A DNA stretch of 64,000 nt. It comes from Candidatus Tritonobacter lacicola. Its GTDB lineage: Bacteria; Auribacterota; Tritonobacteria; Tritonobacterales; Tritonobacteraceae. Shown one piece after another: positions 1 through 64,000 of the stretch. The notes under the pieces are model-generated. The model did not search any database. It saw nothing but the letters and a program-made list of their open reading frames with translations, and was not told the origin of the DNA. The position numbers and the translations under genes were made by a program. Numbering within the stretch: position 1 is the stretch's first letter; every line of letters begins with the position of its first letter. The stretch covers positions 1-64,000 of the forward strand of contig JAVCDC010000101.1 in the NCBI GenBank assembly GCA_030765135.1. Direction: 5' to 3'.

Positions 1-170
1 GTGGGCCTCCGTATGTGGGTTGTCTCGCCTATGGCGAGTTGATTGTTGTTGTCCAACAACCATACTACCCCATGCGGAGTGCCCCTCTAAACATAAGTTC
101 TCAAAGAGCTATTTTGGACAGGTCTGGGTCCAACCCCAATTTCGCCAAAGCATATGGAGAGCCGCTATTC

Positions 171-1199
171 ATGAAACGCTTCGCAAAAAACATGCCTTTA
201 TCTCTTTTTGTCATTCTCAGTTTCTCACTTGTATGCACTTCCACGATTCGAGCTGATACGCAGACCGACCCACTGCCCTCCTGGAATGAAGGTTCGACCA
301 AGCAGTCTATTGTGCGTTTCGTTGATCTCGTGACCAAAGAGGGAGGGAAGGGATACGTGCCCCCGGCCGAACGCATCGCAGTCTTCGACAACGATGGTAC
401 GCTCTGGGCCGAGAAGCCCATTGCCGTTGAGCTTGCTTTCACCCTGGATCGCGTCAAAGCGCTCGCGCCCAAGCATCCTGAGTGGAAGCAAAAGCAGCCT
501 TTCAAAGACGTTCTGGAAGGAGACTTGAAAAGCGTTCTTGCGGGCGGCGGCAAGACAATAAGTCAACTAGTGATGGCAACCAACACCGGCATGACGGTCG
601 CTGAGTTCGAACAGATCGTCTCAGATTGGATCGGCTCCGCGCGCAATCCGGTAACGAAGCGCCTCTACACGGAGATGGTCTATCAACCGATGCTCGAGTT
701 TCTGGCTTATCTGAGATCCAACGGCTTTAAGACCTATATAGTGTCCGGCGGCGGAATCGACTTCATGCGCCCCTGGACAGAAAACGTTTACGGTATCCCA
801 CCCGAGCAGGTCGTTGGTTCCTGCATCAAGGTAAAATACGAAATGCTCAAGAGCGGGCCGGTCCTGATGCTTCTCCCCGAGATGGACTTCATCGACGACA
901 AGGACGGCAAGCCGGTCGGAATTAACAGGTTCATCGGCCGTCGTCCTCTTCTCGCCTTCGGCAACTCTGACGGAGACCTTCAGATGCTCCAGTGGACTGC
1001 CGCCGGAAGCGGTTCACGTTTCATGGGACTGGTTCATCATACTGACGCCGAGAGAGAATGGGCCTATGATCGGAATGTATCACTCGGGCGCCTGGATAAG
1101 GCGCTCACAGAGGCGAAAGAAAAGGGCTGGACAGTCGTAGACATGAAAAAAGATTGGAAGGTCATCTTCCCAGTTCAGAGAAAGCAGGAAAAGAAATAA
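171..1199 (+). CDS. HAD-superfamily phosphatase, secreted (phosphoserine-phosphatase-like)
   Basis: Predicted haloacid-dehalogenase phosphohydrolase of 342 aa. The nucleophile motif FDNDGTLW, a later SGGG threonine/serine region and the GNSDGDLQML metal-binding motif are all present, in the order of phosphoserine-phosphatase-like HAD enzymes. I chose the ATG at 171 because it starts a normal signal peptide (MKRFAKN then a hydrophobic stretch ending near STIRA); the frame is open further upstream to position 15 but that extension looks non-coding. The enzyme therefore probably acts in the periplasm on an unknown phosphomonoester. An attC-like site starts 11 bp after the stop, so this gene may be the cargo of an integron cassette whose left end lies outside the window or has decayed. 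Confidence 0.85.
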   Translation: MKRFAKNMPLSLFVILSFSLVCTSTIRADTQTDPLPSWNEGSTKQSIVRFVDLVTKEGGKGYVPPAERIAVFDNDGTLWAEKPIAVELAFTLDRVKALAPKHPEWKQKQPFKDVLEGDLKSVLAGGGKTISQLVMATNTGMTVAEFEQIVSDWIGSARNPVTKRLYTEMVYQPMLEFLAYLRSNGFKTYIVSGGGIDFMRPWTENVYGIPPEQVVGSCIKVKYEMLKSGPVLMLLPEMDFIDDKDGKPVGINRFIGRRPLLAFGNSDGDLQMLQWTAAGSGSRFMGLVHHTDAEREWAYDRNVSLGRLDKALTEAKEKGWTVVDMKKDWKVIFPVQRKQEKK

Positions 1200-1209
1200 A
1201 TTGAACGCT

Positions 1210-1265
1210 AGCTAACCCGCCGCTCGAGCCGACGCGGTTCCCGCGGTCTCAGCTTTTCGTTAGCT
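1210..1265 (+). other. attC-like integron recombination site
   Basis: Directly after the HAD gene, AGCTAAC (1210-1216) and its exact complement GTTAGCT (1259-1265) enclose an imperfect hairpin. GCTCGAG on the left pairs with CTCAGC on the right leaving one unpaired C, and CGCGG pairs with CCGCG around a TTC loop. Two complementary core sites, unpaired spacers and a single extrahelical base on one arm are the structural hallmarks of integron attC sites; 56 bp is at the short end of the normal range. Confidence 0.75.
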
Positions 1266-1302
1266 GATTTTCAATCATCGATCACAAGAAAGGAGTATGA
1301 CG

Positions 1303-2835
1303 ATGAAACTACTCACCATGCTGAAATCATTCGGCTGCGCACTTGGCGGGATTGCTGTTTTCGCCGACCTGCCGGCGATGGCGAAAGAGAAGAAGCAGGA
1401 GAAACCCAATGTGGTATTCATCCTCGCCGATAACGTGGGCTACGGCGACATGGGTCCGTACGGTGGCGGAGAGCTTCGTGGAGCGCCGACGACGAACATT
1501 GATCGGCTCTCCCGCGAGGGTCTACGCTTAACACAGTATCTGGTGGAGCCCGCCTGCACACCATCGAGGGCGGCGCTGATGACCGGGCAATACTCGAACC
1601 GCAACGGCCTGTCGCTGGTCATCATGCCCGGTACCTCGAACACGCTCCCGGGCACGGCGTACACGATGGGGCAGTTGTTCAAGGGCGCAGGCTACGCCAC
1701 GGCCATCTATGGCAAATGGCACCTGGGCATCGCTCCGGAGAGCCTGCCGACGGCCCACGGATTCGACGAGTTCTACGGCCTCCCGCCCGACCTCACGTGG
1801 AACTGTTGCATTTCCCCCAGCACGATGGTGCTCACGCACTCGACTGACGAGTCACTCAGCGAGCTTCGTGAAGAGGGGCCGCATCTCTACGAGGCCGTTG
1901 CAAATGGTCCGTTGCGCAAGCTCAAACCGTACACGATGGAAGTTCGGCGCGAGATCGACTTTGAACTCACAAAGAAGGCCATCGACTTTATGGAGCGACA
2001 GACCGAGGCGGGCAAGCCGTTCTTCCTCTACCTGCCATTCTCGATGGGACATTATCCGAACCTCGCGTCGAAGCAGTTCGCGGGGAAGTCGCGGATCGGC
2101 CAGTATGGTGACAGGATGATGGAAGGCGACTACCACGTCGGCCAGATCCTCCAGGCACTGAAGGACCTCGAGATCGACGACAACACGCTTTTCGTCTTTG
2201 CCTCGGACAACGGGCCGCAAGGCGAGATCAATCGCGATCTGGGGAACCAGGGGACGCCGGACATGGGCAACACGGGTCCATTCCGGGGCGAGCTGGGCGA
2301 GGCAACCGAAGGCTCGATCCGAACATGTTGTTTCATCCGCTGGCCGGGCAAGGTCAAGCCGGGCACAACCTCGTATGCCATGTTCTCGATCATGGATTTC
2401 CTCCCGACCTTCGCCAATATCATTGGAGCCAAGATTCCGGACGACAGACCAATTGACGGCGTCGACCAGACCGACGTGCTGTTTGGCAAGAGCGAGGAGG
2501 GCGCGCGGGAGAGCCTGCTGACCTTCATCGGCGCGCACCTGGTGGCGGCGCGGTGGAAGCAATGGCGCATGTATTTCACCAACGTTCACCCGACCGGCCT
2601 CGGATTGCAGCGCATGGACGGCGTCCTCTCTGCCAGCGCGTCGTTGGCCTATCCGACGCTCTACAACATCGAAATGGACCCCCACGAGGATATTCAGGTC
2701 CCCGCCCAATTCCCCTGGGTCCAGGGGCTCGTCTTCAAGGAGATTGACAAGTACAAGGAGACCCTCAAGAAGTATCCGAACCCACCGCCGCCCAACATCA
2801 CGAAGATCCCGGCACCCGAACTCCAGAAGTTGTGA
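1303..2835 (+). CDS. Arylsulfatase, Cys-type (formylglycine-dependent), secreted
   Basis: Type I sulfatase of 510 aa with an N-terminal signal peptide. The core motif CTPSRAALMTG near residue 85 has the Cys that is oxidised to formylglycine; ADNVGYGD near residue 43 and SDNG further on supply metal ligands. The second Asp of the usual DD pair is Asn here, a variant I believe occurs in other sulfatases. An ATG at 1297 is only 1 nt from AGGAG (1291-1295), so the ATG at 1303 is the better start. The maturating enzyme is encoded 360 bp downstream. The gene is bracketed by GTTAGCTG (1259-1266) and its exact complement CAGCTAAC (2988-2995), the terminal signature of an integron cassette. Substrate unknown; sulfated polysaccharides or small sulfate esters are possible. 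Confidence 0.92.
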   Translation: MKLLTMLKSFGCALGGIAVFADLPAMAKEKKQEKPNVVFILADNVGYGDMGPYGGGELRGAPTTNIDRLSREGLRLTQYLVEPACTPSRAALMTGQYSNRNGLSLVIMPGTSNTLPGTAYTMGQLFKGAGYATAIYGKWHLGIAPESLPTAHGFDEFYGLPPDLTWNCCISPSTMVLTHSTDESLSELREEGPHLYEAVANGPLRKLKPYTMEVRREIDFELTKKAIDFMERQTEAGKPFFLYLPFSMGHYPNLASKQFAGKSRIGQYGDRMMEGDYHVGQILQALKDLEIDDNTLFVFASDNGPQGEINRDLGNQGTPDMGNTGPFRGELGEATEGSIRTCCFIRWPGKVKPGTTSYAMFSIMDFLPTFANIIGAKIPDDRPIDGVDQTDVLFGKSEEGARESLLTFIGAHLVAARWKQWRMYFTNVHPTGLGLQRMDGVLSASASLAYPTLYNIEMDPHEDIQVPAQFPWVQGLVFKEIDKYKETLKKYPNPPPPNITKIPAPELQKL

Positions 2836-3194
2836 GGGTATGTGGACTTCACAGTCCGGCTCCTGGGTCCGACAATGTGGCGTCTTGAAACGAGCCGTAC
2901 AGGGTTTCGGGTGCCGGCCGTCCTGTTTACCGCGAGGGCATTCACCGGTTAGGGAAAAGGCACAGACGTGGACAATTGCTGGCACGCCAGCTAACTATCC
3001 GTAGCATGCGGAGCTGCGGGCCGCGCGATTCAGGGAATAGGGAATAGAGAGGTCAAGAACACAGTTCCTATTCCCCATTCCCTACCCAATTCTCTATTTT
3101 CACTTCGTGCTCTTCGTGTCCTTCGTGGTTATATTCTCTCTTTTTCACTATAATGTGCTTTTAGGTGGGCTTTAATTCCAGACTCCCCATAGAT
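2836..3194. other. Spacer between sulfatase and maturase genes
   Basis: No gene seen. It holds CAGCTAAC at 2988-2995, which looks like the left core of a cassette attC whose right half is missing. Then follow AT-rich direct words (GGGAATAG) and an ACGAAG-type repeat at 3104-3132, which returns in inverted orientation at 4451-4469, just after the maturase gene. Confidence 0.6.
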
Positions 3195-4451
3195 ATGACC
3201 GATTACACAGAACAAAAACCTGCTCAGAAGCTCGTCGCCCATCTGATGGCCAAGCCGGCGGGACCGGACTGCAACCTCAACTGCGGCTACTGCTTCTACC
3301 TGGAGAAAGAAGCACTCTTCCCGGAAGGCGGCCGGTACCGGATGTCCGACGAGGTCCTGGAAACGTACATCCGGAAGACTGCGGAGTACCAGACCGTCCC
3401 CGAGCTTCTTTACGCCTGGCAGGGCGGCGAGCCGACACTGATGGGGATCGACTTCTTCAGGAAGGCGGTCGAACTGGAGAAACGGTACGCAGGAGGGAGG
3501 AGGATCGCAAACACGCTCCAGACCAACGGGATACTCATCGATGACGAGTGGTGCCGGTTTCTTGCCGAGAATAAATTTCTCGTGGGCCTCAGTCTCGACG
3601 GCCCGAAAGACGTCCATGACCGTTATCGGAAAGACCGGGGCGGCGAACCGACCTTCGACCGTGTCATGCGGGCCATGGATCTGTTGAAGAAACACGGGGT
3701 CGAGTTCAATATCCTCGCCTGCGTGACCCGGGAGTCAGCGAAGAGGCCGCTCGATGTCTACCGGTTTTTCAAGGAGCAGGGCGTCCGGTTCATCCAGTTG
3801 ATCCCTATCGTGGAACGGATGCCCGACACCGAGTCCGAACGGCTGGGGCTGAAGCTGGGCATGCCGGCATCCATCGATAATAGCGACGAACCGAACGTCA
3901 CCCCCTGGACTATGATCCCGGAAGACTACGGTGATTTCCTGATCGGCGTCTTCGACGAGTGGGTGAAGAATGATATCGGTTCCGTCTTCATCATGAACTT
4001 CGAGTGGTTCGTCGTTAACTGGATGGGGATGCTCCAGGCGAACTGCTTCTTCTCCGAGCGCTGCGGCCAGGCGGTCATCGTCGAGCACAACGGGGACGTC
4101 TACTCCTGCGATCACTTCGTCTACCCGAAATACCGTCTCGGGAACATCCTCGCCGGGGAACCGGGGGAGATGATCGACTCAGAAAAACAGCTCCGGTTCG
4201 GGGCGGTCAAGGAGGAGTCGCTCCCGAAGTACTGCCGGGAGTGCGACTTCCTCTTCGCCTGCCGGGGGGAGTGCCCCAAGCACCGTTTCCTGAAAACGCC
4301 GGACGGAGAGCCGGGACTGAACTACCTCTGTACCGGATATAAAAAATTCTTCAACCATGTCCGCCCCTACATGGACGCTATCGTCCAGACCATCCGGATG
4401 GGCTGCCCGGCGGAGAAGGTGATGGACCTGGTCCGGAAAGGGAAAATTTAA
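3195..4451 (+). CDS. Anaerobic sulfatase-maturating enzyme (radical SAM, SPASM domain)
   Basis: Radical SAM enzyme of 418 aa that oxidises the active-site Cys (or Ser) of sulfatases to formylglycine without oxygen. CNLNCGYCFY near residue 25 is the CxxxCxxC ligand set for the SAM-binding cluster. The C-terminal half has the SPASM-type cysteines (CGQAV, YSCDHF, CRECDFLFACRGECPKHR) that bind two auxiliary clusters. ATG 3195 is taken as the start; GTG 3165 is an in-frame alternative but adds no recognised sequence. Its obvious client is the CTPSR sulfatase just upstream, same strand. The gene is flanked by inverted copies of an ACGAAG-rich repeat (3114-3132 and 4451-4469), so it may have moved separately from the sulfatase. 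Confidence 0.93.
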   Translation: MTDYTEQKPAQKLVAHLMAKPAGPDCNLNCGYCFYLEKEALFPEGGRYRMSDEVLETYIRKTAEYQTVPELLYAWQGGEPTLMGIDFFRKAVELEKRYAGGRRIANTLQTNGILIDDEWCRFLAENKFLVGLSLDGPKDVHDRYRKDRGGEPTFDRVMRAMDLLKKHGVEFNILACVTRESAKRPLDVYRFFKEQGVRFIQLIPIVERMPDTESERLGLKLGMPASIDNSDEPNVTPWTMIPEDYGDFLIGVFDEWVKNDIGSVFIMNFEWFVVNWMGMLQANCFFSERCGQAVIVEHNGDVYSCDHFVYPKYRLGNILAGEPGEMIDSEKQLRFGAVKEESLPKYCRECDFLFACRGECPKHRFLKTPDGEPGLNYLCTGYKKFFNHVRPYMDAIVQTIRMGCPAEKVMDLVRKGKI

Positions 4452-4628
4452 CCACGAAGAACACGAAGGCTAACGACAGTTTCTAGTTTCTTGTTTCTAG
4501 TTTCTCGTACAAAATATTACTTATCAAGTAACTAGTAACCATAAACCGCCTTCCGGTGCCTTGGTGTCTTGGTGGCTATATAGAGAAGTGACGGCTCGAA
4601 TGAAGGAACAGTTGCGAGGAAGAGTAAA

Positions 4629-4799
4629 ATGATGGATAAGTTTTCAAAAAACCTTCAGTCCGATAAAGACTTCATGGCGGTAGTTCAACTTATAAGGAGC
4701 GCGGGGGTCGAATCTTTCCTCTTTTTAATTGACGTTAGAAGGACAGGAGGCAGCGATTGGGGTCAAACCTATGCAATTGACAATTTGACCTATGAATAA
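4629..4799 (+). pseudogene. Possible truncated ORF running into a repeat
   Basis: A 56-codon frame starting MMDKFSKNLQSDKDF. The first 25 or so residues read like normal coding sequence. From 4702 the DNA matches the spacer repeat at 5866 (GGGGGTCGAATCTTTCCTC), so the C-terminal part is repeat-derived. It may be the 5' end of a gene cut by the repeat. No function recognised. Confidence 0.35.
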
Positions 4800-4800
4800 T

Positions 4801-4909
4801 AGGGGGCGGACCCACATAGCCAATCATTGAAAAACGAGAAAGGATCTTATACGGCAGATTCGGCCATTTCCCAGCCGCTTATACGGTCCGTATAAGACTA
4901 TGTTGGCTG
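4801..4909 (+). repeat. Dispersed repeat R1, copy a
   Basis: About 110 bp nearly identical to 5929-6036. Both copies contain ATCATTGAAAAACGAG and a hairpin with TCTTATACGG / CCGTATAAGA arms. Both end at a GTTRRRY-like core (here GTTGGCT) immediately before a gene, so R1 occupies the place of an attC right end. Weaker similarity extends upstream to 4702. Confidence 0.7.
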
Positions 4910-4930
4910 GAAAGAGAGAAAGACGAGACC

Positions 4931-5479
4931 ATGACTTCAGAAATCGCTATCAGGAGCGAGACGAACGACGATATCGGAGCCATAGCCGAGGTGACGATCG
5001 CGGCGTTTCAGACCTTGGAGATTAGCAACCACACTGAGCAGTTTATCATCGAGGCACTGCGCGCCGCCAATGCCCTCACGATATCGCTCGTCGCAGACTT
5101 AGATGGTCGCATCGTAGGGCATATTGCGTTCTCGCCGGTGACCATTTCGGACGGCACACAGAATTGGTACGGACTTGGACCTGTTTCGGTCTTGCCGGAA
5201 TACCAGCGTCAGGGCATTGGCAAGGCCCTAATCCATGAGGGATTATCACGGCTGAAGAGCATGCACGCTCGGGGCTGTTGTCTCGTGGGGCAACCGGAGT
5301 ATTACAAGAAGTTCGGGTTCGATAACGTTCCGGAACTTGTCCATGGGGGAGTACCACCGGAAGTCTTTCTCGCACTGTCTTTCGACGGAAACATTCCGCG
5401 GGGTATTGTCACTTTCCACGAAGGATTCAAAGCGGATGGCCAACGAGAGCGTCCAGGCGACGCCTTACAGAGCGCCTGA
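4931..5479 (+). CDS. GNAT-family N-acetyltransferase
   Basis: 182-aa GCN5-related acetyltransferase. The acetyl-CoA motif A is visible as LGPVSVLPEYQRQGIGKALI (Q/RxxGxG/A type), preceded by beta strands with GHIAFSPVTI and followed by GCCLVGQPEYYKKFGF, as in YhbS-type putative acetyltransferases. Substrate unknown. The last dozen codons and the stop lie inside an attC-like hairpin (5438-5494), so the cassette's recombination site doubles as the gene's 3' end. GTTGGC before the gene (4902) matches GCCAAC (5439) as complementary cassette ends. Confidence 0.9.
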   Translation: MTSEIAIRSETNDDIGAIAEVTIAAFQTLEISNHTEQFIIEALRAANALTISLVADLDGRIVGHIAFSPVTISDGTQNWYGLGPVSVLPEYQRQGIGKALIHEGLSRLKSMHARGCCLVGQPEYYKKFGFDNVPELVHGGVPPEVFLALSFDGNIPRGIVTFHEGFKADGQRERPGDALQSA

Positions 5480-5494
5480 CGCTCAGCGTTATGC
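5438..5494 (+). other. attC-like integron recombination site overlapping the GNAT 3' end
   Basis: GCCAAC at 5439 pairs with the GTTGGC that opens this cassette at 4902. The arms GAGCGTCCAGGCG and CGCCTGACGCTC pair except for one extra C on the left, the extrahelical base expected of attC. GTTATGC at 5488-5494 is the right core and belongs to the next cassette. The GNAT stop codon is at 5477-5479, within the right arm. Confidence 0.8.
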
Positions 5495-5550
5495 AAAAAC
5501 AAATTTAGGCGATGTAAATGGATACCTATATAAAAAATGAAAAGTAATTT

Positions 5551-5841
5551 ATGACAATCGAAGCTACAACCCTGCCTGATACCGAGGTGACCTGTGTAAA
5601 CTGCGAGGCCTGCTGTTGCCGTTTAGAAGTAAGGCTCATTACCGATACCGGAGTGCCCGATAATTTTATTGAGATAGATAAGTGGGGCGGGATGAGCATG
5701 GCGCGGCTAGAAGATGGCTGGTGTTCGGCCTTGGACCGAAACACCATGATTTGTATGATTTACGAGAAGCGGCCATGGATTTGCCGTGAATTTGAGATGG
5801 GAGGATACGAGTGTATTTCCGAGCGAGCCGCCAATCTGTAG
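5551..5841 (+). CDS. CxxCxxCC (YkgJ-type) metal-cluster protein
   Basis: 96-aa protein of the YkgJ/UPF0153-type zinc or iron chelating family. It shows CVNCEACCC near the N-terminus and CMIYEKRPWICREFEMGGYEC near the C-terminus, the two Cys groups typical of the family. Exact function is unknown in the family. The upstream core GTTATGCAA (5488-5496) is the exact complement of TTGCATAAC (5843-5851) right after the stop, so the gene sits alone in one cassette-like unit. Confidence 0.85.
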   Translation: MTIEATTLPDTEVTCVNCEACCCRLEVRLITDTGVPDNFIEIDKWGGMSMARLEDGWCSALDRNTMICMIYEKRPWICREFEMGGYECISERAANL

Positions 5842-5842
5842 A

Positions 5843-6036
5843 TTGCATAACAAGGCAAATGTAGGAAGGGGGTCGAATCTTTCCTCTTTACAATTGAGGC
5901 TGGAAGCACAGAAGTAACAGGATAATCGGGGGCGCGGACCTACATAACCAATCATTGAAAAACGAGAAAGGATCTTATACGGTAGATACGGCCATTTCCC
6001 GGCCGCTTATGCGGACCGTATAAGACTCTGTTAGGA
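5843..6036 (+). other. Cassette 3' end with repeat R1 copy b
   Basis: TTGCATAAC (5843-5851) complements the start of the preceding cassette, and GTTAGGA (6030-6036) starts the next one. Between them lie R1 copy b (5929-6036) and its upstream extension. At about 190 bp this is longer than a classical attC, and its central pairing is poorer apart from the TCTTATACGG-type hairpin. Confidence 0.6.
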
Positions 6037-6042
6037 GCCTAA

Positions 6043-6426
6043 ATGATCTTAGGAATTTTATTAATTTTGTGTGCCCTATTTATAGTTTATGTTGAGGGAG
6101 TTCAGCCATTTGCAATTTGGAATTGCGTTCCTGTAGCTATTGTTTATTTGATTATTAGGGTTGCATTAAAAAAAGCTGAGGGGGTGTGGCGAAATATGCC
6201 TCTCTCTCGTAGAATGGGACTGATTGGATTTAGTATTTTTACTCTTGCCTTTACTCTCTTTCTCCACTTTGCTTGGCTTTTTGATTTAGGGCAGATAGCA
6301 ACAAGTTCGTCAACCTCGGCTCTGATATTCATCTTCATTCCACCGTATTCGTTGGCCGCTGGTGGCATTGGCCTTTTTATTGGTTGGTTACTTGGAAGAG
6401 GGATTTCTTATACCATTCAGAGGTAG
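6043..6426 (+). CDS. Small integral membrane protein, unknown
   Basis: 127-aa protein with four hydrophobic segments (about residues 1-18, 22-40, 58-82 and 95-120), no recognised domain, and AT-rich codons compared with the core genes. The start ATG lies 6 bp after the core GTTAGGA (6030-6036). TCCTAAC follows the stop at 6446-6452 as its exact complement, so this looks like single-gene cassette cargo with unknown function. Confidence 0.7.
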   Translation: MILGILLILCALFIVYVEGVQPFAIWNCVPVAIVYLIIRVALKKAEGVWRNMPLSRRMGLIGFSIFTLAFTLFLHFAWLFDLGQIATSSSTSALIFIFIPPYSLAAGGIGLFIGWLLGRGISYTIQR

Positions 6427-6445
6427 ACACAAATTTTCAAGGAGT

Positions 6446-6530
6446 TCCTAACCCTAATAAGGCCTCCAAGTGTCAATAAAGAAAAATAGGCAAAATCCTC
6501 CTGTCGCGGAAAAACAATATTTCACACGGG
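6446..6530 (+). repeat. Dispersed repeat R2, copy a
   Basis: Begins with TCCTAAC, then CTAATAAGGCCTCCAAGTGT, AATAGGCAAAATCCTCC and TGTCGCGGAAAAACAATATT. Four copies occur (also 8532, 11229, 16477), each starting just after a gene at an AAC, three of them at a RYYYAAC-like core. Confidence 0.8.
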
Positions 6531-6695
6531 GTCAAGGTCGGGGGTCAAACCTGAGCAGTGGACTTAGAAAAAAGACCGCAGGGGACCAAAAGGGGGGACG
6601 GAGTTGACTTGTTGACTTTCTTGTTGGTGGGATGCCCGCAGTACGATGTTGTAAGGGGATTGTTTTTAACGCAGTACGAACAAAGGAGGGGTATC

Positions 6696-7538
6696 ATGGA
6701 AGTCAGAGAGATCCCTGTAGATAAGATCATCGGCAGCCTCTGCCGCATGCGCCTCGAGTTCGACTATGAGAAGGAATCGCTCCTCATCTCCATAAAGGCG
6801 TCCGGCGTTCTCGACCCGATCAAGGTGAAGAAGACGCGTGGCGGCTACGTCCTCTTCGCAGGCCACCGCCGCCTCGACTGCGCGAGGGAGCTCAAGCACA
6901 AGACCGTCAGGGCCGAGGTGTGGGAGGGGCTCACCGACCAGAAGGCCGCCCTCATGGGCTTCGTGGAGAACATCAACCGCAAGGACTTCACGCCCCTGGA
7001 GGAGGGCTACGCGTACAAGAAGCTCGTCGAGGAGTACGGCTACGAGGTGGACGACCTGGTGGAGCCGTGCGCGAAGCCCCGCAGCAGGATCTACAAGCTC
7101 CTCAGGCTGATAGAGGATATGACGGAGGAGATGAAGCAGGCGATCCTCGCCGGCAAGATGAGTGTCGGCCACGCCCTCATCCTCCTGCGCATCAAGGACC
7201 TGAAGCTGCGCAAGAAGCTGTTTGGGGAGATCGTCGATGGTACGCTGAAGCTCGACGACCTGGAGTACATCCTCTACCGCCAGAAGCCCGACTCGAAGAA
7301 GAACAAGCGCGAGCTCCTTCTCGATATCGTGGAGGACGTGTACGAGAAGGACCCCGTCGTCCAGAAGATGTGGCTGAAGAGCGTCCACATCCACCGCAGC
7401 CAGAAGGGGGACAAGATCACGGTTGAGATCACCGGCCCCATGGACATTGTGGATAAGCTCGAGGCCCTCACAGAGCCGATAAAAAAGGCCCGGAAGCGTT
7501 TCAAGAAAGTGGTGGGGTGGGAAAACGACATCCCCTGA
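6696..7538 (+). CDS. ParB/RepB/Spo0J-family DNA-binding protein (orphan)
   Basis: 280-aa ParB-like protein. The N-terminal ParB domain carries GGYVLFAGHRRLDCAREL, the GxRR-type box that binds and hydrolyses CTP in the family, followed by VENINRKDFTPLEEGYAY and an HTH region (KPRSRIYKLLRLIEDM; SVGHALILLRI). Start at ATG 6696 is supported by AAAGGAGG just upstream; the frame is open to 6558 but the extension has no such site. There is no ParA partner and no obvious parS-like site nearby, so it is more likely a regulator or relic of a plasmid or phage than a working partition system. Its strongly GC-biased third positions contrast with the AT-rich neighbours, suggesting a separate origin. Confidence 0.85.
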   Translation: MEVREIPVDKIIGSLCRMRLEFDYEKESLLISIKASGVLDPIKVKKTRGGYVLFAGHRRLDCARELKHKTVRAEVWEGLTDQKAALMGFVENINRKDFTPLEEGYAYKKLVEEYGYEVDDLVEPCAKPRSRIYKLLRLIEDMTEEMKQAILAGKMSVGHALILLRIKDLKLRKKLFGEIVDGTLKLDDLEYILYRQKPDSKKNKRELLLDIVEDVYEKDPVVQKMWLKSVHIHRSQKGDKITVEITGPMDIVDKLEALTEPIKKARKRFKKVVGWENDIP

Positions 7539-8013
7539 AAAACATTCACTCCGCACTGATCAAATGTTCAAAAATAAATATTCGCATTCGCGCCAAATTT
7601 CCCGATTTTCAAAGTAATTTCAAGTAGTAGACCCCCAGTCTCAAGTTGAGACTGGAGACTAAAATCAATATTTATCTTGACACAGTTGTTGATGCCGCCC
7701 AGTGATAAGTGGGCCCGGACCTGCGTAACTCAGAGAGCCATCTTGGGCGCTGAACTATAATAATTCCGTATGGTGCCCCGGAATTCTCAGGTAAATAGGT
7801 TTCTCACTTTCGCACGAAAGTGAGAAACCCATCTGGACGGTAGATGAGTATGCTGTCTTCGGAATTATTCCCTGGAATTACCACGGCTCAGAGGTTCCCA
7901 CGACTGGGAGTACTCCACCCCGGAGGTGGGGCAGGTCGTCTGTTGATGATGCACACGAACATCGATCGAATATTTTTATTGCAATCGCACTACAATATAC
8001 TTACAGTGTAAAT
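7539..8013. other. Spacer with palindromes
   Basis: No gene seen. A perfect 15-bp stem hairpin (7798-7829; GGTTTCTCACTTTCG and its complement) sits inside a larger element with GGAATT and AATTCC ends. A CCACCCCGGAGGTGG hairpin follows near 7916. The same TTCTCACTTTCG hairpin recurs at 56368-56393. Confidence 0.6.
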
Positions 8014-8307
8014 ATGGGCAGAATAACCTTTAATTGGAGCGAGCAAAAGAACAAGGCAAATCAGAAGAAGCATGGAGTTTCTTTTGAAGAGGCCCAAACA
8101 GTGTTTTTCGATGAGAACGCCATTGAGTTCTTCGACCCGGATCATTCAGAAACAGCAGATAGATTCCTCATGCTCGGGCTCAGTGTTCGTTTGAGAATCC
8201 TTGTGATTTGTCATTGTTATCGCGAGAGTAATTTTGAGATTAGAATCATCTCTGCTCGTAAAGCAACTAAGAAAGAGCAACAAAGCTACTCAAGAGGTGG
8301 AAAATGA
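8014..8307 (+). CDS. brnT: BrnT-family toxin (ribonuclease), type II TA
   Basis: 97-aa BrnT toxin. FNWSEQKNKANQKKHGVSFEEAQTVFFD near the N-terminus and RIISARKATKKEQQSY near the C-terminus are the family signatures. BrnT has a RelE-like fold and cuts RNA to stop growth. The stop overlaps the BrnA start (ATGA, 8304-8307), the usual toxin-first arrangement. A further cassette-like TA module lies 500 bp downstream. Confidence 0.92.
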   Translation: MGRITFNWSEQKNKANQKKHGVSFEEAQTVFFDENAIEFFDPDHSETADRFLMLGLSVRLRILVICHCYRESNFEIRIISARKATKKEQQSYSRGGK

Positions 8308-8522
8308 GAAAAGAATACGACTTCTCGAAACTCAAGGGCAGGAAGAACCCCTATGCCAAGCATCTCAAGAAACAAGTCACAATCCGCATGGGTGTTGACA
8401 TTATTGACTACTTTAAAGCCATGGCAGAGCAGACAGGTATACCCTATCAAAACCTGATCAACCTGTATCTGCGTGACTGCGTACAACACCACCGCGAGTT
8501 ATCCCTAAAGTGGGTTTCCTGA
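8304..8522 (+). CDS. brnA: BrnA-family antitoxin (ribbon-helix-helix)
   Basis: 72-aa antitoxin starting MRKEYDFSKLKGRKNPYAK, a typical BrnA opening, followed by the ribbon-helix-helix DNA-binding segment KQVTIRMGVDIIDYFKAMAEQTGIPYQNLINLYL. It should bind and neutralise BrnT and repress the shared promoter. It overlaps brnT by 4 bp. Repeat R2 copy b begins about 10 bp after its stop. Confidence 0.92.
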   Translation: MRKEYDFSKLKGRKNPYAKHLKKQVTIRMGVDIIDYFKAMAEQTGIPYQNLINLYLRDCVQHHRELSLKWVS

Positions 8523-8531
8523 ATAAGCTGC

Positions 8532-8590
8532 AGAACCCTTATAATTCCTCCAAGTGTCAATTAAGAAAAATAGGCAAAATCCTCCTTTCT
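8532..8590 (+). repeat. Dispersed repeat R2, copy b (truncated)
   Basis: AGAACCCTTATAATTCCTCC, AAGTGTCAATTAAG and AATAGGCAAAATCCTCC match the first 55 bp of R2; similarity stops at CTTTCTG, before the GTCGCGG part found in the other copies. Confidence 0.75.
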
Positions 8591-8644
8591 GTTAATTGTA
8601 TCTTCCAAAACGATGATACCGTATAGGTGTAGGGAGGAGGGGGC

Positions 8645-8710
8645 CTTAAACAGTATCAAGTCGCAGCAGCCGGCCGCCTCTGGCGGCGGCTGAGCGGCAA
8701 ACCGTTATAT
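8645..8710 (+). other. attC-like integron recombination site
   Basis: Left core CTTAAAC (8645-8651). AGCCGGCCGCC and GGCGGCGGCT form a stem with one extra G on the left, extended by GTCGCAGC against GCTGAGCGGC. Right core is GTTATAT (8704-8710). It separates the BrnTA unit from the Phd-RelE unit. Confidence 0.65.
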
Positions 8711-8798
8711 CATTTAGTGCAGATTCCCCGCTTGAGCTAGCTTCTCATATTTGCTAACTTATTAACAGGCATCGGAAATATTCGAGGAGGCAAAGTCA

Positions 8799-9005
8799 AT
8801 GAGTGCCATGCCGGAACTTTCGCCGCAGTTTGTTACTGATAAGAATGGGAAGAAAACTGCCGTAATCCTTTCCATTGAGGAATACAATGCTCTCGTTGAA
8901 GACCTGCGGGACCTTGCCTCAATTGTAGAGCGCCGGGAGGAATCTTCTATCTCTCACGAGCAGGTTGTGGCGGAGTTGAAGAAAGATGGCTACCTACAAG
9001 ATTGA
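8799..9005 (+). CDS. Phd/YefM-type antitoxin
   Basis: 68-aa antitoxin: SPQFVTDKNGKKTAVILSIEEYNALVEDLRDL is the Phd/YefM (prevent-host-death) core that binds DNA, and the C-terminal half with SISHEQVVAELKKDG would wrap the toxin. GAGGAGGCAAAGTCA precedes the ATG. It overlaps the toxin gene by 20 bp in another frame. The pair is enclosed by GTTATATCA (8704-8712) and TGATATAAT (9247-9255), nearly complementary cassette ends. Confidence 0.88.
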   Translation: MSAMPELSPQFVTDKNGKKTAVILSIEEYNALVEDLRDLASIVERREESSISHEQVVAELKKDGYLQD

Positions 9006-9249
9006 GTGGAAGCCTTCAGCTATAAAAGAACTCAGGAAGATCGATCGGCCCCTAATTCCTCGATTAACAAAAGCAGTTGAAGCTCTTTCCTCCAATCCTT
9101 TCCCTTCAGGTGCTCGCAAACTAAGAAGTGGCGAGCATTCCTACCGCATTCGTGTCGGAGACTATCGGGTTATTTACACCGTCTTTAGGCGTCAGTCCAC
9201 GATAACCATCTTTCGTGTGAGACATCGCAAAGAAGTATACAGAGCTTGA
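8986..9249 (+). CDS. RelE/ParE-family toxin
   Basis: 87-aa RelE-superfamily toxin: YKIEWKPSAIKELRKID at the N-terminus, then SSNPFPSGARKLRSGEHSYRIRVGDYRVIYTV and a C-terminal FRVRHRKEVYR. The RIRVGDYRVIY strand and the final basic RHRKEVYR are hallmarks of RelE-type ribosome-dependent mRNA interferases. It overlaps the antitoxin gene, so the two are translationally coupled. The TGA stop is also the start of the cassette-end sequence TGATATAAT. Confidence 0.92.
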   Translation: MATYKIEWKPSAIKELRKIDRPLIPRLTKAVEALSSNPFPSGARKLRSGEHSYRIRVGDYRVIYTVFRRQSTITIFRVRHRKEVYRA

Positions 9250-9563
9250 TATAATCCATCGCTGAAGCTCTAGGGTGTGATGAAAGTGGGGTCGGACCAG
9301 CGTAACTAATTGAAGGTAAAGAAGAAATGTATATTTAAAGGCCTGTGGAGGTTGCGGTCAATTTCATAGGCAAAAAGGGCCTTTTAAAGAAAGAGCCAGT
9401 TCCACCTCGTAGGTGGAACTGGTAAGTGATGGGAATAAGGGGATTGTGGCTTGAGTTGCCCTTCCCTGAATCCAGGCTGTCGTTGGGCTGCGCCCATGGA
9501 GCCTTTGTGCCGTTAAGCATGCGCATAGCCGCGGCACCCAATATTGATATACGATAGAGAGCC
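9250..9563. other. Spacer: cassette end and mixed repeats
   Basis: No gene seen. It contains GCGTAACTAATTGAAG (also near 14570), a CCACCTCGTAGGTGG hairpin followed by GGTAAGTG (a relative of repeat R3), GGGCTGCGCCC, and the core GTTAAGC at 9512-9518, a perfect GTTRRRY match that would open the methyltransferase unit. Confidence 0.55.
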
Positions 9564-10259
9564 ATGACATACCCTTGGTATTATAACGAAACGGTTACAC
9601 TCAACGTGGACTTCCATGATCCGAAAGAGGTCGAGGAATATGATGAGCGGATGGGTAAGCTCAGGAATGTGGCCGCAGAAGCGGAGGAGATAGCGGAGGA
9701 CCTTGCGCTCTCTCCGGATTCGACAGTATGGGAGATCGGAACCGGTACGGGGGAGTGCAGCCTTGCGCTTGCCTCCCGATGCAGGCGGATCTATGCAACG
9801 GATATCTCCAGGGCTATGCTTGCGTATGCCCGCAGGAAAAAGGAAGAGCGTCGGGTCAACAACGTAGTCTTTGAAGTCGGAGGATTTCTTTCCGGTTTTC
9901 AGCCGGAGTGCGGCGTCAACGGCATAGTCTCGCAGTTGGCCCTCCACCACCTTCCCGATTTTTGGAAGTCGATGGCATTTAAAGTAGTCTCGAAAAAGCT
10001 CCTCCCGAATGGTCGGTTTTACTTGAGAGACGTGATCTTTCCATCCGACATCGATAACTACGATTCTTTCTTCGCACAGGCGGTAGAAGGCATGAGGGCA
10101 AGAGCTGGGGATGAGATGGCCCGGAGGACGATCCAGCACATCAGGAAAGAATATTCAACATTGGACTGGATACTTGAGGGAATGATGGAGCGCAATGGGC
10201 TGAAGATTGTCAAGAAGGAGAGCGAAGGTTTCTTGACGGTCTATGTGTGTGAAAAATGA
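9564..10259 (+). CDS. Class I SAM-dependent methyltransferase
   Basis: 231-aa methyltransferase. Motif I VWEIGTGTGECSLALA near residue 54 binds SAM, followed by an acidic strand end ATDIS and the post-motif region VSQLALHHLPDF, typical of class I enzymes (Methyltransf_11/25 type). The N-terminal YYNETVTLNVDFHDPKEVEEYDERM resembles a small group of uncharacterised methyltransferases; the substrate is not predictable. A perfect integron core GTTAAGC lies 45 bp upstream; the expected complement after the stop was not found. Confidence 0.88.
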   Translation: MTYPWYYNETVTLNVDFHDPKEVEEYDERMGKLRNVAAEAEEIAEDLALSPDSTVWEIGTGTGECSLALASRCRRIYATDISRAMLAYARRKKEERRVNNVVFEVGGFLSGFQPECGVNGIVSQLALHHLPDFWKSMAFKVVSKKLLPNGRFYLRDVIFPSDIDNYDSFFAQAVEGMRARAGDEMARRTIQHIRKEYSTLDWILEGMMERNGLKIVKKESEGFLTVYVCEK

Positions 10260-10319
10260 ATGCCGCCCGTGGTTCTTCACCGGCGGAAATTCCGTCGGCT
10301 CGCTCGCCGATTAAAATAA

Positions 10320-10500
10320 TGACTTGCCAATATCAAGGCCTACGACGAGGCGAAGGCCTCTCCCTCTGAACCCGTGCCTTTTGAGGACGCAGTAAAAGAG
10401 ATCCGTGAAGGCAAGATCTCCTGAAATATACACTCCTCATCGAAAAATCCGCCCAGCGCTCCCTTAATAAAATCCCCCTACCTCATCAAACCCGCTTTAT
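10320..10500 (+). pseudogene. Remnant of a type II TA module (antitoxin tail plus RelE start)
   Basis: One frame reads AYDEAKASPSEPVPFEDAV then KEIREGKIS and a stop, like the C-terminus of a small RelB/Phd-type antitoxin. Overlapping its stop, another frame reads KYTLLIEKSAQRSLNKIP, the usual first strand and helix of a RelE toxin, then loses similarity. I read this as a broken toxin-antitoxin pair; it was probably once cassette cargo, since an attC-like site follows at 10624. Confidence 0.55.
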
Positions 10501-10523
10501 TTGGACCAAGCAATATCGAATAC

Positions 10524-10616
10524 ATGCTTGGCCCTCACGCTCTGGACTACGATTGGTTAGTGCTGGAGCTGGATGCGAGCAAGATCGTTACCCGACACTG
10601 GATCGACCATGACTGA
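10524..10616 (+). CDS. Short ORF, doubtful
   Basis: 30-residue frame MLGPHALDYDWLVLELDASK followed by IVTRHWIDHD, with balanced composition that looks like the C-terminus of a real protein. There is no ribosome binding site. It is most likely the tail of a decayed gene whose start is gone, ending just before the attC-like site at 10624. Confidence 0.25.
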   Translation: MLGPHALDYDWLVLELDASKIVTRHWIDHD

Positions 10617-10623
10617 GAACAGC

Positions 10624-10686
10624 ACCGAACCACGGGTTTCACTTGACCGTCGCTAATGCGCCGGCAAGTGAACCCGGACGTTCGGG
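10624..10686 (+). other. attC-like integron recombination site
   Basis: Clear attC architecture in 63 bp: left core ACCGAAC (10624-10630), right core GTTCGGG (10680-10686), with CCGAAC and GTTCGG complementary. CGGGTTTCACTTG pairs with CAAGTGAACCCG leaving one extra T on the left arm, then CCG/CGG and CGC/GCG close toward a short loop. It opens the HicAB unit. Confidence 0.82.
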
Positions 10687-10745
10687 CCAGAAAATATGAT
10701 GGTTATTCTGCTGGCATCGATGTATTGATATGCTATCCTTTATTT

Positions 10746-11000
10746 ATGGATAAATATGAAAAATTGCATCGGTTTATCCTGTTACGTCAATCGGACGCGA
10801 ACATTCCTTTCTCGGAACTCTGTCAGTTGATGAAACGTCTTGGATTTAGAGAGAGAATCAAGGGAGACCATCACATATTCACGAAAGCTGGAATTGAGGA
10901 GATTCTAAATCTTCAGCCCAAGGGGACGAAAGCAAAGTCTTACCAAGTCAAGCAGGTTCGGAATGTGATCCTGCGTTACGGACTTACATTAGGAGAGTGA
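10746..11000 (+). CDS. HicA-like toxin
   Basis: 84-aa protein if started at ATG 10746; the frame is open to 10656 but the extension overlaps the attC-like site. LCQLMKRLGFRERIKGDHHIFTKAG carries the GDHHIF motif with the catalytic His of HicA mRNA interferases, and NLQPKGTKAKSYQVKQVRNVIL matches the double-stranded-RNA-binding-like fold's end. It overlaps hicB by 4 bp, toxin first, as in canonical hicAB. Confidence 0.85.
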   Translation: MDKYEKLHRFILLRQSDANIPFSELCQLMKRLGFRERIKGDHHIFTKAGIEEILNLQPKGTKAKSYQVKQVRNVILRYGLTLGE

Positions 11001-11215
11001 AGATGGATAGAAAGTACGAAATTATCATTTTCTGGAGCAAAGAAGACGATGCCTTCCTGGCAGAGGTACCAGAACTGCCCGGTTGTATGGCTGATGGCAA
11101 GACCTATCAAGAAGCTCTTGCGAATGCAGAAAAGATTATCGAAGAGTGGATCGAGATAGCAAAAGAAGAAGAAAGGTCAATTCCTCAGCCCAAAGGTCGC
11201 CTTATATATGCGTAA
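10997..11215 (+). CDS. HicB-like antitoxin
   Basis: 72-aa HicB-family antitoxin: YEIIIFWSKEDDAFLAEVPE then LPGCMADGKTYQEALANAEK is the partial RNase-H-like fold typical of HicB. This is the short form without a C-terminal DNA-binding domain. It should bind and block the HicA product. GCTTAAC and repeat R2 copy c follow 14 bp after the stop. Confidence 0.92.
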   Translation: MKMDRKYEIIIFWSKEDDAFLAEVPELPGCMADGKTYQEALANAEKIIEEWIEIAKEEERSIPQPKGRLIYA

Positions 11216-11228
11216 CTTCTCAAGAACT

Positions 11229-11330
11229 GGCTTAACACTTATAAAGCCTCCAAGTGTCAATAAAGAAAAACAGGCAAAGCTCACCTTGTCGCGGAAAAAC
11301 AATATTTCCCACGTTATTGATTCCACGACG
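11229..11330 (+). repeat. Dispersed repeat R2, copy c
   Basis: Starts with the perfect RYYYAAC core GCTTAAC, then ACTTATAAAGCCTCC and TGTCAATAAAG, and ends TTTCCCACGTTATTGATTCC. It is full-length, matching 16477-16573 through the GTTATTGATTCCAC end. Confidence 0.8.
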
Positions 11331-11595
11331 ACACCGGAAAAGCAAAGAATGTCCTGACTTGATTTCTCAAACGTAGCTGGCTGCAACCATGTTCCACCTA
11401 CGAGGTGGCCCAGGGTAAGTGCTTGGAACTTAGATCATTAGAATTCTACAACTTGCACAGGCCCGGGGAAACGGGGAACGGGTCCCACCGAAAAAAACCC
11501 GGGATCGGCGAACAATAATTTTACGGAAACGTACTCCATACAGGAATACTATCACGGGGTGAGAAGCTGCTCCGTACCACTGGGAGGAAACGCGC
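11331..11595. other. Spacer with repeat R3 copy a
   Basis: No gene seen. R3 copy a (about 11391-11475): CCACCTACGAGGTGG hairpin, CCAGGGTAAGTGCTTGGAAC, TTAGATCATTAGAATTC, ACAACTT and CCCGGGGAAACGGG. Related copies lie at 14604-14645 and 15569-15635, and a head fragment near 56219. Confidence 0.65.
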
Positions 11596-14526
11596 ATGAA
11601 GATACTGCAATCGTTTGCACAAGAGGGGATTTACCACTGTAAATTGTACATCTCTATCTTTCTGAGTCTCCTCGTCATTATCTCCTTGCACTCGCCGGAT
11701 GCCGCATTCGCGGAGGAAGAAGCGGACGAAGGAGGCTCGGCCTCGCTGGTCATCACGGTCAGCGATGAAGACGGCGCACCAATCGAGGGCGCGAAAATAA
11801 CGCTCTATTCATTCAAGAAGACGATGGACCATACGGGATGCTGGACAGGAAGCTCCAGTGGGGAGGACAAAGGACCCACGCCCGCCGATGGCTCGGTCAC
11901 AATCGAGGGTCTGAAACCCGGCACGTATGTGCTTAAAGTCCAGGCGGATGGCTACATTCCGGGCAAGCTGACGGACATTGTTCTTATCGATGGTGATGAA
12001 AAACAGGTTGAGATAAGTCTCCCACAGGGAGAGCAACCGATCTCCGGGCAGGTAGTTGACGAGGAGGGACAGCCGATTCCGGACACCTTCGTAAGCTTTT
12101 ATATCTCCAAGAAGGGCTTCTTCTTTCGAGATTACATCTACAAGCACGATTCCGACAAAGAGGGAAGGTTCCAGTGCGACGGGCTTGAGGCGGGAGTGTA
12201 CAACATCGACTTCCGTAAAGAGGGATTCTTGAAGAAAGAGCTGCAGAAAATCCCTGCCGGCACGACCGATCTCAAGGTGGTCCTGGAGAGAGGATGTGCG
12301 CTCTCCGGCGCCATCCTTACCACCGAGGGTACCGTCCCCGGCGAGCGGGTCAGAATACGGATCAAGAGAGCACGGAGAAGCGGCAGCAAGAACGTCGAGC
12401 TCGACGAAAGCGGCCGCTATCGACTGGAAGCGGTGGAGCCTGGAAAGATCAGTCTCTCGGCCGAGACCGAGTCCCTTACCTCGACGAAGGTTAAGAAAGT
12501 CAAATTGAAAATCGGCCAGGAGCTCGAGGGAATTGATTTCGTTCTCTATCCGGGTTTATCGATCTCGGGAAGGGTGTCTTCCTCAGCCGACGGTGCCCCC
12601 CTCGCGGGCGTATCCGTTTCCGCAAAAGACAAAAAAAAGAACATATGGAGACATGATAAAACCGGTGACGACGGTGAATACTCTATTTCACGGCTCTACC
12701 CGGGGCTCTACACCGTCGTCCCGAATGTTGGCTCGGGGAGGGACAGGAGCAAAATAGAACAGAAAGTCGAGCTCGAACCCGGAGAGGGCAAACGGGATGT
12801 CGATTTTACCGTCGAGCTTCCGCCCAAAATAACAATAAGCGGCAGAGTGGTCACGGAAAGCGGCTCCCCTGCCCCGCGTGCCCGGATCGATGTTATCACG
12901 TTCAGAAAAAAAGATGATGAACGCGGGAGGCAGCCCTCCATGTTTCCCCTTACCCACTCAGATGATGACGGCGAGTTCGCCTTCCAGATAAACCGATTCC
13001 CCAAGGTCATCGTGCTGGCCAGGGACGAGGACCACGCGTGGTCCCAGGGCCAGCCCATACTTACCGAAGACCATACGGCAGAGTACGAGGTTACGATCAC
13101 GCTGGAAAGAGGCATGGCGATCGCCGGCGTGGTAAAGGACCAGCTCCTGCAGCCCCTCAAAGGCGCGACCATTTCTCTCTTCAGCGGAAGAAGGACCTTC
13201 GAGAGGAATAAAATCTGGCGGCCGATAGCGGAAGCGTCCACGGACGAAGAGGGCGGTTACCAGCTCGAACATGTTTCTCTCGGGCAAAACACGCTCGTGG
13301 CTTCCATGGAAGGATTTTCCCGGGAATCCCAGTTCATAGCCTGCGGCCCCGGCTCGCCGGAACACGGCTATGATTTTGTCTTGAATCCCGGCGCAAAGAT
13401 ATACGGTTACGTCAAAGACGAGCGCGGACGGCCCGTGGCGAAAGCACGGGTCCACTGTACCGGGGAGACCGCGCCGGGTTATGCGATATGGAAAAGCCGC
13501 CTCAAAACGGACACGACAGGCTACTTTGAATACGGAAATCTGGCGCAGGGGTCGTATAAATTATGGGTGCGCCACCCCGATTTCTGCGACGTTCGTAAGA
13601 AGAATGTATATCCGGATGACAAACCCCTCCCCATAACTCTGAAAAAGGGGCAGAAGCTGTCGGGCAGGGTTCTCTCCGCCGACACGAATGAACCGGTCAA
13701 GGATTACGAGATCAGGATGGAGAAGAAAGCAAGCCCGGGAGAGTGGAAGCGGGTTTCCTTCCCCCGCCCCCTGGTTAGCTATGAAGCCGGGGGCGAGTTC
13801 GTAGTTGAGCACCTAGAAGAGGGAAAATACAAAGTCGCCGTTGAGGCTGACGGTTACGCCTCGGCGAAAGCAGGCCCCCTGACCATCCCCCCCAAGAAGA
13901 AATTCAAACCGCTCGTCATCGCCCTGAAGAAAGGCTATACCGTGGGCGGAACGGTCCGCGCGAAAGATACCGGCAAACCGGTCGAAAGGGTGAAGGTTTA
14001 TGTCCTGGACCCCGAACAACCGCCCCAGAATCTCGAGGATCGAATTCTGGGGTACGATTGGACGAGCAGCGTGGGAAAGTTCAGAGTCAGCGGTCTCGGG
14101 AAAGGTGACTGGTCGCTGCTCACCAACAAGCGGGGTTACTCCCACTATCAAATGGAGCATCTGCCGCCGGGCGACAACCCCTCCGCCCAGGCACTGGAAA
14201 TCAACCTCGAAACCGATCCGGATGAGCTCTCCCCCGATGAATGGCGCATGAGTGGGTTGGGCTTCTCCATGGAGCCGGACAAGGAAGACAAGAAGGTTCT
14301 CATTAAGAAGGTCTACGAGGGCAGCGCTGTGCAGCAGGGCGGTCTCAGGCCGGGAGACCACCTCGTCGCGATCAACGGCGAGGATGTCATCGCCCCTTTG
14401 CATGCTATTTATATACTGCGCTCTCCGGGATATGAGGTAACGCTGAAAGTCACGAGGGAGGGAGAAGAAAGCCCCCTCGAGATGAAAATCGAAAAAGGGA
14501 AAGGCTACGACCCGCTCCTCTGGTAA
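11596..14526 (+). CDS. Large secreted protein of repeated carboxypeptidase-regulatory-like domains with C-terminal PDZ
   Basis: 976-aa secreted protein. A hydrophobic signal segment (residues 17-40, ending AAFA) is followed by about nine tandem Ig-like units of roughly 90 aa of the CarboxypepD_reg type. Each has a phrase like ISGRVVDEEGQPI, a DDDGEYSI-type turn and GLYTV or GKYKV. A PDZ domain fills residues 885-970, with AVQQGGLRPGDHLVAINGED. The architecture suggests a periplasmic or surface scaffold that binds peptides or C-termini through PDZ. GGGAGGAAACGCGC precedes the ATG. Codon use matches the GC-rich core genes, so although it lies inside the cassette region it may be a resident gene. 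Confidence 0.8.
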   Translation: MKILQSFAQEGIYHCKLYISIFLSLLVIISLHSPDAAFAEEEADEGGSASLVITVSDEDGAPIEGAKITLYSFKKTMDHTGCWTGSSSGEDKGPTPADGSVTIEGLKPGTYVLKVQADGYIPGKLTDIVLIDGDEKQVEISLPQGEQPISGQVVDEEGQPIPDTFVSFYISKKGFFFRDYIYKHDSDKEGRFQCDGLEAGVYNIDFRKEGFLKKELQKIPAGTTDLKVVLERGCALSGAILTTEGTVPGERVRIRIKRARRSGSKNVELDESGRYRLEAVEPGKISLSAETESLTSTKVKKVKLKIGQELEGIDFVLYPGLSISGRVSSSADGAPLAGVSVSAKDKKKNIWRHDKTGDDGEYSISRLYPGLYTVVPNVGSGRDRSKIEQKVELEPGEGKRDVDFTVELPPKITISGRVVTESGSPAPRARIDVITFRKKDDERGRQPSMFPLTHSDDDGEFAFQINRFPKVIVLARDEDHAWSQGQPILTEDHTAEYEVTITLERGMAIAGVVKDQLLQPLKGATISLFSGRRTFERNKIWRPIAEASTDEEGGYQLEHVSLGQNTLVASMEGFSRESQFIACGPGSPEHGYDFVLNPGAKIYGYVKDERGRPVAKARVHCTGETAPGYAIWKSRLKTDTTGYFEYGNLAQGSYKLWVRHPDFCDVRKKNVYPDDKPLPITLKKGQKLSGRVLSADTNEPVKDYEIRMEKKASPGEWKRVSFPRPLVSYEAGGEFVVEHLEEGKYKVAVEADGYASAKAGPLTIPPKKKFKPLVIALKKGYTVGGTVRAKDTGKPVERVKVYVLDPEQPPQNLEDRILGYDWTSSVGKFRVSGLGKGDWSLLTNKRGYSHYQMEHLPPGDNPSAQALEINLETDPDELSPDEWRMSGLGFSMEPDKEDKKVLIKKVYEGSAVQQGGLRPGDHLVAINGEDVIAPLHAIYILRSPGYEVTLKVTREGEESPLEMKIEKGKGYDPLLW

Positions 14527-14603
14527 GCGCTCTATCGATCACCCGCGAGGAAGGCAGGTAATCAGGGTTGTACCTACGTAACTAATTGAAGATGAAAAAA
14601 GTT

Positions 14604-14645
14604 TAGAATTCAACAACTTCGCAGGTCCGGCCCGGGGAACCGAGG
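14604..14645 (+). repeat. Dispersed repeat R3, copy b (partial)
   Basis: TTAGAATTCAACAACTTCGC then AGGTCCGGCCCGGGGAA matches the second half of R3. It is preceded by TACGTAACTAATTGAAG, also found near 9300. Confidence 0.65.
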
Positions 14646-14725
14646 AACCGGGAGACGAGATAGAGGGCGGCGCTCCTGGTAAGCGCCCCCCGCACATACA
14701 AAAACAGCTAAAAAGGAGGTATGCA

Positions 14726-14821
14726 ATGGGAGACAAAGGCAAGAAGGATAAGGACAAACGCCAGAAGCAAAAGTCAAAAAAGCATGAACAAAAAGCAAAA
14801 AGGAAAGGAAATAAGTTCTAA
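14726..14821 (+). CDS. Very small lysine-rich basic protein
   Basis: 31 residues beginning MGDKGKKDKDKRQKQKSKK; nearly half are Lys or Arg, with no hydrophobic core. AAAAGGAGGT ends about 6 nt before the ATG, a strong ribosome binding site, which argues that this tiny frame is translated. Short MGDKG-type Lys-rich proteins are, from memory, annotated in many genomes without known function. An RNA- or ribosome-associated role is possible from charge alone. An attC-like site follows at 14849. Confidence 0.65.
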   Translation: MGDKGKKDKDKRQKQKSKKHEQKAKRKGNKF

Positions 14822-14848
14822 GTATTGTATTTAACCACAGGCTAAAAA

Positions 14849-14956
14849 GCTTAACCAGATGTTGCAACTTACCCCGAAAGCGTTCGAGCGGAAACCCTGA
14901 TCGAAGGTCGGGGCTTCGCCCCCTTGGTTGGGGTTCCGCTCAACTCGCCGTTAGAT
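14849..14956 (+). other. attC-like integron recombination site
   Basis: Left core GCTTAAC (14849-14855, perfect RYYYAAC) and right core GTTAGAT (14950-14956, perfect GTTRRRY). GAGCGGAAACCC pairs with GGGTTCCGCTC with one unpaired A on the left, enclosing GGGGCTTCGCCCC. The right end CTCAACTCGCCGTTAG is shared with the site ending at 15768. Confidence 0.75.
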
Positions 14957-15014
14957 GACGTAGTATTAAAATTCTATTGTATATACATTTGTCTTACGCT
15001 ATAATAAGGCTATA

Positions 15015-15275
15015 ATGAAAGAAATAAAATGGAGTTTGCTTAAAAGTGAGCGGTTAAAAAGAACAAGGGGTGTGTCCTTTGAAGATATCATTAGGGGAAA
15101 GTTGATTGGCGTTAAAAAGCATCCCTCGAAAAAGAATCAGTATATTATGTTATTTGAGTACAAAAGGTACATTTGGGTGGTCCCATACGTTTTCGAGAAG
15201 GACTATATTTTTCTAAAGACATTATTCCCGAGCAGGAAATATACAAAGGAGTATCTGAAGAGGAGGAAAAGATGA
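15015..15275 (+). CDS. BrnT/RelE-like toxin of a TA pair
   Basis: 86-aa protein with the layout of small BrnT-like toxins: WSLLKSERLKRTRGVSFEDI, then a turn with HPSKKNQYIMLFEYKRYIWV, VPYVFEKDYIFLKTLFPSRK and a basic C-terminus. The SRKYTKEYLKRR end resembles related toxin families. It overlaps the following ribbon-helix-helix gene by ATGA, supporting a type II module. Sequence is notably AT-rich. The pair lies between GTTAGATGACG (14950) and complementary ATCATCTAA or TATCTAA sequences downstream. Confidence 0.72.
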   Translation: MKEIKWSLLKSERLKRTRGVSFEDIIRGKLIGVKKHPSKKNQYIMLFEYKRYIWVVPYVFEKDYIFLKTLFPSRKYTKEYLKRRKR

Positions 15276-15523
15276 GCAGAAATATTAAATTAACAAAGCA
15301 GGAGAAAGAGATAGAGAAAGTATTGTTAAGCGGAGAATTCGTCGACGTTGACAAAAAGGAGCTAGAAGAGATTTCCAAGGTAATAGCCAGGCGAAAGAAA
15401 GATGCTGTGTTGAATATTCGCGTGAATAGTCAGGACTTAGAGAGCATTAAACGCAAGGCGAAGAAACTTGGAATAAAATACCAGACCTTTATATCTGAAC
15501 TCCTTCATAAGGTGGCACTTTAA
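15272..15523 (+). CDS. Ribbon-helix-helix (CopG-like) antitoxin
   Basis: 83-aa antitoxin. The C-terminal half, AVLNIRVNSQDLESIKRKAKK then LGIKYQTFISELLHKV, is a ribbon-helix-helix DNA-binding segment of the type often paired with BrnT-like toxins. The N-terminal half (SRNIKLTKQEKEIEKVLLSG) would contact the toxin. ATG 15272 has AGGAGG immediately upstream and overlaps the toxin stop. It should autoregulate the pair. Confidence 0.8.
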   Translation: MSRNIKLTKQEKEIEKVLLSGEFVDVDKKELEEISKVIARRKKDAVLNIRVNSQDLESIKRKAKKLGIKYQTFISELLHKVAL

Positions 15524-15824
15524 TAATTAATGTATCATCTAATATTTCTAATGAAAGTTAGTATTTGTGCCCAGGGTAAATACTGGAACTTAGATCATTA
15601 GGATTCAACAACTTCGCAGGTCCGACCCGGGGAAACGGGATGGAGGCACAGGGAAGGATACAGTATTATCTAAGTAAACAAGCGCTGAGCGACCATCCAA
15701 TAAAAACAAGGTGAAGACTCTCCATCTTTCACCCCAAGTTGTGGGTTCCGCTCAACTCGCCGTTAGGCTGCGCAAGAACGATACGGCATCCGAAGATATT
15801 CACATATCAATCTGGAGGTGAAGT
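15524..15824. other. Spacer: R3 copy c and attC-like site
   Basis: No gene. Holds ATCTAAT (15537-15543), R3 copy c (15569-15635) and the attC-like site described separately. A short leader follows before the CAT-like gene, with TGGAGGTGA just ahead of its ATG. Confidence 0.65.
15668..15768 (+). other. attC-like integron recombination site
   Basis: ATCTAAG (15668-15674) nearly complements the opening core GTTAGATGACG of its cassette at 14950. GCTGAGCGACC faces GGGTTCCGCTCAAC, and GGTGAAGA...TCTTTCACC forms the apical hairpin. Right core GTTAGGC (15762-15768) is a perfect GTTRRRY and begins the next cassette. Confidence 0.68.
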
Positions 15825-16469
15825 ATGCGGCATATTCACCTGGGGACTTGGCCACGACGCGAGCTTTTCAAGGTTTTTAGCACTTGGGACTATCCACACT
15901 TCAGCATGTGTGTAAATGTAGACATGACAGCATTCTATCATGTTGTCAAGCAGCGTGGCATTTCGTTTACCGTGGCCACAGTGTACATACTTGCACGAGC
16001 AGCGAACGCAATTCCTGAGTTCCGGTATCGCATTCGGCAGGGAGAGGTGGTAGAGCACGAGATCGTACACCCATCTACAACTATTTTAACTAATGAGGAT
16101 TTGTTCAGCTTCTGTAAGATTGACTATGTTGAGGATTTCTCGGAGTTTGCAGCGAGAGCTGCAGACAAGATCGCCTGCGTGCAAGAGCATCCGACGCTGG
16201 AATACGATCCGGAACGAGATGACTTGTTGTTCATGACTGCGATCCCTTGGGTGTCGTTCACAAGCTTTATGCATCCGCTCCATTTGCATCCAGCGGATTC
16301 TTTGCCACGGTTTGCGTGGGGGAAGTTCTTCGAAGAGGGCAAGTTCTTGAAGATGCCGTTGAGTGTGCAAGCACATCATGCACTAATGGATGGAATACAC
16401 ATGGGGAGATTCTTTGCAAAAGTGCAAGGCTACTTACAACAGCCGGGGATCGTGCTAGGTGAAATATAG
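15825..16469 (+). CDS. Type A chloramphenicol O-acetyltransferase-like protein
   Basis: 214 aa, the normal length of type A CATs. The catalytic motif QAHHALMDGIHMGRFF (HHxxxDG) is intact near residue 186, and IPWVSFTSFMHP plus FAWGKFF match the family. Related proteins either acetylate chloramphenicol with acetyl-CoA or are untested homologues, so resistance cannot be asserted from sequence. The gene is enclosed by GTTAGGCTGCGC (15762-15773) and its exact 12-bp reverse complement GCGCAGCCTAAC (16472-16483), the clearest cassette ends in the window. Acetyltransferases and CATs are classic cassette cargo. Confidence 0.88.
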   Translation: MRHIHLGTWPRRELFKVFSTWDYPHFSMCVNVDMTAFYHVVKQRGISFTVATVYILARAANAIPEFRYRIRQGEVVEHEIVHPSTTILTNEDLFSFCKIDYVEDFSEFAARAADKIACVQEHPTLEYDPERDDLLFMTAIPWVSFTSFMHPLHLHPADSLPRFAWGKFFEEGKFLKMPLSVQAHHALMDGIHMGRFFAKVQGYLQQPGIVLGEI

Positions 16470-16471
16470 GT

Positions 16472-16573
16472 GCGCAGCCTAACACTTATAAGGCCTCCAT
16501 GTGTCAATAAAGAGGAATAGGCTAAATCCTCCTGTCGCGGAAAAGCAATATTTCCCACGTTATTGATTCCACA
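16472..16573 (+). repeat. Cassette 3' core plus dispersed repeat R2, copy d
   Basis: GCGCAGCCTAAC at 16472-16483 is the 3' core of the CAT cassette. R2 copy d then follows and ends TTTCCCACGTTATTGATTCC, as in copy c. It is the last array-type element; the following genes are GC-rich and lack attC-like spacers. Confidence 0.8.
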
Positions 16574-16638
16574 ATCTATTGATATTTATGTGTAAATGTG
16601 GTATAAATATATCGGCATTTGTCGAGGGTAATCGAAAG

Positions 16639-17964
16639 ATGAAAAAGGGTAGTGTCTCCAGCGCAGGGTACGGCCCCTTTGGGACGTTCTCCATAGCTCT
16701 TCTTCTAACCCTCTTTTTCCACGCCCCCGGTTCCGCCCGGGCCGAGTTCTCACGCATCGGTTATATTAACTACAGCGTGGGACAGCCGTGGAAGAATTAC
16801 CCCCGGTTATTCGACAGGACCTACACGCATATTATCGCCACCTTCCTGATCCCCGCCAGTGACGGTACGATAGACGCGGTTGACGCCGCCGATTCCTTCG
16901 GCGCCTGGGTCTTTCCCGACGCGCAGGCGGCCGGTTCGAAGGTCCTCGTCTCCATAGGCGGGTCCACGGTCTCGTATCAGGTCTATATCGATATTTCCGG
17001 CGATCCCGCGGCCAAACAGGATTTTATCGACAACGTGACCACCTTCCTGACGGTCATACCCGATTACCCGGACGTGGAGTACGACGGGGTCGATATCAAC
17101 TTCGAGGGGTGGTGGCTGATGGGTTCGATAACTCAGGCCCAGCGCGCCCAGGTGGACGGCCTGACCCTTGACCTCGCCCAGGCGGTCAAGGACCTCGATC
17201 CGGGCAAGGTGGTGACGGTCACCCTGGCGCCGCTCTATTTCCTTCCGGTGAGCCCGTCCGCCGATGTGGTCAACTCGGGTCTCATCGACCTCGCCCATCA
17301 CATGAGTTACGACTTCATGTCGAGCGACACGCAGCCCAACGGGCCCTTCCGGGCTCCGGGGACGCAGCAGTGGCTCTATTACAGCGAGGGCCCTGTGGAG
17401 CGTTCCGTGTATGGAGCGTTCGAGTACCTTGACGGCAAGGGGTATGACCGCTCCAAAATTACCGGAGGCATTCCGTTCTACGCCTCGAACCGCGATACCT
17501 GGACCAGCGTGCGCGGCGCTGCCGACTGGCCCGCTATCGCTCTGCATTCCGATTACCTGGAGAAACAGCACCCGACGGGCGGTTACTGGGTGAACGATGA
17601 AGAGGCCATCGACGCCAAGATCGCCGAGTACAAGAGCCTCGGCCTGTCCGGCGTGATGGTCTGGCAAGTGGGGGGGGAGGGGACGACGGGAGACCTCAGT
17701 CAGGCCCTCTACGATGCCGCCACAAGACCCACACCAACGCCGACAATGACGCCTACTTCCACGGAAACCCCTACGGTTACGCATACGCCGACGATCACTC
17801 CAACGCCTACGATAACCCCGACGCCTACGATCACGCCGACCCGGACCCCATGGCTCTTCCCCCGAAGGGTCAATTTCCAGCCTGTATCGTCGGATCTCCC
17901 CGCGGGATACGCCCGGGACGATAGCACCTCCTTCGGAACGTACGGGGACTACGGCTGGATGTAA
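16639..17964 (+). CDS. GH18-like secreted glycoside hydrolase, C-terminal domain truncated
   Basis: 441 aa from ATG 16639: signal peptide, a GH18 TIM-barrel region (about residues 35-360), a Thr-Pro-rich linker with TPTITPTP repeats, then a short tail. VEYDGVDINFEGW aligns with the GH18 catalytic DGxDxDxE but has Asn in place of the last Asp; the proton-donor Glu remains. Strands with KVLVSIGG, HHMSYDFM and GVMVWQVGG fit GH18. After the linker, RVNFQPVSSDLPAGYARDDS followed by FGTYGDYGW resembles the start of a malectin-like carbohydrate-binding domain, but a stop follows at once. The gene converges on a membrane-protein gene ending 13 bp away, so the end may have been lost by rearrangement. 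Activity on chitin-like glycans is uncertain. Confidence 0.82.
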   Translation: MKKGSVSSAGYGPFGTFSIALLLTLFFHAPGSARAEFSRIGYINYSVGQPWKNYPRLFDRTYTHIIATFLIPASDGTIDAVDAADSFGAWVFPDAQAAGSKVLVSIGGSTVSYQVYIDISGDPAAKQDFIDNVTTFLTVIPDYPDVEYDGVDINFEGWWLMGSITQAQRAQVDGLTLDLAQAVKDLDPGKVVTVTLAPLYFLPVSPSADVVNSGLIDLAHHMSYDFMSSDTQPNGPFRAPGTQQWLYYSEGPVERSVYGAFEYLDGKGYDRSKITGGIPFYASNRDTWTSVRGAADWPAIALHSDYLEKQHPTGGYWVNDEEAIDAKIAEYKSLGLSGVMVWQVGGEGTTGDLSQALYDAATRPTPTPTMTPTSTETPTVTHTPTITPTPTITPTPTITPTRTPWLFPRRVNFQPVSSDLPAGYARDDSTSFGTYGDYGWM

Positions 17965-17977
17965 GACCACACTATTT

Positions 17978-20257
17978 CTACGGAGCAGCCGGGCCTACGC
18001 GGTAGATTTTTACCCGGGTTTCGTCCGCGGGGTTTCTGTTCGGCGGGCTTGAGTAGATTAGCGCGAAAACATCGGGGTGGCGGCGGGCCCAGATCTCCTC
18101 AATGGGGAAGCCCTCCCTGTTGCGACGGAGGTACCGGCGTTCCTGGGGACTGAGGTTCGTGACGAACAGGTAATCGATGTCATTTTTTCGCAGGTTATCA
18201 AGCCACGCCGGGTAATCGGCTTCCCTCCTGTAGTAGGCTGGTTTTAACGTTCCCGGCGGCCGGTAGCCTTTTCCACCCCTGAGTTCCCTGTCGTAATCGT
18301 GCTCCTTCCAATCCGGGTGGGGGGTTATGCTGACGTAAGTGACGTTGTTCTTCAACCCCGTGCCGTACAGCGCGCCCGGGATGTTCAGCCCCGCCCACGC
18401 GATATTACCGCCCCGCGTCTCCCTGTCCATCCACAGCCACGCGTGCTCAAGCATGTTCGGGTTGGGCATGTACTTGAAAGAGTCGTCTAGGGCGAAACCG
18501 GCGATGGAGGTATGGGGGCTGCTGGGCCTGTAAGCGTACTTGTAAGAATCCGTGGAGAAATACGCGGATGCGGCGGAGAGGGAGAGGGCTGCAGCGGTTA
18601 AGGCGCAGAGCGCGCAGGCCCTTCTCCATAGCCCCCGCAGAGGGAATAAGAAACAGGCCGGTAAGAGAATTGCGCTTGCGAGGGCGCACGCGATTGCGCG
18701 GCGCGCGGGCGGTATTCCCCCCTCGCCGAGTCCGAGCGCCGTGACGCAGACGAACTTGACCATGCCGGTGAGATAAGGGTTCTGCCGGACGGTGAGGACG
18801 AGGCAGACCGTAACGGCACAGGCCAGTATCCATTTCAACGGCCTGTTGATTGTCGCCGCGTAGGCCGGGTAAAGGGCGAAGAACGGGACGGATATGAGCA
18901 GGAATCGCTCGGGGGTGTGAGCGGGCGTCAGGAGACCGAAGATGATGATGGCGAGGAAAGGCAGGGCGAGGATATAGAGGGAGGCTCGAGGGGCTCTTTT
19001 TTTCATGATGAGCGCCACGGCGCAAGGCGGAATGGAGCAGAGGACGAGGCAGGCCAGGGGAATACCCAGTATCATCCTGATGGCCGCCGCAGCGGCGGCG
19101 AGGGTCGTGATATGGGGATAGCCGCGCAGCAGGGCCTCCCTGTCGAACATCCCCGGGAAGAGCGTGCCGCTGAATACTTCAACGGTCAGAGGATAGAGAG
19201 GATTTCCCGTAACGAGGAAGTTCCTTATATACCAGAAGCCTCCAAGCGCACAAAGGCCGGCCGCGAGGATGGCCGCCTTGCGGATTATCCGCTGCCGGCG
19301 CAGGAGGAAGACGATTGCAAGGGGGACGAGGATTAAGAGACCGTAAGAGAGGGCGAGGCTTTTCGTCCCGTAAAAGAGGCCCAGGCTGATTGCCAGGATA
19401 AACAGGGTGCTTCTCTTCCCGTCCCTCCGGTAGAGGATGAGGAATTCCAGGGAGAGGATGAAGAGAGCCGCGAACATGATATCGACGTAGGCATGAGCGG
19501 CCTGTGCGACAACCGCCGGCGTGAAGATGAAGATGAGGCAGGACCATGAGGACGCGTCCCTGCCGATGCCCATTCTCCGGGCTATCCCGTAAAGGCCAAG
19601 TGCACCGATAAGGAGGAAGGGGAGCTGCCCCAGGTTGGCGAGGAAGTCCTCGCGGAAGGGGAGTATCAGCCAGAGGAAGAAGAGCTCCCCGTTACATTGA
19701 GAGTAGGCTACGGAGGGATCGCCGAAGGGTGCTGGTATGATTGATATTCCCCCTCCCTTCATCCATGAGATGGGAAAGTGGATGTGGTAAGTGTAGCTGT
19801 CCCAGCCGTGGGGCGGCGTGACGAGGGCCTGGGCGGCCAGCGCCGCCAGGAATATCAGTGCCGCTATCCAGAGAAATATTGTCAGCAGGTTGAGCCCGGG
19901 TAACCGCCACCCGGCGACAGGAGAGGCCTTTGGGGCCGGCCCCCTGGTGAGACTGCCGGCCACGATGAGCAGTGCCGAGGTTGCTATAATGACCGCCGCG
20001 AGATTTAGAATCCCCAGCATGCCCAGCACGTTCTCGACGAGAACGATCTCGGCTATGTAGAAGAGAAATACGGCGGGAATAACCGTCCTCCGGCCAAGGT
20101 AGGCGTAATATCTTCGGGTGATACGGAATGCCGTGGCGAGCACAATGCCGTTCATGAAGAAGAAGAGGAGCGTCGGCAACGCCCCCGGTACGCGGAGCAA
20201 GTTCATGACCAGCAATACTATGAAAAGGCCGAGTATCGGTAGCGCGTATCTCTTCAT
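17978..20257 (-). CDS. Polytopic membrane protein, GT-C glycosyltransferase-like
   Basis: 759 aa with a dozen or more hydrophobic segments from residue 6 to about 600 and a soluble C-terminal portion. The first large loop carries GWDSYTYHIHFPISWMKGG, resembling the GWDxxxYH motif of lipid-linked-sugar glycosyltransferases of the PMT/ArnT fold (GT-C). The C-terminal part repeats phrases like NNVTYVSITPHPDW and DYLFVTNLSP, found in related uncharacterised proteins. It probably transfers a sugar from a polyprenyl-phosphate donor outside the membrane; donor and acceptor are unknown. It is followed (transcript sense) by no further gene and converges with the GH18-like gene. Confidence 0.7.
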   Translation of the reverse strand: MKRYALPILGLFIVLLVMNLLRVPGALPTLLFFFMNGIVLATAFRITRRYYAYLGRRTVIPAVFLFYIAEIVLVENVLGMLGILNLAAVIIATSALLIVAGSLTRGPAPKASPVAGWRLPGLNLLTIFLWIAALIFLAALAAQALVTPPHGWDSYTYHIHFPISWMKGGGISIIPAPFGDPSVAYSQCNGELFFLWLILPFREDFLANLGQLPFLLIGALGLYGIARRMGIGRDASSWSCLIFIFTPAVVAQAAHAYVDIMFAALFILSLEFLILYRRDGKRSTLFILAISLGLFYGTKSLALSYGLLILVPLAIVFLLRRQRIIRKAAILAAGLCALGGFWYIRNFLVTGNPLYPLTVEVFSGTLFPGMFDREALLRGYPHITTLAAAAAAIRMILGIPLACLVLCSIPPCAVALIMKKRAPRASLYILALPFLAIIIFGLLTPAHTPERFLLISVPFFALYPAYAATINRPLKWILACAVTVCLVLTVRQNPYLTGMVKFVCVTALGLGEGGIPPARRAIACALASAILLPACFLFPLRGLWRRACALCALTAAALSLSAASAYFSTDSYKYAYRPSSPHTSIAGFALDDSFKYMPNPNMLEHAWLWMDRETRGGNIAWAGLNIPGALYGTGLKNNVTYVSITPHPDWKEHDYDRELRGGKGYRPPGTLKPAYYRREADYPAWLDNLRKNDIDYLFVTNLSPQERRYLRRNREGFPIEEIWARRHPDVFALIYSSPPNRNPADETRVKIYRVGPAAP

Positions 20258-20360
20258 ATCAAACCAGAATGAGTTAAATGAGTTGTATGAGTTGTATGAG
20301 TTAGGTTAGTTTCATGCTTGTGATCTTCGCGGTGTCGATCTTCGTTTTTCACAAATGAAT

Positions 20361-22109
20361 TCAATCGGATGTGCCAAGGGCGAGGAACTTTCTGAACGGC
20401 CTCTCTCGTTCCGGGTCGTCGTTGTAGTCGAAATAGTATAGCTTGAACTTCCAGTAGTCGGCGTGGACCTTCTCTCTCGGCATTGAGCCCATGTTCCTGA
20501 TGTAGTTATCCAGGAAAGAGGGGAAGTGGACGAACTGGATGTCCCTGTGCCCGCGCAGCTTCTCCATGATGTCGTTGTCGTATATAAAAATGCTCCCTCC
20601 CATGCCGCGGACGCTCATTATGTCGTAGTTGCTCAGGAACGGGACCGTGTCCATGACGCTGCAGAAGGTGAAGTTCATCCTCCTCTTCCTCAGGTAGTCG
20701 TCGGGGGCGGGTTTTTCATGGCCGGGCCTCGCCCGCTCGTCAATCTCCTGATGGGCTATGTGCCTGTCGGTCAATCCTGTCGCTATCTCGATGGCAACCG
20801 GGAATTCCGCGTAGTAGACGAGCATGCAGCGGAAGTATCCCACTACGATCGGCATGTCCTTGAAATACTCCTTCATCCTATCGCCCATCTCCCTCGTCTC
20901 TTCGACAATCCCCTTCGGGTAGAAGTAGGGTTCGTAGGTTATGCCGTCGATGCCCTTTTTATGGACCGGGTCGAACTGGTTCCAGCGGGCCAGGGTCAGG
21001 CCCATTATTATCACCATGACGGCAATCCTCGTTTTCCCGCTTAAGAGCTCGTTAACGGTGCACTCGATGAGCAGGAATAAAAACGGCGTGGCGGGGAGGA
21101 GGAAGCGGGCGAACATGAAGTCTCCCCCCACACGGAGCACGTAGAAGAGGGAGGGGACAGCGAAGAGGACCGAAAGCAGGATGGCTCTCCGTGAAAATTT
21201 TTCGGTGGCGAACGCGTTCTTCAGCAGGTTCAGGATGGCCCGGCCGCCGGGTGGGCGCAACGCGAGCTTCACCGCGTATGCAATGAGGAAGAGCGGGACG
21301 GTGAGCAGAACGTAGTACGTCTTGAAGTACAGCCCGAGGTAGCGGAGGCCCTGGCTGTAGTAGGGGAGGTAGGCCGACTTGGCGTAGTAGGTGTTGGGGA
21401 AGGGGTAACCGTAATACAGGAGATGCCAGATCCAGTAGGGGACGTATATGAGTATGAATGGGAGGAGATAAAACAGGATGTTCGCCCTCCTTCCCTTTGA
21501 AACCATCAGCAGGTAGAACAACGCCATGGTGTAGAAGATCGCTCCCTCCGGCCTGGTGAGTATCGACAGGGTCAGTATCAGCCCGGCAAGGAGGAAGGAC
21601 GCCTTCCCTTTAGCCGCTAGGGCGGTCCAGAACCCCGCACTGATGAGAAGGATGAAAAAGGAGGTCTCCAGGCCGCTCGTGGCGTAAACGTGCAGGTCGT
21701 GGTGTAGGGAGAGACAGAGAGCCGTAAGGGGGAAGTAAAGGCGGGTGGCCCCGTCCCTGCGTGCTATCCAGCGGGTCAGTATGAGAAACGTCAGGATGGT
21801 GAGGGCGTACGATGCGATTCCCAGGATCCGGGACAGCTTCACGGGGTCGATATCGAATTTCAGGCCCAGGGCGATGATAATCGTCCAGAGGAAGTTTGTG
21901 TAGCCGTCAACGTACTCGCCGGCATTGTAGACGAGGCCGAGGCCGCCGACCAGGTTCTTCGCGTACCGGAAGGAGATGAAGGCATCGTCGCACATCCACG
22001 CGAGCCGGGCGGAATCGTAGATGCCATATAAGCAGATCCCGGCTGTCACCAGTGCCAGTCCGGTGGGTATGAGTCCGGCGGCGGCCCCCTTTTTGCAGGA
22101 GTTGTTCAT
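20361..22109 (-). CDS. Polytopic membrane protein with DDAFISFRYA motif, GT-C-like
   Basis: 582 aa, about ten transmembrane segments and a soluble C-terminus. The first loop has WMCDDAFISFRYAKNL then GLGLVYNAGEYVDGYTNFLW. This motif recurs in uncharacterised, AftB-like membrane glycosyltransferases, where the acidic pair is presumed catalytic. It lies 103 bp upstream (transcript sense) of the other minus-strand GT-C gene, so they may be cotranscribed, although short ATGAGTTGT tandem words separate them. Substrate unknown. Confidence 0.72.
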   Translation of the reverse strand: MNNSCKKGAAAGLIPTGLALVTAGICLYGIYDSARLAWMCDDAFISFRYAKNLVGGLGLVYNAGEYVDGYTNFLWTIIIALGLKFDIDPVKLSRILGIASYALTILTFLILTRWIARRDGATRLYFPLTALCLSLHHDLHVYATSGLETSFFILLISAGFWTALAAKGKASFLLAGLILTLSILTRPEGAIFYTMALFYLLMVSKGRRANILFYLLPFILIYVPYWIWHLLYYGYPFPNTYYAKSAYLPYYSQGLRYLGLYFKTYYVLLTVPLFLIAYAVKLALRPPGGRAILNLLKNAFATEKFSRRAILLSVLFAVPSLFYVLRVGGDFMFARFLLPATPFLFLLIECTVNELLSGKTRIAVMVIIMGLTLARWNQFDPVHKKGIDGITYEPYFYPKGIVEETREMGDRMKEYFKDMPIVVGYFRCMLVYYAEFPVAIEIATGLTDRHIAHQEIDERARPGHEKPAPDDYLRKRRMNFTFCSVMDTVPFLSNYDIMSVRGMGGSIFIYDNDIMEKLRGHRDIQFVHFPSFLDNYIRNMGSMPREKVHADYWKFKLYYFDYNDDPERERPFRKFLALGTSD

Positions 22110-22241
22110 GCCTGTTTATCGTACGGGAACAGGTATTGAATGTTCCATTAAAATAAAAGCGTCCATTCTCAAATGAAAAACGGGTAAAGACCACACATTA
22201 TAGCATGGCGGATTCAAGTATTTGTTGGTAACCTTTTGCTC

Positions 22242-24710
22242 ATGCGTGTGATCAAAAAAAGCGCTCCGGTGCTTTTTCTCCTTCTTGTTTCCTTCGTTTT
22301 TTTCCGGGAGGCGGCCCTGTTCAGGAAGGCGTTCTACTACTTCGACATCGTTGGTTTCAACCTTCCCATGAGGCAGTACCTCGGCGAAAGGCTCCTCCGG
22401 GGAGTTTTTCCCCTCTGGTGCCCGCAGAAGGCCTGTGGCTTTCCCGTCTTCGCCGAAGGGCAGGGAGGTTTCCTGTATCCGCCCAACCTGCTTCTCTTCC
22501 CGCTTCTCGCCGCGTGGAAAGCTTTCAACATCTCGATGGTTCTCAACTTTTTCCTCGGCTCATGCTTCATGTACGCCTACCTCAGGAGCAAGGTTTCCAT
22601 ATTCCCCGCTCTTATCGGCGGAATAACGTTCGCTTACAGCGGGTTCTTTCTCTGCCACTCGTTTCACACTGCATGGGTCAACGTCTTCATATGGCTCCCC
22701 CTTCTGTTCCTTTTCGCCGAAAAGGCCGCCGGGGGAGGGGGTCTCCGGCCCGCCTGTATCGGCGCGTGTGTTCTGGCCGTGATGATTTTCGCCGGGCATC
22801 CCAATGCGTGCATGGTGAGCCTGGCGGGGCTCTTTTTTTACCTCCTTTACCGGGGACTCTTTTCCCGCGGATACAGGGGGCTGGCCGCCAGCCTTATCGT
22901 TCTGTTACTGATTGTCCTGCTGGGCGCCGGCCTGGGGGCCGTGCAGATCCTTCCCATGGCGGAGCTGACCGGCCAATCCACGAGGACCGGTGGTTTTCCC
23001 TGCGATTTTCTAACCTTCGGTTCCTTTTCGCCAGCCTTCTTTGCCGACCTGGTGCTGCCCGATCTCTTCGGCAACCGGGGCACCGACACCATCTGGTTTC
23101 CCCCGGCCTTTCCCTATTACGAGATGGACGTATACCTGGGGATACTGCCGCTGCTGTTGCTTATCATCGCGCTGACGAACGGCGGGAGACGGCGCGAAAT
23201 GGCGTGGTTCGCCCTCTGGATAACCTCGATCGTTTTGATGCTTGGAAAGTACACCCCCTTCTACCATGTCTTGGGCTGCATTCCTTATTTCGACCGGATG
23301 AGGCTGCCGTGCAAGTTCGATATACTGTTCTGTTTCTCGTCGTCCGTATTGATCGCCTGCGGCGCCGGGCGTCTCTTCGGGGAGAAGAGGCTCAGGCTGT
23401 TGCCGCTTGCCGTGGGTACGTGTGCGGTCATTGTCTTCACGGCGGCAGTTTATTATGTTTCATATGACGCTGTCTTCGAGAAAATTTCGTCCATGGACCC
23501 GTCCCGGCTCCTGCCCGGGTGGCCCGAGCGCCTGGAGCGTCTCAGGCTCCTCATCGCCTCCGGCGTGCGGAGGGCCGTCGTTTTCCTCGCGGTGGGCTTC
23601 TCCATAATTCTTGCGGCCAGGTATCGATCCGCGAACCGGGCTATCCTTGCCGCCGTTTCCCTCCTCGTTGTATCGGCTGACCTCTTTATTTTCTCGCGTT
23701 CCCGCGTCGCCCTCGTCGAGCCGTCCCTTTTTGCCGGCGCGCCCCCGACGGTTGCCCCCCTGGATGAGGATAGGTCCATCTTTCGAATTTACAGCGACGA
23801 TATATCCGAGAGTTTCTCCTACGGCGCGCCGGGCTGGCTCAACACGGAGGAGCCGTACTTTATGTCGCTCCGCACGCTGCCGTACGACACGCAGATGCTT
23901 TACGGGGTGCCGTCCATACGGGGGGGAGGGCCTCTTGTCACCCGCAGGATGAGCAGGGCGATCTCCGGTTTCCCCCGGGGCTTCATAGACATGCTGAACG
24001 GCCGGTATATATTCACCTGGCGCAGGCTCCCGGCAGACGGTCTGGAACTTGCCTATGACGGGGGACCGTTTGTCTATCGGAATACAAGGGCCCTGGACAG
24101 GGCTTATGTCGTCCCGGATGCCGTCTTTGCCTACTCTGAGGAGGAGGCTTTCGGTTTGGTGACTGCGGACAGCTTTAACGCCCGCCTGTCCGTTGTAATA
24201 GAGGACGCTGTCCCGGGGGATTTCCAGCTCCGGGGACCTGACGGCCGCGGGGCAGGGGCTAGCACCGGTATAACCTCGTATTCCGATCACGAGGTCATCG
24301 TAGAAGTCGAGATGCCCTATAACGGTTTCCTCGTCCTCTCGGATAGCTATTACCCGGGCTGGCGTGCAGAGGACAACGGCGAGGAGGTCAGGATATATCG
24401 GGCCAACTATCTCGTTAGAGCGGTCTACCTGGAAAAGGGGCGGCACCGGGTCCGCTTCTTCTATAGTCCGGCGTCTTTTCGATTCGGCCTCTTCATCTCT
24501 GTTTTGTCCCTGGTTGTCCTTGCCGTTATCTATTGGCGGGGAGGGGGCAGGAAGCCCGGTGGTTTCGCATTGCCGCCCGGTGAGGAAGCTCAAGCCGGTC
24601 GGGAGAGCAAGCTCCTCATCCTTGCTCTGCTTGCTATACTAATAGCTCTTTCATTTGTTATCGAGCCCGGCAACTGGGGGGACGTCTTCAGGACACTTCG
24701 CGTGCGGTGA
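22242..24710 (+). CDS. YfhO-family membrane protein
   Basis: About 822 aa. Early residues YFDIVGFNLPMRQYLGERLL and FPLWCPQKACGFPVFAEGQ match the YfhO family opening (loop with a catalytic-type acidic residue and the GxPxxAEGQ segment). Many transmembrane helices follow, then a large extracytoplasmic C-terminal domain with NGRYIFTWRR and SDSYYPGWRAEDNG and a final helix. YfhO proteins are GT-C-like and have been linked to glycosylation of cell-surface polymers in Gram-positive bacteria. ATG 22242 is preferred over the TTG at 22236. A GT-C gene follows after 22 bp, probably in one transcript. Confidence 0.85.
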   Translation: MRVIKKSAPVLFLLLVSFVFFREAALFRKAFYYFDIVGFNLPMRQYLGERLLRGVFPLWCPQKACGFPVFAEGQGGFLYPPNLLLFPLLAAWKAFNISMVLNFFLGSCFMYAYLRSKVSIFPALIGGITFAYSGFFLCHSFHTAWVNVFIWLPLLFLFAEKAAGGGGLRPACIGACVLAVMIFAGHPNACMVSLAGLFFYLLYRGLFSRGYRGLAASLIVLLLIVLLGAGLGAVQILPMAELTGQSTRTGGFPCDFLTFGSFSPAFFADLVLPDLFGNRGTDTIWFPPAFPYYEMDVYLGILPLLLLIIALTNGGRRREMAWFALWITSIVLMLGKYTPFYHVLGCIPYFDRMRLPCKFDILFCFSSSVLIACGAGRLFGEKRLRLLPLAVGTCAVIVFTAAVYYVSYDAVFEKISSMDPSRLLPGWPERLERLRLLIASGVRRAVVFLAVGFSIILAARYRSANRAILAAVSLLVVSADLFIFSRSRVALVEPSLFAGAPPTVAPLDEDRSIFRIYSDDISESFSYGAPGWLNTEEPYFMSLRTLPYDTQMLYGVPSIRGGGPLVTRRMSRAISGFPRGFIDMLNGRYIFTWRRLPADGLELAYDGGPFVYRNTRALDRAYVVPDAVFAYSEEEAFGLVTADSFNARLSVVIEDAVPGDFQLRGPDGRGAGASTGITSYSDHEVIVEVEMPYNGFLVLSDSYYPGWRAEDNGEEVRIYRANYLVRAVYLEKGRHRVRFFYSPASFRFGLFISVLSLVVLAVIYWRGGGRKPGGFALPPGEEAQAGRESKLLILALLAILIALSFVIEPGNWGDVFRTLRVR

Positions 24711-24732
24711 CGGCGGTCATGGAGTTTGCGTA

Positions 24733-26217
24733 ATGAATAAATTCAAGAGGTTTCAGGTATTCCGGTTGGTTCTCCTTCTTGCCCTCGTCGTGCGCCTCTT
24801 CCAGCTTTCAGCTGACATGCCGCTTTATATCAGCCCATGTGCTGATGAGGGGATATACGTTCATAACGCCCGCAATCAAGTTCTCTTCGGCGAGTGGGTC
24901 CTGGACGATTGGAACAACATGTATATCAGCCCCATCTTCAACTATTTCGTCTACCTGAGCTTTTCGCTGTTCGGCGTGGGCTTCGTCCAGGCGAGGCTTG
25001 TCTCGGTCGCGGCAAGCCTGGTTACGATCTGGCTCGTCTTCGCCTGCCTGAAGAATAGCGCCGGGATAAAGGCGGCGCTTCTGGCCGGGCTTCTCCTGTC
25101 GGTCAATTACGTCTACGTGGCTTTCGGCAAGATGGCTTTGATGGAGCCGGCCATGATCATGTTCATGGCGCTGGCCATGTACTTCTTCCTGCGTGGCGGG
25201 GGCAGGGGGACGTTTCTCTTTCTGTGCGGCGTGTGCTGCTCCCTCGCCTTCATTACCAAGAACCTCGCCGGCTTTTATTTCATCGTGCCCTACGCGGCGC
25301 TTTTTCCGGGCGGCCGGGCAAGGGGAAAGCTCAGGAGGTTCTCCCTCCTTCTGGCCGGCCAGCTTTCCGTTATCTCTGTATGGTTCTTCACGTGGTATCT
25401 CCCGAACAGGGGATTTATAGACCTTCACAACAGGATAAAAATCGAGGAGCGCGCGCCTGTGTCCGCTGCCGGGGCGTTGATAAACGCGGCAGCCATGTTC
25501 CGAAATCCCTTCTTCGGAATGGTCCCCCTCCTGGGCGCCGCGGCCCTCATCGGCTTGCTCATCGTTGTGCTGGCGGCAGCCAGGAGGAAGCGCATCGGGG
25601 CCGTGGAGCTTTACGCTCTCCTGTGGCTTGCGGCGAATTTTGCCTGCCTCTCAGTTTTTTCATGGCGTCCGCTGAGGTATTTCCTCTCCCTGCTCGTCCC
25701 CATGGTGATACTGGCGGTTGTTCCCCTTTTCGGGAAATCCGGTACAGGTGAGCGTGGTGGGGGAGTTTTAACGGCTCTCTACCCCCCGCGCTGGCGGAAG
25801 GGCGTCATGACGTGCACCTCGCTCCTGGTTGCAGCCTCGCTCCTGTGGAGCGCGTACAACCTCGGTTGGACCTGGCTCCATCCGCGGTCGATGTGGCCCT
25901 CCCTGGCCCGTGAAATCCGTGAAAGGATACCCGGGGCCGCCGTCATAAGCGGAGGGCCGGCAATGAGCGCGGGCATGGGAATCAAAAACCGTCTCGTATG
26001 GATCCATCAGCTTGCGGATTACTCCAGGGGGGACCCGTTCGCCCGGTACGGCATCGACTGCCTTGTGGTCGATGGCCGCGAACTCGAGTTCTACAAAAGG
26101 GTTTTTCCGGATGTCCTTCCGCGGCTCATGAAGGAGTCCCGCCTGGTTTACCGGATGCCGCTCGACGATCGCGGCGCCGCCCTTTTCATAAAATTGCCGG
26201 CCGAGCAGTCAGATTGA
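24733..26217 (+). CDS. GT39/PMT-type membrane glycosyltransferase
   Basis: 494 aa from ATG 24733, which has GGAG 8 nt upstream; the open frame extends to 24655 inside the yfhO-like gene but without support. ISPCADEGIYVHNARNQVLF provides the acidic DE pair in the first periplasmic loop, typical of PMT_2/ArnT-like enzymes. Ten or so hydrophobic helices follow. The short soluble tail includes LVVDGRELEFYKRV. It probably adds a sugar from a polyprenyl-phosphate donor to a surface glycan or lipid. Confidence 0.8.
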   Translation: MNKFKRFQVFRLVLLLALVVRLFQLSADMPLYISPCADEGIYVHNARNQVLFGEWVLDDWNNMYISPIFNYFVYLSFSLFGVGFVQARLVSVAASLVTIWLVFACLKNSAGIKAALLAGLLLSVNYVYVAFGKMALMEPAMIMFMALAMYFFLRGGGRGTFLFLCGVCCSLAFITKNLAGFYFIVPYAALFPGGRARGKLRRFSLLLAGQLSVISVWFFTWYLPNRGFIDLHNRIKIEERAPVSAAGALINAAAMFRNPFFGMVPLLGAAALIGLLIVVLAAARRKRIGAVELYALLWLAANFACLSVFSWRPLRYFLSLLVPMVILAVVPLFGKSGTGERGGGVLTALYPPRWRKGVMTCTSLLVAASLLWSAYNLGWTWLHPRSMWPSLAREIRERIPGAAVISGGPAMSAGMGIKNRLVWIHQLADYSRGDPFARYGIDCLVVDGRELEFYKRVFPDVLPRLMKESRLVYRMPLDDRGAALFIKLPAEQSD

Positions 26218-26584
26218 GCTTCAAAACGGCGATTTTTTCTCATACTATTAAGCTGAAAGGTTCTATTCCATATCGTGTGGGTAGAGTGACCGGGCTTACA
26301 ACCACAGAGAACACGGAGATCACGGAGTGAAGTAAGCGTATTTTCGAGGCCCAGCGTCCAGCCCATATGATAAGCATAAGGATTCCATTGTAACTTTTCA
26401 TGAATATCACTGTTAAAGTGTCCTCGATAGGGCTCCCGATCCTCTTCCTCTTGTCTTCTCTGTGTGCTCCGTGGTAAGTAATTGGCTGTTAGCCACATAA
26501 AGTGAAAGAGAACCATCCGAAGTATCCATACATTAAATGCAGCAGGGTTCACGTTTCCAACAGGGCGAGAACTGATACTTTTCT
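26218..26584. other. Spacer with fold-back of CACAGAGAACACGG-type words
   Basis: No gene. ACCACAGAGAACACGGAG near 26301 recurs in inverted form as TCTGTGTGCTCCGTGGT near 26457, so the spacer can fold back on itself. The internal part shows nothing recognisable. Confidence 0.6.
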
Positions 26585-28387
26585 ATGAGAGAGAGTAACT
26601 CCAGAGCCGTTGTTCTGGCCGTTCTGGTCTTCCTTATATACGCGTACTTCGTCCACACCACGGCCTGGAACCAGGTCGGCTTCAACGTGGCCATCAGGTT
26701 TCTGCTCGTCAAGAGCCTGGTCGAGGACCGCAGCTTCGTCCTCGATGAGTATCAGCACCTCACCGATGACAAGGCGTACTACGGGGGGCGCTACTTCTGC
26801 GACAAGCCGCCGGGCATCTCATACTTCTCTCTTCCCGTGTACTGCGCGGTTCGCCTGGCGGGCCTTGCTGTGTCGCGCGGGTGGTCCCCCTGGGTTTACC
26901 TCTACTTCATCAGGCTTTTTATCATCTCTCTTCCGGCCGCGGCTTTCGTCGTTATCCTGTACCGGTTTATCGGCCGGTTCGGTCTCTCGTCGAGTGAGCG
27001 CTGCGCCCTTGTCGCGGCGTACGCCCTGGGGACGATGGCGTTTCCCTACGCGACCGTATTCCTCGCCCACCAGCTTGCGGCCGTCCTCGTCTTCTCCGTT
27101 TTTATCCTCCTGATGAAGGCTTCTTCGGGAGGGAGGAAGCACTCCTTTTACGCCGGCTTGCTGGCGGGCTGCGCCTTTGCCTCGGAGTACCAGGTCGCGG
27201 TAATTATTGCCGTCGTTGTTCTCTTCCTGCTATTCCGGCGGGAGATGAGAGGCAGGCGCTTCCTCTTTTTTCTCGGCCTTCTCCCCGGTCTCGCCGCCGT
27301 TCTAAGCTACAATTACATCTGTTTCGACAACCCGTTCAGCATGGGGTACGCACACGTGGCCGTCCCGGAGGCCAGGGCGACGCAGGCCCACGGCTTTCTG
27401 GGCGTGGGCCTTCCCTCGCCGGAGGCTCTCTCCATGATCCTCTTCAGCTCTTTCCGGGGTCTTTTTTACATTTCGCCTTTCCTTATACTGGCCATCCCCG
27501 GCTTCTTTTATATGTACCGCAACGCGCGGGGGAAGCGCGACCGAATGGTGCTCTTCCGGTTATGTCTGGCGGTTGCGGCTCTCTACCTCCTCTTCACTTC
27601 TTCCTACGCGGCCTGGCAGGGTGGGTCGGCTTACGGGCCCAGGATGATGACGCCGGCCCTCCCGTTTCTCCTTATCCCCGTGGCGTTCCTCCTGCGGAGA
27701 CGCGGCCGGCCGTTCACGGTCCTGTTTGCCGTCACTGCCGTTTACTCAATCCTTTTCAACCTTATCGCGGTGTGTGCGGAGCCCCGCCCGTCCGAGTTCC
27801 TGTTCAATCCTGTTATGGATTTCTCATTGCCGTATCTCCTCGATGGCGGGGCGACCCTCAATCTCGGCACGCTCGCGGGCCTGTCCGGTGCGGCCGGCCT
27901 TGTTCCCGTGGGTGCTCTGGTCATAATCCTGATCGCTTTCTTCGTGGCGCCCGTCCTGGGCTCAGGGGCCCGGGCGCCCCTCGGAACGGGCGAGAGATTT
28001 TTGTTTTTCTTCTGCCTGGCGCTTTTTCTTTTAATGGTTGTCCAGCTCGTATGTTGCCGCAATAAGGACGATTCGGTAACTTATGCCATGAGGGGCAGGG
28101 CCCACGAGATTCGCGGCAACACCGTCAAGGCGGAGCCCTATCTCGTCTGTTCTCTCTCCGATAATCCGGACGGCCCCTTCTCCATGCACGTCCTCCAGAG
28201 CCTCATCAAAATAGCAGCCGAGGCGGGCGACATGGAGAGGGCGTCGAGGCTGCAGCAGATCTTCGAGTTGAGCGCGCAGATCAGGGCGCACCCGGAAAGG
28301 CCGGGGCTCAGGGCGGTGAGGGGCAGGCTCTTCCTGTCCGCCGGCATGCCCGGGCCGGCGGCGATGGACGCGGGTGCTTCCAGGTGA
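26585..28387 (+). CDS. Polytopic membrane protein, PMT-like
   Basis: 600 aa, about 12 hydrophobic segments and a cytoplasmic or periplasmic tail with TPR-like helices (AHEIRGNTVKAEPYLVCSLS). The first loop reads DEYQHLTDDKAYYGGRYFCD followed by KPPGISYFSLPVY; the DKPPG phrase is common in PMT/ArnT-type proteins. Later TSSYAAWQGGSAYGPRMMTP resembles phrases in the same group. A role in lipid-linked sugar transfer is inferred. It overlaps the next gene by GTGA, so the two are coupled. Confidence 0.72.
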   Translation: MRESNSRAVVLAVLVFLIYAYFVHTTAWNQVGFNVAIRFLLVKSLVEDRSFVLDEYQHLTDDKAYYGGRYFCDKPPGISYFSLPVYCAVRLAGLAVSRGWSPWVYLYFIRLFIISLPAAAFVVILYRFIGRFGLSSSERCALVAAYALGTMAFPYATVFLAHQLAAVLVFSVFILLMKASSGGRKHSFYAGLLAGCAFASEYQVAVIIAVVVLFLLFRREMRGRRFLFFLGLLPGLAAVLSYNYICFDNPFSMGYAHVAVPEARATQAHGFLGVGLPSPEALSMILFSSFRGLFYISPFLILAIPGFFYMYRNARGKRDRMVLFRLCLAVAALYLLFTSSYAAWQGGSAYGPRMMTPALPFLLIPVAFLLRRRGRPFTVLFAVTAVYSILFNLIAVCAEPRPSEFLFNPVMDFSLPYLLDGGATLNLGTLAGLSGAAGLVPVGALVIILIAFFVAPVLGSGARAPLGTGERFLFFFCLALFLLMVVQLVCCRNKDDSVTYAMRGRAHEIRGNTVKAEPYLVCSLSDNPDGPFSMHVLQSLIKIAAEAGDMERASRLQQIFELSAQIRAHPERPGLRAVRGRLFLSAGMPGPAAMDAGASR

Positions 28388-30048
28388 ACGCGAAGAGGAA
28401 ACTGGAGCTGTTTCTTCTAATCGTCATACTGGCCGTCTCCGTTTTCCTGAGATACGTCGACCCGATCTTTCTCTCGGCCCTCCCGGTAACTCCCGATTCC
28501 GTTGAGTACACGACCCTTTCCTACAACCTCTTGAAAGGGAGAGGCTGCCACATCGTGATCAACGATAGGGCATACCCCCCGCGATATCCATACGGTTACC
28601 CGCTGTTGCTTGTTCCGTTCACGGCCGTCTTCGGTCCCGTCCTTCACAGGGCAGTCTACGCAAGCCTCTTTTTCGGTGTTGCCGTTGTCGTTCTTTCATA
28701 TCTTCTGGCCCGGTCCGTTTTCGGTCCTCCGGAGGGCCTTCTCGCGGCGTTTTTTGTGACAGTGTCTCCGGTATGTATCATCTTCAGCCAGGTTATCGTG
28801 GCCGTGTCGGCTACGACGGCACTTGCCTTGCTGATTCTCCTTCTCTCATGGCGCCTCCTGGTGAAAACGGAGCCGGACCGCTTGTTACTGCCCTGGCTCG
28901 GCATAGGGCTTCTAATCGGTTTCAATGCTTCCGTCCAGCTTCTGAGCGGGCTGCTGTTTATTCCGGTGGCCCTGGGAATCGTCCTGATGAGGAAGAGAGC
29001 TTGTCTTCACGCGCTCGGCGGCCTGGTTCTCGGATTTGCTGTTGCGGCGGCACCTATTTTTCTCTATTTCAAGCTCGCTTATGGTTCCTTCTTCACGACA
29101 GGATATAAGTACTGGGTCCCGGAGTTCTATGGACGGCTTTCCGATTCTCTTTCAGGCGGCTATCTGCTGGAGAACACGAGGTGTTCAGAGGATGGGATGG
29201 GCACCGGGAACCTCATCTATTATTGGCGTTACCTCATCGGGAGGGGAGGGATTCCGGCGGGCAATCTCTGTCTCCCCGGTTTTCTGCCGTATCTCCCATG
29301 GCTTCGACCGTACCTACCGGGATTTCTGCCGTTCGCCGCGGTTGGTATTATCTGCCTGGTTATCGGTATCCGTAAGAGAATAACCGGGTACGCCTCATAC
29401 CTCGTTTTATTTGCCTCGACATTTGCATCCCTCGGTATTTTTCTCCTTCTCTACTGTTTCCAGATGGCGAAATTCCTTGTTCTTATTGCGCCGCTTGTAA
29501 TTATTACGGGGGTATACGGGATAACATCGTCGTTGCGATTCCTTGCGGCGAAGGGGTGGCGGAAGAAGGTGGCAGGAACGGTCATGCTTCTTTTAATCGT
29601 TCCTCTGGCGCTGGATGTAGGCCACTTTATCGTTACGGGCCGTTTTCTCACGAAGCATCCACCGTTTGCGCGCGAGCCGTTCGAAAGCGTTATGGCCGTC
29701 AACCGCGTCGCGGAGAATGATGCCGCTATCATATCGAGCATGGATGGCGTATACGTGACGCACTACGCCGTCTCAGGGACTGAAAGAACATACATCCCCA
29801 TGACGCGGCAGGCCGAGTATATCAGCAAGCGGGACCTTCCCCTCATCGTGGCGGAGGAGGACCCTGACGCGATCGAGCGGCTCCTCGCCTCGGGCAGGCC
29901 TGTCTACGTGGACGGATTTACGGCGAGGGGCTGGCCCCGGCAGATGATGCTGCTGAGCCGGAGGTTCGATATTAAAAGTGCGGCAACTTACTGCAATGGC
30001 AAGCTTCACGTGTACAGGCTTGAAATTAAAGAAAAAATAAGAAAATAA
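28384..30048 (+). CDS. PMT/GT39-type membrane glycosyltransferase
   Basis: 554 aa, GTG start overlapping the previous stop. LPVTPDSVEYTTLSYNLLKG gives the D-x-x-E acidic motif of the first periplasmic loop and RYPYGYPLLLVPF follows, both typical of PMT_2 proteins. About ten transmembrane helices, then a soluble tail with NDAAIISSMDGVYVTHYAV. Coupling to the previous gene suggests the two act on the same glycan. AAATAAGA-type tandem words begin right at the stop codon and lead into a MITE at 30111. Confidence 0.8.
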   Translation: MNAKRKLELFLLIVILAVSVFLRYVDPIFLSALPVTPDSVEYTTLSYNLLKGRGCHIVINDRAYPPRYPYGYPLLLVPFTAVFGPVLHRAVYASLFFGVAVVVLSYLLARSVFGPPEGLLAAFFVTVSPVCIIFSQVIVAVSATTALALLILLLSWRLLVKTEPDRLLLPWLGIGLLIGFNASVQLLSGLLFIPVALGIVLMRKRACLHALGGLVLGFAVAAAPIFLYFKLAYGSFFTTGYKYWVPEFYGRLSDSLSGGYLLENTRCSEDGMGTGNLIYYWRYLIGRGGIPAGNLCLPGFLPYLPWLRPYLPGFLPFAAVGIICLVIGIRKRITGYASYLVLFASTFASLGIFLLLYCFQMAKFLVLIAPLVIITGVYGITSSLRFLAAKGWRKKVAGTVMLLLIVPLALDVGHFIVTGRFLTKHPPFAREPFESVMAVNRVAENDAAIISSMDGVYVTHYAVSGTERTYIPMTRQAEYISKRDLPLIVAEEDPDAIERLLASGRPVYVDGFTARGWPRQMMLLSRRFDIKSAATYCNGKLHVYRLEIKEKIRK

Positions 30049-30110
30049 GAAAATAAGACAATAAGGAAGTAAGGAAGTAAGGGAATAAGATGCAGGATGC
30101 AAGAAACAAG
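30049..30110. repeat. Short tandem words (AATAAGA / GGAAGTAA)
   Basis: AAAATAAGAAAATAAG, GGAAGTAAGGAAGTAAGG and GCAAGAAACAAG form a run of 7-9-bp near-tandem words, similar to 40003-40040. Confidence 0.75.
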
Positions 30111-30409
30111 GGTTCTTCTCCAATTCAGTTGAAGGTGAACACTGGAATACCTGTTATAAACAATACCCTCTCCCCCCAATTTTTGGGGGGAGAGGGAAGG
30201 GTGAGGGGGGGATATATAGAATGGTTGTATTACCCCTCACCCTGCCCTCTCCCCTAAAAGGGGAGAGGGAATAATTTGTAAGCTCACGGTAGTAGTTGAA
30301 TCAATCGTTACACGATACGATGGATGTCATAATTGTTTTCATCTGCTTGATGCATAATAAGGTACGTTATGTAACATGATTTCATTGCCAACTTAAATGG
30401 AGAAGAACC
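30111..30409. mobile_element. MITE, 299 bp, copy 1, with 8-bp target duplication
   Basis: Terminal inverted repeats GGTTCTTCTCC... and ...GGAGAAGAACC, about 21 bp with two mismatches on the right. The direct repeat GAAACAAG flanks both sides (30103-30110 and 30410-30417), the signature of transposition with 8-bp target duplication. The interior has CCTCTCCCCCC hairpins and AT-rich arms but no open reading frame. It is nearly identical to 52355-52653. The GG..TCTTC ends and 8-bp duplication recall ISL3-family elements; that assignment is from memory. No transposase is in the window. Confidence 0.93.
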
Positions 30410-30476
30410 GAAACAAGAAACGAGATGCAAGAAACAAGCAAATTTGAAATTCCAATAACCATTTGATTCACTGGTC

Positions 30477-32306
30477 ATGAGCAATCGCAGAGAAATAGCG
30501 TTCGTTCTTGTCTGGTCGGCGGTGATTGTTGCCGTCGGCCTCATACCCTTCATCGTGTGCGCCCACTCCACACCCGAGGGGTGGGTGTGGAGGGGTTGGG
30601 TCTGCCTGCCCTGGGACCAGGACTCTTATCTCACCTGGTCTTACCAGGCGTACGAGGGGAATCTGCTCTTCGACATGAAGTACACGACGGAGCCCCAGGA
30701 GAAAATCCACTTCAGGCCCCTCATGCTCCTCATGGGTGTTACGGCAAGGTTTTCCGGACTTTCGCTGACCAGGGTGTTTCACGTCTACACGGCCCTCATC
30801 GGCTACATGGTTCTTGTGGCATCGTACGGCCTCTGCCGGCTCGTCTTTCCGGCTTCGGGGAGGAGGATCTTAGCTTTCGCCCTCATATCCTTCTCGGCGG
30901 GCGTGTCGTGGCTGCTGCCCCCCGGCTACCTCGGCTACATCAACTCCACTTTCAGGATATTGCCCGTGGACAGGTGGATACCTGAGGGGAACGTCTTCCT
31001 CACAATAATGTCCAATGCCAACTACGCCGCGGCGACACTTGGCATGGTGCTATCGATCTTCTTCTTCCTTCTGGCTGCAAGGAGAAGAAGCTATCTATAC
31101 AGCTTTCTCTCCGGCTTGTCGTGCACGGCCCTCGTCCTCGTCCATCCGCCCGACGCGGTGACAGTCTTCCTCGTTATATCCCTCTTTTCGGCCATACGGT
31201 ATTTCGGCGGCCGGAAAGGAGAGCGGCGTTTCCGGCTCGTTTCGTACGGGGTGTTTGGACTTATTACCCTGGCCGCCTTACTCTACCAGTACTGGATATT
31301 CAGCAGTGAGACTACGTTCGCGGAGTGGGCAAAGATGACCAAGATAGTATCCACCTCGCCCTACAGCTTTGTCATAGGCTACGGTTTTCTCTTCATCATG
31401 GCGCTCTACGGGGCTTACAGGATGTTTGCCGATCCGGGCGACGGCGCCCTTATCGTCCTCTCCTGGCTCGTTATCGGTTTTCTTCTCTACTACTTTCCGG
31501 TAACGTTCCAGGCGCGGGTGATCATGGGCTACCATATTCCCGTTGCAATGGCTGCCGCGTATGGTTTCTGGTCGGCCCTGGAGAATATCAGGGTGCGTTA
31601 CAGGCTCATTTTTCTGGCGGCCTTCGCTCTTCCCGCTGTTTACCCGTTGGCGATGTTCCTTACTCAACAAGGCTTCAGGATTTCAATTCCCGCCGCGGGA
31701 GAGGCCCTGGGCTGCCTCGCCCCGGTGCTCGGGGCTGTTCTCTGCGGCGCGCTCGCCTGCATTGCGGGTGACAGGAGGAGAAATATACTGTTTATCGCGG
31801 CGGCTTTTTTCCTCCTCACCATTCCATCAAGCGTGAGGACGGTGATCAACTTCTCCGTGTCACCCCCCCTGATGCGCGAGGGGTATTACATCGAGAAGGG
31901 CGAAGTCGACGCGGTGAGCCGCCTGGGAGAGATGAGCACGAGCGCCGACATCATCCTCTCCTCCCAGGACATAGGCAGCTATATCCCCGGCCATATCGGT
32001 TGCTACGTCTACGTCGGGCACGGGTCGGAGACAATTGACTTGGAGAGAAAAAAAATCGAGCTGCGGAAGTTCCTGGACTCTGCTACCGGCCACGCGTGGA
32101 GGAGGGCGTTCCTTTCCGGAAGCGGAATAGACTACGTTTACATCGGCCGCTACGAGAGGAGGCTGAGGAAGGCCGAGGGGGACGGGTTCGTGGATTTCGA
32201 CCCTTGCACGGCGCCTTACCTCGAAAGGGTATATTCAAGAGACGGCGTAGAAATATTTAAAGTCATTGGCTCCAACAGCAATGGTGTTGTGAGAGAAGAA
32301 GAGTAA
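30477..32306 (+). CDS. Polytopic membrane protein, GT-C-like (paralogue of the next gene)
   Basis: 609 aa, about 12 transmembrane segments. The first periplasmic loop has LPWDQDSYLTWSYQAYEGNL and the C-terminal domain has YVYVGHGSETIDLERKKIEL. The next gene has PYDQNSYLSRIQQASEGKF and VYVGHWSETLKFDDKR at the same places, so the two are paralogues. The DQxSYL motif is likely the catalytic acidic site of a GT-C fold; no characterised homologue is recognised. The MITE lies 67 bp upstream of the start. Confidence 0.72.
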   Translation: MSNRREIAFVLVWSAVIVAVGLIPFIVCAHSTPEGWVWRGWVCLPWDQDSYLTWSYQAYEGNLLFDMKYTTEPQEKIHFRPLMLLMGVTARFSGLSLTRVFHVYTALIGYMVLVASYGLCRLVFPASGRRILAFALISFSAGVSWLLPPGYLGYINSTFRILPVDRWIPEGNVFLTIMSNANYAAATLGMVLSIFFFLLAARRRSYLYSFLSGLSCTALVLVHPPDAVTVFLVISLFSAIRYFGGRKGERRFRLVSYGVFGLITLAALLYQYWIFSSETTFAEWAKMTKIVSTSPYSFVIGYGFLFIMALYGAYRMFADPGDGALIVLSWLVIGFLLYYFPVTFQARVIMGYHIPVAMAAAYGFWSALENIRVRYRLIFLAAFALPAVYPLAMFLTQQGFRISIPAAGEALGCLAPVLGAVLCGALACIAGDRRRNILFIAAAFFLLTIPSSVRTVINFSVSPPLMREGYYIEKGEVDAVSRLGEMSTSADIILSSQDIGSYIPGHIGCYVYVGHGSETIDLERKKIELRKFLDSATGHAWRRAFLSGSGIDYVYIGRYERRLRKAEGDGFVDFDPCTAPYLERVYSRDGVEIFKVIGSNSNGVVREEE

Positions 32307-32400
32307 TGAACCGCGGAGACGCAAAGGACGCAGAGAAAGGGGTAACGGATACGCCCGTAACTCTTCTTTGACTTTGCGATCTTTGCGCCTTTGCGGTTCA
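32307..32400. repeat. Fold-back of GCAAAG-type words
   Basis: GAACCGCGGAGACGCAAAGG near 32308 and its approximate inverse TTTGCGCCTTTGCGGTTC ending near 32400 form an inverted pair between the two paralogous genes. Confidence 0.65.
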
Positions 32401-32427
32401 AAAAAGACAAAGTAAAAAGGTGGTTGT

Positions 32428-34038
32428 GTGAGTAAGTACGGCATTCTGGTAAAGGTCATCGCCATAGGCGTGATCGTTCTCGCCATGTATCCATACATCT
32501 ATGGTTACAGGCACGTTCCCACCGGCATGACCTTCATGGGTTTCGCCGACCATCCCTACGATCAGAACAGCTACCTTTCGAGGATACAGCAGGCATCGGA
32601 GGGCAAGTTTTTCATCAGGAGGGACTTCACGCTGGAGGAGCAGCGTCCGCTCTTTTTCAACCCCTTCACCTGGACGCTCGGAGTCGTCTGCCTCTGGACG
32701 GGTTTCTCCCCGTTATCGGTCTATCTAGGGTCTCTCGTCCTATATGGCCTTGTGCTCCTCGCGACGATCCACTGGTTTATAGGCCTCTTCACGAATGACA
32801 AGAGGAAGAGGTTGTTCGCCTTTGCCCTCTGTGCCTTTTCCTCCGGCCTCTGCTGGCTTATACCTCTTTCGAAATGGCAGGAGCTCTTCAGGGAGTGGAA
32901 TATCCTGCCGATCGATTACTGGATAGCCGAGACGATAACGTTCGAGACGATATTCTCCTTCCCGCAGTTCGCCCTGACGCTTGTTTTCGTGCTCCTCCCC
33001 CTCGGCCTTATCGCCGGGTCCGGCGAACATGGCGGTGTCCGGAGGGGCGTCCTTGCCGGCCTGTGCACGGGGGTCCTGGCTTTCCTGCATCCCGTGGACG
33101 TTGTCACGGTTTACCTGTCGATCTTCCTGTTTATCATTATCGTGCTTGTGCGGATAAGGCGCAACGTCGGCTCGTTCGTCGTGAGCGCCGTCCTTTCTTT
33201 CGCCGTCTCGCTTCCCGCCATGCTGTACCAGTACTATATCTTCTCGACGGAGCCGGTCTTTATCGAGTGGTCTAAGGAGCTCTTCATCTCGCCGAACCTC
33301 TGGAGCTACATCATCGGCTACGGCATCGTGCTGTTTCTGGCAATCCCGGGGACAGCCCTCGCCTGGCGCGGCGCCCGGCCGGCGGATATGATGGGCATCT
33401 CCTGGCTCGCCGTAGTCGCGGCCCTGCTGTACTTTCCCATTACATTCCAGAGAAGGCTGACACTGGGCATTCACGTTCCACTCTGCATCTTCGCGGCGTC
33501 CGCCGCGTTCGCCTGTATTCCGCCTTTCGTTCGTCGCTTCGCGCGGGGAGACGACGGAAAACGGAGGCTTGAGAATGCTTTCCTGCTGGTTTTATTTCTC
33601 GTTACCGTACCCGCTAACTTCGTAAAGGTGGCTCATTGCATCAATGACCTGAAGACAAAGCCGCTCGAATTCTACCTTTTTACCGGAGACGTCGATGCGA
33701 TGAGGTGGATGAAGGAGAGCCACAACGAGGACGCGTCAGTCCTCTCGACGTACAGGAGCGGCCTCTATATCCCGCCCTATACCGGCAACAGGGTTTACGT
33801 AGGACACTGGTCGGAGACGCTGAAGTTCGACGACAAGAGGAGGGCCGCCGACTGGGTGCTCTACAGCCCCGGAAACGAGGGTCTGAAGGTCCGCTTCCTG
33901 CGTGAAAACGGCATCAAATATATCTACTTCGGCAACTTCGAAAGGATGAGAGGGCGCTTCGCCCTTGAAGGAGCCCCGTACCTTCAAAAGATGTACGATA
34001 GTGGCGGCGCGAGTATTTACAGTGTGAATCTGCAGTAA
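32428..34038 (+). CDS. Polytopic membrane protein, GT-C-like (paralogue of the previous gene)
   Basis: 536 aa with GTG start behind AAAAGGTGG. About 11 hydrophobic segments. It shares with its upstream neighbour the loop HPYDQNSYLSRIQQASEGKF, the segment FSSGLCWLIPL before a NxLPIDYWI-type phrase, LVFLHPVDVVTVYLSI-like helices and the C-terminal VYVGHWSET. The pair probably arose by tandem duplication and presumably acts on related lipid-linked sugars. It ends the membrane-protein block; a long palindrome follows within 5 bp of the stop. Confidence 0.72.
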   Translation: MSKYGILVKVIAIGVIVLAMYPYIYGYRHVPTGMTFMGFADHPYDQNSYLSRIQQASEGKFFIRRDFTLEEQRPLFFNPFTWTLGVVCLWTGFSPLSVYLGSLVLYGLVLLATIHWFIGLFTNDKRKRLFAFALCAFSSGLCWLIPLSKWQELFREWNILPIDYWIAETITFETIFSFPQFALTLVFVLLPLGLIAGSGEHGGVRRGVLAGLCTGVLAFLHPVDVVTVYLSIFLFIIIVLVRIRRNVGSFVVSAVLSFAVSLPAMLYQYYIFSTEPVFIEWSKELFISPNLWSYIIGYGIVLFLAIPGTALAWRGARPADMMGISWLAVVAALLYFPITFQRRLTLGIHVPLCIFAASAAFACIPPFVRRFARGDDGKRRLENAFLLVLFLVTVPANFVKVAHCINDLKTKPLEFYLFTGDVDAMRWMKESHNEDASVLSTYRSGLYIPPYTGNRVYVGHWSETLKFDDKRRAADWVLYSPGNEGLKVRFLRENGIKYIYFGNFERMRGRFALEGAPYLQKMYDSGGASIYSVNLQ

Positions 34039-34042
34039 ATAC

Positions 34043-34103
34043 ATAAATCAGCGAGCGCCTGCCTGCCGGCAGGCAGGGGCAGGCAGGAAGAGAGCTGATT
34101 TAT
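34043..34103. terminator. Nested palindrome at gene 3' end
   Basis: Outer arms ATAAATCAGC / GCTGATTTAT (34043-34052, 34094-34103) enclose the 20-bp palindrome at 34058-34077. It belongs to a set of similar ATAAAT-ended palindromes at gene ends in this window. Confidence 0.55.
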
Positions 34104-34353
34104 TTGCCAGTGAGATTGGCTGCCGGCCAACTTCATGGGCGGTTTCAGGCAACGGCGGGGCGGAATTGAGCTTTTTGCATTAATTAAGGGGAGCATAAAA
34201 TAGGTCACATGTTATTCTGGGGAGCCTAGCGACGAAGCAATCTTAACCCATTGCAAATCAAGGGATTGCTTCGCTACGCTCGCAATGACTACTATAGAAA
34301 AATGCAACTTTAAAAGTTTTCTCATTAGTATATAGGACTAGGGGCGGCAGACC

Positions 34354-34368
34354 TGGCACGCAAATTGC
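34354..34368 (+). promoter_or_regulatory. Sigma-54-type (-24/-12) promoter element
   Basis: TGGCACGCAAATTGC matches the RpoN consensus TGGCACG-N4-TTGC, with GG and GC exactly ten bases apart. It lies 51 bp upstream of the ATG at 34420, leaving room for a short leader. If real, the downstream envelope cluster is controlled by RpoN and an enhancer-binding activator. Confidence 0.7.
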
Positions 34369-34419
34369 GAACCTCTATGGTGCTGCGCGGAAAGCGGTGT
34401 TATACATGGAAGGAGTTGC

Positions 34420-34995
34420 ATGAAATTGATGAAGACAGGATGCTTTAATAATTACTTGATTGAAAGTTCCGGATTGGGTATAAAAGTTATTGACCATAGG
34501 GTGCCTATGCAAGCTACCGCGTTATGCTTTGTCCTTGCTTTTCTGACGGTTTTTTCTCTCGGGAACGTTTACGGTGAGACCGGTTCCACTGCCGGCAGCT
34601 CCGGGAAAACGGTCCTGAGGGCGAAGGGAGAGGGGAAACCCCGTGCCGGGTGCACCGATGCACAGGCCCGCCTCCTTGCCAAGCGGGCGGCTACCTTGTC
34701 CGCCTATCGAAACCTTCTCAAGCGGGTCGGGGACTGCTCCGGCAGCGTTGAAAAAGGTACTGGACATGTCTCGGTGGACGGCTATATTAAGGGGGCCTTT
34801 GTGGACGAGGTAAGGTATTATTCCGATGGACGTGTAGTGGTTGTTCTAGGCCTGCCTGTGGGCACGAAAGACGCATCCGGGACCGTTTCAGGCACGGCTG
34901 CCGAGGCCGGTCCGGAAGGTGAATACAGGGTAGAGAGGCCGGGAACGGAGATTTCTGAGAAAGAGTGGAAGTCGTTAGATGCGGTGGTCCAATGA
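34420..34995 (+). CDS. LPP20-like domain exported protein
   Basis: 191 aa. ATG 34420 has AAGGAG 4 nt upstream, but the hydrophobic export segment begins only near residue 30 (MQATALCFVLAFLTVF), so ATG 34507 is an alternative. The domain CTDAQARLLAKRAATLSAYR followed by NLLKRVG and later VRYYSDGRVVVVLGLPV matches the LPP20 fold (AxxxAxRAAxxDAYRxL), found in Helicobacter LPP20 and Vibrio FlgP. It is the first gene of the envelope cluster, behind the sigma-54 element and 35 bp before the triple-LPP20 gene. Confidence 0.75.
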   Translation: MKLMKTGCFNNYLIESSGLGIKVIDHRVPMQATALCFVLAFLTVFSLGNVYGETGSTAGSSGKTVLRAKGEGKPRAGCTDAQARLLAKRAATLSAYRNLLKRVGDCSGSVEKGTGHVSVDGYIKGAFVDEVRYYSDGRVVVVLGLPVGTKDASGTVSGTAAEAGPEGEYRVERPGTEISEKEWKSLDAVVQ

Positions 34996-35030
34996 CCGCT
35001 CGCAAAACATTAAACGGAAAGGAGATGCTT

Positions 35031-36338
35031 ATGATGAGGAAATGGACAGTTGCCCTCCTTGTCGGAGTGGTTGCGGCAGCTCTCGTGAGTGTGCCGGCCA
35101 TGTCGCAGATGACTGCGGGCCAGCGCCAGCTCATGGCGAAGCGCGCCGCGCAGGCCGATGCCTACCGGCAATTGGGCGAGGAGATTAAGGGCTTGCAGAT
35201 ATCCTCGGACACCTACGTGAGGGATTACGTCGCGGAGAGTGACCAGATATCGACCGAGCTCGACGCCTTCATCAAGGGGCTGAAGATGAAGGGAAGGCCG
35301 CGCTATCTGGACGACGGTTCCTGCGAGGTCGAAGTACAGGTAACTCTCAGCCAGCTCATCCAGGCCCTGAAGACGATCCAGCACAAGTACCCGAGCGGCA
35401 AGGTGATCGAGTTCGACCAGATGGTCAAGTTCACCAAGAAGTCGGTCATCACGGCCACGGGTATCGGTGTTGCTCCGGGCGAGGAGCCGGCCGCCGCGAA
35501 GGAGACCGGTGCGACGTCGGGACGCTACAAGCCATGGGCGGGCGTTCCCGGCTGGGAGAACGTCACCACGCAGGGACGCCTCCTGGCACAGCGTGCCGCG
35601 CTCACCGATGCGCGGAGGAACCTAGCCGAGACCGTCAAGGGTCTGAGGATAACCTCGAACACCTATGTCCGGGACTTCGTTGTCGAAAGCGACGTCATCC
35701 AGACAGACCTCGATGCTTTCATCAAGGGCATCAAGCAGGTCGGAGGGTATCGCTACGAGCCCAACTTGATCGTGGAGTGCGATGTCGAAGTGATGATCCA
35801 GAAGGTCATCAAGGAGCTAACGAAGATCAGGCAGCAGATGATCACCCGGGGCCACAACTGGCACAGGGTCGAGTTCCAGGATGTCAATTTCGAGAAGATC
35901 GTCGGCTGGGGCCCGAAAAAAGTCATCAAGGCCAACGGCACAGGTACCGTGCGACCGGACGGGATAAAGAAAGGAGCTGCCTCGACAGGGGCAGCTTCTT
36001 CCGCCCCTTCTGCTCCCGCATGGGCCGCCGATGTCGTCACCGCGACAGGCACCGGCATTGTTAAAGAAGGAGAGCCCCCCACGCTCGGGCGCCTCAACGC
36101 GGAGCGCGCCGCCGAGCTGGACGCAAAAAGAAATCTCACCGAGAAGATCTACGGTGTTCATATAACGGCTACCACTACCGTAAAAGACTATGTGACGGAA
36201 CACGATGAAGTTTCCACCGATGTGAAGCAGTTTCTTGCCGGCGCCTCCAGGGTCGGCGAGCCGAGGTACAATGATGACGGCAGCGTCGAGGTGACGATGC
36301 AGCTGCCGCTTGAAGGACTGGCGAAGTTAGTAAAATAG
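35031..36338 (+). CDS. Exported protein with three LPP20-like domains
   Basis: 435 aa with a signal peptide ending near AMSQ. Three repeats of about 85-100 aa each open with QRQLMAKRAAQADAYRQL, GRLLAQRAALTDARRNL and GRLNAERAAELDAKRNL, continue with xxVxDYVxExDxxxTDLDAFIKG-type stretches, and end with a DDGSxEVxMQLPLxxL strand. The single domain occurs in FlgP and LPP20 lipoproteins of outer-membrane structures; three copies suggest a ring or scaffold built from the repeated fold. AAAGGAG precedes several in-frame ATGs; 35031 gives the best spacing. Part of a tight co-directional run to 38269. Confidence 0.78.
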   Translation: MMRKWTVALLVGVVAAALVSVPAMSQMTAGQRQLMAKRAAQADAYRQLGEEIKGLQISSDTYVRDYVAESDQISTELDAFIKGLKMKGRPRYLDDGSCEVEVQVTLSQLIQALKTIQHKYPSGKVIEFDQMVKFTKKSVITATGIGVAPGEEPAAAKETGATSGRYKPWAGVPGWENVTTQGRLLAQRAALTDARRNLAETVKGLRITSNTYVRDFVVESDVIQTDLDAFIKGIKQVGGYRYEPNLIVECDVEVMIQKVIKELTKIRQQMITRGHNWHRVEFQDVNFEKIVGWGPKKVIKANGTGTVRPDGIKKGAASTGAASSAPSAPAWAADVVTATGTGIVKEGEPPTLGRLNAERAAELDAKRNLTEKIYGVHITATTTVKDYVTEHDEVSTDVKQFLAGASRVGEPRYNDDGSVEVTMQLPLEGLAKLVK

Positions 36339-36368
36339 TAGAGTAACCCGAAAAAGGAGGTGTGGAGA

Positions 36369-36509
36369 ATGAAGAAGTTAGGTCTGTTGTTTTTGAGTCT
36401 CGCTTTCGTGGCCATGGTGATGGGTTGCAAGACCCACACGTATCATCCCACGACGACGGAGACCATTAGCGAGGGCGTTGTTGTAAGCGAGGATACGGTA
36501 GTCGAGTAA
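36369..36509 (+). CDS. Small lipoprotein
   Basis: 46 aa: MKKLGLLFLSLAFVAMVMGC is a signal peptide ending in a lipobox with Cys20, followed by a short Thr/Glu/Val-rich tail. AAAGGAGGTGTGGAGA precedes the ATG. No domain. It is the first of three short lipoproteins between LPP20-domain and FlgT-like genes, and could be an outer-membrane anchor or chaperone for their products. Confidence 0.75.
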   Translation: MKKLGLLFLSLAFVAMVMGCKTHTYHPTTTETISEGVVVSEDTVVE

Positions 36510-36532
36510 CGGAAACACTACAGGAGACTGAT

Positions 36533-36721
36533 ATGAAAAAGTTTTTACCCTGCATCGCGCTCCTTCTCTTCGCGATCTCCGTGACAAGCTGCACCTACGA
36601 AAAGCACATGATACCGGACGGCAAGGGCGGAATGATCGTGGAGAAGCGGAGGAAGGGAAGCAAGGAAGTCGAGTACGAGAGAGTCTCTCCCAAGCCTGTT
36701 AAGGTGGAATACGACGATTGA
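36533..36721 (+). CDS. Small lipoprotein
   Basis: 62 aa: MKKFLPCIALLLFAISVTSC is the lipoprotein signal with Cys20, followed by a charged tail (KGGMIVEKRRKGSKEVEYER). No known domain. It lies 23 bp after the previous lipoprotein gene, same strand, and is expected to be translated from the same message. Confidence 0.75.
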   Translation: MKKFLPCIALLLFAISVTSCTYEKHMIPDGKGGMIVEKRRKGSKEVEYERVSPKPVKVEYDD

Positions 36722-36753
36722 CGGGATTAACAAGTAACCATTAGAGGTACGCT

Positions 36754-36993
36754 ATGAAGTTTTTCAATGCGATGGTAGTGATGCTGCTCCTGGCCGGTGT
36801 TGCCTTTGTCGGCTGCGATACGGTGGAGCACCGCGGCGGACCTGCGCCGCAGGCCACGACGAGGGCCGTCGAGGAGATAGAGATCGAGGAAGGCGGAGCG
36901 CCGCCTCCTGGTATGCGTGTCAGCTACCCCGGAGCGCCGGGGCAGGCTGGCGAGAAGAAAAGAGTGACAGAGCAGAGGGAAGTAGTCCGTTAA
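36754..36993 (+). CDS. Small lipoprotein
   Basis: 79 aa with lipobox AFVGC (Cys21) after a short hydrophobic signal, then a Pro/Gly/Glu-rich tail with no predicted fold (VEEIEIEEGGAPPPGMRVSY). It is the third short lipoprotein in the run. AGAGGTACGCT precedes the ATG. Three consecutive hairpins follow its stop. Confidence 0.72.
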   Translation: MKFFNAMVVMLLLAGVAFVGCDTVEHRGGPAPQATTRAVEEIEIEEGGAPPPGMRVSYPGAPGQAGEKKRVTEQREVVR

Positions 36994-37080
36994 ATAAAAT
37001 TTTTCCAAGAAAAATTTTATTAGATTAGCTCCGGCGAAGCCGGAGCCGGATAAATTAATTCGCTTTGCTAATTAATTTAT
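36993..37080. terminator. Three tandem hairpins before the FlgT-like gene
   Basis: Stem 1: AATAAAATTTTT with its complement (36993-37021). Stem 2: GCTCCGGC / GCCGGAGC (37028-37046). Stem 3: ATAAATTAATT / AATTAATTTAT (37050-37080). They may attenuate or process the transcript between the lipoprotein genes and the FlgT-like gene. Confidence 0.55.
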
Positions 37081-37096
37081 TATAGGGGGTAGATTT

Positions 37097-38269
37097 ATGC
37101 GTTTATGTTTTAGTGTAACCGTAGTGTGTTTGTCGTTAGCTGTTCTCATATCCTTCCCGGGAGCCTTGCTGTCGCAGGAGAAGACCGTTACAGCCGAGGG
37201 CATAGCAGCTGTCACCGGCGACGATGCCGACAGCATGCTCAAAGCGAGGGACGAGGCCATTAACCGCGCCCAGCGGAGGGCCATAGAGGAAGGTGTCGGG
37301 ACGCTGGTCGACTCGGAGACGATGGTCGAGAACTTCCAGTTGCTGGACGACAAGATCTATTCCCATGTCAAGGGCTACATCAAGGGCTACGAGGTCGTCG
37401 AGGACAACAAGGGGGAGGGGGGCCTCTACAGGGTCAAGATCGACGCCACGGTCGCCCTGGCGTCCCTCACGAAGGACATCAAGGCCCTCAACATCATTAA
37501 GGAGCGGAAGAAGAACCCCCGCATAATGATCATCTACAAGGAGTACATCGACGGCCTTGAGGAGCCCGGGCAGATCACACAGACCGCGATGGAGAAAAAG
37601 TTCCTCAGCAAGAACTTCCCCCTCGTGGACAAGGCCCAGATGGAGGCTATAAAGGGGCGCGACGCCACACTGGCGATCAGCGACCTCTCGAGGGCCGCGG
37701 CACTGGGTAGAAGGTTCGGGGCCGAGGTGGTGATTGTAGGCGAGGCGACGTCCTCCCTCATAGATTCGAGCAGGCCGTACGGTGTCTCGGTCTTTCACTA
37801 CGAGGGGCAGACATCCGGCAAGGCGCTAGATGTCGATACGGCAAACCTCCTTTATTCCGAGAGCGTCTCAACGGGCCGCGTCTCGGGCGGCGGCCGCGTC
37901 CCCGTTGCCAAGGACGCCCTGGCCAAGGCCGGCGAGATGATGGCTGACAAGATGATGAAAGGGATAGTGGAGCGGTGGAGGAGCGAGGTCTTCAACGTCA
38001 CAACGGTGCAGATTATTGCCTCGAACGCCACTAACCGCCTCAGGAAGAACTTCGAGAAGGAGCTCAAGGGGATACGCGGCGTACAGAGCGTGGACGAGCG
38101 GAGCTGGACGAACAAGATACTGGAGGTCGACGTGAAGGTCGACGCCGCCATGTGGTCCGATTTCGCATCAACGCTGGAAAACCTGAAGACGGTCGACGTC
38201 GAGTTGACGGGTAAGACACAGAACAGGATCGACGTGCGTCTGGACGAGCCGATAACGGCCGCCCAATAA
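37097..38269 (+). CDS. FlgT-like exported protein
   Basis: 390 aa with a signal peptide (about residues 1-26). The N-terminal region TVTAEGIAAVTGDDADSMLK then ARDEAINRAQRRAIEEGVG and HVKGYIKGYEVVEDNK matches the FlgT N-terminal domain. The middle region NPRIMIIYKEYIDGL to RRFGAEVVIVGEATSS resembles the FlgT middle, TolB-like domain. The C-terminal 120 aa form a further domain with the same kind of fold. In Vibrio, FlgT builds the outer-membrane H ring of the flagellum with FlgO and FlgP. No flagellar genes are nearby, so another outer-membrane assembly is implied. Confidence 0.75.
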   Translation: MRLCFSVTVVCLSLAVLISFPGALLSQEKTVTAEGIAAVTGDDADSMLKARDEAINRAQRRAIEEGVGTLVDSETMVENFQLLDDKIYSHVKGYIKGYEVVEDNKGEGGLYRVKIDATVALASLTKDIKALNIIKERKKNPRIMIIYKEYIDGLEEPGQITQTAMEKKFLSKNFPLVDKAQMEAIKGRDATLAISDLSRAAALGRRFGAEVVIVGEATSSLIDSSRPYGVSVFHYEGQTSGKALDVDTANLLYSESVSTGRVSGGGRVPVAKDALAKAGEMMADKMMKGIVERWRSEVFNVTTVQIIASNATNRLRKNFEKELKGIRGVQSVDERSWTNKILEVDVKVDAAMWSDFASTLENLKTVDVELTGKTQNRIDVRLDEPITAAQ

Positions 38270-38321
38270 ATAAATCAATTCGCTTCCTGCCTGTTAGCAG
38301 GCAGGAAGCGAATTGATTTAT
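38270..38321. terminator. Perfect 24-bp-stem hairpin after the FlgT-like gene
   Basis: Arms 38270-38293 and 38298-38321 are exact complements (starting ATAAATCAATTCGC) with loop TTAG. A second hairpin, GCTCAGAC / GTCTGAGC, follows at 38325-38343. Likely transcription terminator or RNA-stabilising element. Confidence 0.7.
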
Positions 38322-38660
38322 CCGGCTCAGACTTCGTCTGAGCGAAGAACCGGTTTCCTCCAAAAAGTCTGACTATTCACAAATCTCATCTACCCCCGCA
38401 AGCTGGGTCATAATATAATTTGAAATATGAAAGTGGATTCCTGCTTCAAGAAATGTATTAACGTACTAGAGGATTTTCATTTGCTTTGAACTTTTAGCTT
38501 TTAACATGGAACTGAATTATTCCCTCTCCCCCCATGGGGGGAGGGTAGGGTGAGGGGGGTGGGGCGAAAACGGGATTGATAAATAAGTACAATATGCTAA
38601 TGTAGTGGTATAAGCGTTGGGAGGTATAAACTATAAACATTACGGTACAAGGAGGTGTGT
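38322..38660. other. Spacer
   Basis: No gene. Contains a CCCTCTCCCCCC / GGGGGGAGGG hairpin at about 38521-38550, like the MITE interior but without the MITE ends. A clear ribosome binding site AAGGAGG stands at 38649-38655. No strong promoter recognised. Confidence 0.55.
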
Positions 38661-39938
38661 ATGGGTTTTAAGTCAGTTTGGATGGTGTTGATCGCACTGG
38701 CCGTTGGCGTGTGCCTGGCGGCCCCGTGCACTGCGCAGAAGATGGAAGCTGAGAAGGACGACTTCACAGTCAGCTCGACTGCCGACGAGAAGGGCCATGT
38801 CCAGTTCAGCGCTCCCGCGGGGACGATCAGGGGAGGCCGGATGCCGATACAGTGGTATCTCAAGGTAAAAAAGACAGGGGCCTCGGCCCAGGGTACTATC
38901 CCGGAAAACAGGAGCTTCAAGGGGTCCGTCGAGGCGGGCTCCAAGGACAAGATTTACTTGGAATTGATCTCCGCCGACGGACAGAAGGAGAAGATCAAGC
39001 TGAAGACGCTTGACCTGGCCAGGAAATCCGCCCTGCGCGACAAGAAGGGCGAGCTCCGCAAGGACCGCCCCGCCTGGAAGGGGCCGAAGCAGATAGTCAA
39101 GATCGACCAGTTCACGAACCAGGCTGGAGCAGAGGGCCAGGCCGCCCTTTCTCACAACCCCGAGATGGCCTTCAAAGACGCCCTGGTAAACACCGGCCAC
39201 TTCATTGTCGTCGGTACTACACATGACCGCAAGGAGGCGCTTGCCGAGCAGGATTTCGCAGTGAGCGGAAGGGCGTCAGGTGGCAAGAAGATTGCCAAGA
39301 TCGGCAAGTTGCAGCTGGCTCAGTATGTCATAAAGGGCGCAATAACCGGCTACGCCTCGAAGACGAGCGGCAAAAGCGGCGGCGTCGGCGCCTACGGCTT
39401 CTCCATCGGCGGCAAGGGAAAGAAGGGCTACATGGAGATAGCCATGAGCGTTGTTGATACGAGCACCGGCACGGTTGTCTTCTCCGAGAAGGCGCGCGGC
39501 GAGCCGGAGGGTAAGGGATTCTCCCTCGGTGGTGGCGGCGGCTATTTCGGCGTCCCTGTCGGCGGCCACGGAGGCGCGGAGAAGCAGGATTCCGCCGACC
39601 TGATCGTGCAGAACTGCATCGATAACGCCGTGGACAAGCTGGCGCGCAAGTTCGCCACGCTTCCATGGAAGTCATCAATCGCGAAGGTCGCCGGGCCGAA
39701 GATATACATCAACGGCGGCGAGCGCGCGGGCATCAAGGTCGGCGAGAAGTTCAAGGTCGTCTCCCTCGGCGAGGCGATTATCGACGATGACACCGGCGAG
39801 ATCCTGGACGACGGCTCCGCGGAGCAGACCACCAAGGGTGTGATCGAGGTCATCAAGAACACGAAGAAGCTCTCGATCTGCACTGCCGCGACCGGCGGCC
39901 CATTTGAGAAGGGCAATACGGTCGTCTTCAAAGAATAA
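38661..39938 (+). CDS. CsgG-like secreted protein with FlgT-C-like C-terminal domain
   Basis: 425 aa. Signal peptide to about residue 26, an N-terminal beta domain (30-125), then a CsgG-like region: VKIDQFTNQAGAEGQ, FIVVGTTHDRKEALAEQDF, YVIKGAITGYASK, Gly-rich stretches and DTSTGTVVFSEKARGEP. CsgG forms the outer-membrane pore for curli. The last 85 aa (KIYINGGERAGIKVGEKFKV, DDDTGEILDD, FEKGNTVVFKE) resemble the FlgT C-terminal barrel. There is no N-terminal lipobox Cys, unlike classical CsgG. A paralogue follows. No csgA-, csgE- or csgF-like gene is nearby, so the partner is unknown. Confidence 0.78.
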   Translation: MGFKSVWMVLIALAVGVCLAAPCTAQKMEAEKDDFTVSSTADEKGHVQFSAPAGTIRGGRMPIQWYLKVKKTGASAQGTIPENRSFKGSVEAGSKDKIYLELISADGQKEKIKLKTLDLARKSALRDKKGELRKDRPAWKGPKQIVKIDQFTNQAGAEGQAALSHNPEMAFKDALVNTGHFIVVGTTHDRKEALAEQDFAVSGRASGGKKIAKIGKLQLAQYVIKGAITGYASKTSGKSGGVGAYGFSIGGKGKKGYMEIAMSVVDTSTGTVVFSEKARGEPEGKGFSLGGGGGYFGVPVGGHGGAEKQDSADLIVQNCIDNAVDKLARKFATLPWKSSIAKVAGPKIYINGGERAGIKVGEKFKVVSLGEAIIDDDTGEILDDGSAEQTTKGVIEVIKNTKKLSICTAATGGPFEKGNTVVFKE

Positions 39939-39961
39939 GCGCAGAAAAACCCGTTACCGGG

Positions 39962-39999
39962 AAAGCAGGGGCGCCGTTGAGATACGGCGCCCCTGCTTT
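39962..39999 (+). terminator. Rho-independent terminator
   Basis: AAAGCAGGGGCGCCGT and ACGGCGCCCCTGCTTTT form a 16-bp stem ending in T residues, 23 bp after the CsgG-like stop. Confidence 0.88.
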
Positions 40000-40002
40000 T
40001 AA

Positions 40003-40215
40003 TAAGAAAATAAGAGAATAAGGGAATAAGAGAATAGGGGATTAAAGGGTGGGAAAGAGATTCGAGGATTTAAAGGCTTGGCAGTTGGCAAGTTCTTAAT
40101 GGTTACTTGGGCTATCTGCAAAAGAAACTTAAAGAGAGCAAATAGCTAATACTATATTTACTTATTCTCTTATTTCCTTATTATCTTACTATCTTATTTA
40201 CTTATTTTCTTGTTC
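40003..40215. repeat. Fold-back of TAAGA/TCTTA words enclosing a gene remnant
   Basis: AAGAAAATAAGAGAATAAGG (40004-40030) and an inverse stretch of TTATTCTCTTATTTCC-type words (40160-40215) flank about 100 bp that contain the remnant at 40049-40145. Confidence 0.7.
40049..40145 (+). pseudogene. Remnant of a four-helix-bundle (23S rRNA intervening-sequence type) protein gene
   Basis: GTG-started frame VGKRFEDLKAWQLASS then a stop; RFEDLKAWQLA is the typical opening of S23/four-helix-bundle proteins. In another frame the end reads LNGYLGYLQKKLKESK and a stop, like the C-terminus of the same family. The middle is deleted. Flanking fold-back words suggest the whole unit was once mobile. Confidence 0.6.
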
Positions 40216-40283
40216 TCTTGATATTACTTGCAATATGCGGCCATTAAGGGTAAGAATATATTTTGAAAAGATTGTTTAGGGAA

Positions 40284-41624
40284 ATGAAAACAAACATTAG
40301 ATTGATGATCACGGCTGCTATTCTGGCTGCGGCCTTTTTTGTCGCACCGCCGCACGCGTCGGCCGACATTGGGCAGAGTCTGCGGGAGCTGTTTCCCGGA
40401 GGTTCTTCGGGGCCGTCATCGAAAAAGATCAGGGCCGAGGCGAAGGACTTCGACATAACACCGATAGCCGACGAGGAGGGTTTTTACCACATAGAAGCCT
40501 CTCCCGGCACCATCATGGGCGGGACGATGCCCATGCATTATTACATCAAGGTAAAGCAGACGCTGGACGCCGCGCATGGGAAAGTCTCCGAGGACAGGAG
40601 CTTCAACGCGAAGGTCCGGGCCAGTTCCGCCGACAGGATCTACCTGGACATCGTCGACGCCAACGGCCTGAAGAAGGTAGTGAAGCTGAAAACGATCGAT
40701 CTTGCCAAAAGGTCCGCTATCAGGGATGAGGAGGGGAACCTTCGCAAGGAGCTGTTTACCTTCAAGGGTCCTAAGAAGATCGTGCGGATCGACAGGTTCA
40801 TCAACCAGGCCGGCGCGGAGGGGCAGGCGATCCTGCCGAAGAACATGGAGCAGGCACTGGCGGCCTCCCTGACCGAGTCAGGCAACTTCGTGGTTGTGGC
40901 GGGCAAGGAAGACACGGAGAGCGCGCTTGCCGAGCAGGACTTTTCGGTGAGCGGGCGCGCCTCGAAGGGCAAAAAGACCGCCAGGATCGGCAAGATGCAG
41001 ACGGCCCAGTATATTATAAACGGCGCCATCACCGGGTACGCCTCAAAGACGAAGGGAGGGGGCGGCGGGGCGTCCGCTTACGGAATCGGGGTGGGCGGCG
41101 CGGCCGCCAAGGGTTACCTGGAGATAGCGTTGAAGGTAGTTGATACCACGACCGGGACGGTGGCATTTTCGGTCAAGGCCCGCGGCGCGCCGGTCAGCGC
41201 GTCCGGCAGCATCGGCGGCGGCGGGGGGTTTTGGGGCATTCCCGTCGGGGCGAAAGCCGGCGGCGAGAAGATCGATTCGGCGGACCTCTTCGTCCAGAAC
41301 TGCATCGACAACGCCACCTATATGCTGGCCAGGAAATTTTACAAGCTTCCCTGGAAAGCACCGGTCGTTAAGGTGGACGGCCCCAAGGTATTCGTTCGCG
41401 GCGGAACCCGCGAGGGAATAAGAGAGGGGACCAGGTTCCAGGTTATCTCTCTGGGTGAGCCCGTCGTGGATCCGGACACGGGCGAGGTGCTGGACGACGG
41501 AACGGAGTCCGCGACGAAGAAAGGATTCATAGAGGTAATAAAGACGATGCCCAGGATGTCGGTCTGCACGGGCGCTTCCGGCGGGCCTTTCGATGTCGGG
41601 GATATTGTCGTTTTTAAGCAATAA
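40284..41624 (+). CDS. CsgG-like secreted protein with FlgT-C-like domain (paralogue)
   Basis: 446 aa; strong paralogue of the gene at 38661. Signal peptide to ASA, N-terminal beta domain with YHIEASPGTIMGGTMPMHYY, CsgG-like core with VRIDRFINQAGAEGQAILP, NFVVVAGKEDTESALAEQDF, YIINGAITGYASKTK and DTTTGTVAFSVKARGAP, and the C-terminal barrel with VFVRGGTREGIREGTRFQV and DPDTGEVLDDG. ATG 40284 is preferred over TTG 40263. The two CsgG-like genes likely arose by tandem duplication and may form a mixed ring, or serve two substrates. Ends in a bidirectional terminator. Confidence 0.78.
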   Translation: MKTNIRLMITAAILAAAFFVAPPHASADIGQSLRELFPGGSSGPSSKKIRAEAKDFDITPIADEEGFYHIEASPGTIMGGTMPMHYYIKVKQTLDAAHGKVSEDRSFNAKVRASSADRIYLDIVDANGLKKVVKLKTIDLAKRSAIRDEEGNLRKELFTFKGPKKIVRIDRFINQAGAEGQAILPKNMEQALAASLTESGNFVVVAGKEDTESALAEQDFSVSGRASKGKKTARIGKMQTAQYIINGAITGYASKTKGGGGGASAYGIGVGGAAAKGYLEIALKVVDTTTGTVAFSVKARGAPVSASGSIGGGGGFWGIPVGAKAGGEKIDSADLFVQNCIDNATYMLARKFYKLPWKAPVVKVDGPKVFVRGGTREGIREGTRFQVISLGEPVVDPDTGEVLDDGTESATKKGFIEVIKTMPRMSVCTGASGGPFDVGDIVVFKQ

Positions 41625-41682
41625 TATTTTCAGCTCCGTATTCACAGCCTTCAAAAGGCTGTGAATACGGAGCTAAAAATAT
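41624..41682. terminator. Bidirectional terminator between convergent genes
   Basis: 28-nt arms (41624-41651, 41655-41682) starting ATATTTTCAGCTCCG pair with a single mismatch around a 3-nt loop. Both stop codons (41622-41624 on +, 41673-41675 on -) touch or lie in the arms. Confidence 0.85.
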
Positions 41683-42398
41683 CTGATCAGGAGGCCTGCC
41701 CCCAATCCTATGGCGAGGCTCACAAGGCCGTAGGCAATCGATCCGATGTTGCCCGGCGCCATGTTTGCCTTCTCAAGCCTGTTGGCTGTAAGCGGCCGCA
41801 GCAGGAGGACTGGGATGGCCAGCAGCATCCAGGTGTAGCCTGCCAGCGGCAGAAGAAGAAAGAAGCTCCTCTCGATTATGCCGTGCCACTTCTCCGCCGT
41901 TGAGAATTCTTTCTCTCCACGGACCGTCTTCTCGAGCGACGCGATGAAGAAGGCGCCTCCCCATGTTGCCGCCAGGAACACAGTTAAAAAATATACAAGC
42001 CCGTTGTCGAGGTAGAGGCGCATGAGCATGCTTGTTGGTTCTAATTCCCCGGCGTTTACTCTGCGGAGGGGCGTGACGAAGACCAGCGCGAGTGTGAGGA
42101 TATGGAGAACCTGGTCCATCAGGAACGTATAAACGTTGTCCAGGTTCGGCCATTTTTTCGTTATGGAAACCTTGAGCCAGTCGACGGGGAAGTGGACGAG
42201 GCTCAGGATGCAGATGAAGAACCAGGTGATCGGCCAGCGGAGAAAGGGGAATAGAAAGATTGTGAACATGGCCCCGTGCATGGCCGCGTGGAGGACCTGT
42301 CCACGCAGGGAGCGCGTCTTCGCCTCGTAGATCCGCGTTACCTGTAGGGGGAAGTCCGCCACGAAGTGGGCGAGGAGCAGACGGGCAAAGATAAACAT
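41673..42398 (-). CDS. DUF3307 family membrane protein
   Basis: 241 aa, about seven hydrophobic segments. The opening FARLLAHFVADFPLQVTRIY followed by H-rich helices (VLHAAMHGAMFTIFLF, HFPVDWLKV, FLMDQVLHILTLAL) is characteristic of DUF3307. Conserved His and Asp in the membrane suggest metal binding or catalysis, but the function is unknown. Convergent with the second CsgG-like gene; its stop lies in the shared terminator stem. Confidence 0.85.
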   Translation of the reverse strand: MFIFARLLLAHFVADFPLQVTRIYEAKTRSLRGQVLHAAMHGAMFTIFLFPFLRWPITWFFICILSLVHFPVDWLKVSITKKWPNLDNVYTFLMDQVLHILTLALVFVTPLRRVNAGELEPTSMLMRLYLDNGLVYFLTVFLAATWGGAFFIASLEKTVRGEKEFSTAEKWHGIIERSFFLLLPLAGYTWMLLAIPVLLLRPLTANRLEKANMAPGNIGSIAYGLVSLAIGLGAGLLIRYF

Positions 42399-42668
42399 AG
42401 TGTTATTAGGCCTTATTCTAAAAGTACTTGTTTGTACGGCAAAATAGATTAAATAAATTCAGCTTAAAATCCGAATTCCTCCGTCAGACCCGGCGGCTCT
42501 GCCGGACGGGGAAACCAGAAATCCGAATGAATGTCCAATGACCTAACCTGAATTATTCATCAACTTGGCGAAAATTGTTGCAATGCCAAGGAGAACAATA
42601 GGTTACAGCATATCATCTCGAAAATATAATTTTTCAGACCGATCTATTCATGAACTTTTGTTTATTGT

Positions 42669-42771
42669 GAGATTGCTTCGCTACCCGCCACGCCTTTGGC
42701 TCGCGGCTTCGGCTCACCGCAATGACAAGGGGTAGTGTCATTGCGAGGAGCGAAGCGACGCGGCAATCTCG
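42669..42771. repeat. Fold-back repeat GAGATTGCTTCGC / GCGAAGCGACGCGGCAATCTC
   Basis: Arms read GAGATTGCTTCGCTAC and GCGAAGCGACGCGGCAATCTC with GCAATGACA / TGTCATTGC inside. A shorter relative is at 34229-34290. The words resemble a repeat I recall from intergenic DNA of many environmental genomes. Confidence 0.7.
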
Positions 42772-42979
42772 CTTTTTATTTCGGCATTTTAAATATCCAG
42801 TGAATAATTCAGGCTAATGCCCAAGTAATGATATGCCAGTTTTATTGTTTGCAATTGCTTGAGCATATGCCAGTTTTGATAAGCCACTTATTTGTTATTT
42901 GGGCTTGGTTATTCATTCGTCATTCTTTCGATACGCATTATCATAAGTTCATGCTATATGAATTTGCTATGTTTTCAAA

Positions 42980-43030
42980 GGTAGCCGCACCCTTTTAGGG
43001 TGCGCCCCGAAAGCATTCGGGACGGCTACC
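42980..43030. repeat. Compact three-way-junction palindrome
   Basis: Outer stem GGTAGCC / GGCTACC encloses two complete hairpins, GCACCCTTTTAGGGTGC and CCCGAAAGCATTCGGG, in 51 bp. Confidence 0.75.
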
Positions 43031-43109
43031 ATATAGCTGCGAAACTAATTTACTTATTCTATGAGTAATGCTCTAGGCTGAAATGGAATATGGGCAGGAT
43101 GCTATGGAT

Positions 43110-44480
43110 TTAATTACCCATTATGGATTTAAGTTCGTCGAAGCTTGAGACCTCTATGACGTCGGGTGCTGAGAGGTAGTTCTTGCCGAGTATATCACCT
43201 GCTATTTTCGTGACCTCTGCGGACACCTGCGCTCCCGGCGCCTCTAGGTCGACAGCTACAGAGCCGTCGGAGTAGTAGCGCCACGCGAGCTCGTGCGCCC
43301 CCTGGACGATTCCCTCGACCGTGGTCGTGATCCTGTCGTCCTTTATGCAGAAGTCCTTCATTGTCGTCTTCGTGTCGATAACCGTGCCGTAGATCCTCTC
43401 GGCCAGCCGCCGGTAGGCGTCGACCTTGGCCGCGCGCTTCGTCGTCACCCGCGCCATGGCCTTAAAATTTTTCGAGTACTCAGGCTCCGTTATCTCTTTC
43501 ACGGTCATCCTGATCCCGGGAATCTTCGCCCCTAACGCGGTCTCAACCTCTTTCAGGGTGATGGTGACCTTCGCCTTCGCCCCGGCTTCGTCGGCGCTGA
43601 CCTCGCTTTTTGCCTCGCTGATGGCTTTCATTAGGCGCTCGCACATCGAACCGTTTTTTAGAAGCAGGTCTCTAACGCTTGTCTGCGGGTCGATCTTCAT
43701 GGCGCAGATGTCGCGGTAGAGCTTGCTCCGCGCCAGTAGGTCGGCCTTCTCCTTGGCCGCGTCGTCCCTCTCCTTTTTATCGGTTATCGACATGTTAGGC
43801 AGCACGGTCGCCTCGCTCTGGATCGTTATGCTTGTTATGGCTTCCTCTATCTTCTCCTTGCCCAGGATCTTTTCCGAGAGGACGCCCATACCGGTTGCCC
43901 GGATCTTCGCGATCTTCCACGGGGCCACGTCGACCCTTTGAAACGTCCCGACCGTTGCGGACTTATCGGGATCTCCAATACTCGTCACCGTGGCTTTCGA
44001 TTCCATGACCGCCACCGTCGTGGCATTTCCATCCCCGGCAACGGACATGGAGAAGACCGTTCCGAGCGCGCCCGCCACGGCCACGGGGCCCGTGATGGTG
44101 AAACGCGTCTCCCTGGGTAGCTTCTCCAACTTCGAGATAATCTCCCCGTTCAACAGGTTGATGTTTATCAGCTTCTCGACGGTTCCGTCCGGGAGCTTGC
44201 TCTCGTCGAGAAGCGAGGCCACCTCGATGGTGGTTTTTTCTTTTATCCTGAAGGAGCTCAGAGGGTCCAGCGTGACGTCCATGGAGGATGCGTCACCCGT
44301 TTTAAGGGAATCGCCCTTGGCCACGGCCATCTCCTTGACCGCCTTGATCCACGCGGTATCCCCTGGACCTTTCTTTTCCCCGGCGCCCTGCACGTCGGTT
44401 ATTTTCGATTGAGTCTGGCTCCCGGCCGACAGGGGTGCCAGGCAGACTGCCAGAATGATCATCCATTGAACGGTTCGCAT
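43110..44480 (-). CDS. FecR-domain protein with C-terminal LPP20-like region
   Basis: 456 aa. Signal peptide (about 1-22), then a FecR-type beta domain (residues 35-195: LKTGDASSMDVTLDPLSSFR, NINLLNGEIISKL, FTITGPVAVAGALGTVFSMS). The rest has an LPP20-like unit, seen as ARVTTKRAAKVDAYRRLAER then VEGIVQGAHELAWRYYSDGS and VAVDLEAP. FecR domains outside iron signalling are often periplasmic or surface modules. The shared LPP20 unit ties the gene to the cluster at 34.4-38.3 kb although it is on the other strand. GGAGGAGACCGTT precedes the ATG; a good sigma-70-like promoter lies upstream. Confidence 0.75.
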   Translation of the reverse strand: MRTVQWMIILAVCLAPLSAGSQTQSKITDVQGAGEKKGPGDTAWIKAVKEMAVAKGDSLKTGDASSMDVTLDPLSSFRIKEKTTIEVASLLDESKLPDGTVEKLININLLNGEIISKLEKLPRETRFTITGPVAVAGALGTVFSMSVAGDGNATTVAVMESKATVTSIGDPDKSATVGTFQRVDVAPWKIAKIRATGMGVLSEKILGKEKIEEAITSITIQSEATVLPNMSITDKKERDDAAKEKADLLARSKLYRDICAMKIDPQTSVRDLLLKNGSMCERLMKAISEAKSEVSADEAGAKAKVTITLKEVETALGAKIPGIRMTVKEITEPEYSKNFKAMARVTTKRAAKVDAYRRLAERIYGTVIDTKTTMKDFCIKDDRITTTVEGIVQGAHELAWRYYSDGSVAVDLEAPGAQVSAEVTKIAGDILGKNYLSAPDVIEVSSFDELKSIMGN

Positions 44481-44510
44481 AACGGTCTCCTCCCGATTGC
44501 TTTAAGATTA

Positions 44511-44539
44511 AATATAGCACAATTATTGGATGGTGGCAA
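44511..44539 (-). promoter_or_regulatory. Sigma-70-like promoter of the FecR-LPP20 gene
   Basis: On the minus strand TTGCCA (-35, 44534-44539) and TATATT (-10, 44511-44516) are separated by exactly 17 bp, 30 bp upstream of the ATG. Confidence 0.5.
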
Positions 44540-44604
44540 TTCGATAGAGAGGGGAAGGGGACGGCGGGGCATGCCCGGCAAGGGAAAGTGTCGCCGATAC
44601 GCTC

Positions 44605-45924
44605 CTAGATGTCCCTCAGGAGCACATTTGCCGGCGACCTACTGAGGGTGCTGCAGAAGTCCTCCAGGCATTGGGCTATTCTTTCCAGTTCTCCAGATTG
44701 TTCGACCGGTATGTCATCGCTGCCGCGTCTGTCAAGGGCCTCGATAACGTATTGTACTGTGAGGTTCTGGGTGCACTGCGCCGGCTGATAGGAGACATCG
44801 CGATCGTTGTTCTTCACGGTCTCCGAGAGTATCCCGCTTTCCGTCAGTTCAAAGAGCAGCTGGCGCGCAAGCCGGATAGGAATTTCGAGGGTGTGCGAGA
44901 TATTGGCGGCGTTCCACGGCTTCTCCGCGAGGCAGAAGCTCTTGGCCAGAAGGTTCACTATCCGCAGGGCCAGCAGTCTCTTGAATGAGCGGCTTGCCAG
45001 CAGGCAGTCCGGCTCGAACTCGTAGGTGTCCACATTCTGATAGGCGAAGGAGATCTCGGCGCCGAAGAGCACGATCAGCCAGCTGACCTGGATCCATACC
45101 AGGAAAAGGGGCAGGGCGGCGAAGCTCCCGTAGATGGTATTGTACTGGGAGACGCCTATTTGAAAGTTGATGTAGATCCATTGGACTACCTGGTACGCCG
45201 TTCCCGTGACGATCCCCGCCAGGACGGCGGCCTTCCAATTAACGCTGGTATTGGGAAGGAAGACGTAGACGAAGGTCAGGAGTATCCAGATGACCAGATA
45301 GGGGAGAAGTCCCAGGAGGATGTGGATGACGGGGTCGATCGCCCCCAGCAGTGCGGTGCTCTGGGTCGCCTGCCTGACGTAGCCTGCCACGAAGACCGTC
45401 ACACTGCTCGACATGATCAGCAGCAACGGGCAGATGAGCATGATGGCGAGGTAGTCCACCAGCTTTCGCACCAGGGTTCGTGATTTTTTCACCCCCCACA
45501 CGTCGTTCAATGATTTTTCGATATTCCCCAGGACCTTAATGACGAGCCAGAAGAGAACGGCCACGCCCACGCCGGCCACCACGCCCCCCCGCGTGTTTTC
45601 GAGGATAGAGTTGGAGAATTCGATGACCCGGGCCATCACCTCTTCGTGTCCCTCGAACCTGGTCGTGATCTGGTTCTCGAGGTTCTGGTCCAGGCCGAAT
45701 CCCTTGGCCACCCCGAAGGCGACGGCGAGGACGGGGACGATGGAGAGAAGGGTGTAGTAGGTGAGGGCCGAGGCTTTGAACATGCACTTGTCCTCGTCGA
45801 ACCCGCGCAGCGCAAGAAGGACGACTCTCAGGTTCTTGATGAGGAAATATCTCGGCCGGGGGAGGTTTTTCAGGCGGATCCGCCAGATGTCCGTCCTGAG
45901 GAACTTCAGGATCTTTGAAATCAT
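44605..45924 (-). CDS. YihY/BrkB-family membrane protein with C-terminal winged helix
   Basis: 439 aa from the ATG at 45924 (MISKILKF), with upstream in-frame ATGs at 45942 and 45960 as alternatives. The first 300 aa are the six-helix BrkB/YihY domain: CMFKASALTYYTLLSIVPVL, NDVWGVKKSRTLVRKL, QYNTIYGSFAALPLFLVWIQ then VSWLIVLFGAEISFAYQN. The old name ribonuclease BN is wrong for this family; the true role is unsettled and a transport function has been suggested. A C-terminal extension (about 345-430) looks like a winged helix (ANISHTLEIPIRLARQLLFE), seen in some longer family members. No obvious operon partner. Confidence 0.9.
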   Translation of the reverse strand: MISKILKFLRTDIWRIRLKNLPRPRYFLIKNLRVVLLALRGFDEDKCMFKASALTYYTLLSIVPVLAVAFGVAKGFGLDQNLENQITTRFEGHEEVMARVIEFSNSILENTRGGVVAGVGVAVLFWLVIKVLGNIEKSLNDVWGVKKSRTLVRKLVDYLAIMLICPLLLIMSSSVTVFVAGYVRQATQSTALLGAIDPVIHILLGLLPYLVIWILLTFVYVFLPNTSVNWKAAVLAGIVTGTAYQVVQWIYINFQIGVSQYNTIYGSFAALPLFLVWIQVSWLIVLFGAEISFAYQNVDTYEFEPDCLLASRSFKRLLALRIVNLLAKSFCLAEKPWNAANISHTLEIPIRLARQLLFELTESGILSETVKNNDRDVSYQPAQCTQNLTVQYVIEALDRRGSDDIPVEQSGELERIAQCLEDFCSTLSRSPANVLLRDI

Positions 45925-46027
45925 GGTCTCCGCGCCTTTCATGATGTGCCCCCGGTGCACGTAACAGCGAACGTCTCTTTACCCTGTGGGCGGGCGGCGC
46001 CCTCGAGACGTTTACCCGGAGTCCGCG

Positions 46028-46825
46028 TCACTTTTCTTTCGTCTTCAGGATGCCCTTGAGAGTTTGGGATGCCTGATCCTGCTGCTCCTTGAGCATTTCT
46101 TGCGCCTCCCCCGTGGCCTGTTCCATCGTCTCCTGCGCCTGCTTTTTCGCTTCATCCAGCGACTTGGAGACTTCATCTTGAATCGAGGCAAGGTCAAAGC
46201 CGGCAAGCTTGGCTATGGACGTGTTCTTGAGAGCTTCGACGACGATCAGATTGACGAGCGTGCGCGGATTGGATATGTTCTCGAAGCTCCTGTCTATGTT
46301 GATATTGAACTCCCTGACAACGGGAGCTTCTCCCCCCGTGTAATCCTTGAACACCACTTTCCCTATTTTGAGGTCGAGGACGTCAATCTGGATTTCGGGC
46401 ATCTCCGCCGCTTCCTTTTTCTCTCCCGGTTCTTTCTCTTCCTCTTTTTTGGTGCTCTTCAGCGCATCCAGGTTGACCTCACCGTTTTCGTTTTTCACCA
46501 CCAGGAATTCTTTCAGGTTCAACCTTACCTCTTCAAGGTGAACTTTCTTTTTCAGGAGCGCGCCCAGATCGTAGTCCACGTAGATTTCGGGCATGTCTAT
46601 CATTACCTCGTCGTGAAATCCCGGTGGGTTCATCAGCCTGAACCGGTCGATGCCCACGAGGGTGGTCACAAGGCCCACGTTCATACTCCCGATGTCCGCA
46701 TCCAGGCCGGTGCCGGCCTGTATGCCCGCAGTTGTGGCTTTCCGCGCGATCGGGTTCTTGCAGAGCACAAGGGCCACGATGACGACCAGTATTATGATTA
46801 TGAGTGCGCTGCCCAGTTTCTTCAT
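46028..46825 (-). CDS. AsmA-like membrane-anchored periplasmic protein
   Basis: 265 aa: one N-terminal membrane anchor (residues 5-25), then an AsmA-like beta region (IGSMNVGLVTTLVGIDRFRL, VDYDLGALLKKKVHLEEVRL then NLKEFLVVKNENGEVNLDAL). A Lys/Glu-rich linker, a second beta segment (VLDLKIGKVVFKDYTGG) and a long charged C-terminal helix (EAKKQAQETMEQATGEAQEM) follow. AsmA-type proteins bridge inner and outer membranes and are proposed to move lipids. AAGGAGGAACAGTCGC precedes the start. Short for the family. Divergent from the adenylate cyclase gene. Confidence 0.7.
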   Translation of the reverse strand: MKKLGSALIIIILVVIVALVLCKNPIARKATTAGIQAGTGLDADIGSMNVGLVTTLVGIDRFRLMNPPGFHDEVMIDMPEIYVDYDLGALLKKKVHLEEVRLNLKEFLVVKNENGEVNLDALKSTKKEEEKEPGEKKEAAEMPEIQIDVLDLKIGKVVFKDYTGGEAPVVREFNINIDRSFENISNPRTLVNLIVVEALKNTSIAKLAGFDLASIQDEVSKSLDEAKKQAQETMEQATGEAQEMLKEQQDQASQTLKGILKTKEK

Positions 46826-47018
46826 GCGACTGTTCCTCCTTGTTGTGCGCGCGCCTCCCTACGGGCGCCGCGCAGGTGCGGCCACCTGACGCATCATTAT
46901 AGCTTAATCCCCTCACACTGCATGTATATTAATGCTGCCGACATACGAAGATCTTTCCTCAATGTGCGCGCCAGGAAAGGCCTCTGAAAGATATCTTTTA
47001 TGGTTGTGCGGGAGATGT

Positions 47019-49022
47019 ATGGGATATAATCACACCTCCATGAAATCGACTAAGAATGTCCTGTCTATTCTCTTCGCGGCCGCGGGCATAGCCGCGGCCA
47101 TCTTTCTCGCCCGTACTGCGCTTTTCAACGGGATGGAGCTCGATTCAATAGACATGCGGTTCAGGCTCAGGGGGAGCGGGAAGGTTAACACCAGGCTGAA
47201 GCTTATAGCCATAGACGACACGAGCATCGACCGTATCGGTAAGTTTCCGTGGAGGCGCGTTTACTATGCCCAGATGCTCCAGGCACTCTCGAACTTCGGC
47301 CCTTCATGTGTGGCCTTTGATCTGATCCTCGCCCATTCGGATGAGAAGAGCATCGATGACGACCGTACCCTAGCGGAAATCCTGAAGCTCATGAAAAGCG
47401 CCCTTCTCTCGTATTACTTCTCCTTCGACGAGTGCCTGGAAGTTTCGGGGGGCGTTCTTCCCCCTCCCCTGTCGAATGTCAAAGGGGATATCGGCCTTCT
47501 CCCCCCGGCAGCAGGAGTTGTCCTTCCGGCGCCGCCGTATGAGGGCATCAAAAGGCTGGGCTTCATCAATACGCCGAAAGACCCTTCATTGTCCCTCGGG
47601 AGGGGGCTTAACGCCGATGGCGTGATAAGGGAGGTGCCGCTTATCATAAGGTACGGCAACAATGTATATCCCTCTCTTTCCCTGGAGGCCGTCAGGATAG
47701 GTCTCGGCATGGAACCCTCCGATATATTCGTGGAGATCGGTAAAAGCGTCTCCATTCGAACTCCGGGTGATTCCCCTCTCGAGCGGCGGTTCCCGATAGA
47801 CGAAAAGGGAATGATGATGGTTAATTATGCCGCGCCCTGCAGGGGCTTCGATTTCAACCCCTTCGAGGAGGTACTGGACGAGTTCAGCAAATATGCCCGG
47901 GGAGAGGCGCCGGACTTCGACCTCGGTAAGTTTCAAGACGCCATCGTGTTTGTGGGCGCTACCGCGACCGGCCTGGACAGCGGCCAGACCCCGCTTCACC
48001 GGCACTCTCCGCTGATTGCCGTTCATCTTAACGCGGCCAATACCATGCTCACGGGGGAATGTATGGTCATGGCTCCATCCGTGGTCAACCTCGCCCTGAC
48101 TGTTGGCATCGGCCTCCTGGCGTGGTTTTTCGCGTACAGGCTTCCATACGTGTGGGGGGCGCTGGCCCTTGTGCTGGCTGCCGCTGTTTATATCGGTGCT
48201 GCCGCGGCTATTTTTAATACATGCCGGGTCGTGCTGGCCGTGGTATCGCCCGCGCTGTGCCTGGTGTGCGCGACCATGACTACGACGGCCTTTCGCCTGG
48301 TGGTTGTGGACAGGGAGAAGAGGTGGGTAAAACGTGCCCTCAGCCATTACGTTACGCGGGAGGTGATGGAGGAGATTATGAGGAACCCGGCGGCGCTCGA
48401 GCTGGGGGGCGCGAGAAAGGAGCTGACCGTCCTCTTCTCCGATATAAAGGGGTTCACCACGTTCTGCGAGGGGCACGCCCCGGAGGAGGTCGTGGCAAGG
48501 CTCAACGAGTACATGGACGAGATGACGGAGGCGATATTCAATCACGGAGGCACGCTGGACAAGTACGTCGGCGATGAGATAGTGGCTATCTTCGGCGCGC
48601 CCCGCGACGAACGGAGTGCCGGTGGCGGGCGGTGCCCGAAGGAGGACGCGAAGAATGCCGTCCTGGCAGCTATCGAGATGAGGGAGCGTCTGACCGCTCT
48701 CCAGGGCCGGTGGAGGTCCCTGGGGCTCGAGGTATGGGAGATGGGAATCGGCATAAACACCGGCGAAATGATTGTCGGCAACATGGGTTCCAGGATGGTG
48801 ATGGACTACACCGTCATAGGGGACGAGGTCAACCTCGGCGCCCGCGTCGAGGGTCTGACGAGAACGTACGATGCCCCCATACTTATTACCGGTCCGACCT
48901 ACGAATACGTTAAAGATACCGTCCGGGCTGAAAAAGTGGGCGATGCGAAAGTCAAGGGGCGTGATAAACCGGTAACGGTTTACAAGGTCACGGGAGCAAT
49001 AATAAATCAAAAACACAAATAA
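47019..49022 (+). CDS. CHASE2-domain adenylate/guanylate cyclase
   Basis: 667 aa from ATG 47019 (GGAG 4 nt upstream; ATG 47040 is the alternative). One N-terminal helix, an extracytoplasmic CHASE2 sensor (about 40-340: KLIAIDDTSIDRIGKFPWRR, FDLILAHSDEKSIDDDR, DAIVFVGATATGL), three membrane helices (350-440), then a class III cyclase domain. VLFSDIKGFTTFCEG and LDKYVGDEIVAIFGAPRDE carry the two metal-binding Asp, GIGINTGEMIVGNMGS and the DYTVIGDEVNLGARVEGL region complete the site. Predicted to make cAMP on an external cue. A possible receiver is the cNMP-binding domain of the protein at 56594. Confidence 0.92.
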   Translation: MGYNHTSMKSTKNVLSILFAAAGIAAAIFLARTALFNGMELDSIDMRFRLRGSGKVNTRLKLIAIDDTSIDRIGKFPWRRVYYAQMLQALSNFGPSCVAFDLILAHSDEKSIDDDRTLAEILKLMKSALLSYYFSFDECLEVSGGVLPPPLSNVKGDIGLLPPAAGVVLPAPPYEGIKRLGFINTPKDPSLSLGRGLNADGVIREVPLIIRYGNNVYPSLSLEAVRIGLGMEPSDIFVEIGKSVSIRTPGDSPLERRFPIDEKGMMMVNYAAPCRGFDFNPFEEVLDEFSKYARGEAPDFDLGKFQDAIVFVGATATGLDSGQTPLHRHSPLIAVHLNAANTMLTGECMVMAPSVVNLALTVGIGLLAWFFAYRLPYVWGALALVLAAAVYIGAAAAIFNTCRVVLAVVSPALCLVCATMTTTAFRLVVVDREKRWVKRALSHYVTREVMEEIMRNPAALELGGARKELTVLFSDIKGFTTFCEGHAPEEVVARLNEYMDEMTEAIFNHGGTLDKYVGDEIVAIFGAPRDERSAGGGRCPKEDAKNAVLAAIEMRERLTALQGRWRSLGLEVWEMGIGINTGEMIVGNMGSRMVMDYTVIGDEVNLGARVEGLTRTYDAPILITGPTYEYVKDTVRAEKVGDAKVKGRDKPVTVYKVTGAIINQKHK

Positions 49023-49190
49023 AAAATCGAAATATTTGCCCATTAAAATCTTTGGGCATATTTGGTCTGTGTTTTTAATTTTTTATTTTTGATATTTGGT
49101 TTTTCAAAGCCCTCTTTCCAATTTCAGAGTTCTGATCTGTAGAAACTGTGCTAGGATGGAAACCATAAATCTCTGAATGATTAAATAATT

Positions 49191-50276
49191 ATGTCTACCG
49201 TAACACTCAAGAACGTCACCAAGGTCTTCGGCGATTCCGTCGTCGCGGTTGACAACGTCAGCCTCGAGGTCGAGGACGGGGAGTTCATGATACTCGTCGG
49301 CCCCTCCGGATGCGGTAAGTCGACGACTTTGAGGATCATCGCCGGCCTCGAGACCGCTACGGGGGGAGATATATACATCGGCGGCCGCCTGGTCAACGAT
49401 GTCCTTCCGAAGGACAGGGACATAGCCATGGTCTTCCAGAACTACGCCCTCTATCCCCATATGACCGCCTACGCGAACATGGCTTTCGGCCTCAAGCTGC
49501 GGGGCGTCCAGAAAAAGGAGATCGACGAGCGCGTGAAGGAGGCCGCCGAGATACTTAATATCGGGGAGCTCCTCGACCGGAAGCCGCGCGAGCTATCCGG
49601 CGGACAGAGCCAGAGAGTAGCGGTGGGCAGGGCGATCGTGAGGAAGCCCAAGGTCTTCCTATTCGACGAGCCGCTGAGCAACCTCGACCTGAAGCTGAGG
49701 GTCCAGATGAGGGCCGAGTTCAGCAAGATTCACAACAAATTGGGCGCCACCATGATCTATGTCACCCACGACCAGACGGAGGCCATGACGATGGGGGACC
49801 GGATCGCGGTGATGAGGGAAGGCGGTATCCGTCAACTGGCCGACCCGGGCGCGCTCTATCAAAGCCCGGCCAACCGGTTCGTGGCGCAGTTCATAGGCAT
49901 TCCTCCGATGAACATGATCGACGGGGTGATAGCGGAAGAGGGGGGTGCTCTTCTCTTCAAGGGGGATTCCTGCCGTGTGACTGTTCCGGACGGCAAGGGC
50001 GATCTCCTGCGGCCGTTCCTCGAAAAAAAGGTAACCATGGGCGTGAGGCCCGAGGACGTGAGCGTTTCGGAGGGGAAGGGAATGGCGGAGGCGGTGGTCG
50101 ATGTCGTCCAGCCGCTTGGCCCGCAGAAGTTCCTCTACCTGAAGATGGGTGACTGTGAATACACGGCAAGGGTTCCCGTGGAGACGAAGGCCAGGGTTAA
50201 CGATACGGTCGCTATCGTGTTCGACATGGAGAAGGTCCATTTCTTCGATGACGCGACGGACAGGGCCATTGTGTAG
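49191..50276 (+). CDS. Sugar ABC transporter ATPase (MalK/UgpC type)
   Basis: 361 aa. Walker A GPSGCGKST, signature LSGGQSQRVAVGRA, Walker B VFLFDEPLSNLD and switch His in YVTHDQTEAM are intact, followed by the C-terminal regulatory OB-type (TOBE) domain with MGVRPEDVSV. This layout powers binding-protein-dependent uptake of sugars or glycerol phosphate. The two permease genes follow after a 180-bp spacer full of GTGTAACGT words, and the binding protein comes last. Confidence 0.95.
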   Translation: MSTVTLKNVTKVFGDSVVAVDNVSLEVEDGEFMILVGPSGCGKSTTLRIIAGLETATGGDIYIGGRLVNDVLPKDRDIAMVFQNYALYPHMTAYANMAFGLKLRGVQKKEIDERVKEAAEILNIGELLDRKPRELSGGQSQRVAVGRAIVRKPKVFLFDEPLSNLDLKLRVQMRAEFSKIHNKLGATMIYVTHDQTEAMTMGDRIAVMREGGIRQLADPGALYQSPANRFVAQFIGIPPMNMIDGVIAEEGGALLFKGDSCRVTVPDGKGDLLRPFLEKKVTMGVRPEDVSVSEGKGMAEAVVDVVQPLGPQKFLYLKMGDCEYTARVPVETKARVNDTVAIVFDMEKVHFFDDATDRAIV

Positions 50277-50457
50277 GTCGTGTAACGTGTTATGTGTAAC
50301 GTGTAACGGAAAATCTACTATATAGGACGTGTTATGTGTAACGTGAAAGGTGTCAGGTTGCCGTTGCAATTAGATAAAAGATTATGCTGATAAGACGTCA
50401 CACGTCACACGTTACACGTTACACGATTTATAAGCAGTTCTATACCTGAACGCTTAA
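50277..50457. repeat. Fold-back of GTGTAACGT words
   Basis: GTGTAACGTGTTATGTGTAA (50279-) and its inverse form CACGTCACACGTTACACG (50398-50424) lie head to head in the spacer inside the transporter operon. A single cluster of the same words is at 59786-59825. Confidence 0.75.
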
Positions 50458-51351
50458 ATGCAGACAACCGCCTCAAGCAGGTCGAAGCGCCTCGCCATCA
50501 CACCGTACCTCTATCTCCTCCCGGCGTTCGTTGTCATATTGACCTTCCAGGTCCTTCCCATTTTTTATTCCCTTTTCGTAAGCTTTTTCGAGTGGGACAT
50601 AATCAGGGCCCGGAGGTTCGTCGGCCTGGGGAACTACCTGGATCTATTTCGCGATGTCGAGTTCTGGCAGGCACTCTTTAACACCACCGTGTTCGCCGCA
50701 GGCTCCGTCGTCTTCGGCCTGGCCATCTCGCTTTTTATAGCCGTACTGCTCAGCAGGAAGATAGCCGGCCTTAACTGTTACAGGCTGGCTTATTTTATTC
50801 CCTACGTCACGGCGATGACGGCCGTGGCAATAGTGTGGAAGTGGCTTTTCAACCCCCAGTTCGGCCTCCTGAACTACCTCCTCTCACTGGTCGGCCTCCC
50901 CGGTACCAGGTGGCTCCAGGACCCCTTCTGGGCGAGGGTCGCCGTGATTATATTTGTCATATGGAAGACGATGGGGTTCAATATCCTGATATTCCTGACG
51001 CGTCTCCTTGATATAGATAAGACCTTTTACGAGGCGGCCGAGATCGACGGGGCGGGCCCGTGGAGGCTATTCAGGTATATCACATGGCCCCTCCTCGGTC
51101 CCACGACGCTCTTCCTCCTGATAATCTCCACGATATTCTCGTTCCAGATGTTCGTCCCCGTGTACATCATGACCCCGGACGGGGGGCCGGCGAACAGCTG
51201 CTCGACGATGGTCTTCTTCCTTTACGAGAACGCGTACGTTGATTTCCGAATGGGGTACGCCTGCTCCATAGCTTACGTTCTCTTCTTCATTATACTGGCG
51301 CTCACGCTAATCCAGAGGAAAGCCCTGGGGAGGAAATTGAGTGGCCTGTAA
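50458..51351 (+). CDS. Sugar ABC transporter permease (MalF/UgpA type)
   Basis: 297 aa, six hydrophobic segments. The permease EAA loop reads FYEAAEIDGAGPWRLFRYIT (EAAxxDGA), the contact for the ATPase. N-terminal PYLYLLPAFVVILTFQVLPI is typical of MalF/UgpA-like subunits of this size. It overlaps the next permease gene by 11 bp, so both are produced together and form the heterodimeric channel. Confidence 0.95.
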   Translation: MQTTASSRSKRLAITPYLYLLPAFVVILTFQVLPIFYSLFVSFFEWDIIRARRFVGLGNYLDLFRDVEFWQALFNTTVFAAGSVVFGLAISLFIAVLLSRKIAGLNCYRLAYFIPYVTAMTAVAIVWKWLFNPQFGLLNYLLSLVGLPGTRWLQDPFWARVAVIIFVIWKTMGFNILIFLTRLLDIDKTFYEAAEIDGAGPWRLFRYITWPLLGPTTLFLLIISTIFSFQMFVPVYIMTPDGGPANSCSTMVFFLYENAYVDFRMGYACSIAYVLFFIILALTLIQRKALGRKLSGL

Positions 51352-52318
51352 TCCGAAAAGAGCGATCGGGCGGCTGCTCATGCACGTCACCCTTCTTGCT
51401 GTTGCCGTTGTAATGATCGCGCCCCTGCTGTGGATGCTGATCACGTCCGTCAAATCGCCCCTGGAGGCATATGACTTCCCGCCTTCCTTTATCCCCGCCC
51501 TTAAGACCTACGTCGAGCATGGCGGCGAGCTTCACCAGGCGGATTTCCTTTCGCTGCGGGGCGGCACAGCGGAGGTCCGGGTTCTGGCGGGGCGGCATAA
51601 AGGGTTGCGTCTTTCCGTGCCGGAGGAGACCTTGATAAGAAAGCGTTTCATCTGGCGCAACTATGCCGACGCGTGGAGGGCCGCTCCCTTCGCGCGGTAC
51701 TTCGTCAACACGATCGTCATGGCGGGCCTGACCACCATCGGGCAGGTAATAACGTCGGCCCTCGCGGCCTACGCGTTTGCCAGGATGAGGTTCCGGGGCA
51801 AGGAGGTTATCTTCATTATCCTATTGGGGACGATGATGGTCCCCAAGCAGGTCCTTCTCATCCCCAACTACATCTTCCTGTCGAGGCTCGGCTGGATCAA
51901 CACGTATTACGCGCTCATCGTCCCATGGATCGCTGCAGTCTTCGGCATCTATTTCATGAGGCAGCACTTCGAGACCATCCCCCAGGACCTCTTCGATGCC
52001 GCTGCCATAGACGGCTGCAGCCGGTTCCGGGCGCTCTTCAATATCGCGATCCCTCTCTCTAAGGGGGTTATTGTCATGACAGCCCTCTTCACGTTTATCA
52101 TGACCTGGAACTCACTACTCTGGCCGTTGATCGTTACCAACAGCCCCGAGATGAGGCCCCTCCAGGTGGGGCTGGCCTATTTCTCCCAGGAGAGCAGCAC
52201 CGAGTGGACGCTCCTAATGGCCGCGTCGACCTTCACGATAGCTCCTTTGCTCGTGCTCTTCTTCATCGCCCAGAGGCGCATTATCGAGGGATTCGCGAGA
52301 TCGGGGCTCAAGGGATAA
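51341..52318 (+). CDS. Sugar ABC transporter permease (MalG/UgpE type)
   Basis: 325 aa, GTG start with GGGGAGG upstream, overlapping the previous gene. Six hydrophobic segments, EAA-loop equivalent LFDAAAIDGCSRFRALFNIA, and the C-terminal end RRIIEGFARSGLKG typical of MalG-type subunits. The loop between helices 1 and 2 is enlarged by about 50 aa (YVEHGGELHQADFLSLRGGT), which may fold as a small extra domain facing the periplasm. The last gene of the transporter begins only after the MITE. Confidence 0.93.
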   Translation: MACNPKRAIGRLLMHVTLLAVAVVMIAPLLWMLITSVKSPLEAYDFPPSFIPALKTYVEHGGELHQADFLSLRGGTAEVRVLAGRHKGLRLSVPEETLIRKRFIWRNYADAWRAAPFARYFVNTIVMAGLTTIGQVITSALAAYAFARMRFRGKEVIFIILLGTMMVPKQVLLIPNYIFLSRLGWINTYYALIVPWIAAVFGIYFMRQHFETIPQDLFDAAAIDGCSRFRALFNIAIPLSKGVIVMTALFTFIMTWNSLLWPLIVTNSPEMRPLQVGLAYFSQESSTEWTLLMAASTFTIAPLLVLFFIAQRRIIEGFARSGLKG

Positions 52319-52354
52319 GCTTACGACGGTTCCAAGTCGAAAGTTAAAAAGATG

Positions 52355-52653
52355 GGTTCTTCTCCAATTCAGTTGAAGGTAAACACTGGAATACCTGTTA
52401 TAAATAATACCCTCTCCCCCCAATTTTTGGGGGGAGAGGGAAGGGTGAGGGGGGTAATATATATAATGGTTGTATTACCCCTCACCCTGCCCTCTCCCCT
52501 AAAAGGGGAGAGGGAGTAATTTGTAACGCATCGTTAGTAGTTGAATCAATCGTTGCACAATATAATGGATGTCATATTGATTTCATCTACTTGCCGCATA
52601 ATAAGATGCGTTATGTAGTGTGATTTCATTGCCAACTGAATTGGAGAAGAACC
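52355..52653. mobile_element. MITE, 299 bp, copy 2, inserted at a start codon
   Basis: Perfect 21-bp terminal inverted repeats (GGTTCTTCTCC... / ...GGAGAAGAACC). The target duplication AAAAGATG is at 52347-52354 and 52654-52661. It has the same length as copy 1 and nearly the same sequence, including the CCTCTCCCC hairpins. The right duplication contains the ATG of the next gene, and the GGAG of the right terminus lies 12 nt before that ATG. Confidence 0.95.
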
Positions 52654-52658
52654 AAAAG

Positions 52659-53939
52659 ATGAAAAAGGTTCTCATACTAGCTCTGGTATCTGTATGCATG
52701 GCGCTCTGCGGGTGCTCGCGGCAGGGAGAGGACGAGGCAGACGGCCGCGTCGTCGTCCGGTTCTGGCACGCGATGGGAGGGCCCCTGGGCGATATCCTCG
52801 ACGAGATGATAGACGAGTTCAATGCCGCGCACCCGGCCTGGCACATAAAGTCCGAGTCGATGGGGACTTATAATTCCCTCAGTCAGAAGATACTGGCGTC
52901 GATCATAGCGAGGAACCAGCCGACCATGGCCCAGGCGTACGAGTCGTGGATATCACGGCTTATAGAGGCGGAGAAAGGCTCGGCTATAGCCGACATGACG
53001 GACATGGACGGCGGCCGCAGTATGATCACATCGGGAGATATCTATAACGTCCTGATAGCGGACAGCACCTACGGGGGGAGGCTGATGTCCCTGCCGTTTA
53101 ACAAGAGTGTTCCCGTTATCTACTACAACAAGGAGCTTTTCCGCGATGCCGGCCTTGACCCGGAGAAACCTCCTTCCACGTGGGAGGAGTTCATGGAGGT
53201 CTCGAAGAAGTTAACGGTCGATCTTGACGGGGACGGCAAGGTTGACCGGTGGGGCCACATGTTCAGCGACCAGGCGACGTATTTCGAGTGTCTCCTTGGA
53301 CAGAACGGGGGACGGCTGCTTTCCCCCGGGGGAGACAGGGTGCTCTTCAACTCCCCGGAGGGCGTGGAGGCACTCACGTATCTCGTCGACCTCGTCCATA
53401 AGCACAAGGGCGCGGATTTCTATCTGGGCGGCTACCAGCACCAGGTGGACTGGATGGGGGGGAAGGTGGGGATGATCTTCGCCTCGTGCGTCTCCAAGAC
53501 GTTCATGCGGGACCAGATCAAGTTCGACTGGGGTATCGCCCCCCTGCCAAGTGGGAGGAAGAAGTCCGTACTCATCTATGGAACCAACATCGTCATCTTC
53601 TCGGCTGCTCCCCCTGATAAGCAGAGAGTGGCGTGGGAGTTCATCAGGTGGTTCACGGACACAGAACAGACTGCGCGCTGGTCGATGGAGACGAACTACA
53701 TGCCGGTTAGAAAATCCGCTCTCGCCACGGGGAAGATGGTCGGGCATTTCAAGGAGGACAAGGACGCGCTTGTTTCTGTTAAAGAGCTCGAGTACACCTT
53801 CTTCGAGCCCAGGTTGCCGAACTGGCTCGAGTGCCGGAGGTTCCTGGGTGATGCCGTCAAGGACGCCCTTTTGCGCAAGCGGAGCCCGGAAGAAGCCCTG
53901 GATCGCGCCGCAGCCAGGTGCGACCGCCTCCTTAAATAA
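52659..53939 (+). CDS. Sugar-binding lipoprotein (ABC transporter, family 1)
   Basis: 426 aa from ATG 52659. MKKVLILALVSVCMALCGC is a lipoprotein signal with lipobox Cys19, then the extracellular solute-binding family 1 fold: VVRFWHAMGGPLGDILDEMI, LPFNKSVPVIYYNKELFRDAG, PPSTWEEFMEVSKKL, a DLDGDGKVDRWG calcium-type loop, and YGTNIVIFSAAPPDKQRVAW. The closest known type is UgpB/MalE-like. It is the cognate partner of the upstream ATPase and permeases. The MITE at 52355-52653 has replaced its original leader, and ribosome binding must now use MITE sequence. ATG use at an earlier GTG (52620, inside the MITE) is unlikely. Confidence 0.93.
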   Translation: MKKVLILALVSVCMALCGCSRQGEDEADGRVVVRFWHAMGGPLGDILDEMIDEFNAAHPAWHIKSESMGTYNSLSQKILASIIARNQPTMAQAYESWISRLIEAEKGSAIADMTDMDGGRSMITSGDIYNVLIADSTYGGRLMSLPFNKSVPVIYYNKELFRDAGLDPEKPPSTWEEFMEVSKKLTVDLDGDGKVDRWGHMFSDQATYFECLLGQNGGRLLSPGGDRVLFNSPEGVEALTYLVDLVHKHKGADFYLGGYQHQVDWMGGKVGMIFASCVSKTFMRDQIKFDWGIAPLPSGRKKSVLIYGTNIVIFSAAPPDKQRVAWEFIRWFTDTEQTARWSMETNYMPVRKSALATGKMVGHFKEDKDALVSVKELEYTFFEPRLPNWLECRRFLGDAVKDALLRKRSPEEALDRAAARCDRLLK

Positions 53940-53988
53940 TTCCGTGGGACAAAATATTTAACTAAATATTTTGTCCCACGGAATTATT
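53935..53988. terminator. 54-bp perfect palindrome between convergent genes
   Basis: Arms 53935-53960 and 53963-53988 are exact 26-nt complements (AATAATTCCGTGGGAC...) with only AC between. It includes the stop of the binding-protein gene and the last nine codons of the hydrolase gene. Probably a bidirectional terminator; its perfection also allows cruciform extrusion. Confidence 0.8.
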
Positions 53989-56094
53989 GAGGGTGATGAA
54001 CGGCGCGTAGGTGACCTGGCCGGCTTTCACGGGGATCCTGACTCTCTTCGGCTCGTATCCCTCGGCGGAAAGCTCGTAGGTGAGCCATGCCGGCTCCCCG
54101 GGTTTGATGACGGTCCCTTCCTGGAAAAAGGCGCCCGTCAAGCCGTTCCAATTTTTTGCCCCGGGTTTATAGTTGCTCATTTCTCCCGCTCCTTTAATCA
54201 GCTTTATACTGATTGCGGGAAGGGTGATTTTTTTATCGGGATGGTAGTAAACAGTCGGACGGTCCATGAAGTGCGCGTCGGGATGCTCCTTTGCGTCGAT
54301 GCCGGAGGGAAAGAACCGCAGTATGCTTATACACTGCCTTATCCGCTCCGAGCCGTCCTCGATCTGGGGTATGAGACTGTCCTTCAGGAATGAAGCGGCG
54401 TACCGGTAGGACGGATGCTCCCTGTTCCCGGGGTCAATTATTTTGAAGTGGTTGAAGCCGGCGTAGCGCACAGCGGCCCCCTGGTAGCCGATGTCCTGAC
54501 GGGCGTTTTCGTCGATCAGGAAAGTCTGGTTTATGTTGGCGCAGTACGACTTGACGGAGAACGGGCTGAGGTAGTTGTCGTTCTCGACCCTGCCGAGCTT
54601 CGTCCAGTACCACGGGTTCCCTGCTACGATCAGCACCTTGATCTCGTCATCAGCAAGGATCTCTAGTTGCTCGGGCGAGAGGGCGCGGCCGGTCGCCCAT
54701 TTTGAGAGAGTGGGTGGGTCGAGTATTCTCTCCCTGTCCAGCCTCTCGAACGAATTCAGGTTGACGGAGCTGCCTATCTCGAGCTCCACCACCTGTATGT
54801 CGCCGGCGAAGGGAATGCCGCCGCGCATGAAGGGGAGCCTTTTCCTGAAGAGGTCCCTTTTCTTCAAAAAGACCCCGGTGTTGATATTGGCGACCTTGCT
54901 TCCCGATAGGGCGGGGGATATCCCGATGAACCGCTTGATCTTCTGCTTGAACGTCCCTTCGAAATAACACTGGAGAACCTTTCCGGCCGATTCCGGGCTC
55001 CATTTCCCGCCGGCCGCCGGGCAATCCAGTGTATTGACGAGGTACTTGAGACAGAGAACGCCCCCGAAACTGTGGCCGATGATGCTGACCTTTTCGACGT
55101 TCTCGAACTCTATGATATCGTCTATGAAGCCTGCCAGCTCGTTCTTGAACCCCGCCACGCTCTTGGAGTCCTCGACCGTGTCGAAGGAGAATACATAGAC
55201 CTTGAAGAACCTGTCGGCTTCCGTGTTGTCGAGGTCGTCATCCGCCAGGAGGATGGGGAAGTCGCCCCAGCAGCCCCGTCCCTGTCCGAGGCCGTGGACG
55301 AATATAACGACCTCCTTCTCAAGGCCGCGCTCCCTCCTTTTTTTATTCTTCTCCTCTTCCTTCAGCACTCTGTCGTGGTAGTCGTCCAGTGTGCGCGATC
55401 GTGAAAAAGGACCGACTTCCCCGGCGAAGGGAAGATCGTTATCGACGCATTCCTCCTTGAGCCGTTTATAGGCGAACTCGGCCCTCTTTCCGGCGAGCTC
55501 GACCTCCTCTTCCGGTGCGCCGCTCGCCCTCGCCCTTATGTAATCGAGGTCCCGTTCCTGGAACTCCCTGCGAAAGTGATCCAGCCTTGATCTCTGGAAG
55601 AGGTACTTGCTGTAGTAGCGGTGCCACGAGTAAGGCCGCCCGACGTAGTAGCGGTAGACCTGGTCGAAGAGGGACTTGAGCTTCATCTCGTTTTCTTTCG
55701 ACGGCCGCCGCATGTACTCGTTGGCGACCGTGCCGTCCTTCTTCATCTTGAAGAGCTGCTCTTTGAGCCGGTTGGTTTCGACGTTCAATTTGTTGAAGTA
55801 GATCGTGTAGGGATACTCGACGCGATTGCAGAGCCGCTGCTCTTCCGCGGTCTCGAATCCACCCCTTCTCCTGTGGAGCTTGCGGCAGAGGCACTGCATC
55901 TCCCGGTATGCCTTTTTGAGCTCCGGCTCGGTGTACGGGTCGTCTATCGATTTGGCCCACGCCGCCTCGACGTTGTCCAGGCGCGCGTCGAGCGTCCGCA
56001 GCTCCTTATCGTGGGAGGTTGGCCCCTGCACGGAGGCGCAGCCGATGAGGAACAAGGGGAGTATGAGGCTAACTGCTATTGCGCGTTTTCTCAT
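53962..56094 (-). CDS. Alpha/beta-hydrolase (lipase-like) lipoprotein
   Basis: 710 aa from the ATG at 56094, which starts a lipoprotein signal (MRKRAIAVSLILPLFLIGC, Cys19); the open frame upstream is not supported. Residues 25-290 are charged, helical and unknown. The hydrolase domain follows: VVIFVHGLGQGRGCW oxyanion region and IIGHSFGGVLCLKYL with the nucleophile Ser; a later DPGNREHPS/FNHFK region may supply the His. The C-terminal 80 aa look like a beta sandwich (PGEPAWLTYELSAEGYEPKR). Likely a surface or periplasmic esterase or lipase. The final residues LNNSVGQNI are encoded by the palindrome at 53935-53988. Confidence 0.78.
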   Translation of the reverse strand: MRKRAIAVSLILPLFLIGCASVQGPTSHDKELRTLDARLDNVEAAWAKSIDDPYTEPELKKAYREMQCLCRKLHRRRGGFETAEEQRLCNRVEYPYTIYFNKLNVETNRLKEQLFKMKKDGTVANEYMRRPSKENEMKLKSLFDQVYRYYVGRPYSWHRYYSKYLFQRSRLDHFRREFQERDLDYIRARASGAPEEEVELAGKRAEFAYKRLKEECVDNDLPFAGEVGPFSRSRTLDDYHDRVLKEEEKNKKRRERGLEKEVVIFVHGLGQGRGCWGDFPILLADDDLDNTEADRFFKVYVFSFDTVEDSKSVAGFKNELAGFIDDIIEFENVEKVSIIGHSFGGVLCLKYLVNTLDCPAAGGKWSPESAGKVLQCYFEGTFKQKIKRFIGISPALSGSKVANINTGVFLKKRDLFRKRLPFMRGGIPFAGDIQVVELEIGSSVNLNSFERLDRERILDPPTLSKWATGRALSPEQLEILADDEIKVLIVAGNPWYWTKLGRVENDNYLSPFSVKSYCANINQTFLIDENARQDIGYQGAAVRYAGFNHFKIIDPGNREHPSYRYAASFLKDSLIPQIEDGSERIRQCISILRFFPSGIDAKEHPDAHFMDRPTVYYHPDKKITLPAISIKLIKGAGEMSNYKPGAKNWNGLTGAFFQEGTVIKPGEPAWLTYELSAEGYEPKRVRIPVKAGQVTYAPFITLNNSVGQNI

Positions 56095-56593
56095 CGTGGA
56101 ATAAAAAGTATATAAGAGGTATATCATGATGTGAAGGGCAAACGTGATCTGAGAGAGAAAAGTCCCCGGTATGAGAGACCCTCCTCTTGAGCCTTCAGCA
56201 GGGTTGCATCTAAACACGATCCATCCGCGAGGTGGACAGGGTAAGTAGGTAGGCTAAAAGGAGGGATCAGTTTTTTACCCAGATGACTCATAACGGGCTG
56301 AGTAATTCAACTTGAGCATGAAGTACGGGTCGAATCCCGTGATGAAGACACATTTCCTTTGTTCACTTTCTCACTTTCGTGCGAAAGTGAGAATCGCATT
56401 CCCAGGAAACTCTACTTTCATTCCTGGTGATTCAAATTCAGGCGGCGAAGAGCAATAAAACCGGAAAAAGCCGGAACAATTATCCGGGGGCGGTCAGCAT
56501 TCCGTTACACCTGTATAAATTTTCTATGCCCTCGAGTCAGGGGGAGATGCCGCCTGCCTCTTCCGGTTCTGTGTTATAATCCGGGCCTGTACT
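56095..56593. other. Spacer with repeat fragments
   Basis: No gene. Near 56219 CGCGAGGTGGACAGGGTAAG resembles the R3 head of the cassette region. At 56368-56393 the hairpin TTCTCACTTTCG / CGAAAGTGAGAA repeats the one at 7801-7826. Otherwise nothing recognised. Confidence 0.6.
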
Positions 56594-59500
56594 ATGAAGA
56601 TGAGCAGTCTTCTGAAATTCATGAACCTGAAGCAAGGGGAGGTGCGTCTCTTCTCCGTTACTTCGTCCCTTTTCTTCATCATAAGCTTCGGCGTGATACT
56701 CGGGAAGAACGTGAGGGACTCCCTCTTCCTGAGCTTTTACGGCGTGGAGAAGCTTCCCTACATGTACATCCTCTCCCCGTTTTTCGTCATAGCGGCCTCG
56801 GCCGCGATAACGAGGTACATGGTGAGGAAGCACGAGGCGGTCGCGTCGTTCCGGATCATGTCACTGTCGGCCGTCGTTCTCGCCGCCCTGACGCCCGTCG
56901 TCTATATCGGCCATACCCTCGGCTACCCCATGGTTTTCGCGGGGATGTATATCCTGGTCCAGGTCATCCTGGCGACGGAGCTCATTCTTTTCTGGTGGGT
57001 CGCGGTGAGGGTATTCGATTCGCGGCAGGCGAAGCGCATATTTCCACTGGTCCTCGGCTGTGGAATGGTCGCCGCCGTCCTGGCGGGGCTGTCCATACGG
57101 TTCCTGGTCGAGGCCGTGTACGTGGAGTGGATATTTGCTATCTGGGCCGCCCTGGTCTTCTCAGGCGGATGCATCTTCCTGAAGCTCATGCCCTATTTCC
57201 CGCCCAGCGGGCCGGGAGCGAGAGGAAGGCCCCCTCCCAAAAAGCATGGGGAGACGAAGGAGATGTGGAATTTAATCCGGAAGAGCAGTCTCCTTCGCTG
57301 CATCATAACGACTGCCCTCCTGATGTGGGTTGTGTCGATGCTTGTTGATTTCTCTTTCAAGAGCGCCATCACCGCCCATTTCGAGGGCGCCGTTGCCGGC
57401 ACTCCCGACCCGGTTGCGTCATCGGCAATGATAGCCTCTTTCCTCGGTCTCTTTCAGGGAGTCATCTCCGCCATAAGCTTGCTCCTGCAGGTATTCGTTA
57501 CGGCGCGTATCATTTCCCTTATAGGCGTCGGCAACTCTCCGCTGGTCTACTCCATCGGCATGGCGTTCTCAACGTGTGCCATGTGGTTCTCATCATGGGG
57601 CGGAGCTGTTTTTCACAGCACCGTCGGCGCAAAGTTTACGGACGAGACCATACAGGGGACAATAGACCAGGCTGACAGTCATCTGCGATACAACGGCCTT
57701 GCCGAGAAGGACAAGGGGAGGGCCCATACTTTTGTCTCGGGCGTGGTGAAGCCGGTTTCGGCGGTAATAGCGGGCGTGAGCCTGATATGCCTGAGGTACG
57801 TGTCGCCCGCCTGGATCAGCGCCTCCGCCTTCCTGCTTTCCCTGGCCTGGCTGGCCGTGAGCTTCCGTGTGAGAAAGCTCTACATCGAGGCCATGGTGGA
57901 GAACCTCATGTCGGGTGATCTCTTAAGGCGGGTCCAGGCGCGTGAGGCACTGAGCGAGTCAAGGGACCCGCGCGCGATGAAAATCATAGAGCGGGCGATG
58001 GAGTCACCCGATGATCAGGTTTGCCTCTTCGCCCTCGAGCTTATCACGGGGATGGGCTTCAAGAAGTTGCCCCGGGCGTTCGAAAGGTGCAGCCGGAGCC
58101 AGGACGCGGAGATTAAAAAGGCCGCTCTCGGGGCAGTCGAGGCTACCAAAAGCGAAAAATTCCTGCCGTGGGCGGTGGGCCTCCTGAGGGACGGTGATCC
58201 ATCCGTGGTTGCAAGGGCGGTGCTGGTTCTCTCCAGGATGAAGGGGTCCGGGATCCTGCCCGATATAGAACAGTTTGTCCACTCCAAGGAGAGGATCATA
58301 CAATCGTCAGCTATTATAGCGATAGTCCGGCACGGCACTCCGGAAGCCGGGGATGAATGCAGGAGCATCATAGGCAACATGCTTTCCAGCCCCGATGAGG
58401 ATGACCGGGGGACCGGGGCGTATATTCTCGGACAGCTTAAATCATCCTGGTTCGTTACGCGGCTGCTCGACCTTTTAAGTGATAAATCGCCGGCTGTGCG
58501 CGTACGGGCCGCGACGGCGCTGGGGCTCCTAGGTGAGTCCTCCGCCATCCCCGCGCTGATTGATAAGCTCACCGACAGGGACGTGCGGGGCAGCAGCATA
58601 ATGGCCTTGATGAATCTCGCCGATATAGGGAGCGCCGAGCTGGCTGAGAAGCTGTTCGACAGGGACCTGCCCCCGGCGGTCAGGAGGCCCCTGCCCGCAA
58701 TCCTTGCCCGTTCTCAATCGGAGGAGGTATCGGGCATCCTGATCAGGGCGCTGGGGGAGGAGGACCCCGTCTTGTGCAGGAGCCTCCTCGTCGCCCTTCA
58801 TTCAATGGTCGCCTCCGGCGGCCGGACCCTGCCGGATTACGCCGCCATTAACGATTACATCGAACGTGAGTTGAGGTCTGCGTATCTCTTTGAGGTTTAC
58901 AGGCACGCGGTCCTGCGCCTGCCGGGGAAGGGGCGGAAGGATCTCCTTCTCCACCTGGTGGAGGAGAGGGGGCGGGCCGCCAGGGAGAGGCTTTTCAGGG
59001 CCCTCGGTCTCATCTATCACTTCCAGACGGTTATGTCGATTTACTGGAAGCTTTCCTCCGTCAACCGCAAGGTGAAGGCGGACAGCCTCGAGGCGGTCGA
59101 GGGTATCATGGAGAAAGATATGAGCAGAAAGCTCCTTCCGCTCTTCGAATGCGATGACCCGCGCGAGCTGGCGCGGGCGGCAGGGGAGATCGCAGGAGTC
59201 GGGTTTTCAGACAGTGAACAGCTCTACCGTCACATGATAGCCGAAGGGGACCGGTGGTTTAAGCTCGTCGCGTATTACCTCTCCGTGAGGTGCGAAAACA
59301 ATACCGTAAGGGAAACAATGGGCCGCGTGGTGGACGCGGCCGGGTTCAGGGAGGATGAAAAAATGTTGCTGACTATGGAGAAGGTCTTTTTTTTGAAGAG
59401 TGCATCGATTTTTTCACGTATTTCGCTGGAGGACCTCTTCGTTCTCGCGGAACATGCCGATGAGCAGAGTTTCCCGCAGGACCGGGTCATATTCAGGGAA

Positions 59501-59779
59501 GGGGACTACGGCGACGCCTTTCACATAATCCTGTCCGGGATGGTGAGGATTGTCGCGGGTGGGCAGGAAGTAGCCCGCCTTGGTCCCAGGGAATACTTCG
59601 GGGAGATGGCTTTGCTTGACGACCTCCCGAGGTCGGCCGACGCCGTCGCCGGCGCGGATACGACAACCCTCGCCATTGACAGGGAAAGTTTCAGGATGAT
59701 AATGTCGGAGCGGCCGGCCGTCGCATTCGGCGTCATACGCGTTCTTTCCGGAAGGCTGCGGGAAATGCTTAAAAAATAA
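56594..59779 (+). CDS. NTT-like membrane carrier fused to HEAT repeats and a cNMP-binding domain
   Basis: 1061 aa in three parts. Residues 1-430: about 12 helices resembling the nucleotide-translocase (ATP/ADP carrier) branch of the MFS, with VILGKNVRDSLFLSFYGVEK and RVFDSRQAKRIFPLVLGCGM. Residues 440-900: helical HEAT/PBS-lyase-like repeats (SPAVRVRAATALGLLGESSA). Residues 930-1055: a cyclic-nucleotide-binding domain with FREGDYGDAFHIILSGMVRI and the phosphate cassette YFGEMALLDDLPRSADAV, keeping the Glu and Arg that hold cAMP. It likely transports or senses under cAMP control; the substrate need not be ATP. A CHASE2 cyclase is 7.6 kb upstream. Confidence 0.88.
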   Translation: MKMSSLLKFMNLKQGEVRLFSVTSSLFFIISFGVILGKNVRDSLFLSFYGVEKLPYMYILSPFFVIAASAAITRYMVRKHEAVASFRIMSLSAVVLAALTPVVYIGHTLGYPMVFAGMYILVQVILATELILFWWVAVRVFDSRQAKRIFPLVLGCGMVAAVLAGLSIRFLVEAVYVEWIFAIWAALVFSGGCIFLKLMPYFPPSGPGARGRPPPKKHGETKEMWNLIRKSSLLRCIITTALLMWVVSMLVDFSFKSAITAHFEGAVAGTPDPVASSAMIASFLGLFQGVISAISLLLQVFVTARIISLIGVGNSPLVYSIGMAFSTCAMWFSSWGGAVFHSTVGAKFTDETIQGTIDQADSHLRYNGLAEKDKGRAHTFVSGVVKPVSAVIAGVSLICLRYVSPAWISASAFLLSLAWLAVSFRVRKLYIEAMVENLMSGDLLRRVQAREALSESRDPRAMKIIERAMESPDDQVCLFALELITGMGFKKLPRAFERCSRSQDAEIKKAALGAVEATKSEKFLPWAVGLLRDGDPSVVARAVLVLSRMKGSGILPDIEQFVHSKERIIQSSAIIAIVRHGTPEAGDECRSIIGNMLSSPDEDDRGTGAYILGQLKSSWFVTRLLDLLSDKSPAVRVRAATALGLLGESSAIPALIDKLTDRDVRGSSIMALMNLADIGSAELAEKLFDRDLPPAVRRPLPAILARSQSEEVSGILIRALGEEDPVLCRSLLVALHSMVASGGRTLPDYAAINDYIERELRSAYLFEVYRHAVLRLPGKGRKDLLLHLVEERGRAARERLFRALGLIYHFQTVMSIYWKLSSVNRKVKADSLEAVEGIMEKDMSRKLLPLFECDDPRELARAAGEIAGVGFSDSEQLYRHMIAEGDRWFKLVAYYLSVRCENNTVRETMGRVVDAAGFREDEKMLLTMEKVFFLKSASIFSRISLEDLFVLAEHADEQSFPQDRVIFREGDYGDAFHIILSGMVRIVAGGQEVARLGPREYFGEMALLDDLPRSADAVAGADTTTLAIDRESFRMIMSERPAVAFGVIRVLSGRLREMLKK

Positions 59780-59960
59780 TAAAATTGTGTAACGTGTAAC
59801 GTGTGACGTTTAACGTGCGAACGTGAATATTAGAAATAATCGAAGATATTTAGCAACCAAGTTAACCTTAAACTTTGTGCTGTTTTTTAGTGTCTTGGTG
59901 CCTTTGTGGCAATGTAAAGTAATGGTTTCGTTTTAGCCCCGGACTTAACGTCCTTATAAA
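59780..59960. other. Spacer with GTGTAACGT words
   Basis: No gene. GTGTAACGTGTAACGTGTGA begins at 59786, and a TTAGTGTCTTGGTGCCTTTG word run near 59888 resembles 4556-4578. Confidence 0.55.
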
Positions 59961-61283
59961 ATGGCTAAAGAAAACGTATCAGAGTTGAAGAAGAGGCTGG
60001 AGGCCTCCGAGAAAAAGATCGGGGAGCTCTCCAGCCTGATAGAGGTGAGCAAGATCATCACCTCGACCCTCGACCTCGACGATCTCCTGAACCTTATCAT
60101 GGAGACTATCGAGAAGGTCATGCACTCGGAGGCGAGCTCGCTCATGTTGATCGACGAGGCGACCGGCGATCTCGTCTACAGTGTCGCCCTCGGCGAGAAG
60201 GGGGAGGAGGTCAAGGAGAAGTTCCGGCTGAAGCCGGGACAGGGTATAGCCGGATGGGTGGCACTTAATGAGAGGCCGCTCCTGGTCCCGGATGTCTCCA
60301 CTGACGAGAGGTTTTACAGTGCGCCCGATGAGGAGACGGGCTTCCAGTCCAGGTCCATTATCTGCGTTCCCGTGAAGGCGAAAGGCAAGACAATCGGGAT
60401 AGTGGAGGCGATAAACCCCGTCGGCAAAAAGTCATTCGAGGAGAGCGAGATAGAGATGTTCGAGGTGTTCGCGAGCCTTGCGGGGATTGCCGTTGAGAAC
60501 GCGCGGATGCATAAGAACCTCCTCGATAAGCAGCGGATGGACAACGAGCTGGCCGTGGCCCACCAGATACAGCAGCACTTTCTCTCCAGGAGGCCCCCCG
60601 AGAGCGGGATGTTCTCTCTCGGCGCCTGTAATGTTCCGGCCTGGGAGGTGGGGGGCGATTTCTATGATTTCATAGAGCTCCCCGAAGACAGGATCGGCAT
60701 TGTCGTGGGCGATGTCTCCGGCAAGGGCGTGCCCGCCGCCCTGCTGATGATCAGGATGATGGTCGAGTTCAGGTTCGCCGCGCGTGAGTGCGACTCGTGC
60801 AAGGACATCATGAAGCGCATCAACGATGCCTTTGCCAGGGACTCCGCTATGGGAATGTTCGCGACGGCCGTGTTCATGGTGGTAGACGGCAGAAAAAATG
60901 AGGCTGTGTTGTGCAACGCGGGGCACTGGCCGCCCCTGGTGATAAGGGGAGAGAGCGGCAATGTGGAGGCGATAGAGGGGTCGCGTAACCTTCCCCTGGG
61001 AGTCCTCCCGGATATCGATTATACTGAGATGCGGTTCAGACTCGAAAGCGGCGATACCGTCATCATTTTTACGGATGGGGTGATCGAGGCGCGGGACGAC
61101 GGCGGTAACGAGTTTTCGATGGGCAGGCTCATGGAGGTCGTCGGTGCCGGGGGCGCGGATGCGTCCGAGGTCGTTGAAAATATTTTCAAGGAAGTGGGCG
61201 CCTTCGTGGGGCAGCGACCGTTTCACGATGACCTCACGATAGTGGCCGCCCAGTTGAGGCCGCAGCAGTCATGGAAAAGGTGA
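59961..61283 (+). CDS. GAF-domain PP2C (SpoIIE/RsbU-type) phosphatase
   Basis: 440 aa. An N-terminal coiled coil (1-30), a GAF sensor (about 30-185: ASSLMLIDEATGDLVYSVAL, GQGIAGWVALNERPLLVPDV), a linker helix (MDNELAVAHQIQQHFLS, typical of RsbU-like proteins), then the SpoIIE-type PP2C domain with VGGDFYDFIEL, VVGDVSGKGVPAALLM, FTDGVIEARD and HDDLTIV supplying the metal-binding Asp residues. It should dephosphorylate an anti-anti-sigma factor in a partner-switching module. It overlaps the anti-sigma kinase gene by 13 bp; the antagonist STAS protein is not in the window. Confidence 0.93.
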   Translation: MAKENVSELKKRLEASEKKIGELSSLIEVSKIITSTLDLDDLLNLIMETIEKVMHSEASSLMLIDEATGDLVYSVALGEKGEEVKEKFRLKPGQGIAGWVALNERPLLVPDVSTDERFYSAPDEETGFQSRSIICVPVKAKGKTIGIVEAINPVGKKSFEESEIEMFEVFASLAGIAVENARMHKNLLDKQRMDNELAVAHQIQQHFLSRRPPESGMFSLGACNVPAWEVGGDFYDFIELPEDRIGIVVGDVSGKGVPAALLMIRMMVEFRFAARECDSCKDIMKRINDAFARDSAMGMFATAVFMVVDGRKNEAVLCNAGHWPPLVIRGESGNVEAIEGSRNLPLGVLPDIDYTEMRFRLESGDTVIIFTDGVIEARDDGGNEFSMGRLMEVVGAGGADASEVVENIFKEVGAFVGQRPFHDDLTIVAAQLRPQQSWKR

Positions 61284-61714
61284 TAGATATAGATAAGGAC
61301 AGGTTCCGTCTGACCATACCGAGCTCACCGAAGTTCTTGCGCGTCGTGCGGGCTATTCTCTCTGAAATAACTCACGAGGCGGGCTTCGACGAGAAGACGG
61401 GGAAGGATATTATACTTGCCGTCGCCGAGGCCTGCACGAATGTAATCAAGCACAGCTACCACGAGGACGACGGCAGGAAGATAATCATCTCGTTCTCGAT
61501 GCATCCCGACAGGCTGACGGTCGAGATAAGGGACTTCGGAGAGAAGGTCGATCCGAAGCGGATACAGCACAGGAAGCTTGAGGACGTAAAGCCGGGAGGG
61601 CTCGGCGTCCTGTTCATAAAGAGCTCGATGGACGAGGTGGACTTCGATACATCAATGAAGCACGGCACGAGGCTCACACTCGTCAAGTACCTGAAAGAAA
61701 GCCCGCGGCACTGA
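61271..61714 (+). CDS. Anti-sigma factor serine kinase (RsbW/SpoIIAB-like HATPase)
   Basis: 147 aa. N box ILAVAEACTNVIKHSYHEDD and G-type boxes VEIRDFGEKVDPKR and PGGLGVLFIKSSMDEV define a GHKL ATPase of the RsbW family, with family ending HGTRLTLVKYLKE. It would bind and hold a sigma factor (or another target) and phosphorylate a STAS-domain antagonist that the upstream PP2C reactivates. The 13-bp overlap implies translational coupling and stable stoichiometry. Confidence 0.92.
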   Translation: MEKVIDIDKDRFRLTIPSSPKFLRVVRAILSEITHEAGFDEKTGKDIILAVAEACTNVIKHSYHEDDGRKIIISFSMHPDRLTVEIRDFGEKVDPKRIQHRKLEDVKPGGLGVLFIKSSMDEVDFDTSMKHGTRLTLVKYLKESPRH

Positions 61715-61731
61715 AAGGGCCGCGGGCTTTC
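61697..61731 (+). terminator. Terminator overlapping the anti-sigma kinase stop
   Basis: GAAAGCCCGCGGC / GCCGCGGGCTTTC, a perfect 13-bp stem with the TGA stop in its 9-nt loop. Only a weak T run follows. Confidence 0.75.
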
Positions 61732-61760
61732 CTGTATTTCTTAGTTCTCTCTCTTCCCTG

Positions 61761-62804
61761 CTAATAGTTGTAACACCAGCGCCCGCCCCGGTAATTGTAG
61801 GATCTGCCGTAGTATCCGCCCCAGTGCGAGTAGTAGTTCGGTCCCCAGTTTCCATAGGAACCGTAGAAGTAGGGGCCGCCTCCGTATCCCGCGGCTCCCC
61901 ACCAGCTGGAGCCCCAGGACGGATCGATCCAGTCGTACTGGTAGGGATAAGAGTAGAGGTAATTGTACTGCTCGGCGGCTATTCGCTGCTCCGCCTCGAG
62001 GCGCTCGTTTTGCAGGGTCCACTCGGCCTTTGCGGCTATGTCCGCATCGGCGCTGCCCCGCCTCGCCGCCTGGAGCGCGGCGCTGTACTCCTTGGGGCCC
62101 GCGATGGTCTCCCCGGCGGCAGCCCATCCCGGGGGCGGTATCTCGACTTTCTTGCTCAGCTCAGCCCGGTGGCGACGGAACTCCCGCACCATGTCTTTGC
62201 ACATGCTCGCCTTGTCCTTGTTGCCGATGGACTCGTAGCACCCCATGAGGGTTCTGCTGCCGTCCACGCTCTTGGCCTCCTTGACCATCTTGAAGGCCTC
62301 ATCGAATGCTTTTTGCGCCGCCGCCTTGTCTCCGGCCGCAGCCAGTCCCTTGCCGCCCTCGATGATGCCCCTGGGGTTCTTCTTCTCCAGGGCGACGGGA
62401 ATCACCGCATGGAAGCTCTTTTTCGCTTCATCGATCTTGCCTTCATCCTTCGGCAGGCTCGCCAGGGCGTAACCCGCGGCTACCAGTCCACGCCAGTCTT
62501 TCTCCGTGGAGGCTATTGCCGAGGCCTTGTTGAAGAGGGCTGCCCCATCCTTGAACCGTTTGGCATTAGCAAGACCGTAGCCCGCCTGGATGCATCCGTC
62601 CCAGTTTTTCGCTTTCTCGGCGTACTTCCCCGCCCTGGCGAAGGCGTCGGCCGCCTTCTCGACCTCTTTCTTGCTGGCAAGGTCATAACCGCATCCCAGG
62701 GCGTTGTGCATGTCGTCGGTAGCCTTATCCGCGCCGTATGCCGCAGCCCAGACAAACGATAATATTCCCGCTAAAACCAGCATAACACTCATGCTTTTTT
62801 TCAT
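61761..62804 (-). CDS. Exported helical-repeat protein with Tyr/Gly-rich C-terminus
   Basis: 347 aa. Signal peptide to AYGA, then TPR-like helical repeats (about 25-215) with phrases KKEVEKAADAFARAGKYAEK, WDGCIQAGYGLANAKRFKDG and WRGLVAAGYALASLPKDEGK. A helical stretch follows, and the last 70 aa are very rich in Tyr, Gly, Trp and Asn (YLYSYPYQYDWIDPS; GGYYGRSYNYRGGRW). No domain is recognised for the tail; such sequences are often surface-exposed or self-associating. GAGGAGGAAGCGG precedes the ATG. Confidence 0.7.
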   Translation of the reverse strand: MKKSMSVMLVLAGILSFVWAAAYGADKATDDMHNALGCGYDLASKKEVEKAADAFARAGKYAEKAKNWDGCIQAGYGLANAKRFKDGAALFNKASAIASTEKDWRGLVAAGYALASLPKDEGKIDEAKKSFHAVIPVALEKKNPRGIIEGGKGLAAAGDKAAAQKAFDEAFKMVKEAKSVDGSRTLMGCYESIGNKDKASMCKDMVREFRRHRAELSKKVEIPPPGWAAAGETIAGPKEYSAALQAARRGSADADIAAKAEWTLQNERLEAEQRIAAEQYNYLYSYPYQYDWIDPSWGSSWWGAAGYGGGPYFYGSYGNWGPNYYSHWGGYYGRSYNYRGGRWCYNY

Positions 62805-62902
62805 CCGCTTCCTCCTCTTATAGTTAGTTTAGTATTGTTTAAGAAAAATTCCCGGCTTTCAGTCCGAATTTTTTTATTCCATTACTTCTCGTAACCTTAT
62901 AC

Positions 62903-63298
62903 TTATAGGCCTATGTGGATCTGCACGTTTCCCGAATCGATTATTTTTTTCAGCTTCTTTACTATCAGCGATTTTAACATATTCCTCGTCCGCGGGATAA
63001 GGGTCAAGAAACCGGCGGCGTCGGTTATCAAACCCGGCGTTATGAGCATTAGGCCGCCCGCCAGGATCATGAAGCCGTCGAGGATCTCGTTCGCGGGCAT
63101 GACGCCTCTCTGCATCGATGACTGGATCTTGCCCAGTGTGCTAATGCCCTGCGACCTGGCGAGGTATGCGCCTATTACGCCCGTGATTACGACTATGGAT
63201 ATTGTGTTGAACACGCCTATCTCGCGGCCAACCGTTATCAGCAGGGCGAGCTCCACCAGGGGCACTACCGTGAAGAGCAGTATGAGCTTTCCTAACAT
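62903..63298 (-). CDS. fxsA: FxsA family membrane protein
   Basis: 131 aa. LGKLILLFTVVPLVELALLI, GVFNTISIVVITGVIGAYLA and the LITPGLITDAAGFLTLIPRT segment are the FxsA signature; the C-terminus is basic. FxsA of E. coli relieves exclusion of phage T7 by an F-plasmid protein when overproduced; its normal role is unclear. Followed in the opposite direction by a SAM hydroxide adenosyltransferase gene. Confidence 0.92.
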   Translation of the reverse strand: MLGKLILLFTVVPLVELALLITVGREIGVFNTISIVVITGVIGAYLARSQGISTLGKIQSSMQRGVMPANEILDGFMILAGGLMLITPGLITDAAGFLTLIPRTRNMLKSLIVKKLKKIIDSGNVQIHIGL

Positions 63299-63318
63299 GG
63301 TAGTATTAATATATCACA

Positions 63319-63349
63319 ATAAATTTGCGAGCGTAGCGAGCAAATTTAT
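63319..63349. terminator. ATAAATTTGC / GCAAATTTAT palindrome
   Basis: Perfect 10-bp arms around GAGCGTAGCGA, upstream of fxsA and the divergent SAM-hydrolase gene. It resembles the ATAAAT-ended palindromes elsewhere in the window. Confidence 0.5.
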
Positions 63350-63580
63350 ATTTCAAAGAGCCATAAAACAACCAGTTACATAAAGCAAGAACCATGCCAG
63401 CCCTTGAGGTCGGATTTACGGGATAATTCAACCTTTTTTGCGGGTGACCGGTTACACGGTAGCCACGTGATGGGAAGGTTGACCACAATGCTGACACAAA
63501 GTGATTCACAGAACCGGTAATCCGGTGTATCCTTTTCTTCCGTGCACGTTAACCGGTAACGAGTTCCTGCCTGTTTGCTG

Positions 63581-64000
63581 ATGAATACCGTTTTAAAAGC
63601 TATAACGCTGACAACGGATTTCGGCTATGCCGATTGGTTTGTTGGGGCCATGAAGGGGGTTATACTCTCAATATGCCCCCGGGCCGCCGTCGTTGATATA
63701 TCCCACGGTGTTCCCGCCGGGGATATAATCTCGGGCGCTTTCGTTATCCGGGAGGCGTACTCCTTCTATCCGGCCGGCACTGTTCATGTCTGTGTTGTCG
63801 ATCCCGGCGTGGGGGGAGGGAGGGCGGCAATAGCTGTCAGGACGGGAAGATTCCTTTTCGTGGGGCCCGATAACGGCCTGATGAGCCCCGCCTGCAGCGA
63901 CGACGGGATTGATGAGATTATCTCTATAGATAACCCGGATTTCATGCTTGAAAATGTCTCAACCACCTTCCACGGGCGGGACATATTTGCCCCTGCCGCG
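63581..64000 (+). CDS. SAM hydroxide adenosyltransferase (DUF62 family), 3' end outside window
   Basis: First 140 codons of a protein cut off by the window edge. AITLTTDFGYADWFVGAMKG, VVDISHGVPAGDIISGAFVI, GTVHVCVVDPGVGGGRAAIA and FLFVGPDNGLMSPA are the strict signatures of the SAM hydrolase/fluorinase-like family, which usually splits SAM to adenosine and methionine with water or hydroxide as nucleophile. The Asp of TDFGYAD that grips the SAM ribose is present. The family is about 260-280 aa, so roughly half is here. The ATG at 63581 lacks a strong ribosome binding site. Confidence 0.93.
   Translation, partial: MNTVLKAITLTTDFGYADWFVGAMKGVILSICPRAAVVDISHGVPAGDIISGAFVIREAYSFYPAGTVHVCVVDPGVGGGRAAIAVRTGRFLFVGPDNGLMSPACSDDGIDEIISIDNPDFMLENVSTTFHGRDIFAPAA

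Follow-up and report, generated by a model that had tools for sequence, protein, structure and literature searches.

The first 16.6 kb of the DNA stretch analysed here (the window, i.e., the first 64 kb of the 79-kb contig C59, from a draft genome of 3.21 Mb in 148 contigs that is 94% complete) raise a double question: are they an integron cassette array, and if so, where is the integrase? The original prediction, made from the sequence of the window, had described an integron-type array with at least six attC sites and no intI gene. Our analysis indicates that this region is very probably the downstream part of a chromosomal integron array that was probably severed from its integrase by the assembly, is decaying, and has been overlaid by an attC-homing element of the IS110/IS1111 family. 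Each of the components is of a known kind; what is new is the combination, the miniature elements and the lineage.

We have searched for attC sites with a covariance model (R1) that describes the R stem, the L stem and the bulge and was built from 27 aligned attCs. These came from integrase-bearing contigs of other genomes, selected from 80 loci coding for enzymes closely related to the integron integrase of this genome; the restriction to other genomes avoided circularity. The whole window was scanned on both strands with the filters off. A hand-made attC scanner had been dropped for ranking the sites owing to an excess of chance matches, and the covariance model was used instead. The sites recognised were:

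1210..1265 (+), attC site 1, canonical, with an extrahelical base; R1 35.4 bits (E 5e-6), plus fold
5438..5494 (+), attC site 2, canonical; R1 29.1 bits (E 1e-4), fold z -3.5
10624..10686 (+), attC site 3, canonical and the strongest of the window; R1 40.9 bits (E 2e-7), fold z -6.8
14866..14956 (+), degenerate attC, with a degenerate left core and the right core GTTAGAT; R1 17.6 bits (E 0.07)

The top R1 match in the other 47 kb of the window (17–64 kb) reached 12.1 bits. When folded as DNA, the bottom strands of the sites at 1210, 5438 and 10624 gave attC-like hairpins with unpaired extra bases; the one at 1210 has a 7-bp R stem, 5-nt spacers and a bulged L stem. Three of the six sites originally proposed are therefore strong and a fourth, placed at 14849, is weak (the match lies at 14866–14956), while those at 8645 and 15668 had no R1 match on either strand in the unfiltered scan.

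Given these two absences and the weak site, it could be argued that fortuitous hairpins and ordinary repeats are being mistaken here for attC, in a normal chromosomal neighbourhood rich in toxin-antitoxin (TA) genes, and in fact the hand-made scanner did give many similar scores in the control part. However, scores of 29–41 bits over a background of 12 bits refute this explanation at 1210, 5438 and 10624, and the fate that the prediction had set for its own failure, all six sites at background level, was not what we found. The 13- and 9-bp complements between cores, the cassette whose match in another class runs precisely to the R'' boundary (both described below) and the presence of intI in the genome also speak against it, and we find it hardly credible.

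The complementarity between the core that opens a unit and the one that closes it provided further evidence for the array. Its p value was defined as the probability that a GTT taken at random from this contig has a complement of that length within an equal span. Cores 15762/16483 had a complement of 13 bp (p 0.0016), 5488/5851 of 9 bp (p 0.003), 6030/6452 of 7 bp (p 0.018) and 1259/2995 of 8 bp (p 0.021), and for 4902/5444 the p value was 0.088. The complementarity claimed by the prediction held in this way (p <=0.09) for five of the six pairs tested and failed for one, the pair after 10680, where the cores were mismatched. The pair proposed at 8704/9247 reads TGATATAAT, not AAC.

The genes of the region are the following:

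165..1199 (+), HAD-family hydrolase cassette gene (PF12710/PF00702)
1297..2835 (+), sulfatase cassette gene (PF00884)
3195..4451 (+), anaerobic sulfatase maturase (TIGR03942, 502 bits), no delimiting attC
4931..5479 (+), GNAT acetyltransferase cassette gene (PF13527)
5551..5841 (+), CxxCxxCC metal-chelating protein cassette gene (PF03692), cores 5488/5851
6043..6426 (+), membrane protein cassette gene, cores 6030/6452, left core TCCTAAC at 6446–6452
6696..7538 (+), ParB-like gene (PF02195, PF17762)
7968..8537 (+), BrnT/BrnA TA cassette without its first bases (PF04365, PF14384)
8799..9249 (+), Phd-YefM/ParE TA pair (PF02604/PF18506, PF05016)
9564..10259 (+), methyltransferase gene (PF13649)
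10746..11215 (+), HicA/HicB TA cassette (PF07927, PF15919), left core GCTTAAC to 11236
11596..14526 (+), 976-aa carboxypeptidase-regulatory-like/PDZ protein (PF13620 eight times, PDZ), no attC of its own
14726..14821 (+), 31-aa lysine-rich ORF, common to contig C68 (198-bp match, 90%)
15015..15523 (+), TA-like pair, an 86-aa protein of no recognised family and a CopG antitoxin (PF12441)
15825..16469 (+), CatA-like acetyltransferase cassette gene (PF00302; NCBIfam CatA below cut-off)

All of them lie on the same strand, as had been stated, with one or two per unit. The membrane protein at 6043..6426 matched neither a Pfam nor an NCBIfam family, and an Rfam search of the window at gathering thresholds gave zero matches above threshold. 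The cassette of the CatA-like gene ends in the left core GCGCAGCCTAAC (16472–16483), and that of the sulfatase retains its left core CAGCTAAC (2988–2995), the remainder of its attC being missing. Just three strong attCs are found over the 16.6 kb. In the units at 3.0–4.7 kb and 11.4–14.5 kb an attC is lacking, and these could be inserts of ordinary chromosomal DNA; the sulfatase maturase is likely a non-cassette gene. Several units or parts of them recur in other arrays of this genome: the 3' part of the ParB-like gene with its downstream DNA has a second copy on C52 (94% over 354 bp), and the lysine-rich ORF recurs on C68 together with a site of the D6 type described next. Relatives of the TA-like pair at 15015..15523 are located near integrons on C68, L074, L087 and L096.

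Two long repeats overlooked by the prediction, D2 and D6, are candidates for atypical attCs:

4813..4908 (+), atypical attC candidate, D2 copy 1 (repeat from 4802), right core GTTGGC, fold z -2.3
5941..6036 (+), atypical attC candidate, D2 copy 2 (repeat from 5930), right core GTTAGGA, 91% identical to copy 1
15662..15768 (+), 3' part of the long atypical attC type D6, right core GTTAGGCTGCGC

D2, with three further copies on C52, has a left spacer far longer than usual. D6 is found at 14849 and 15668, with two further copies on C68, where its loop reaches up to about 190 nt. In both repeats the right cores open the next cassette and the R1 score is weak or absent. Such repeats could be genuine attCs of a long variety or attCs that other insertions have modified.

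We have found evidence of exchange in the BrnT/BrnA unit (7968–8537), which is 93.5–94% identical over 570 bp to a unit on contig C207 of G031, a genome of the same phylum and another class. The similarity stops exactly at the AAC of R''. In G031 the cassette has GTTCTGCAGC at its opening and GCTGCAGAAC at its end, and its neighbours are other cassettes than in the window; it was absent from the six genomes of the same class that we searched. Judging from this sequence comparison, the cassette would have been mobile between genomes, and two classes have it in common. A conserved gene order in relatives, which would have spoken against an array, was not observed, although the flanking locus itself is of little help here: the neighbour gene at 17978–20257 had no ortholog among the 18 relatives of the flank synteny comparison, so that this locus is not alignable across them. 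Independent attC matches, complementary cores and the BrnT/BrnA cassette, found also in a distant genome and matching there precisely as far as R'', thus support an integron-type array.

Four sites of the array carry in addition ends or miniatures of an attC-homing element of the IS110/IS1111 family, which the prediction had missed. They were detected by an 82-nt repeat, D1, with copies at 6447, 8531, 11231 and 16478, and outside the window on C24 and C68 and in the relatives G031, G013 and G004; its exact pattern was unmatched in 84,980 species genomes. D1 is the right end of the element. In the window one copy is a 120-nt miniature and three are truncated ends, and longer ones are found elsewhere:

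6453..6528 (+), IS right-end fragment (D1), from repeat and junction comparison
7799..7965 (+), internal IS remnant, 93% identical to an IS remnant on C131
8531..8537 (+), R'' core GCAGAAC of an interrupted attC, followed in the empty version of G031 by CAAGCGCTCAAGCAGACC
8538..8657 (+), transposase-free miniature IS of 120 nt inside the attC, with an inverted repeat at each end
8658..8710 (+), L''-L'-R' part of the interrupted attC (the site proposed at 8645), bulged hairpin, fold z -2.9
11237..11371 (+), IS right-end fragment, 87% identical to the C68 copy
16484..16572 (+), IS right-end fragment and right end of the array, from repeat comparison

The ends of the element are the inverted repeats TAAGGCCTCC, outside of which stand ATACTG and CAC, with one base ambiguous. 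Every right-end copy of the D1 family abuts a left-core AAC. The opposite end (...GGAGGCCTTAAACAGTATC) comes 120 nt on at 8531 and on C24, where the 120-nt miniature is also found; beyond it there are a 5-nt spacer and then the L''-L'-R' hairpin of an attC. In all, CAGTATC right junctions followed by the spacer and the L'' hairpin were seen at five loci. The junctions, together with a near pair of empty and filled sites, place the insertion point between the R'' box and the attC hairpin, in one orientation and with no target duplication. This pair is provided by the BrnTA cassette, whose attC is uninterrupted in G031 (GCAGAAC followed by CAAGCGCTCAAGC) and interrupted in the window (GCAGAAC followed by CCTTATAA...CAGTAT and then CAAGTCGCAGC); the pair is near and not exact because the right-hand hairpins differ. 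The lack of an R1 match at 8645 is explained in the same way, since this site makes up the right half of an attC, with 120 nt of inserted DNA between it and the true left core, GCAGAAC (8531–8537).

It might be thought that D1 is instead an additional hairpin arm belonging naturally to a new, long type of attC, read by IntI. D1 does begin at a left core complementary to the right core before it (on C24, at 6446 and 16472 in the window, and in G031), and the inverted-repeat ends could fold. However, in G031 identical ends about 700 bp apart flank the remnant of an IS110-type transposase on the opposite strand, the same ends flank truncated starts of the same transposase protein on C131 (MKFYTIQHKFYCGVDLHARSMYVCII) and C61, and identical right-end junctions are found beside IS110-like transposases on plasmids of Candidatus Manganitrophus. 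With a transposase remnant and an empty site after the same cassette in G031, we have rejected the new attC type, which is very unlikely, and treat D1 as the end of an IS.

The G031 remnant is 36–43% identical to annotated IS110 family transposases of marine plasmids; a Pfam search of the transposase remnant gave no match. The identity rises to 51–52% with unannotated copies on two Candidatus Manganitrophus plasmids, which have the same ends, with the right end placed after GGCCTAAC or GGCCGAAC. Elements of Alteromonas, Vibrio and Pseudoalteromonas likewise end at a RYYYAAC-like core. R1 gave no attC match on the plasmid IS110 relatives as they stand, which is what an attC split by the IS would lead one to expect. 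In the genome under study the transposase with these ends is present as remnants only, and an IS110 transposase on C85 had no D1-type ends in the surrounding 2.2 kb.

There is prior evidence of similar situations. Insertion at one end of attC has been described for IS1111 elements, which cause no duplication, rely on a guide RNA and have subterminal repeats at 7 (or 6) bp from one end and 3 bp from the other (PMC11187229). The IS1111-attC group comprises ISKpn4, ISPst6, ISPa21 and ISPa25 (Post and Hall, 2009; Tetu and Holmes, 2008, as cited in PMC11187229 and PMC11616780). The element described here resembles them in its IS110/IS1111-type (DEDD) transposase, as indicated by the IS110 matches of the G031 remnant, in its subterminal inverted repeats at fitting distances (one base being ambiguous here), and, at the level of the attC end, in the single orientation and the absence of target duplication. 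It differs in that here there are only transposase remnants and 120-nt miniature copies, and in that the Candidatus Manganitrophus relative is 51–52% identical. On the points compared the element appears to fit the group. Insertion of IS1111 elements at attC was thus already known; this element is new, in an uncultured lineage. A near empty/filled pair is now available for an attC-homing IS family, which has copies on plasmids of Candidatus Manganitrophus and relatives in a comparable position in marine Gammaproteobacteria.

As the junctions show, the IS goes in just behind the AA(C) of R'' and ahead of the 5-nt spacer and the L'' hairpin. In the mechanism that we propose, this target is presumably chosen by a guide RNA as in the studied IS1111 elements. 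An internal deletion, seemingly between CCTCC repeats, would have given rise to the 120-nt miniature, and other copies would have lost their left end along with the rest of the attC. Such insertions may disable these attCs and freeze the array. It is conceivable, if unlikely, that the 120-nt miniatures are non-autonomous members of the family that are moved in trans, i.e., MITEs homing to integron recombination sites. Were this so, two site-specific systems acting on the same attC would shape the arrays of this lineage.

There remains the question of the integrase. The prediction was right about the window, and the genome has two intI copies elsewhere, each with its attI, on contigs separate from that of the window; no read or long contig bridges them to it. 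The one at C6:83–1084 is intact (333 aa, TIGR02249 470 bits vs. a cut-off of 265). C6, a contig of 5.7 kb, breaks at the attI; its first base is three past the attI crossover, so that its array was cut off. The copy at C24:16998–18012, 89–93% identical to that of C6, is in two overlapping frames with an extra base in an A-run, a frameshift that could reflect either a genuine mutation or an error of sequencing. It adjoins its own array, with attC scores of up to 56 bits. Over the whole genome 19 attC matches were found on seven contigs (C24, C26, C28, C59, C61, C68, C131), and others on C52.

C59 has at least two attCs and no intI close by. Its cassette region begins at base 1, i.e., at the contig end, which falls inside the array, so that the array was probably cut by the assembly. 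Positions and strands were used to tally the array pieces: outward ones are found at four contig ends (C6 from the attI, both ends of C26, and C61) and there are four inward ones (the window, C28, C52 and C131), a pattern that four arrays, each split once, would leave. The splitting of integrons into false CALINs has been documented in draft genomes (PMC9024848). A true orphan cluster (CALIN), which never had or has lost its integrase and persists as a relic at a separate chromosomal site, would contradict the cut by the assembly and not the array itself. Near most array pieces of the genome there is no intI, an attI-like stretch on C68 lacks one, and the IS insertions and half attCs indicate decay. 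We regard this alternative as a serious one, on the less probable side, given that the array runs off the contig start, that the outward and inward pieces are as expected from arrays split by assembly, and that false CALINs of this origin are on record.

We conclude that the array was probably parted from its integrase by the assembly. It would once have belonged to one of the two intI genes of the genome; as known from integron biology, IntI would have acted on the folded bottom strand of each attC, and the cassettes would have been joined successively between the G and the TT of the right core. The array resembles sedentary chromosomal integrons and CALINs (PMC9024848) in its attCs recognised by covariance, its one-strand cassettes, its cargo of TA and acetyltransferase genes and the presence of a TIGR02249-family integrase in the genome. 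The differences are that the integrase is on other contigs, that the lineage is uncultured, and that several attCs are interrupted by IS or replaced by long atypical repeats. A multi-array integron system is thus added for an uncultured phylum, and it illustrates how, through assembly breaks and IS insertions, arrays come to seem devoid of an integrase and attCs escape standard searches.

Group II introns in attC have a counterpart in this genome as well. An attC of the C68 array holds the 5' part of one; the copy differs in being truncated and is located outside the window.

Among the cassettes of the window array we found a sulfatase gene (1297-2835) of the Cys-type, with the motif CTPSR, that immediately precedes a gene for an anaerobic sulfatase maturase (3195-4451), the activating enzyme expected for a sulfatase of this type. 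Upstream of copies of D2, an atypical attC candidate repeat, the repeat GGGGGTCRAATCTTTCCTCTT was detected at 4703-4749 and 5868-5914 of the window and near position 9765 of C52, another contig of the same draft genome, and is similar to the ends of REP/Y1-type elements. A palindrome resembling GTTTCTCACTTTCGCGCGAAAGTGAGAAAC is also dispersed (window 7799-7828 and 56367-56399; L183:5358-5385; L177:6390-6417) and is present in a relative too.

Further observations concern the integron arrays on two other contigs of the draft genome. On C68 the array lacks an intI and is opened by an attI-like stretch, GCTCAATCAATAG|TTCGATT (L025:4680-4700), to which the core of the first cassette, ATCGAAC, is complementary. 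A group II intron truncated to its 5' portion (L025:8855-9115; RF02001, 33.5 bits) is inserted there within an attC, immediately ahead of the right core. On C24, the second intI of this genome has one extra base in an A-run (L016:2515-2530), either a mutation or a sequencing error, that gives two overlapping frames, and one canonical attC of the adjacent array (L015:10686-10756) is oriented opposite to the others.

Outside this genome, an IntI 59% identical to its own is encoded by a contig (L109) filed under a Klebsiella pneumoniae MAG, where it was probably misbinned. The ParB-like gene of the window (6696-7538) has a counterpart, 53% identical, in the relative G031 (L181:3334-4143, on G031:C364), where it adjoins the intI.

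Follow-up and report, generated by a model that had tools for sequence, protein, structure and literature searches.

Bacterial MITEs are already known to alter the genes beside which they insert (PMC6382973; PMC10969869), and the event described here is of that ordinary kind. MITEAba12 has a preference for AT-rich sites, and a neighbouring gene can take its start codon and initial residues from an end of the element (PMC6382973). Correia elements have TIRs that are cut in mRNA by RNase III (PMC10969869). Structure between the genes of an ABC operon can also matter, as intercistronic structure sets the levels of malE versus malFG (PMC5927463). Among insertion sequences, the ISL3-type Tn7546 has the inverted repeat GGGTCTTCGGA and an 8-bp target duplication, AAAATAAG (PMC9782665).

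The locus studied here belongs to an ABC sugar-uptake cluster in the window, by which we mean the whole stretch of 64,000 nucleotides that was analyzed. A MalK-like ATPase gene (49191-50276) is followed by two BPD_transp_1 permease genes, the first at 50458-51351 and the second at 51341-52318 on the forward strand (stop codon TAA at 52316-52318), and then by the gene for a solute-binding lipoprotein (MKKVLILALVSVCMALCGC...; 52659-53939, forward strand), which comes last. This binding-protein gene is intact and encodes 426 aa with Pfam domains SBP_bac_8 / SBP_bac_1 (E value of 3e-39 for SBP_bac_8). Between it and the second permease gene lies a MITE of 299 bp (52355-52653, forward strand), classed below as a non-autonomous ISL3-type element. 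Its left TIR, GGTTCTTCTCCAATTCAGTTG (52355-52375, forward strand), and its right TIR (52633-52653, reverse strand) are complementary at 21 of 21 nt (100%), and with up to three mismatches allowed this TIR occurs four times in the window versus 0.00 expected. The element is short and non-coding, the ORF listing of its 299 bp containing no frame of at least 80 aa, and it is accompanied by a duplicated target and by some ten relatives in the genome, copies and fragments counted together.

The MITE inserted in an A-rich 8-mer, AAAAGATG, within which the binding-protein gene has its start codon. One copy of the target now stands to the left of the element (52347-52354) and the other to its right (52654-52661), both on the forward strand, and the last three bases of the right copy are the ATG at 52659-52661; the codon was thus duplicated and the protein left unchanged. 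An initial annotation of this DNA had described a MITE whose target duplication includes the ATG, and both the description and its coordinates are confirmed by the perfect 21-bp TIRs and by AAAAGATG on either side. The hairpins that it placed between the permease and binding-protein genes are likewise present, as two GC-rich structures on the forward strand, CCCTCTCCCCCCAA/TTGGGGGGAGAGGG at 52410-52440 and CCCTCTCCCC/GGGGAGAGGG at 52490-52514, the second without a proper T-run after it. The native intergenic leader (52319-52346, forward strand), which together with AAAAG makes up the spacer of the empty site, was indeed moved away from the gene, although by 307 bp (299 + 8) rather than the 299 bp given at first. 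The distance from the permease gene to the ATG thereby rose tenfold, from 33 nt in the inferred empty site to 340 nt.

Five genomes of the phylum encode homologues of the binding protein (58-62% identity), and all of these start at the corresponding methionine, ahead of the lipoprotein signal. None of the five has the MITE at the homologous site, and the element itself was not found among 43 other genomes of the phylum. In these homologues 13, 14, 41, 45 and 107 nt separate the permease stop from the gene, and the 33-nt spacer of the empty site, rebuilt by removing the element and one duplication, falls inside this range. An in-frame GTG within the MITE, at 52620, would extend the protein by 13 residues; sequence inspection found no Shine-Dalgarno sequence ahead of it. 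Because the five homologues agree, and no different upstream start is used by these MITE-free relatives, the present start codon is, judged by homology, the native one, preserved through the insertion as originally proposed.

We then asked whether an ATG is special as a target. Over 122 TIR ends, the adjoining 8-mers have a mean GC content of 13%, versus 45% in the loci. An ATG that opens a frame of at least 100 aa occurs in the 8 nt of flank next to the TIR at 2 of 114 other TIR ends, compared with 1.8 ± 1.1 at random AT-rich control positions. Exact landing on an ATG is therefore at chance level given the preference for AT-rich targets, and targeting of start codons by the element is rejected; choice of site would follow from AT-richness and not from the start codon. 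Outward gene starts within 40 nt of TIR ends are about twofold more numerous than in the control (22 versus 11.3 ± 3.2), an excess to be anticipated if the insertions that survive are intergenic. The two ends with an ATG in the first 8 nt of flank adjoin dprA (L077, 362) and a gene for an MGDG-synthase-like glycosyltransferase (L080, 1670), and both share the geometry of the present locus, with GGAG 11 nt before the ATG.

The MITE has ten matches in the host genome at E≤1e-20, and three other copies are near full length. One of these, a second full-length copy, lies at 30111-30409 of the window between two membrane-protein genes; it is 91% identical and has the target duplication GAAACAAG. The further near-full copies are on contigs C83 and C67, shorter ones are on C118 and C103, and there are many fragments. 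The duplications of the other complete copies, GAAACAAG, TAACTTAT and AAACATAA, are also 8 bp long and AT-rich. With TIRs and duplication both perfect, the copy at the start codon is probably among the more recent ones. A 145-bp copy lies directly upstream of a desulfoferrodoxin-like gene (L013, G000:C118, about 253-397), where its duplication, AAACATAA, adjoins a native AAGGAGG site. In three copies (L018, L019 and L020, on C56, C39 and C103, respectively) the interior palindrome is swapped for, or joined to, another dispersed repeat (CCTTCGACTTCGCTCAGGACAAG...), which suggests that the interiors of these elements are modular. The interior hairpins are of the same kind as the REP-like CCCTCACCCTnCCCTCTCCC palindromes of the host genome, but in the MITE they sit within an element bounded by TIRs and a target duplication. 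Free-standing copies occur as well, for example on contig C44 (L021, G000:C44, about 980-3760), which carries several CCCTCTCCCC/GGGTGAGGGG palindromes without TIRs, the same REP-like module that the MITE has inside it.

Among public genome contigs, at least 115 stretches carry the TIR GGNTCTTCTCCAAWWYAGTTG, mainly from Desulfobacterota (‘Deltaproteobacteria’) and also from Nitrospirota, Acetothermia, Zixibacteria, Firmicutes and others. No transposase recurred at these public loci, where most elements are incomplete and contig ends often fall inside the element, and we therefore searched directly for the ISL3 transposase domain PF01610 in genomes carrying the TIR. An intact ISL3 transposase of 400 aa lies between such TIRs at one locus (L170, 67-1412). 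A second locus (L176, 1466-2809) holds a complete element of 1344 bp with near-identical TIRs and a perfect 8-bp target duplication, AAAATTGT, in which the DDE_Tnp_ISL3 reading frame is broken in two, and other elements with an ISL3 transposase between such TIRs were found besides these. Since ISL3-family insertion sequences of other bacteria end in this same TIR, and the target duplication is 8 bp, the MITE is by its ends a non-autonomous ISL3-type element. It shares with that family a TIR that starts GGNTCTTCTCC and an AT-rich 8-bp duplication, and differs in that its 299 bp hold no transposase. The host genome contains only a fragment of PF01610 (C52, L047), which was not accepted as an autonomous partner, having no matching TIR. 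Such a partner would be expected of an active MITE but does not define the type; the assembly is a draft of 148 contigs, 94% complete, from which an insertion sequence could be missing.

How might the element affect the gene? The right TIR carries GGAGAAG on the forward strand (52643-52649), and pairing with the anti-Shine-Dalgarno sequence improves from +0.1 kcal/mol at the empty site to -6.4 kcal/mol with the MITE. The initial annotation was thus right that the right end of the element holds a ribosome-binding motif, but at +0.1 kcal/mol the empty site had no native one to be replaced, and the ATPase and first permease genes likewise have no Shine-Dalgarno sequence at their first ATGs. The 12-nt spacing given in that annotation is true of GGAG; measured from the end of the full GGAGAAG, the ATG is 9 nt away. 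Folding predictions for read-through mRNA have GGAGAAG fully paired with the left TIR. By equilibrium folding of long mRNA, which ignores co-transcriptional folding and ribosomes, opening positions -16 to -1 costs about 20-22 kcal/mol with the MITE in every context tested, versus 6.5-7 kcal/mol at the empty site. The cost is 6.6 kcal/mol with the left TIR deleted and 6.1-6.9 kcal/mol with it shuffled, and it is still 18-22 kcal/mol in 11 of 12 trials in which the interior was shuffled and the TIRs kept. The functional claim of the initial annotation thus holds only in part and is revised to one in which the binding site would be masked, and not supplied, in read-through mRNA.

Because the predicted block is abolished by deleting or shuffling the left TIR and mostly survives shuffling of the interior, we propose, with about even confidence, that this non-autonomous ISL3-type insertion on an ATG acts mainly as a translational insulator of the binding-protein gene. 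Its likeliest effect is probably to insulate translation of the binding protein from read-through mRNA. On the polycistronic transcript, pairing of the two TIRs would give a 21-bp stem that stops 5 nt short of the ATG, the stem would hide the only Shine-Dalgarno-like sequence, the close spacing to the permease gene would be broken (33 to 340 nt), and output of the binding protein would be lowered. Relief may come when RNase III, for which the host genome has a gene, cuts the stem or when transcription starts inside the MITE; hidden as it is in read-through mRNA, GGAGAAG could serve only after such cleavage or from an internal start.

A neutral or nearly neutral insertion, with the ATG and its A-rich spacer kept and initiation going on independently of a Shine-Dalgarno sequence, is possible but rather unlikely. 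The native site was also without a Shine-Dalgarno sequence, and such initiation could continue. The intact gene and the chance-level landing on ATGs elsewhere agree with little effect of the MITE, as does the cost of opening the ATG alone, about 1 kcal/mol whether the element is there or not, with the AAAA before it predicted to be unpaired. However, the stem falls within the ribosome footprint, where opening -20 to +13 is predicted to cost about 27 kcal/mol with the MITE versus 11 kcal/mol without, and the tenfold greater distance from the permease gene also speaks against neutrality.

It is improbable that the MITE gave the gene a functional ribosome-binding site in GGAGAAG and, through this site and the hairpins together, changed how much binding protein is made per channel. 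Besides the improved anti-Shine-Dalgarno pairing, this model can draw on transcripts starting inside the MITE, for which the predicted opening cost falls to about 6.5-7 kcal/mol and GGAGAAG becomes partly accessible. Yet no convincing internal sigma70 promoter was found in the element, only a 9-of-12 sigma70-like match on the forward strand (two matches over both strands versus 0.7 expected), the motif is predicted to be sequestered in read-through mRNA, and the 12-nt gap between GGAG and ATG is long. A scan for intrinsic terminators returned one weak forward-strand match (tail AGTAATTTGT; chance alone would give 0.6 on the two strands), and in Rfam nothing scored above gathering for the MITE, with only sub-threshold look-alikes of miRNA-like hairpins. 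Least probable is that the stem and GC-rich hairpins act both as a target of RNase III and as a structure that protects 3' ends, splitting a stable permease message from the binding-protein message, which would accord with the RNA fold z-score of -12, the RNase III gene in the host genome and the Correia and malE-malF precedents, but the gene order, with the binding protein last, is unlike that of mal.

Returning to the insulator, a wider form of it would have ISL3-type TIRs in general carry an outward GGAGAAG that the opposite TIR masks in read-through mRNA and that cleavage or a transcription start inside the element exposes, so that translation of adjoining genes would be insulated or switched by the ends themselves; we regard this extension as unlikely. 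The locus offers a clean example from nature of how a mobile element can part a start codon from its operon and leave the protein unchanged, and it links a broadly distributed TIR to ISL3 elements. The computed prediction that the TIR stem hides the only Shine-Dalgarno-like sequence is testable with a few reporter constructs.

Compared with known systems, the MITE resembles the malE-malF intercistronic structure of E. coli in that an RNA structure separates the binding-protein gene of an ABC operon from a permease gene (PMC5927463), and differs from it in the reversed gene order and the mobile-element origin. With MITEAba12 and Correia elements it shares a short length, TIRs, a duplicated target and a stable RNA fold, whereas their TIR sequences and IS families are different. 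In contrast to both, the present MITE has the host's own start codon in its target duplication, and a TIR with a Shine-Dalgarno-like sequence that is predicted to be hidden by the partner TIR.
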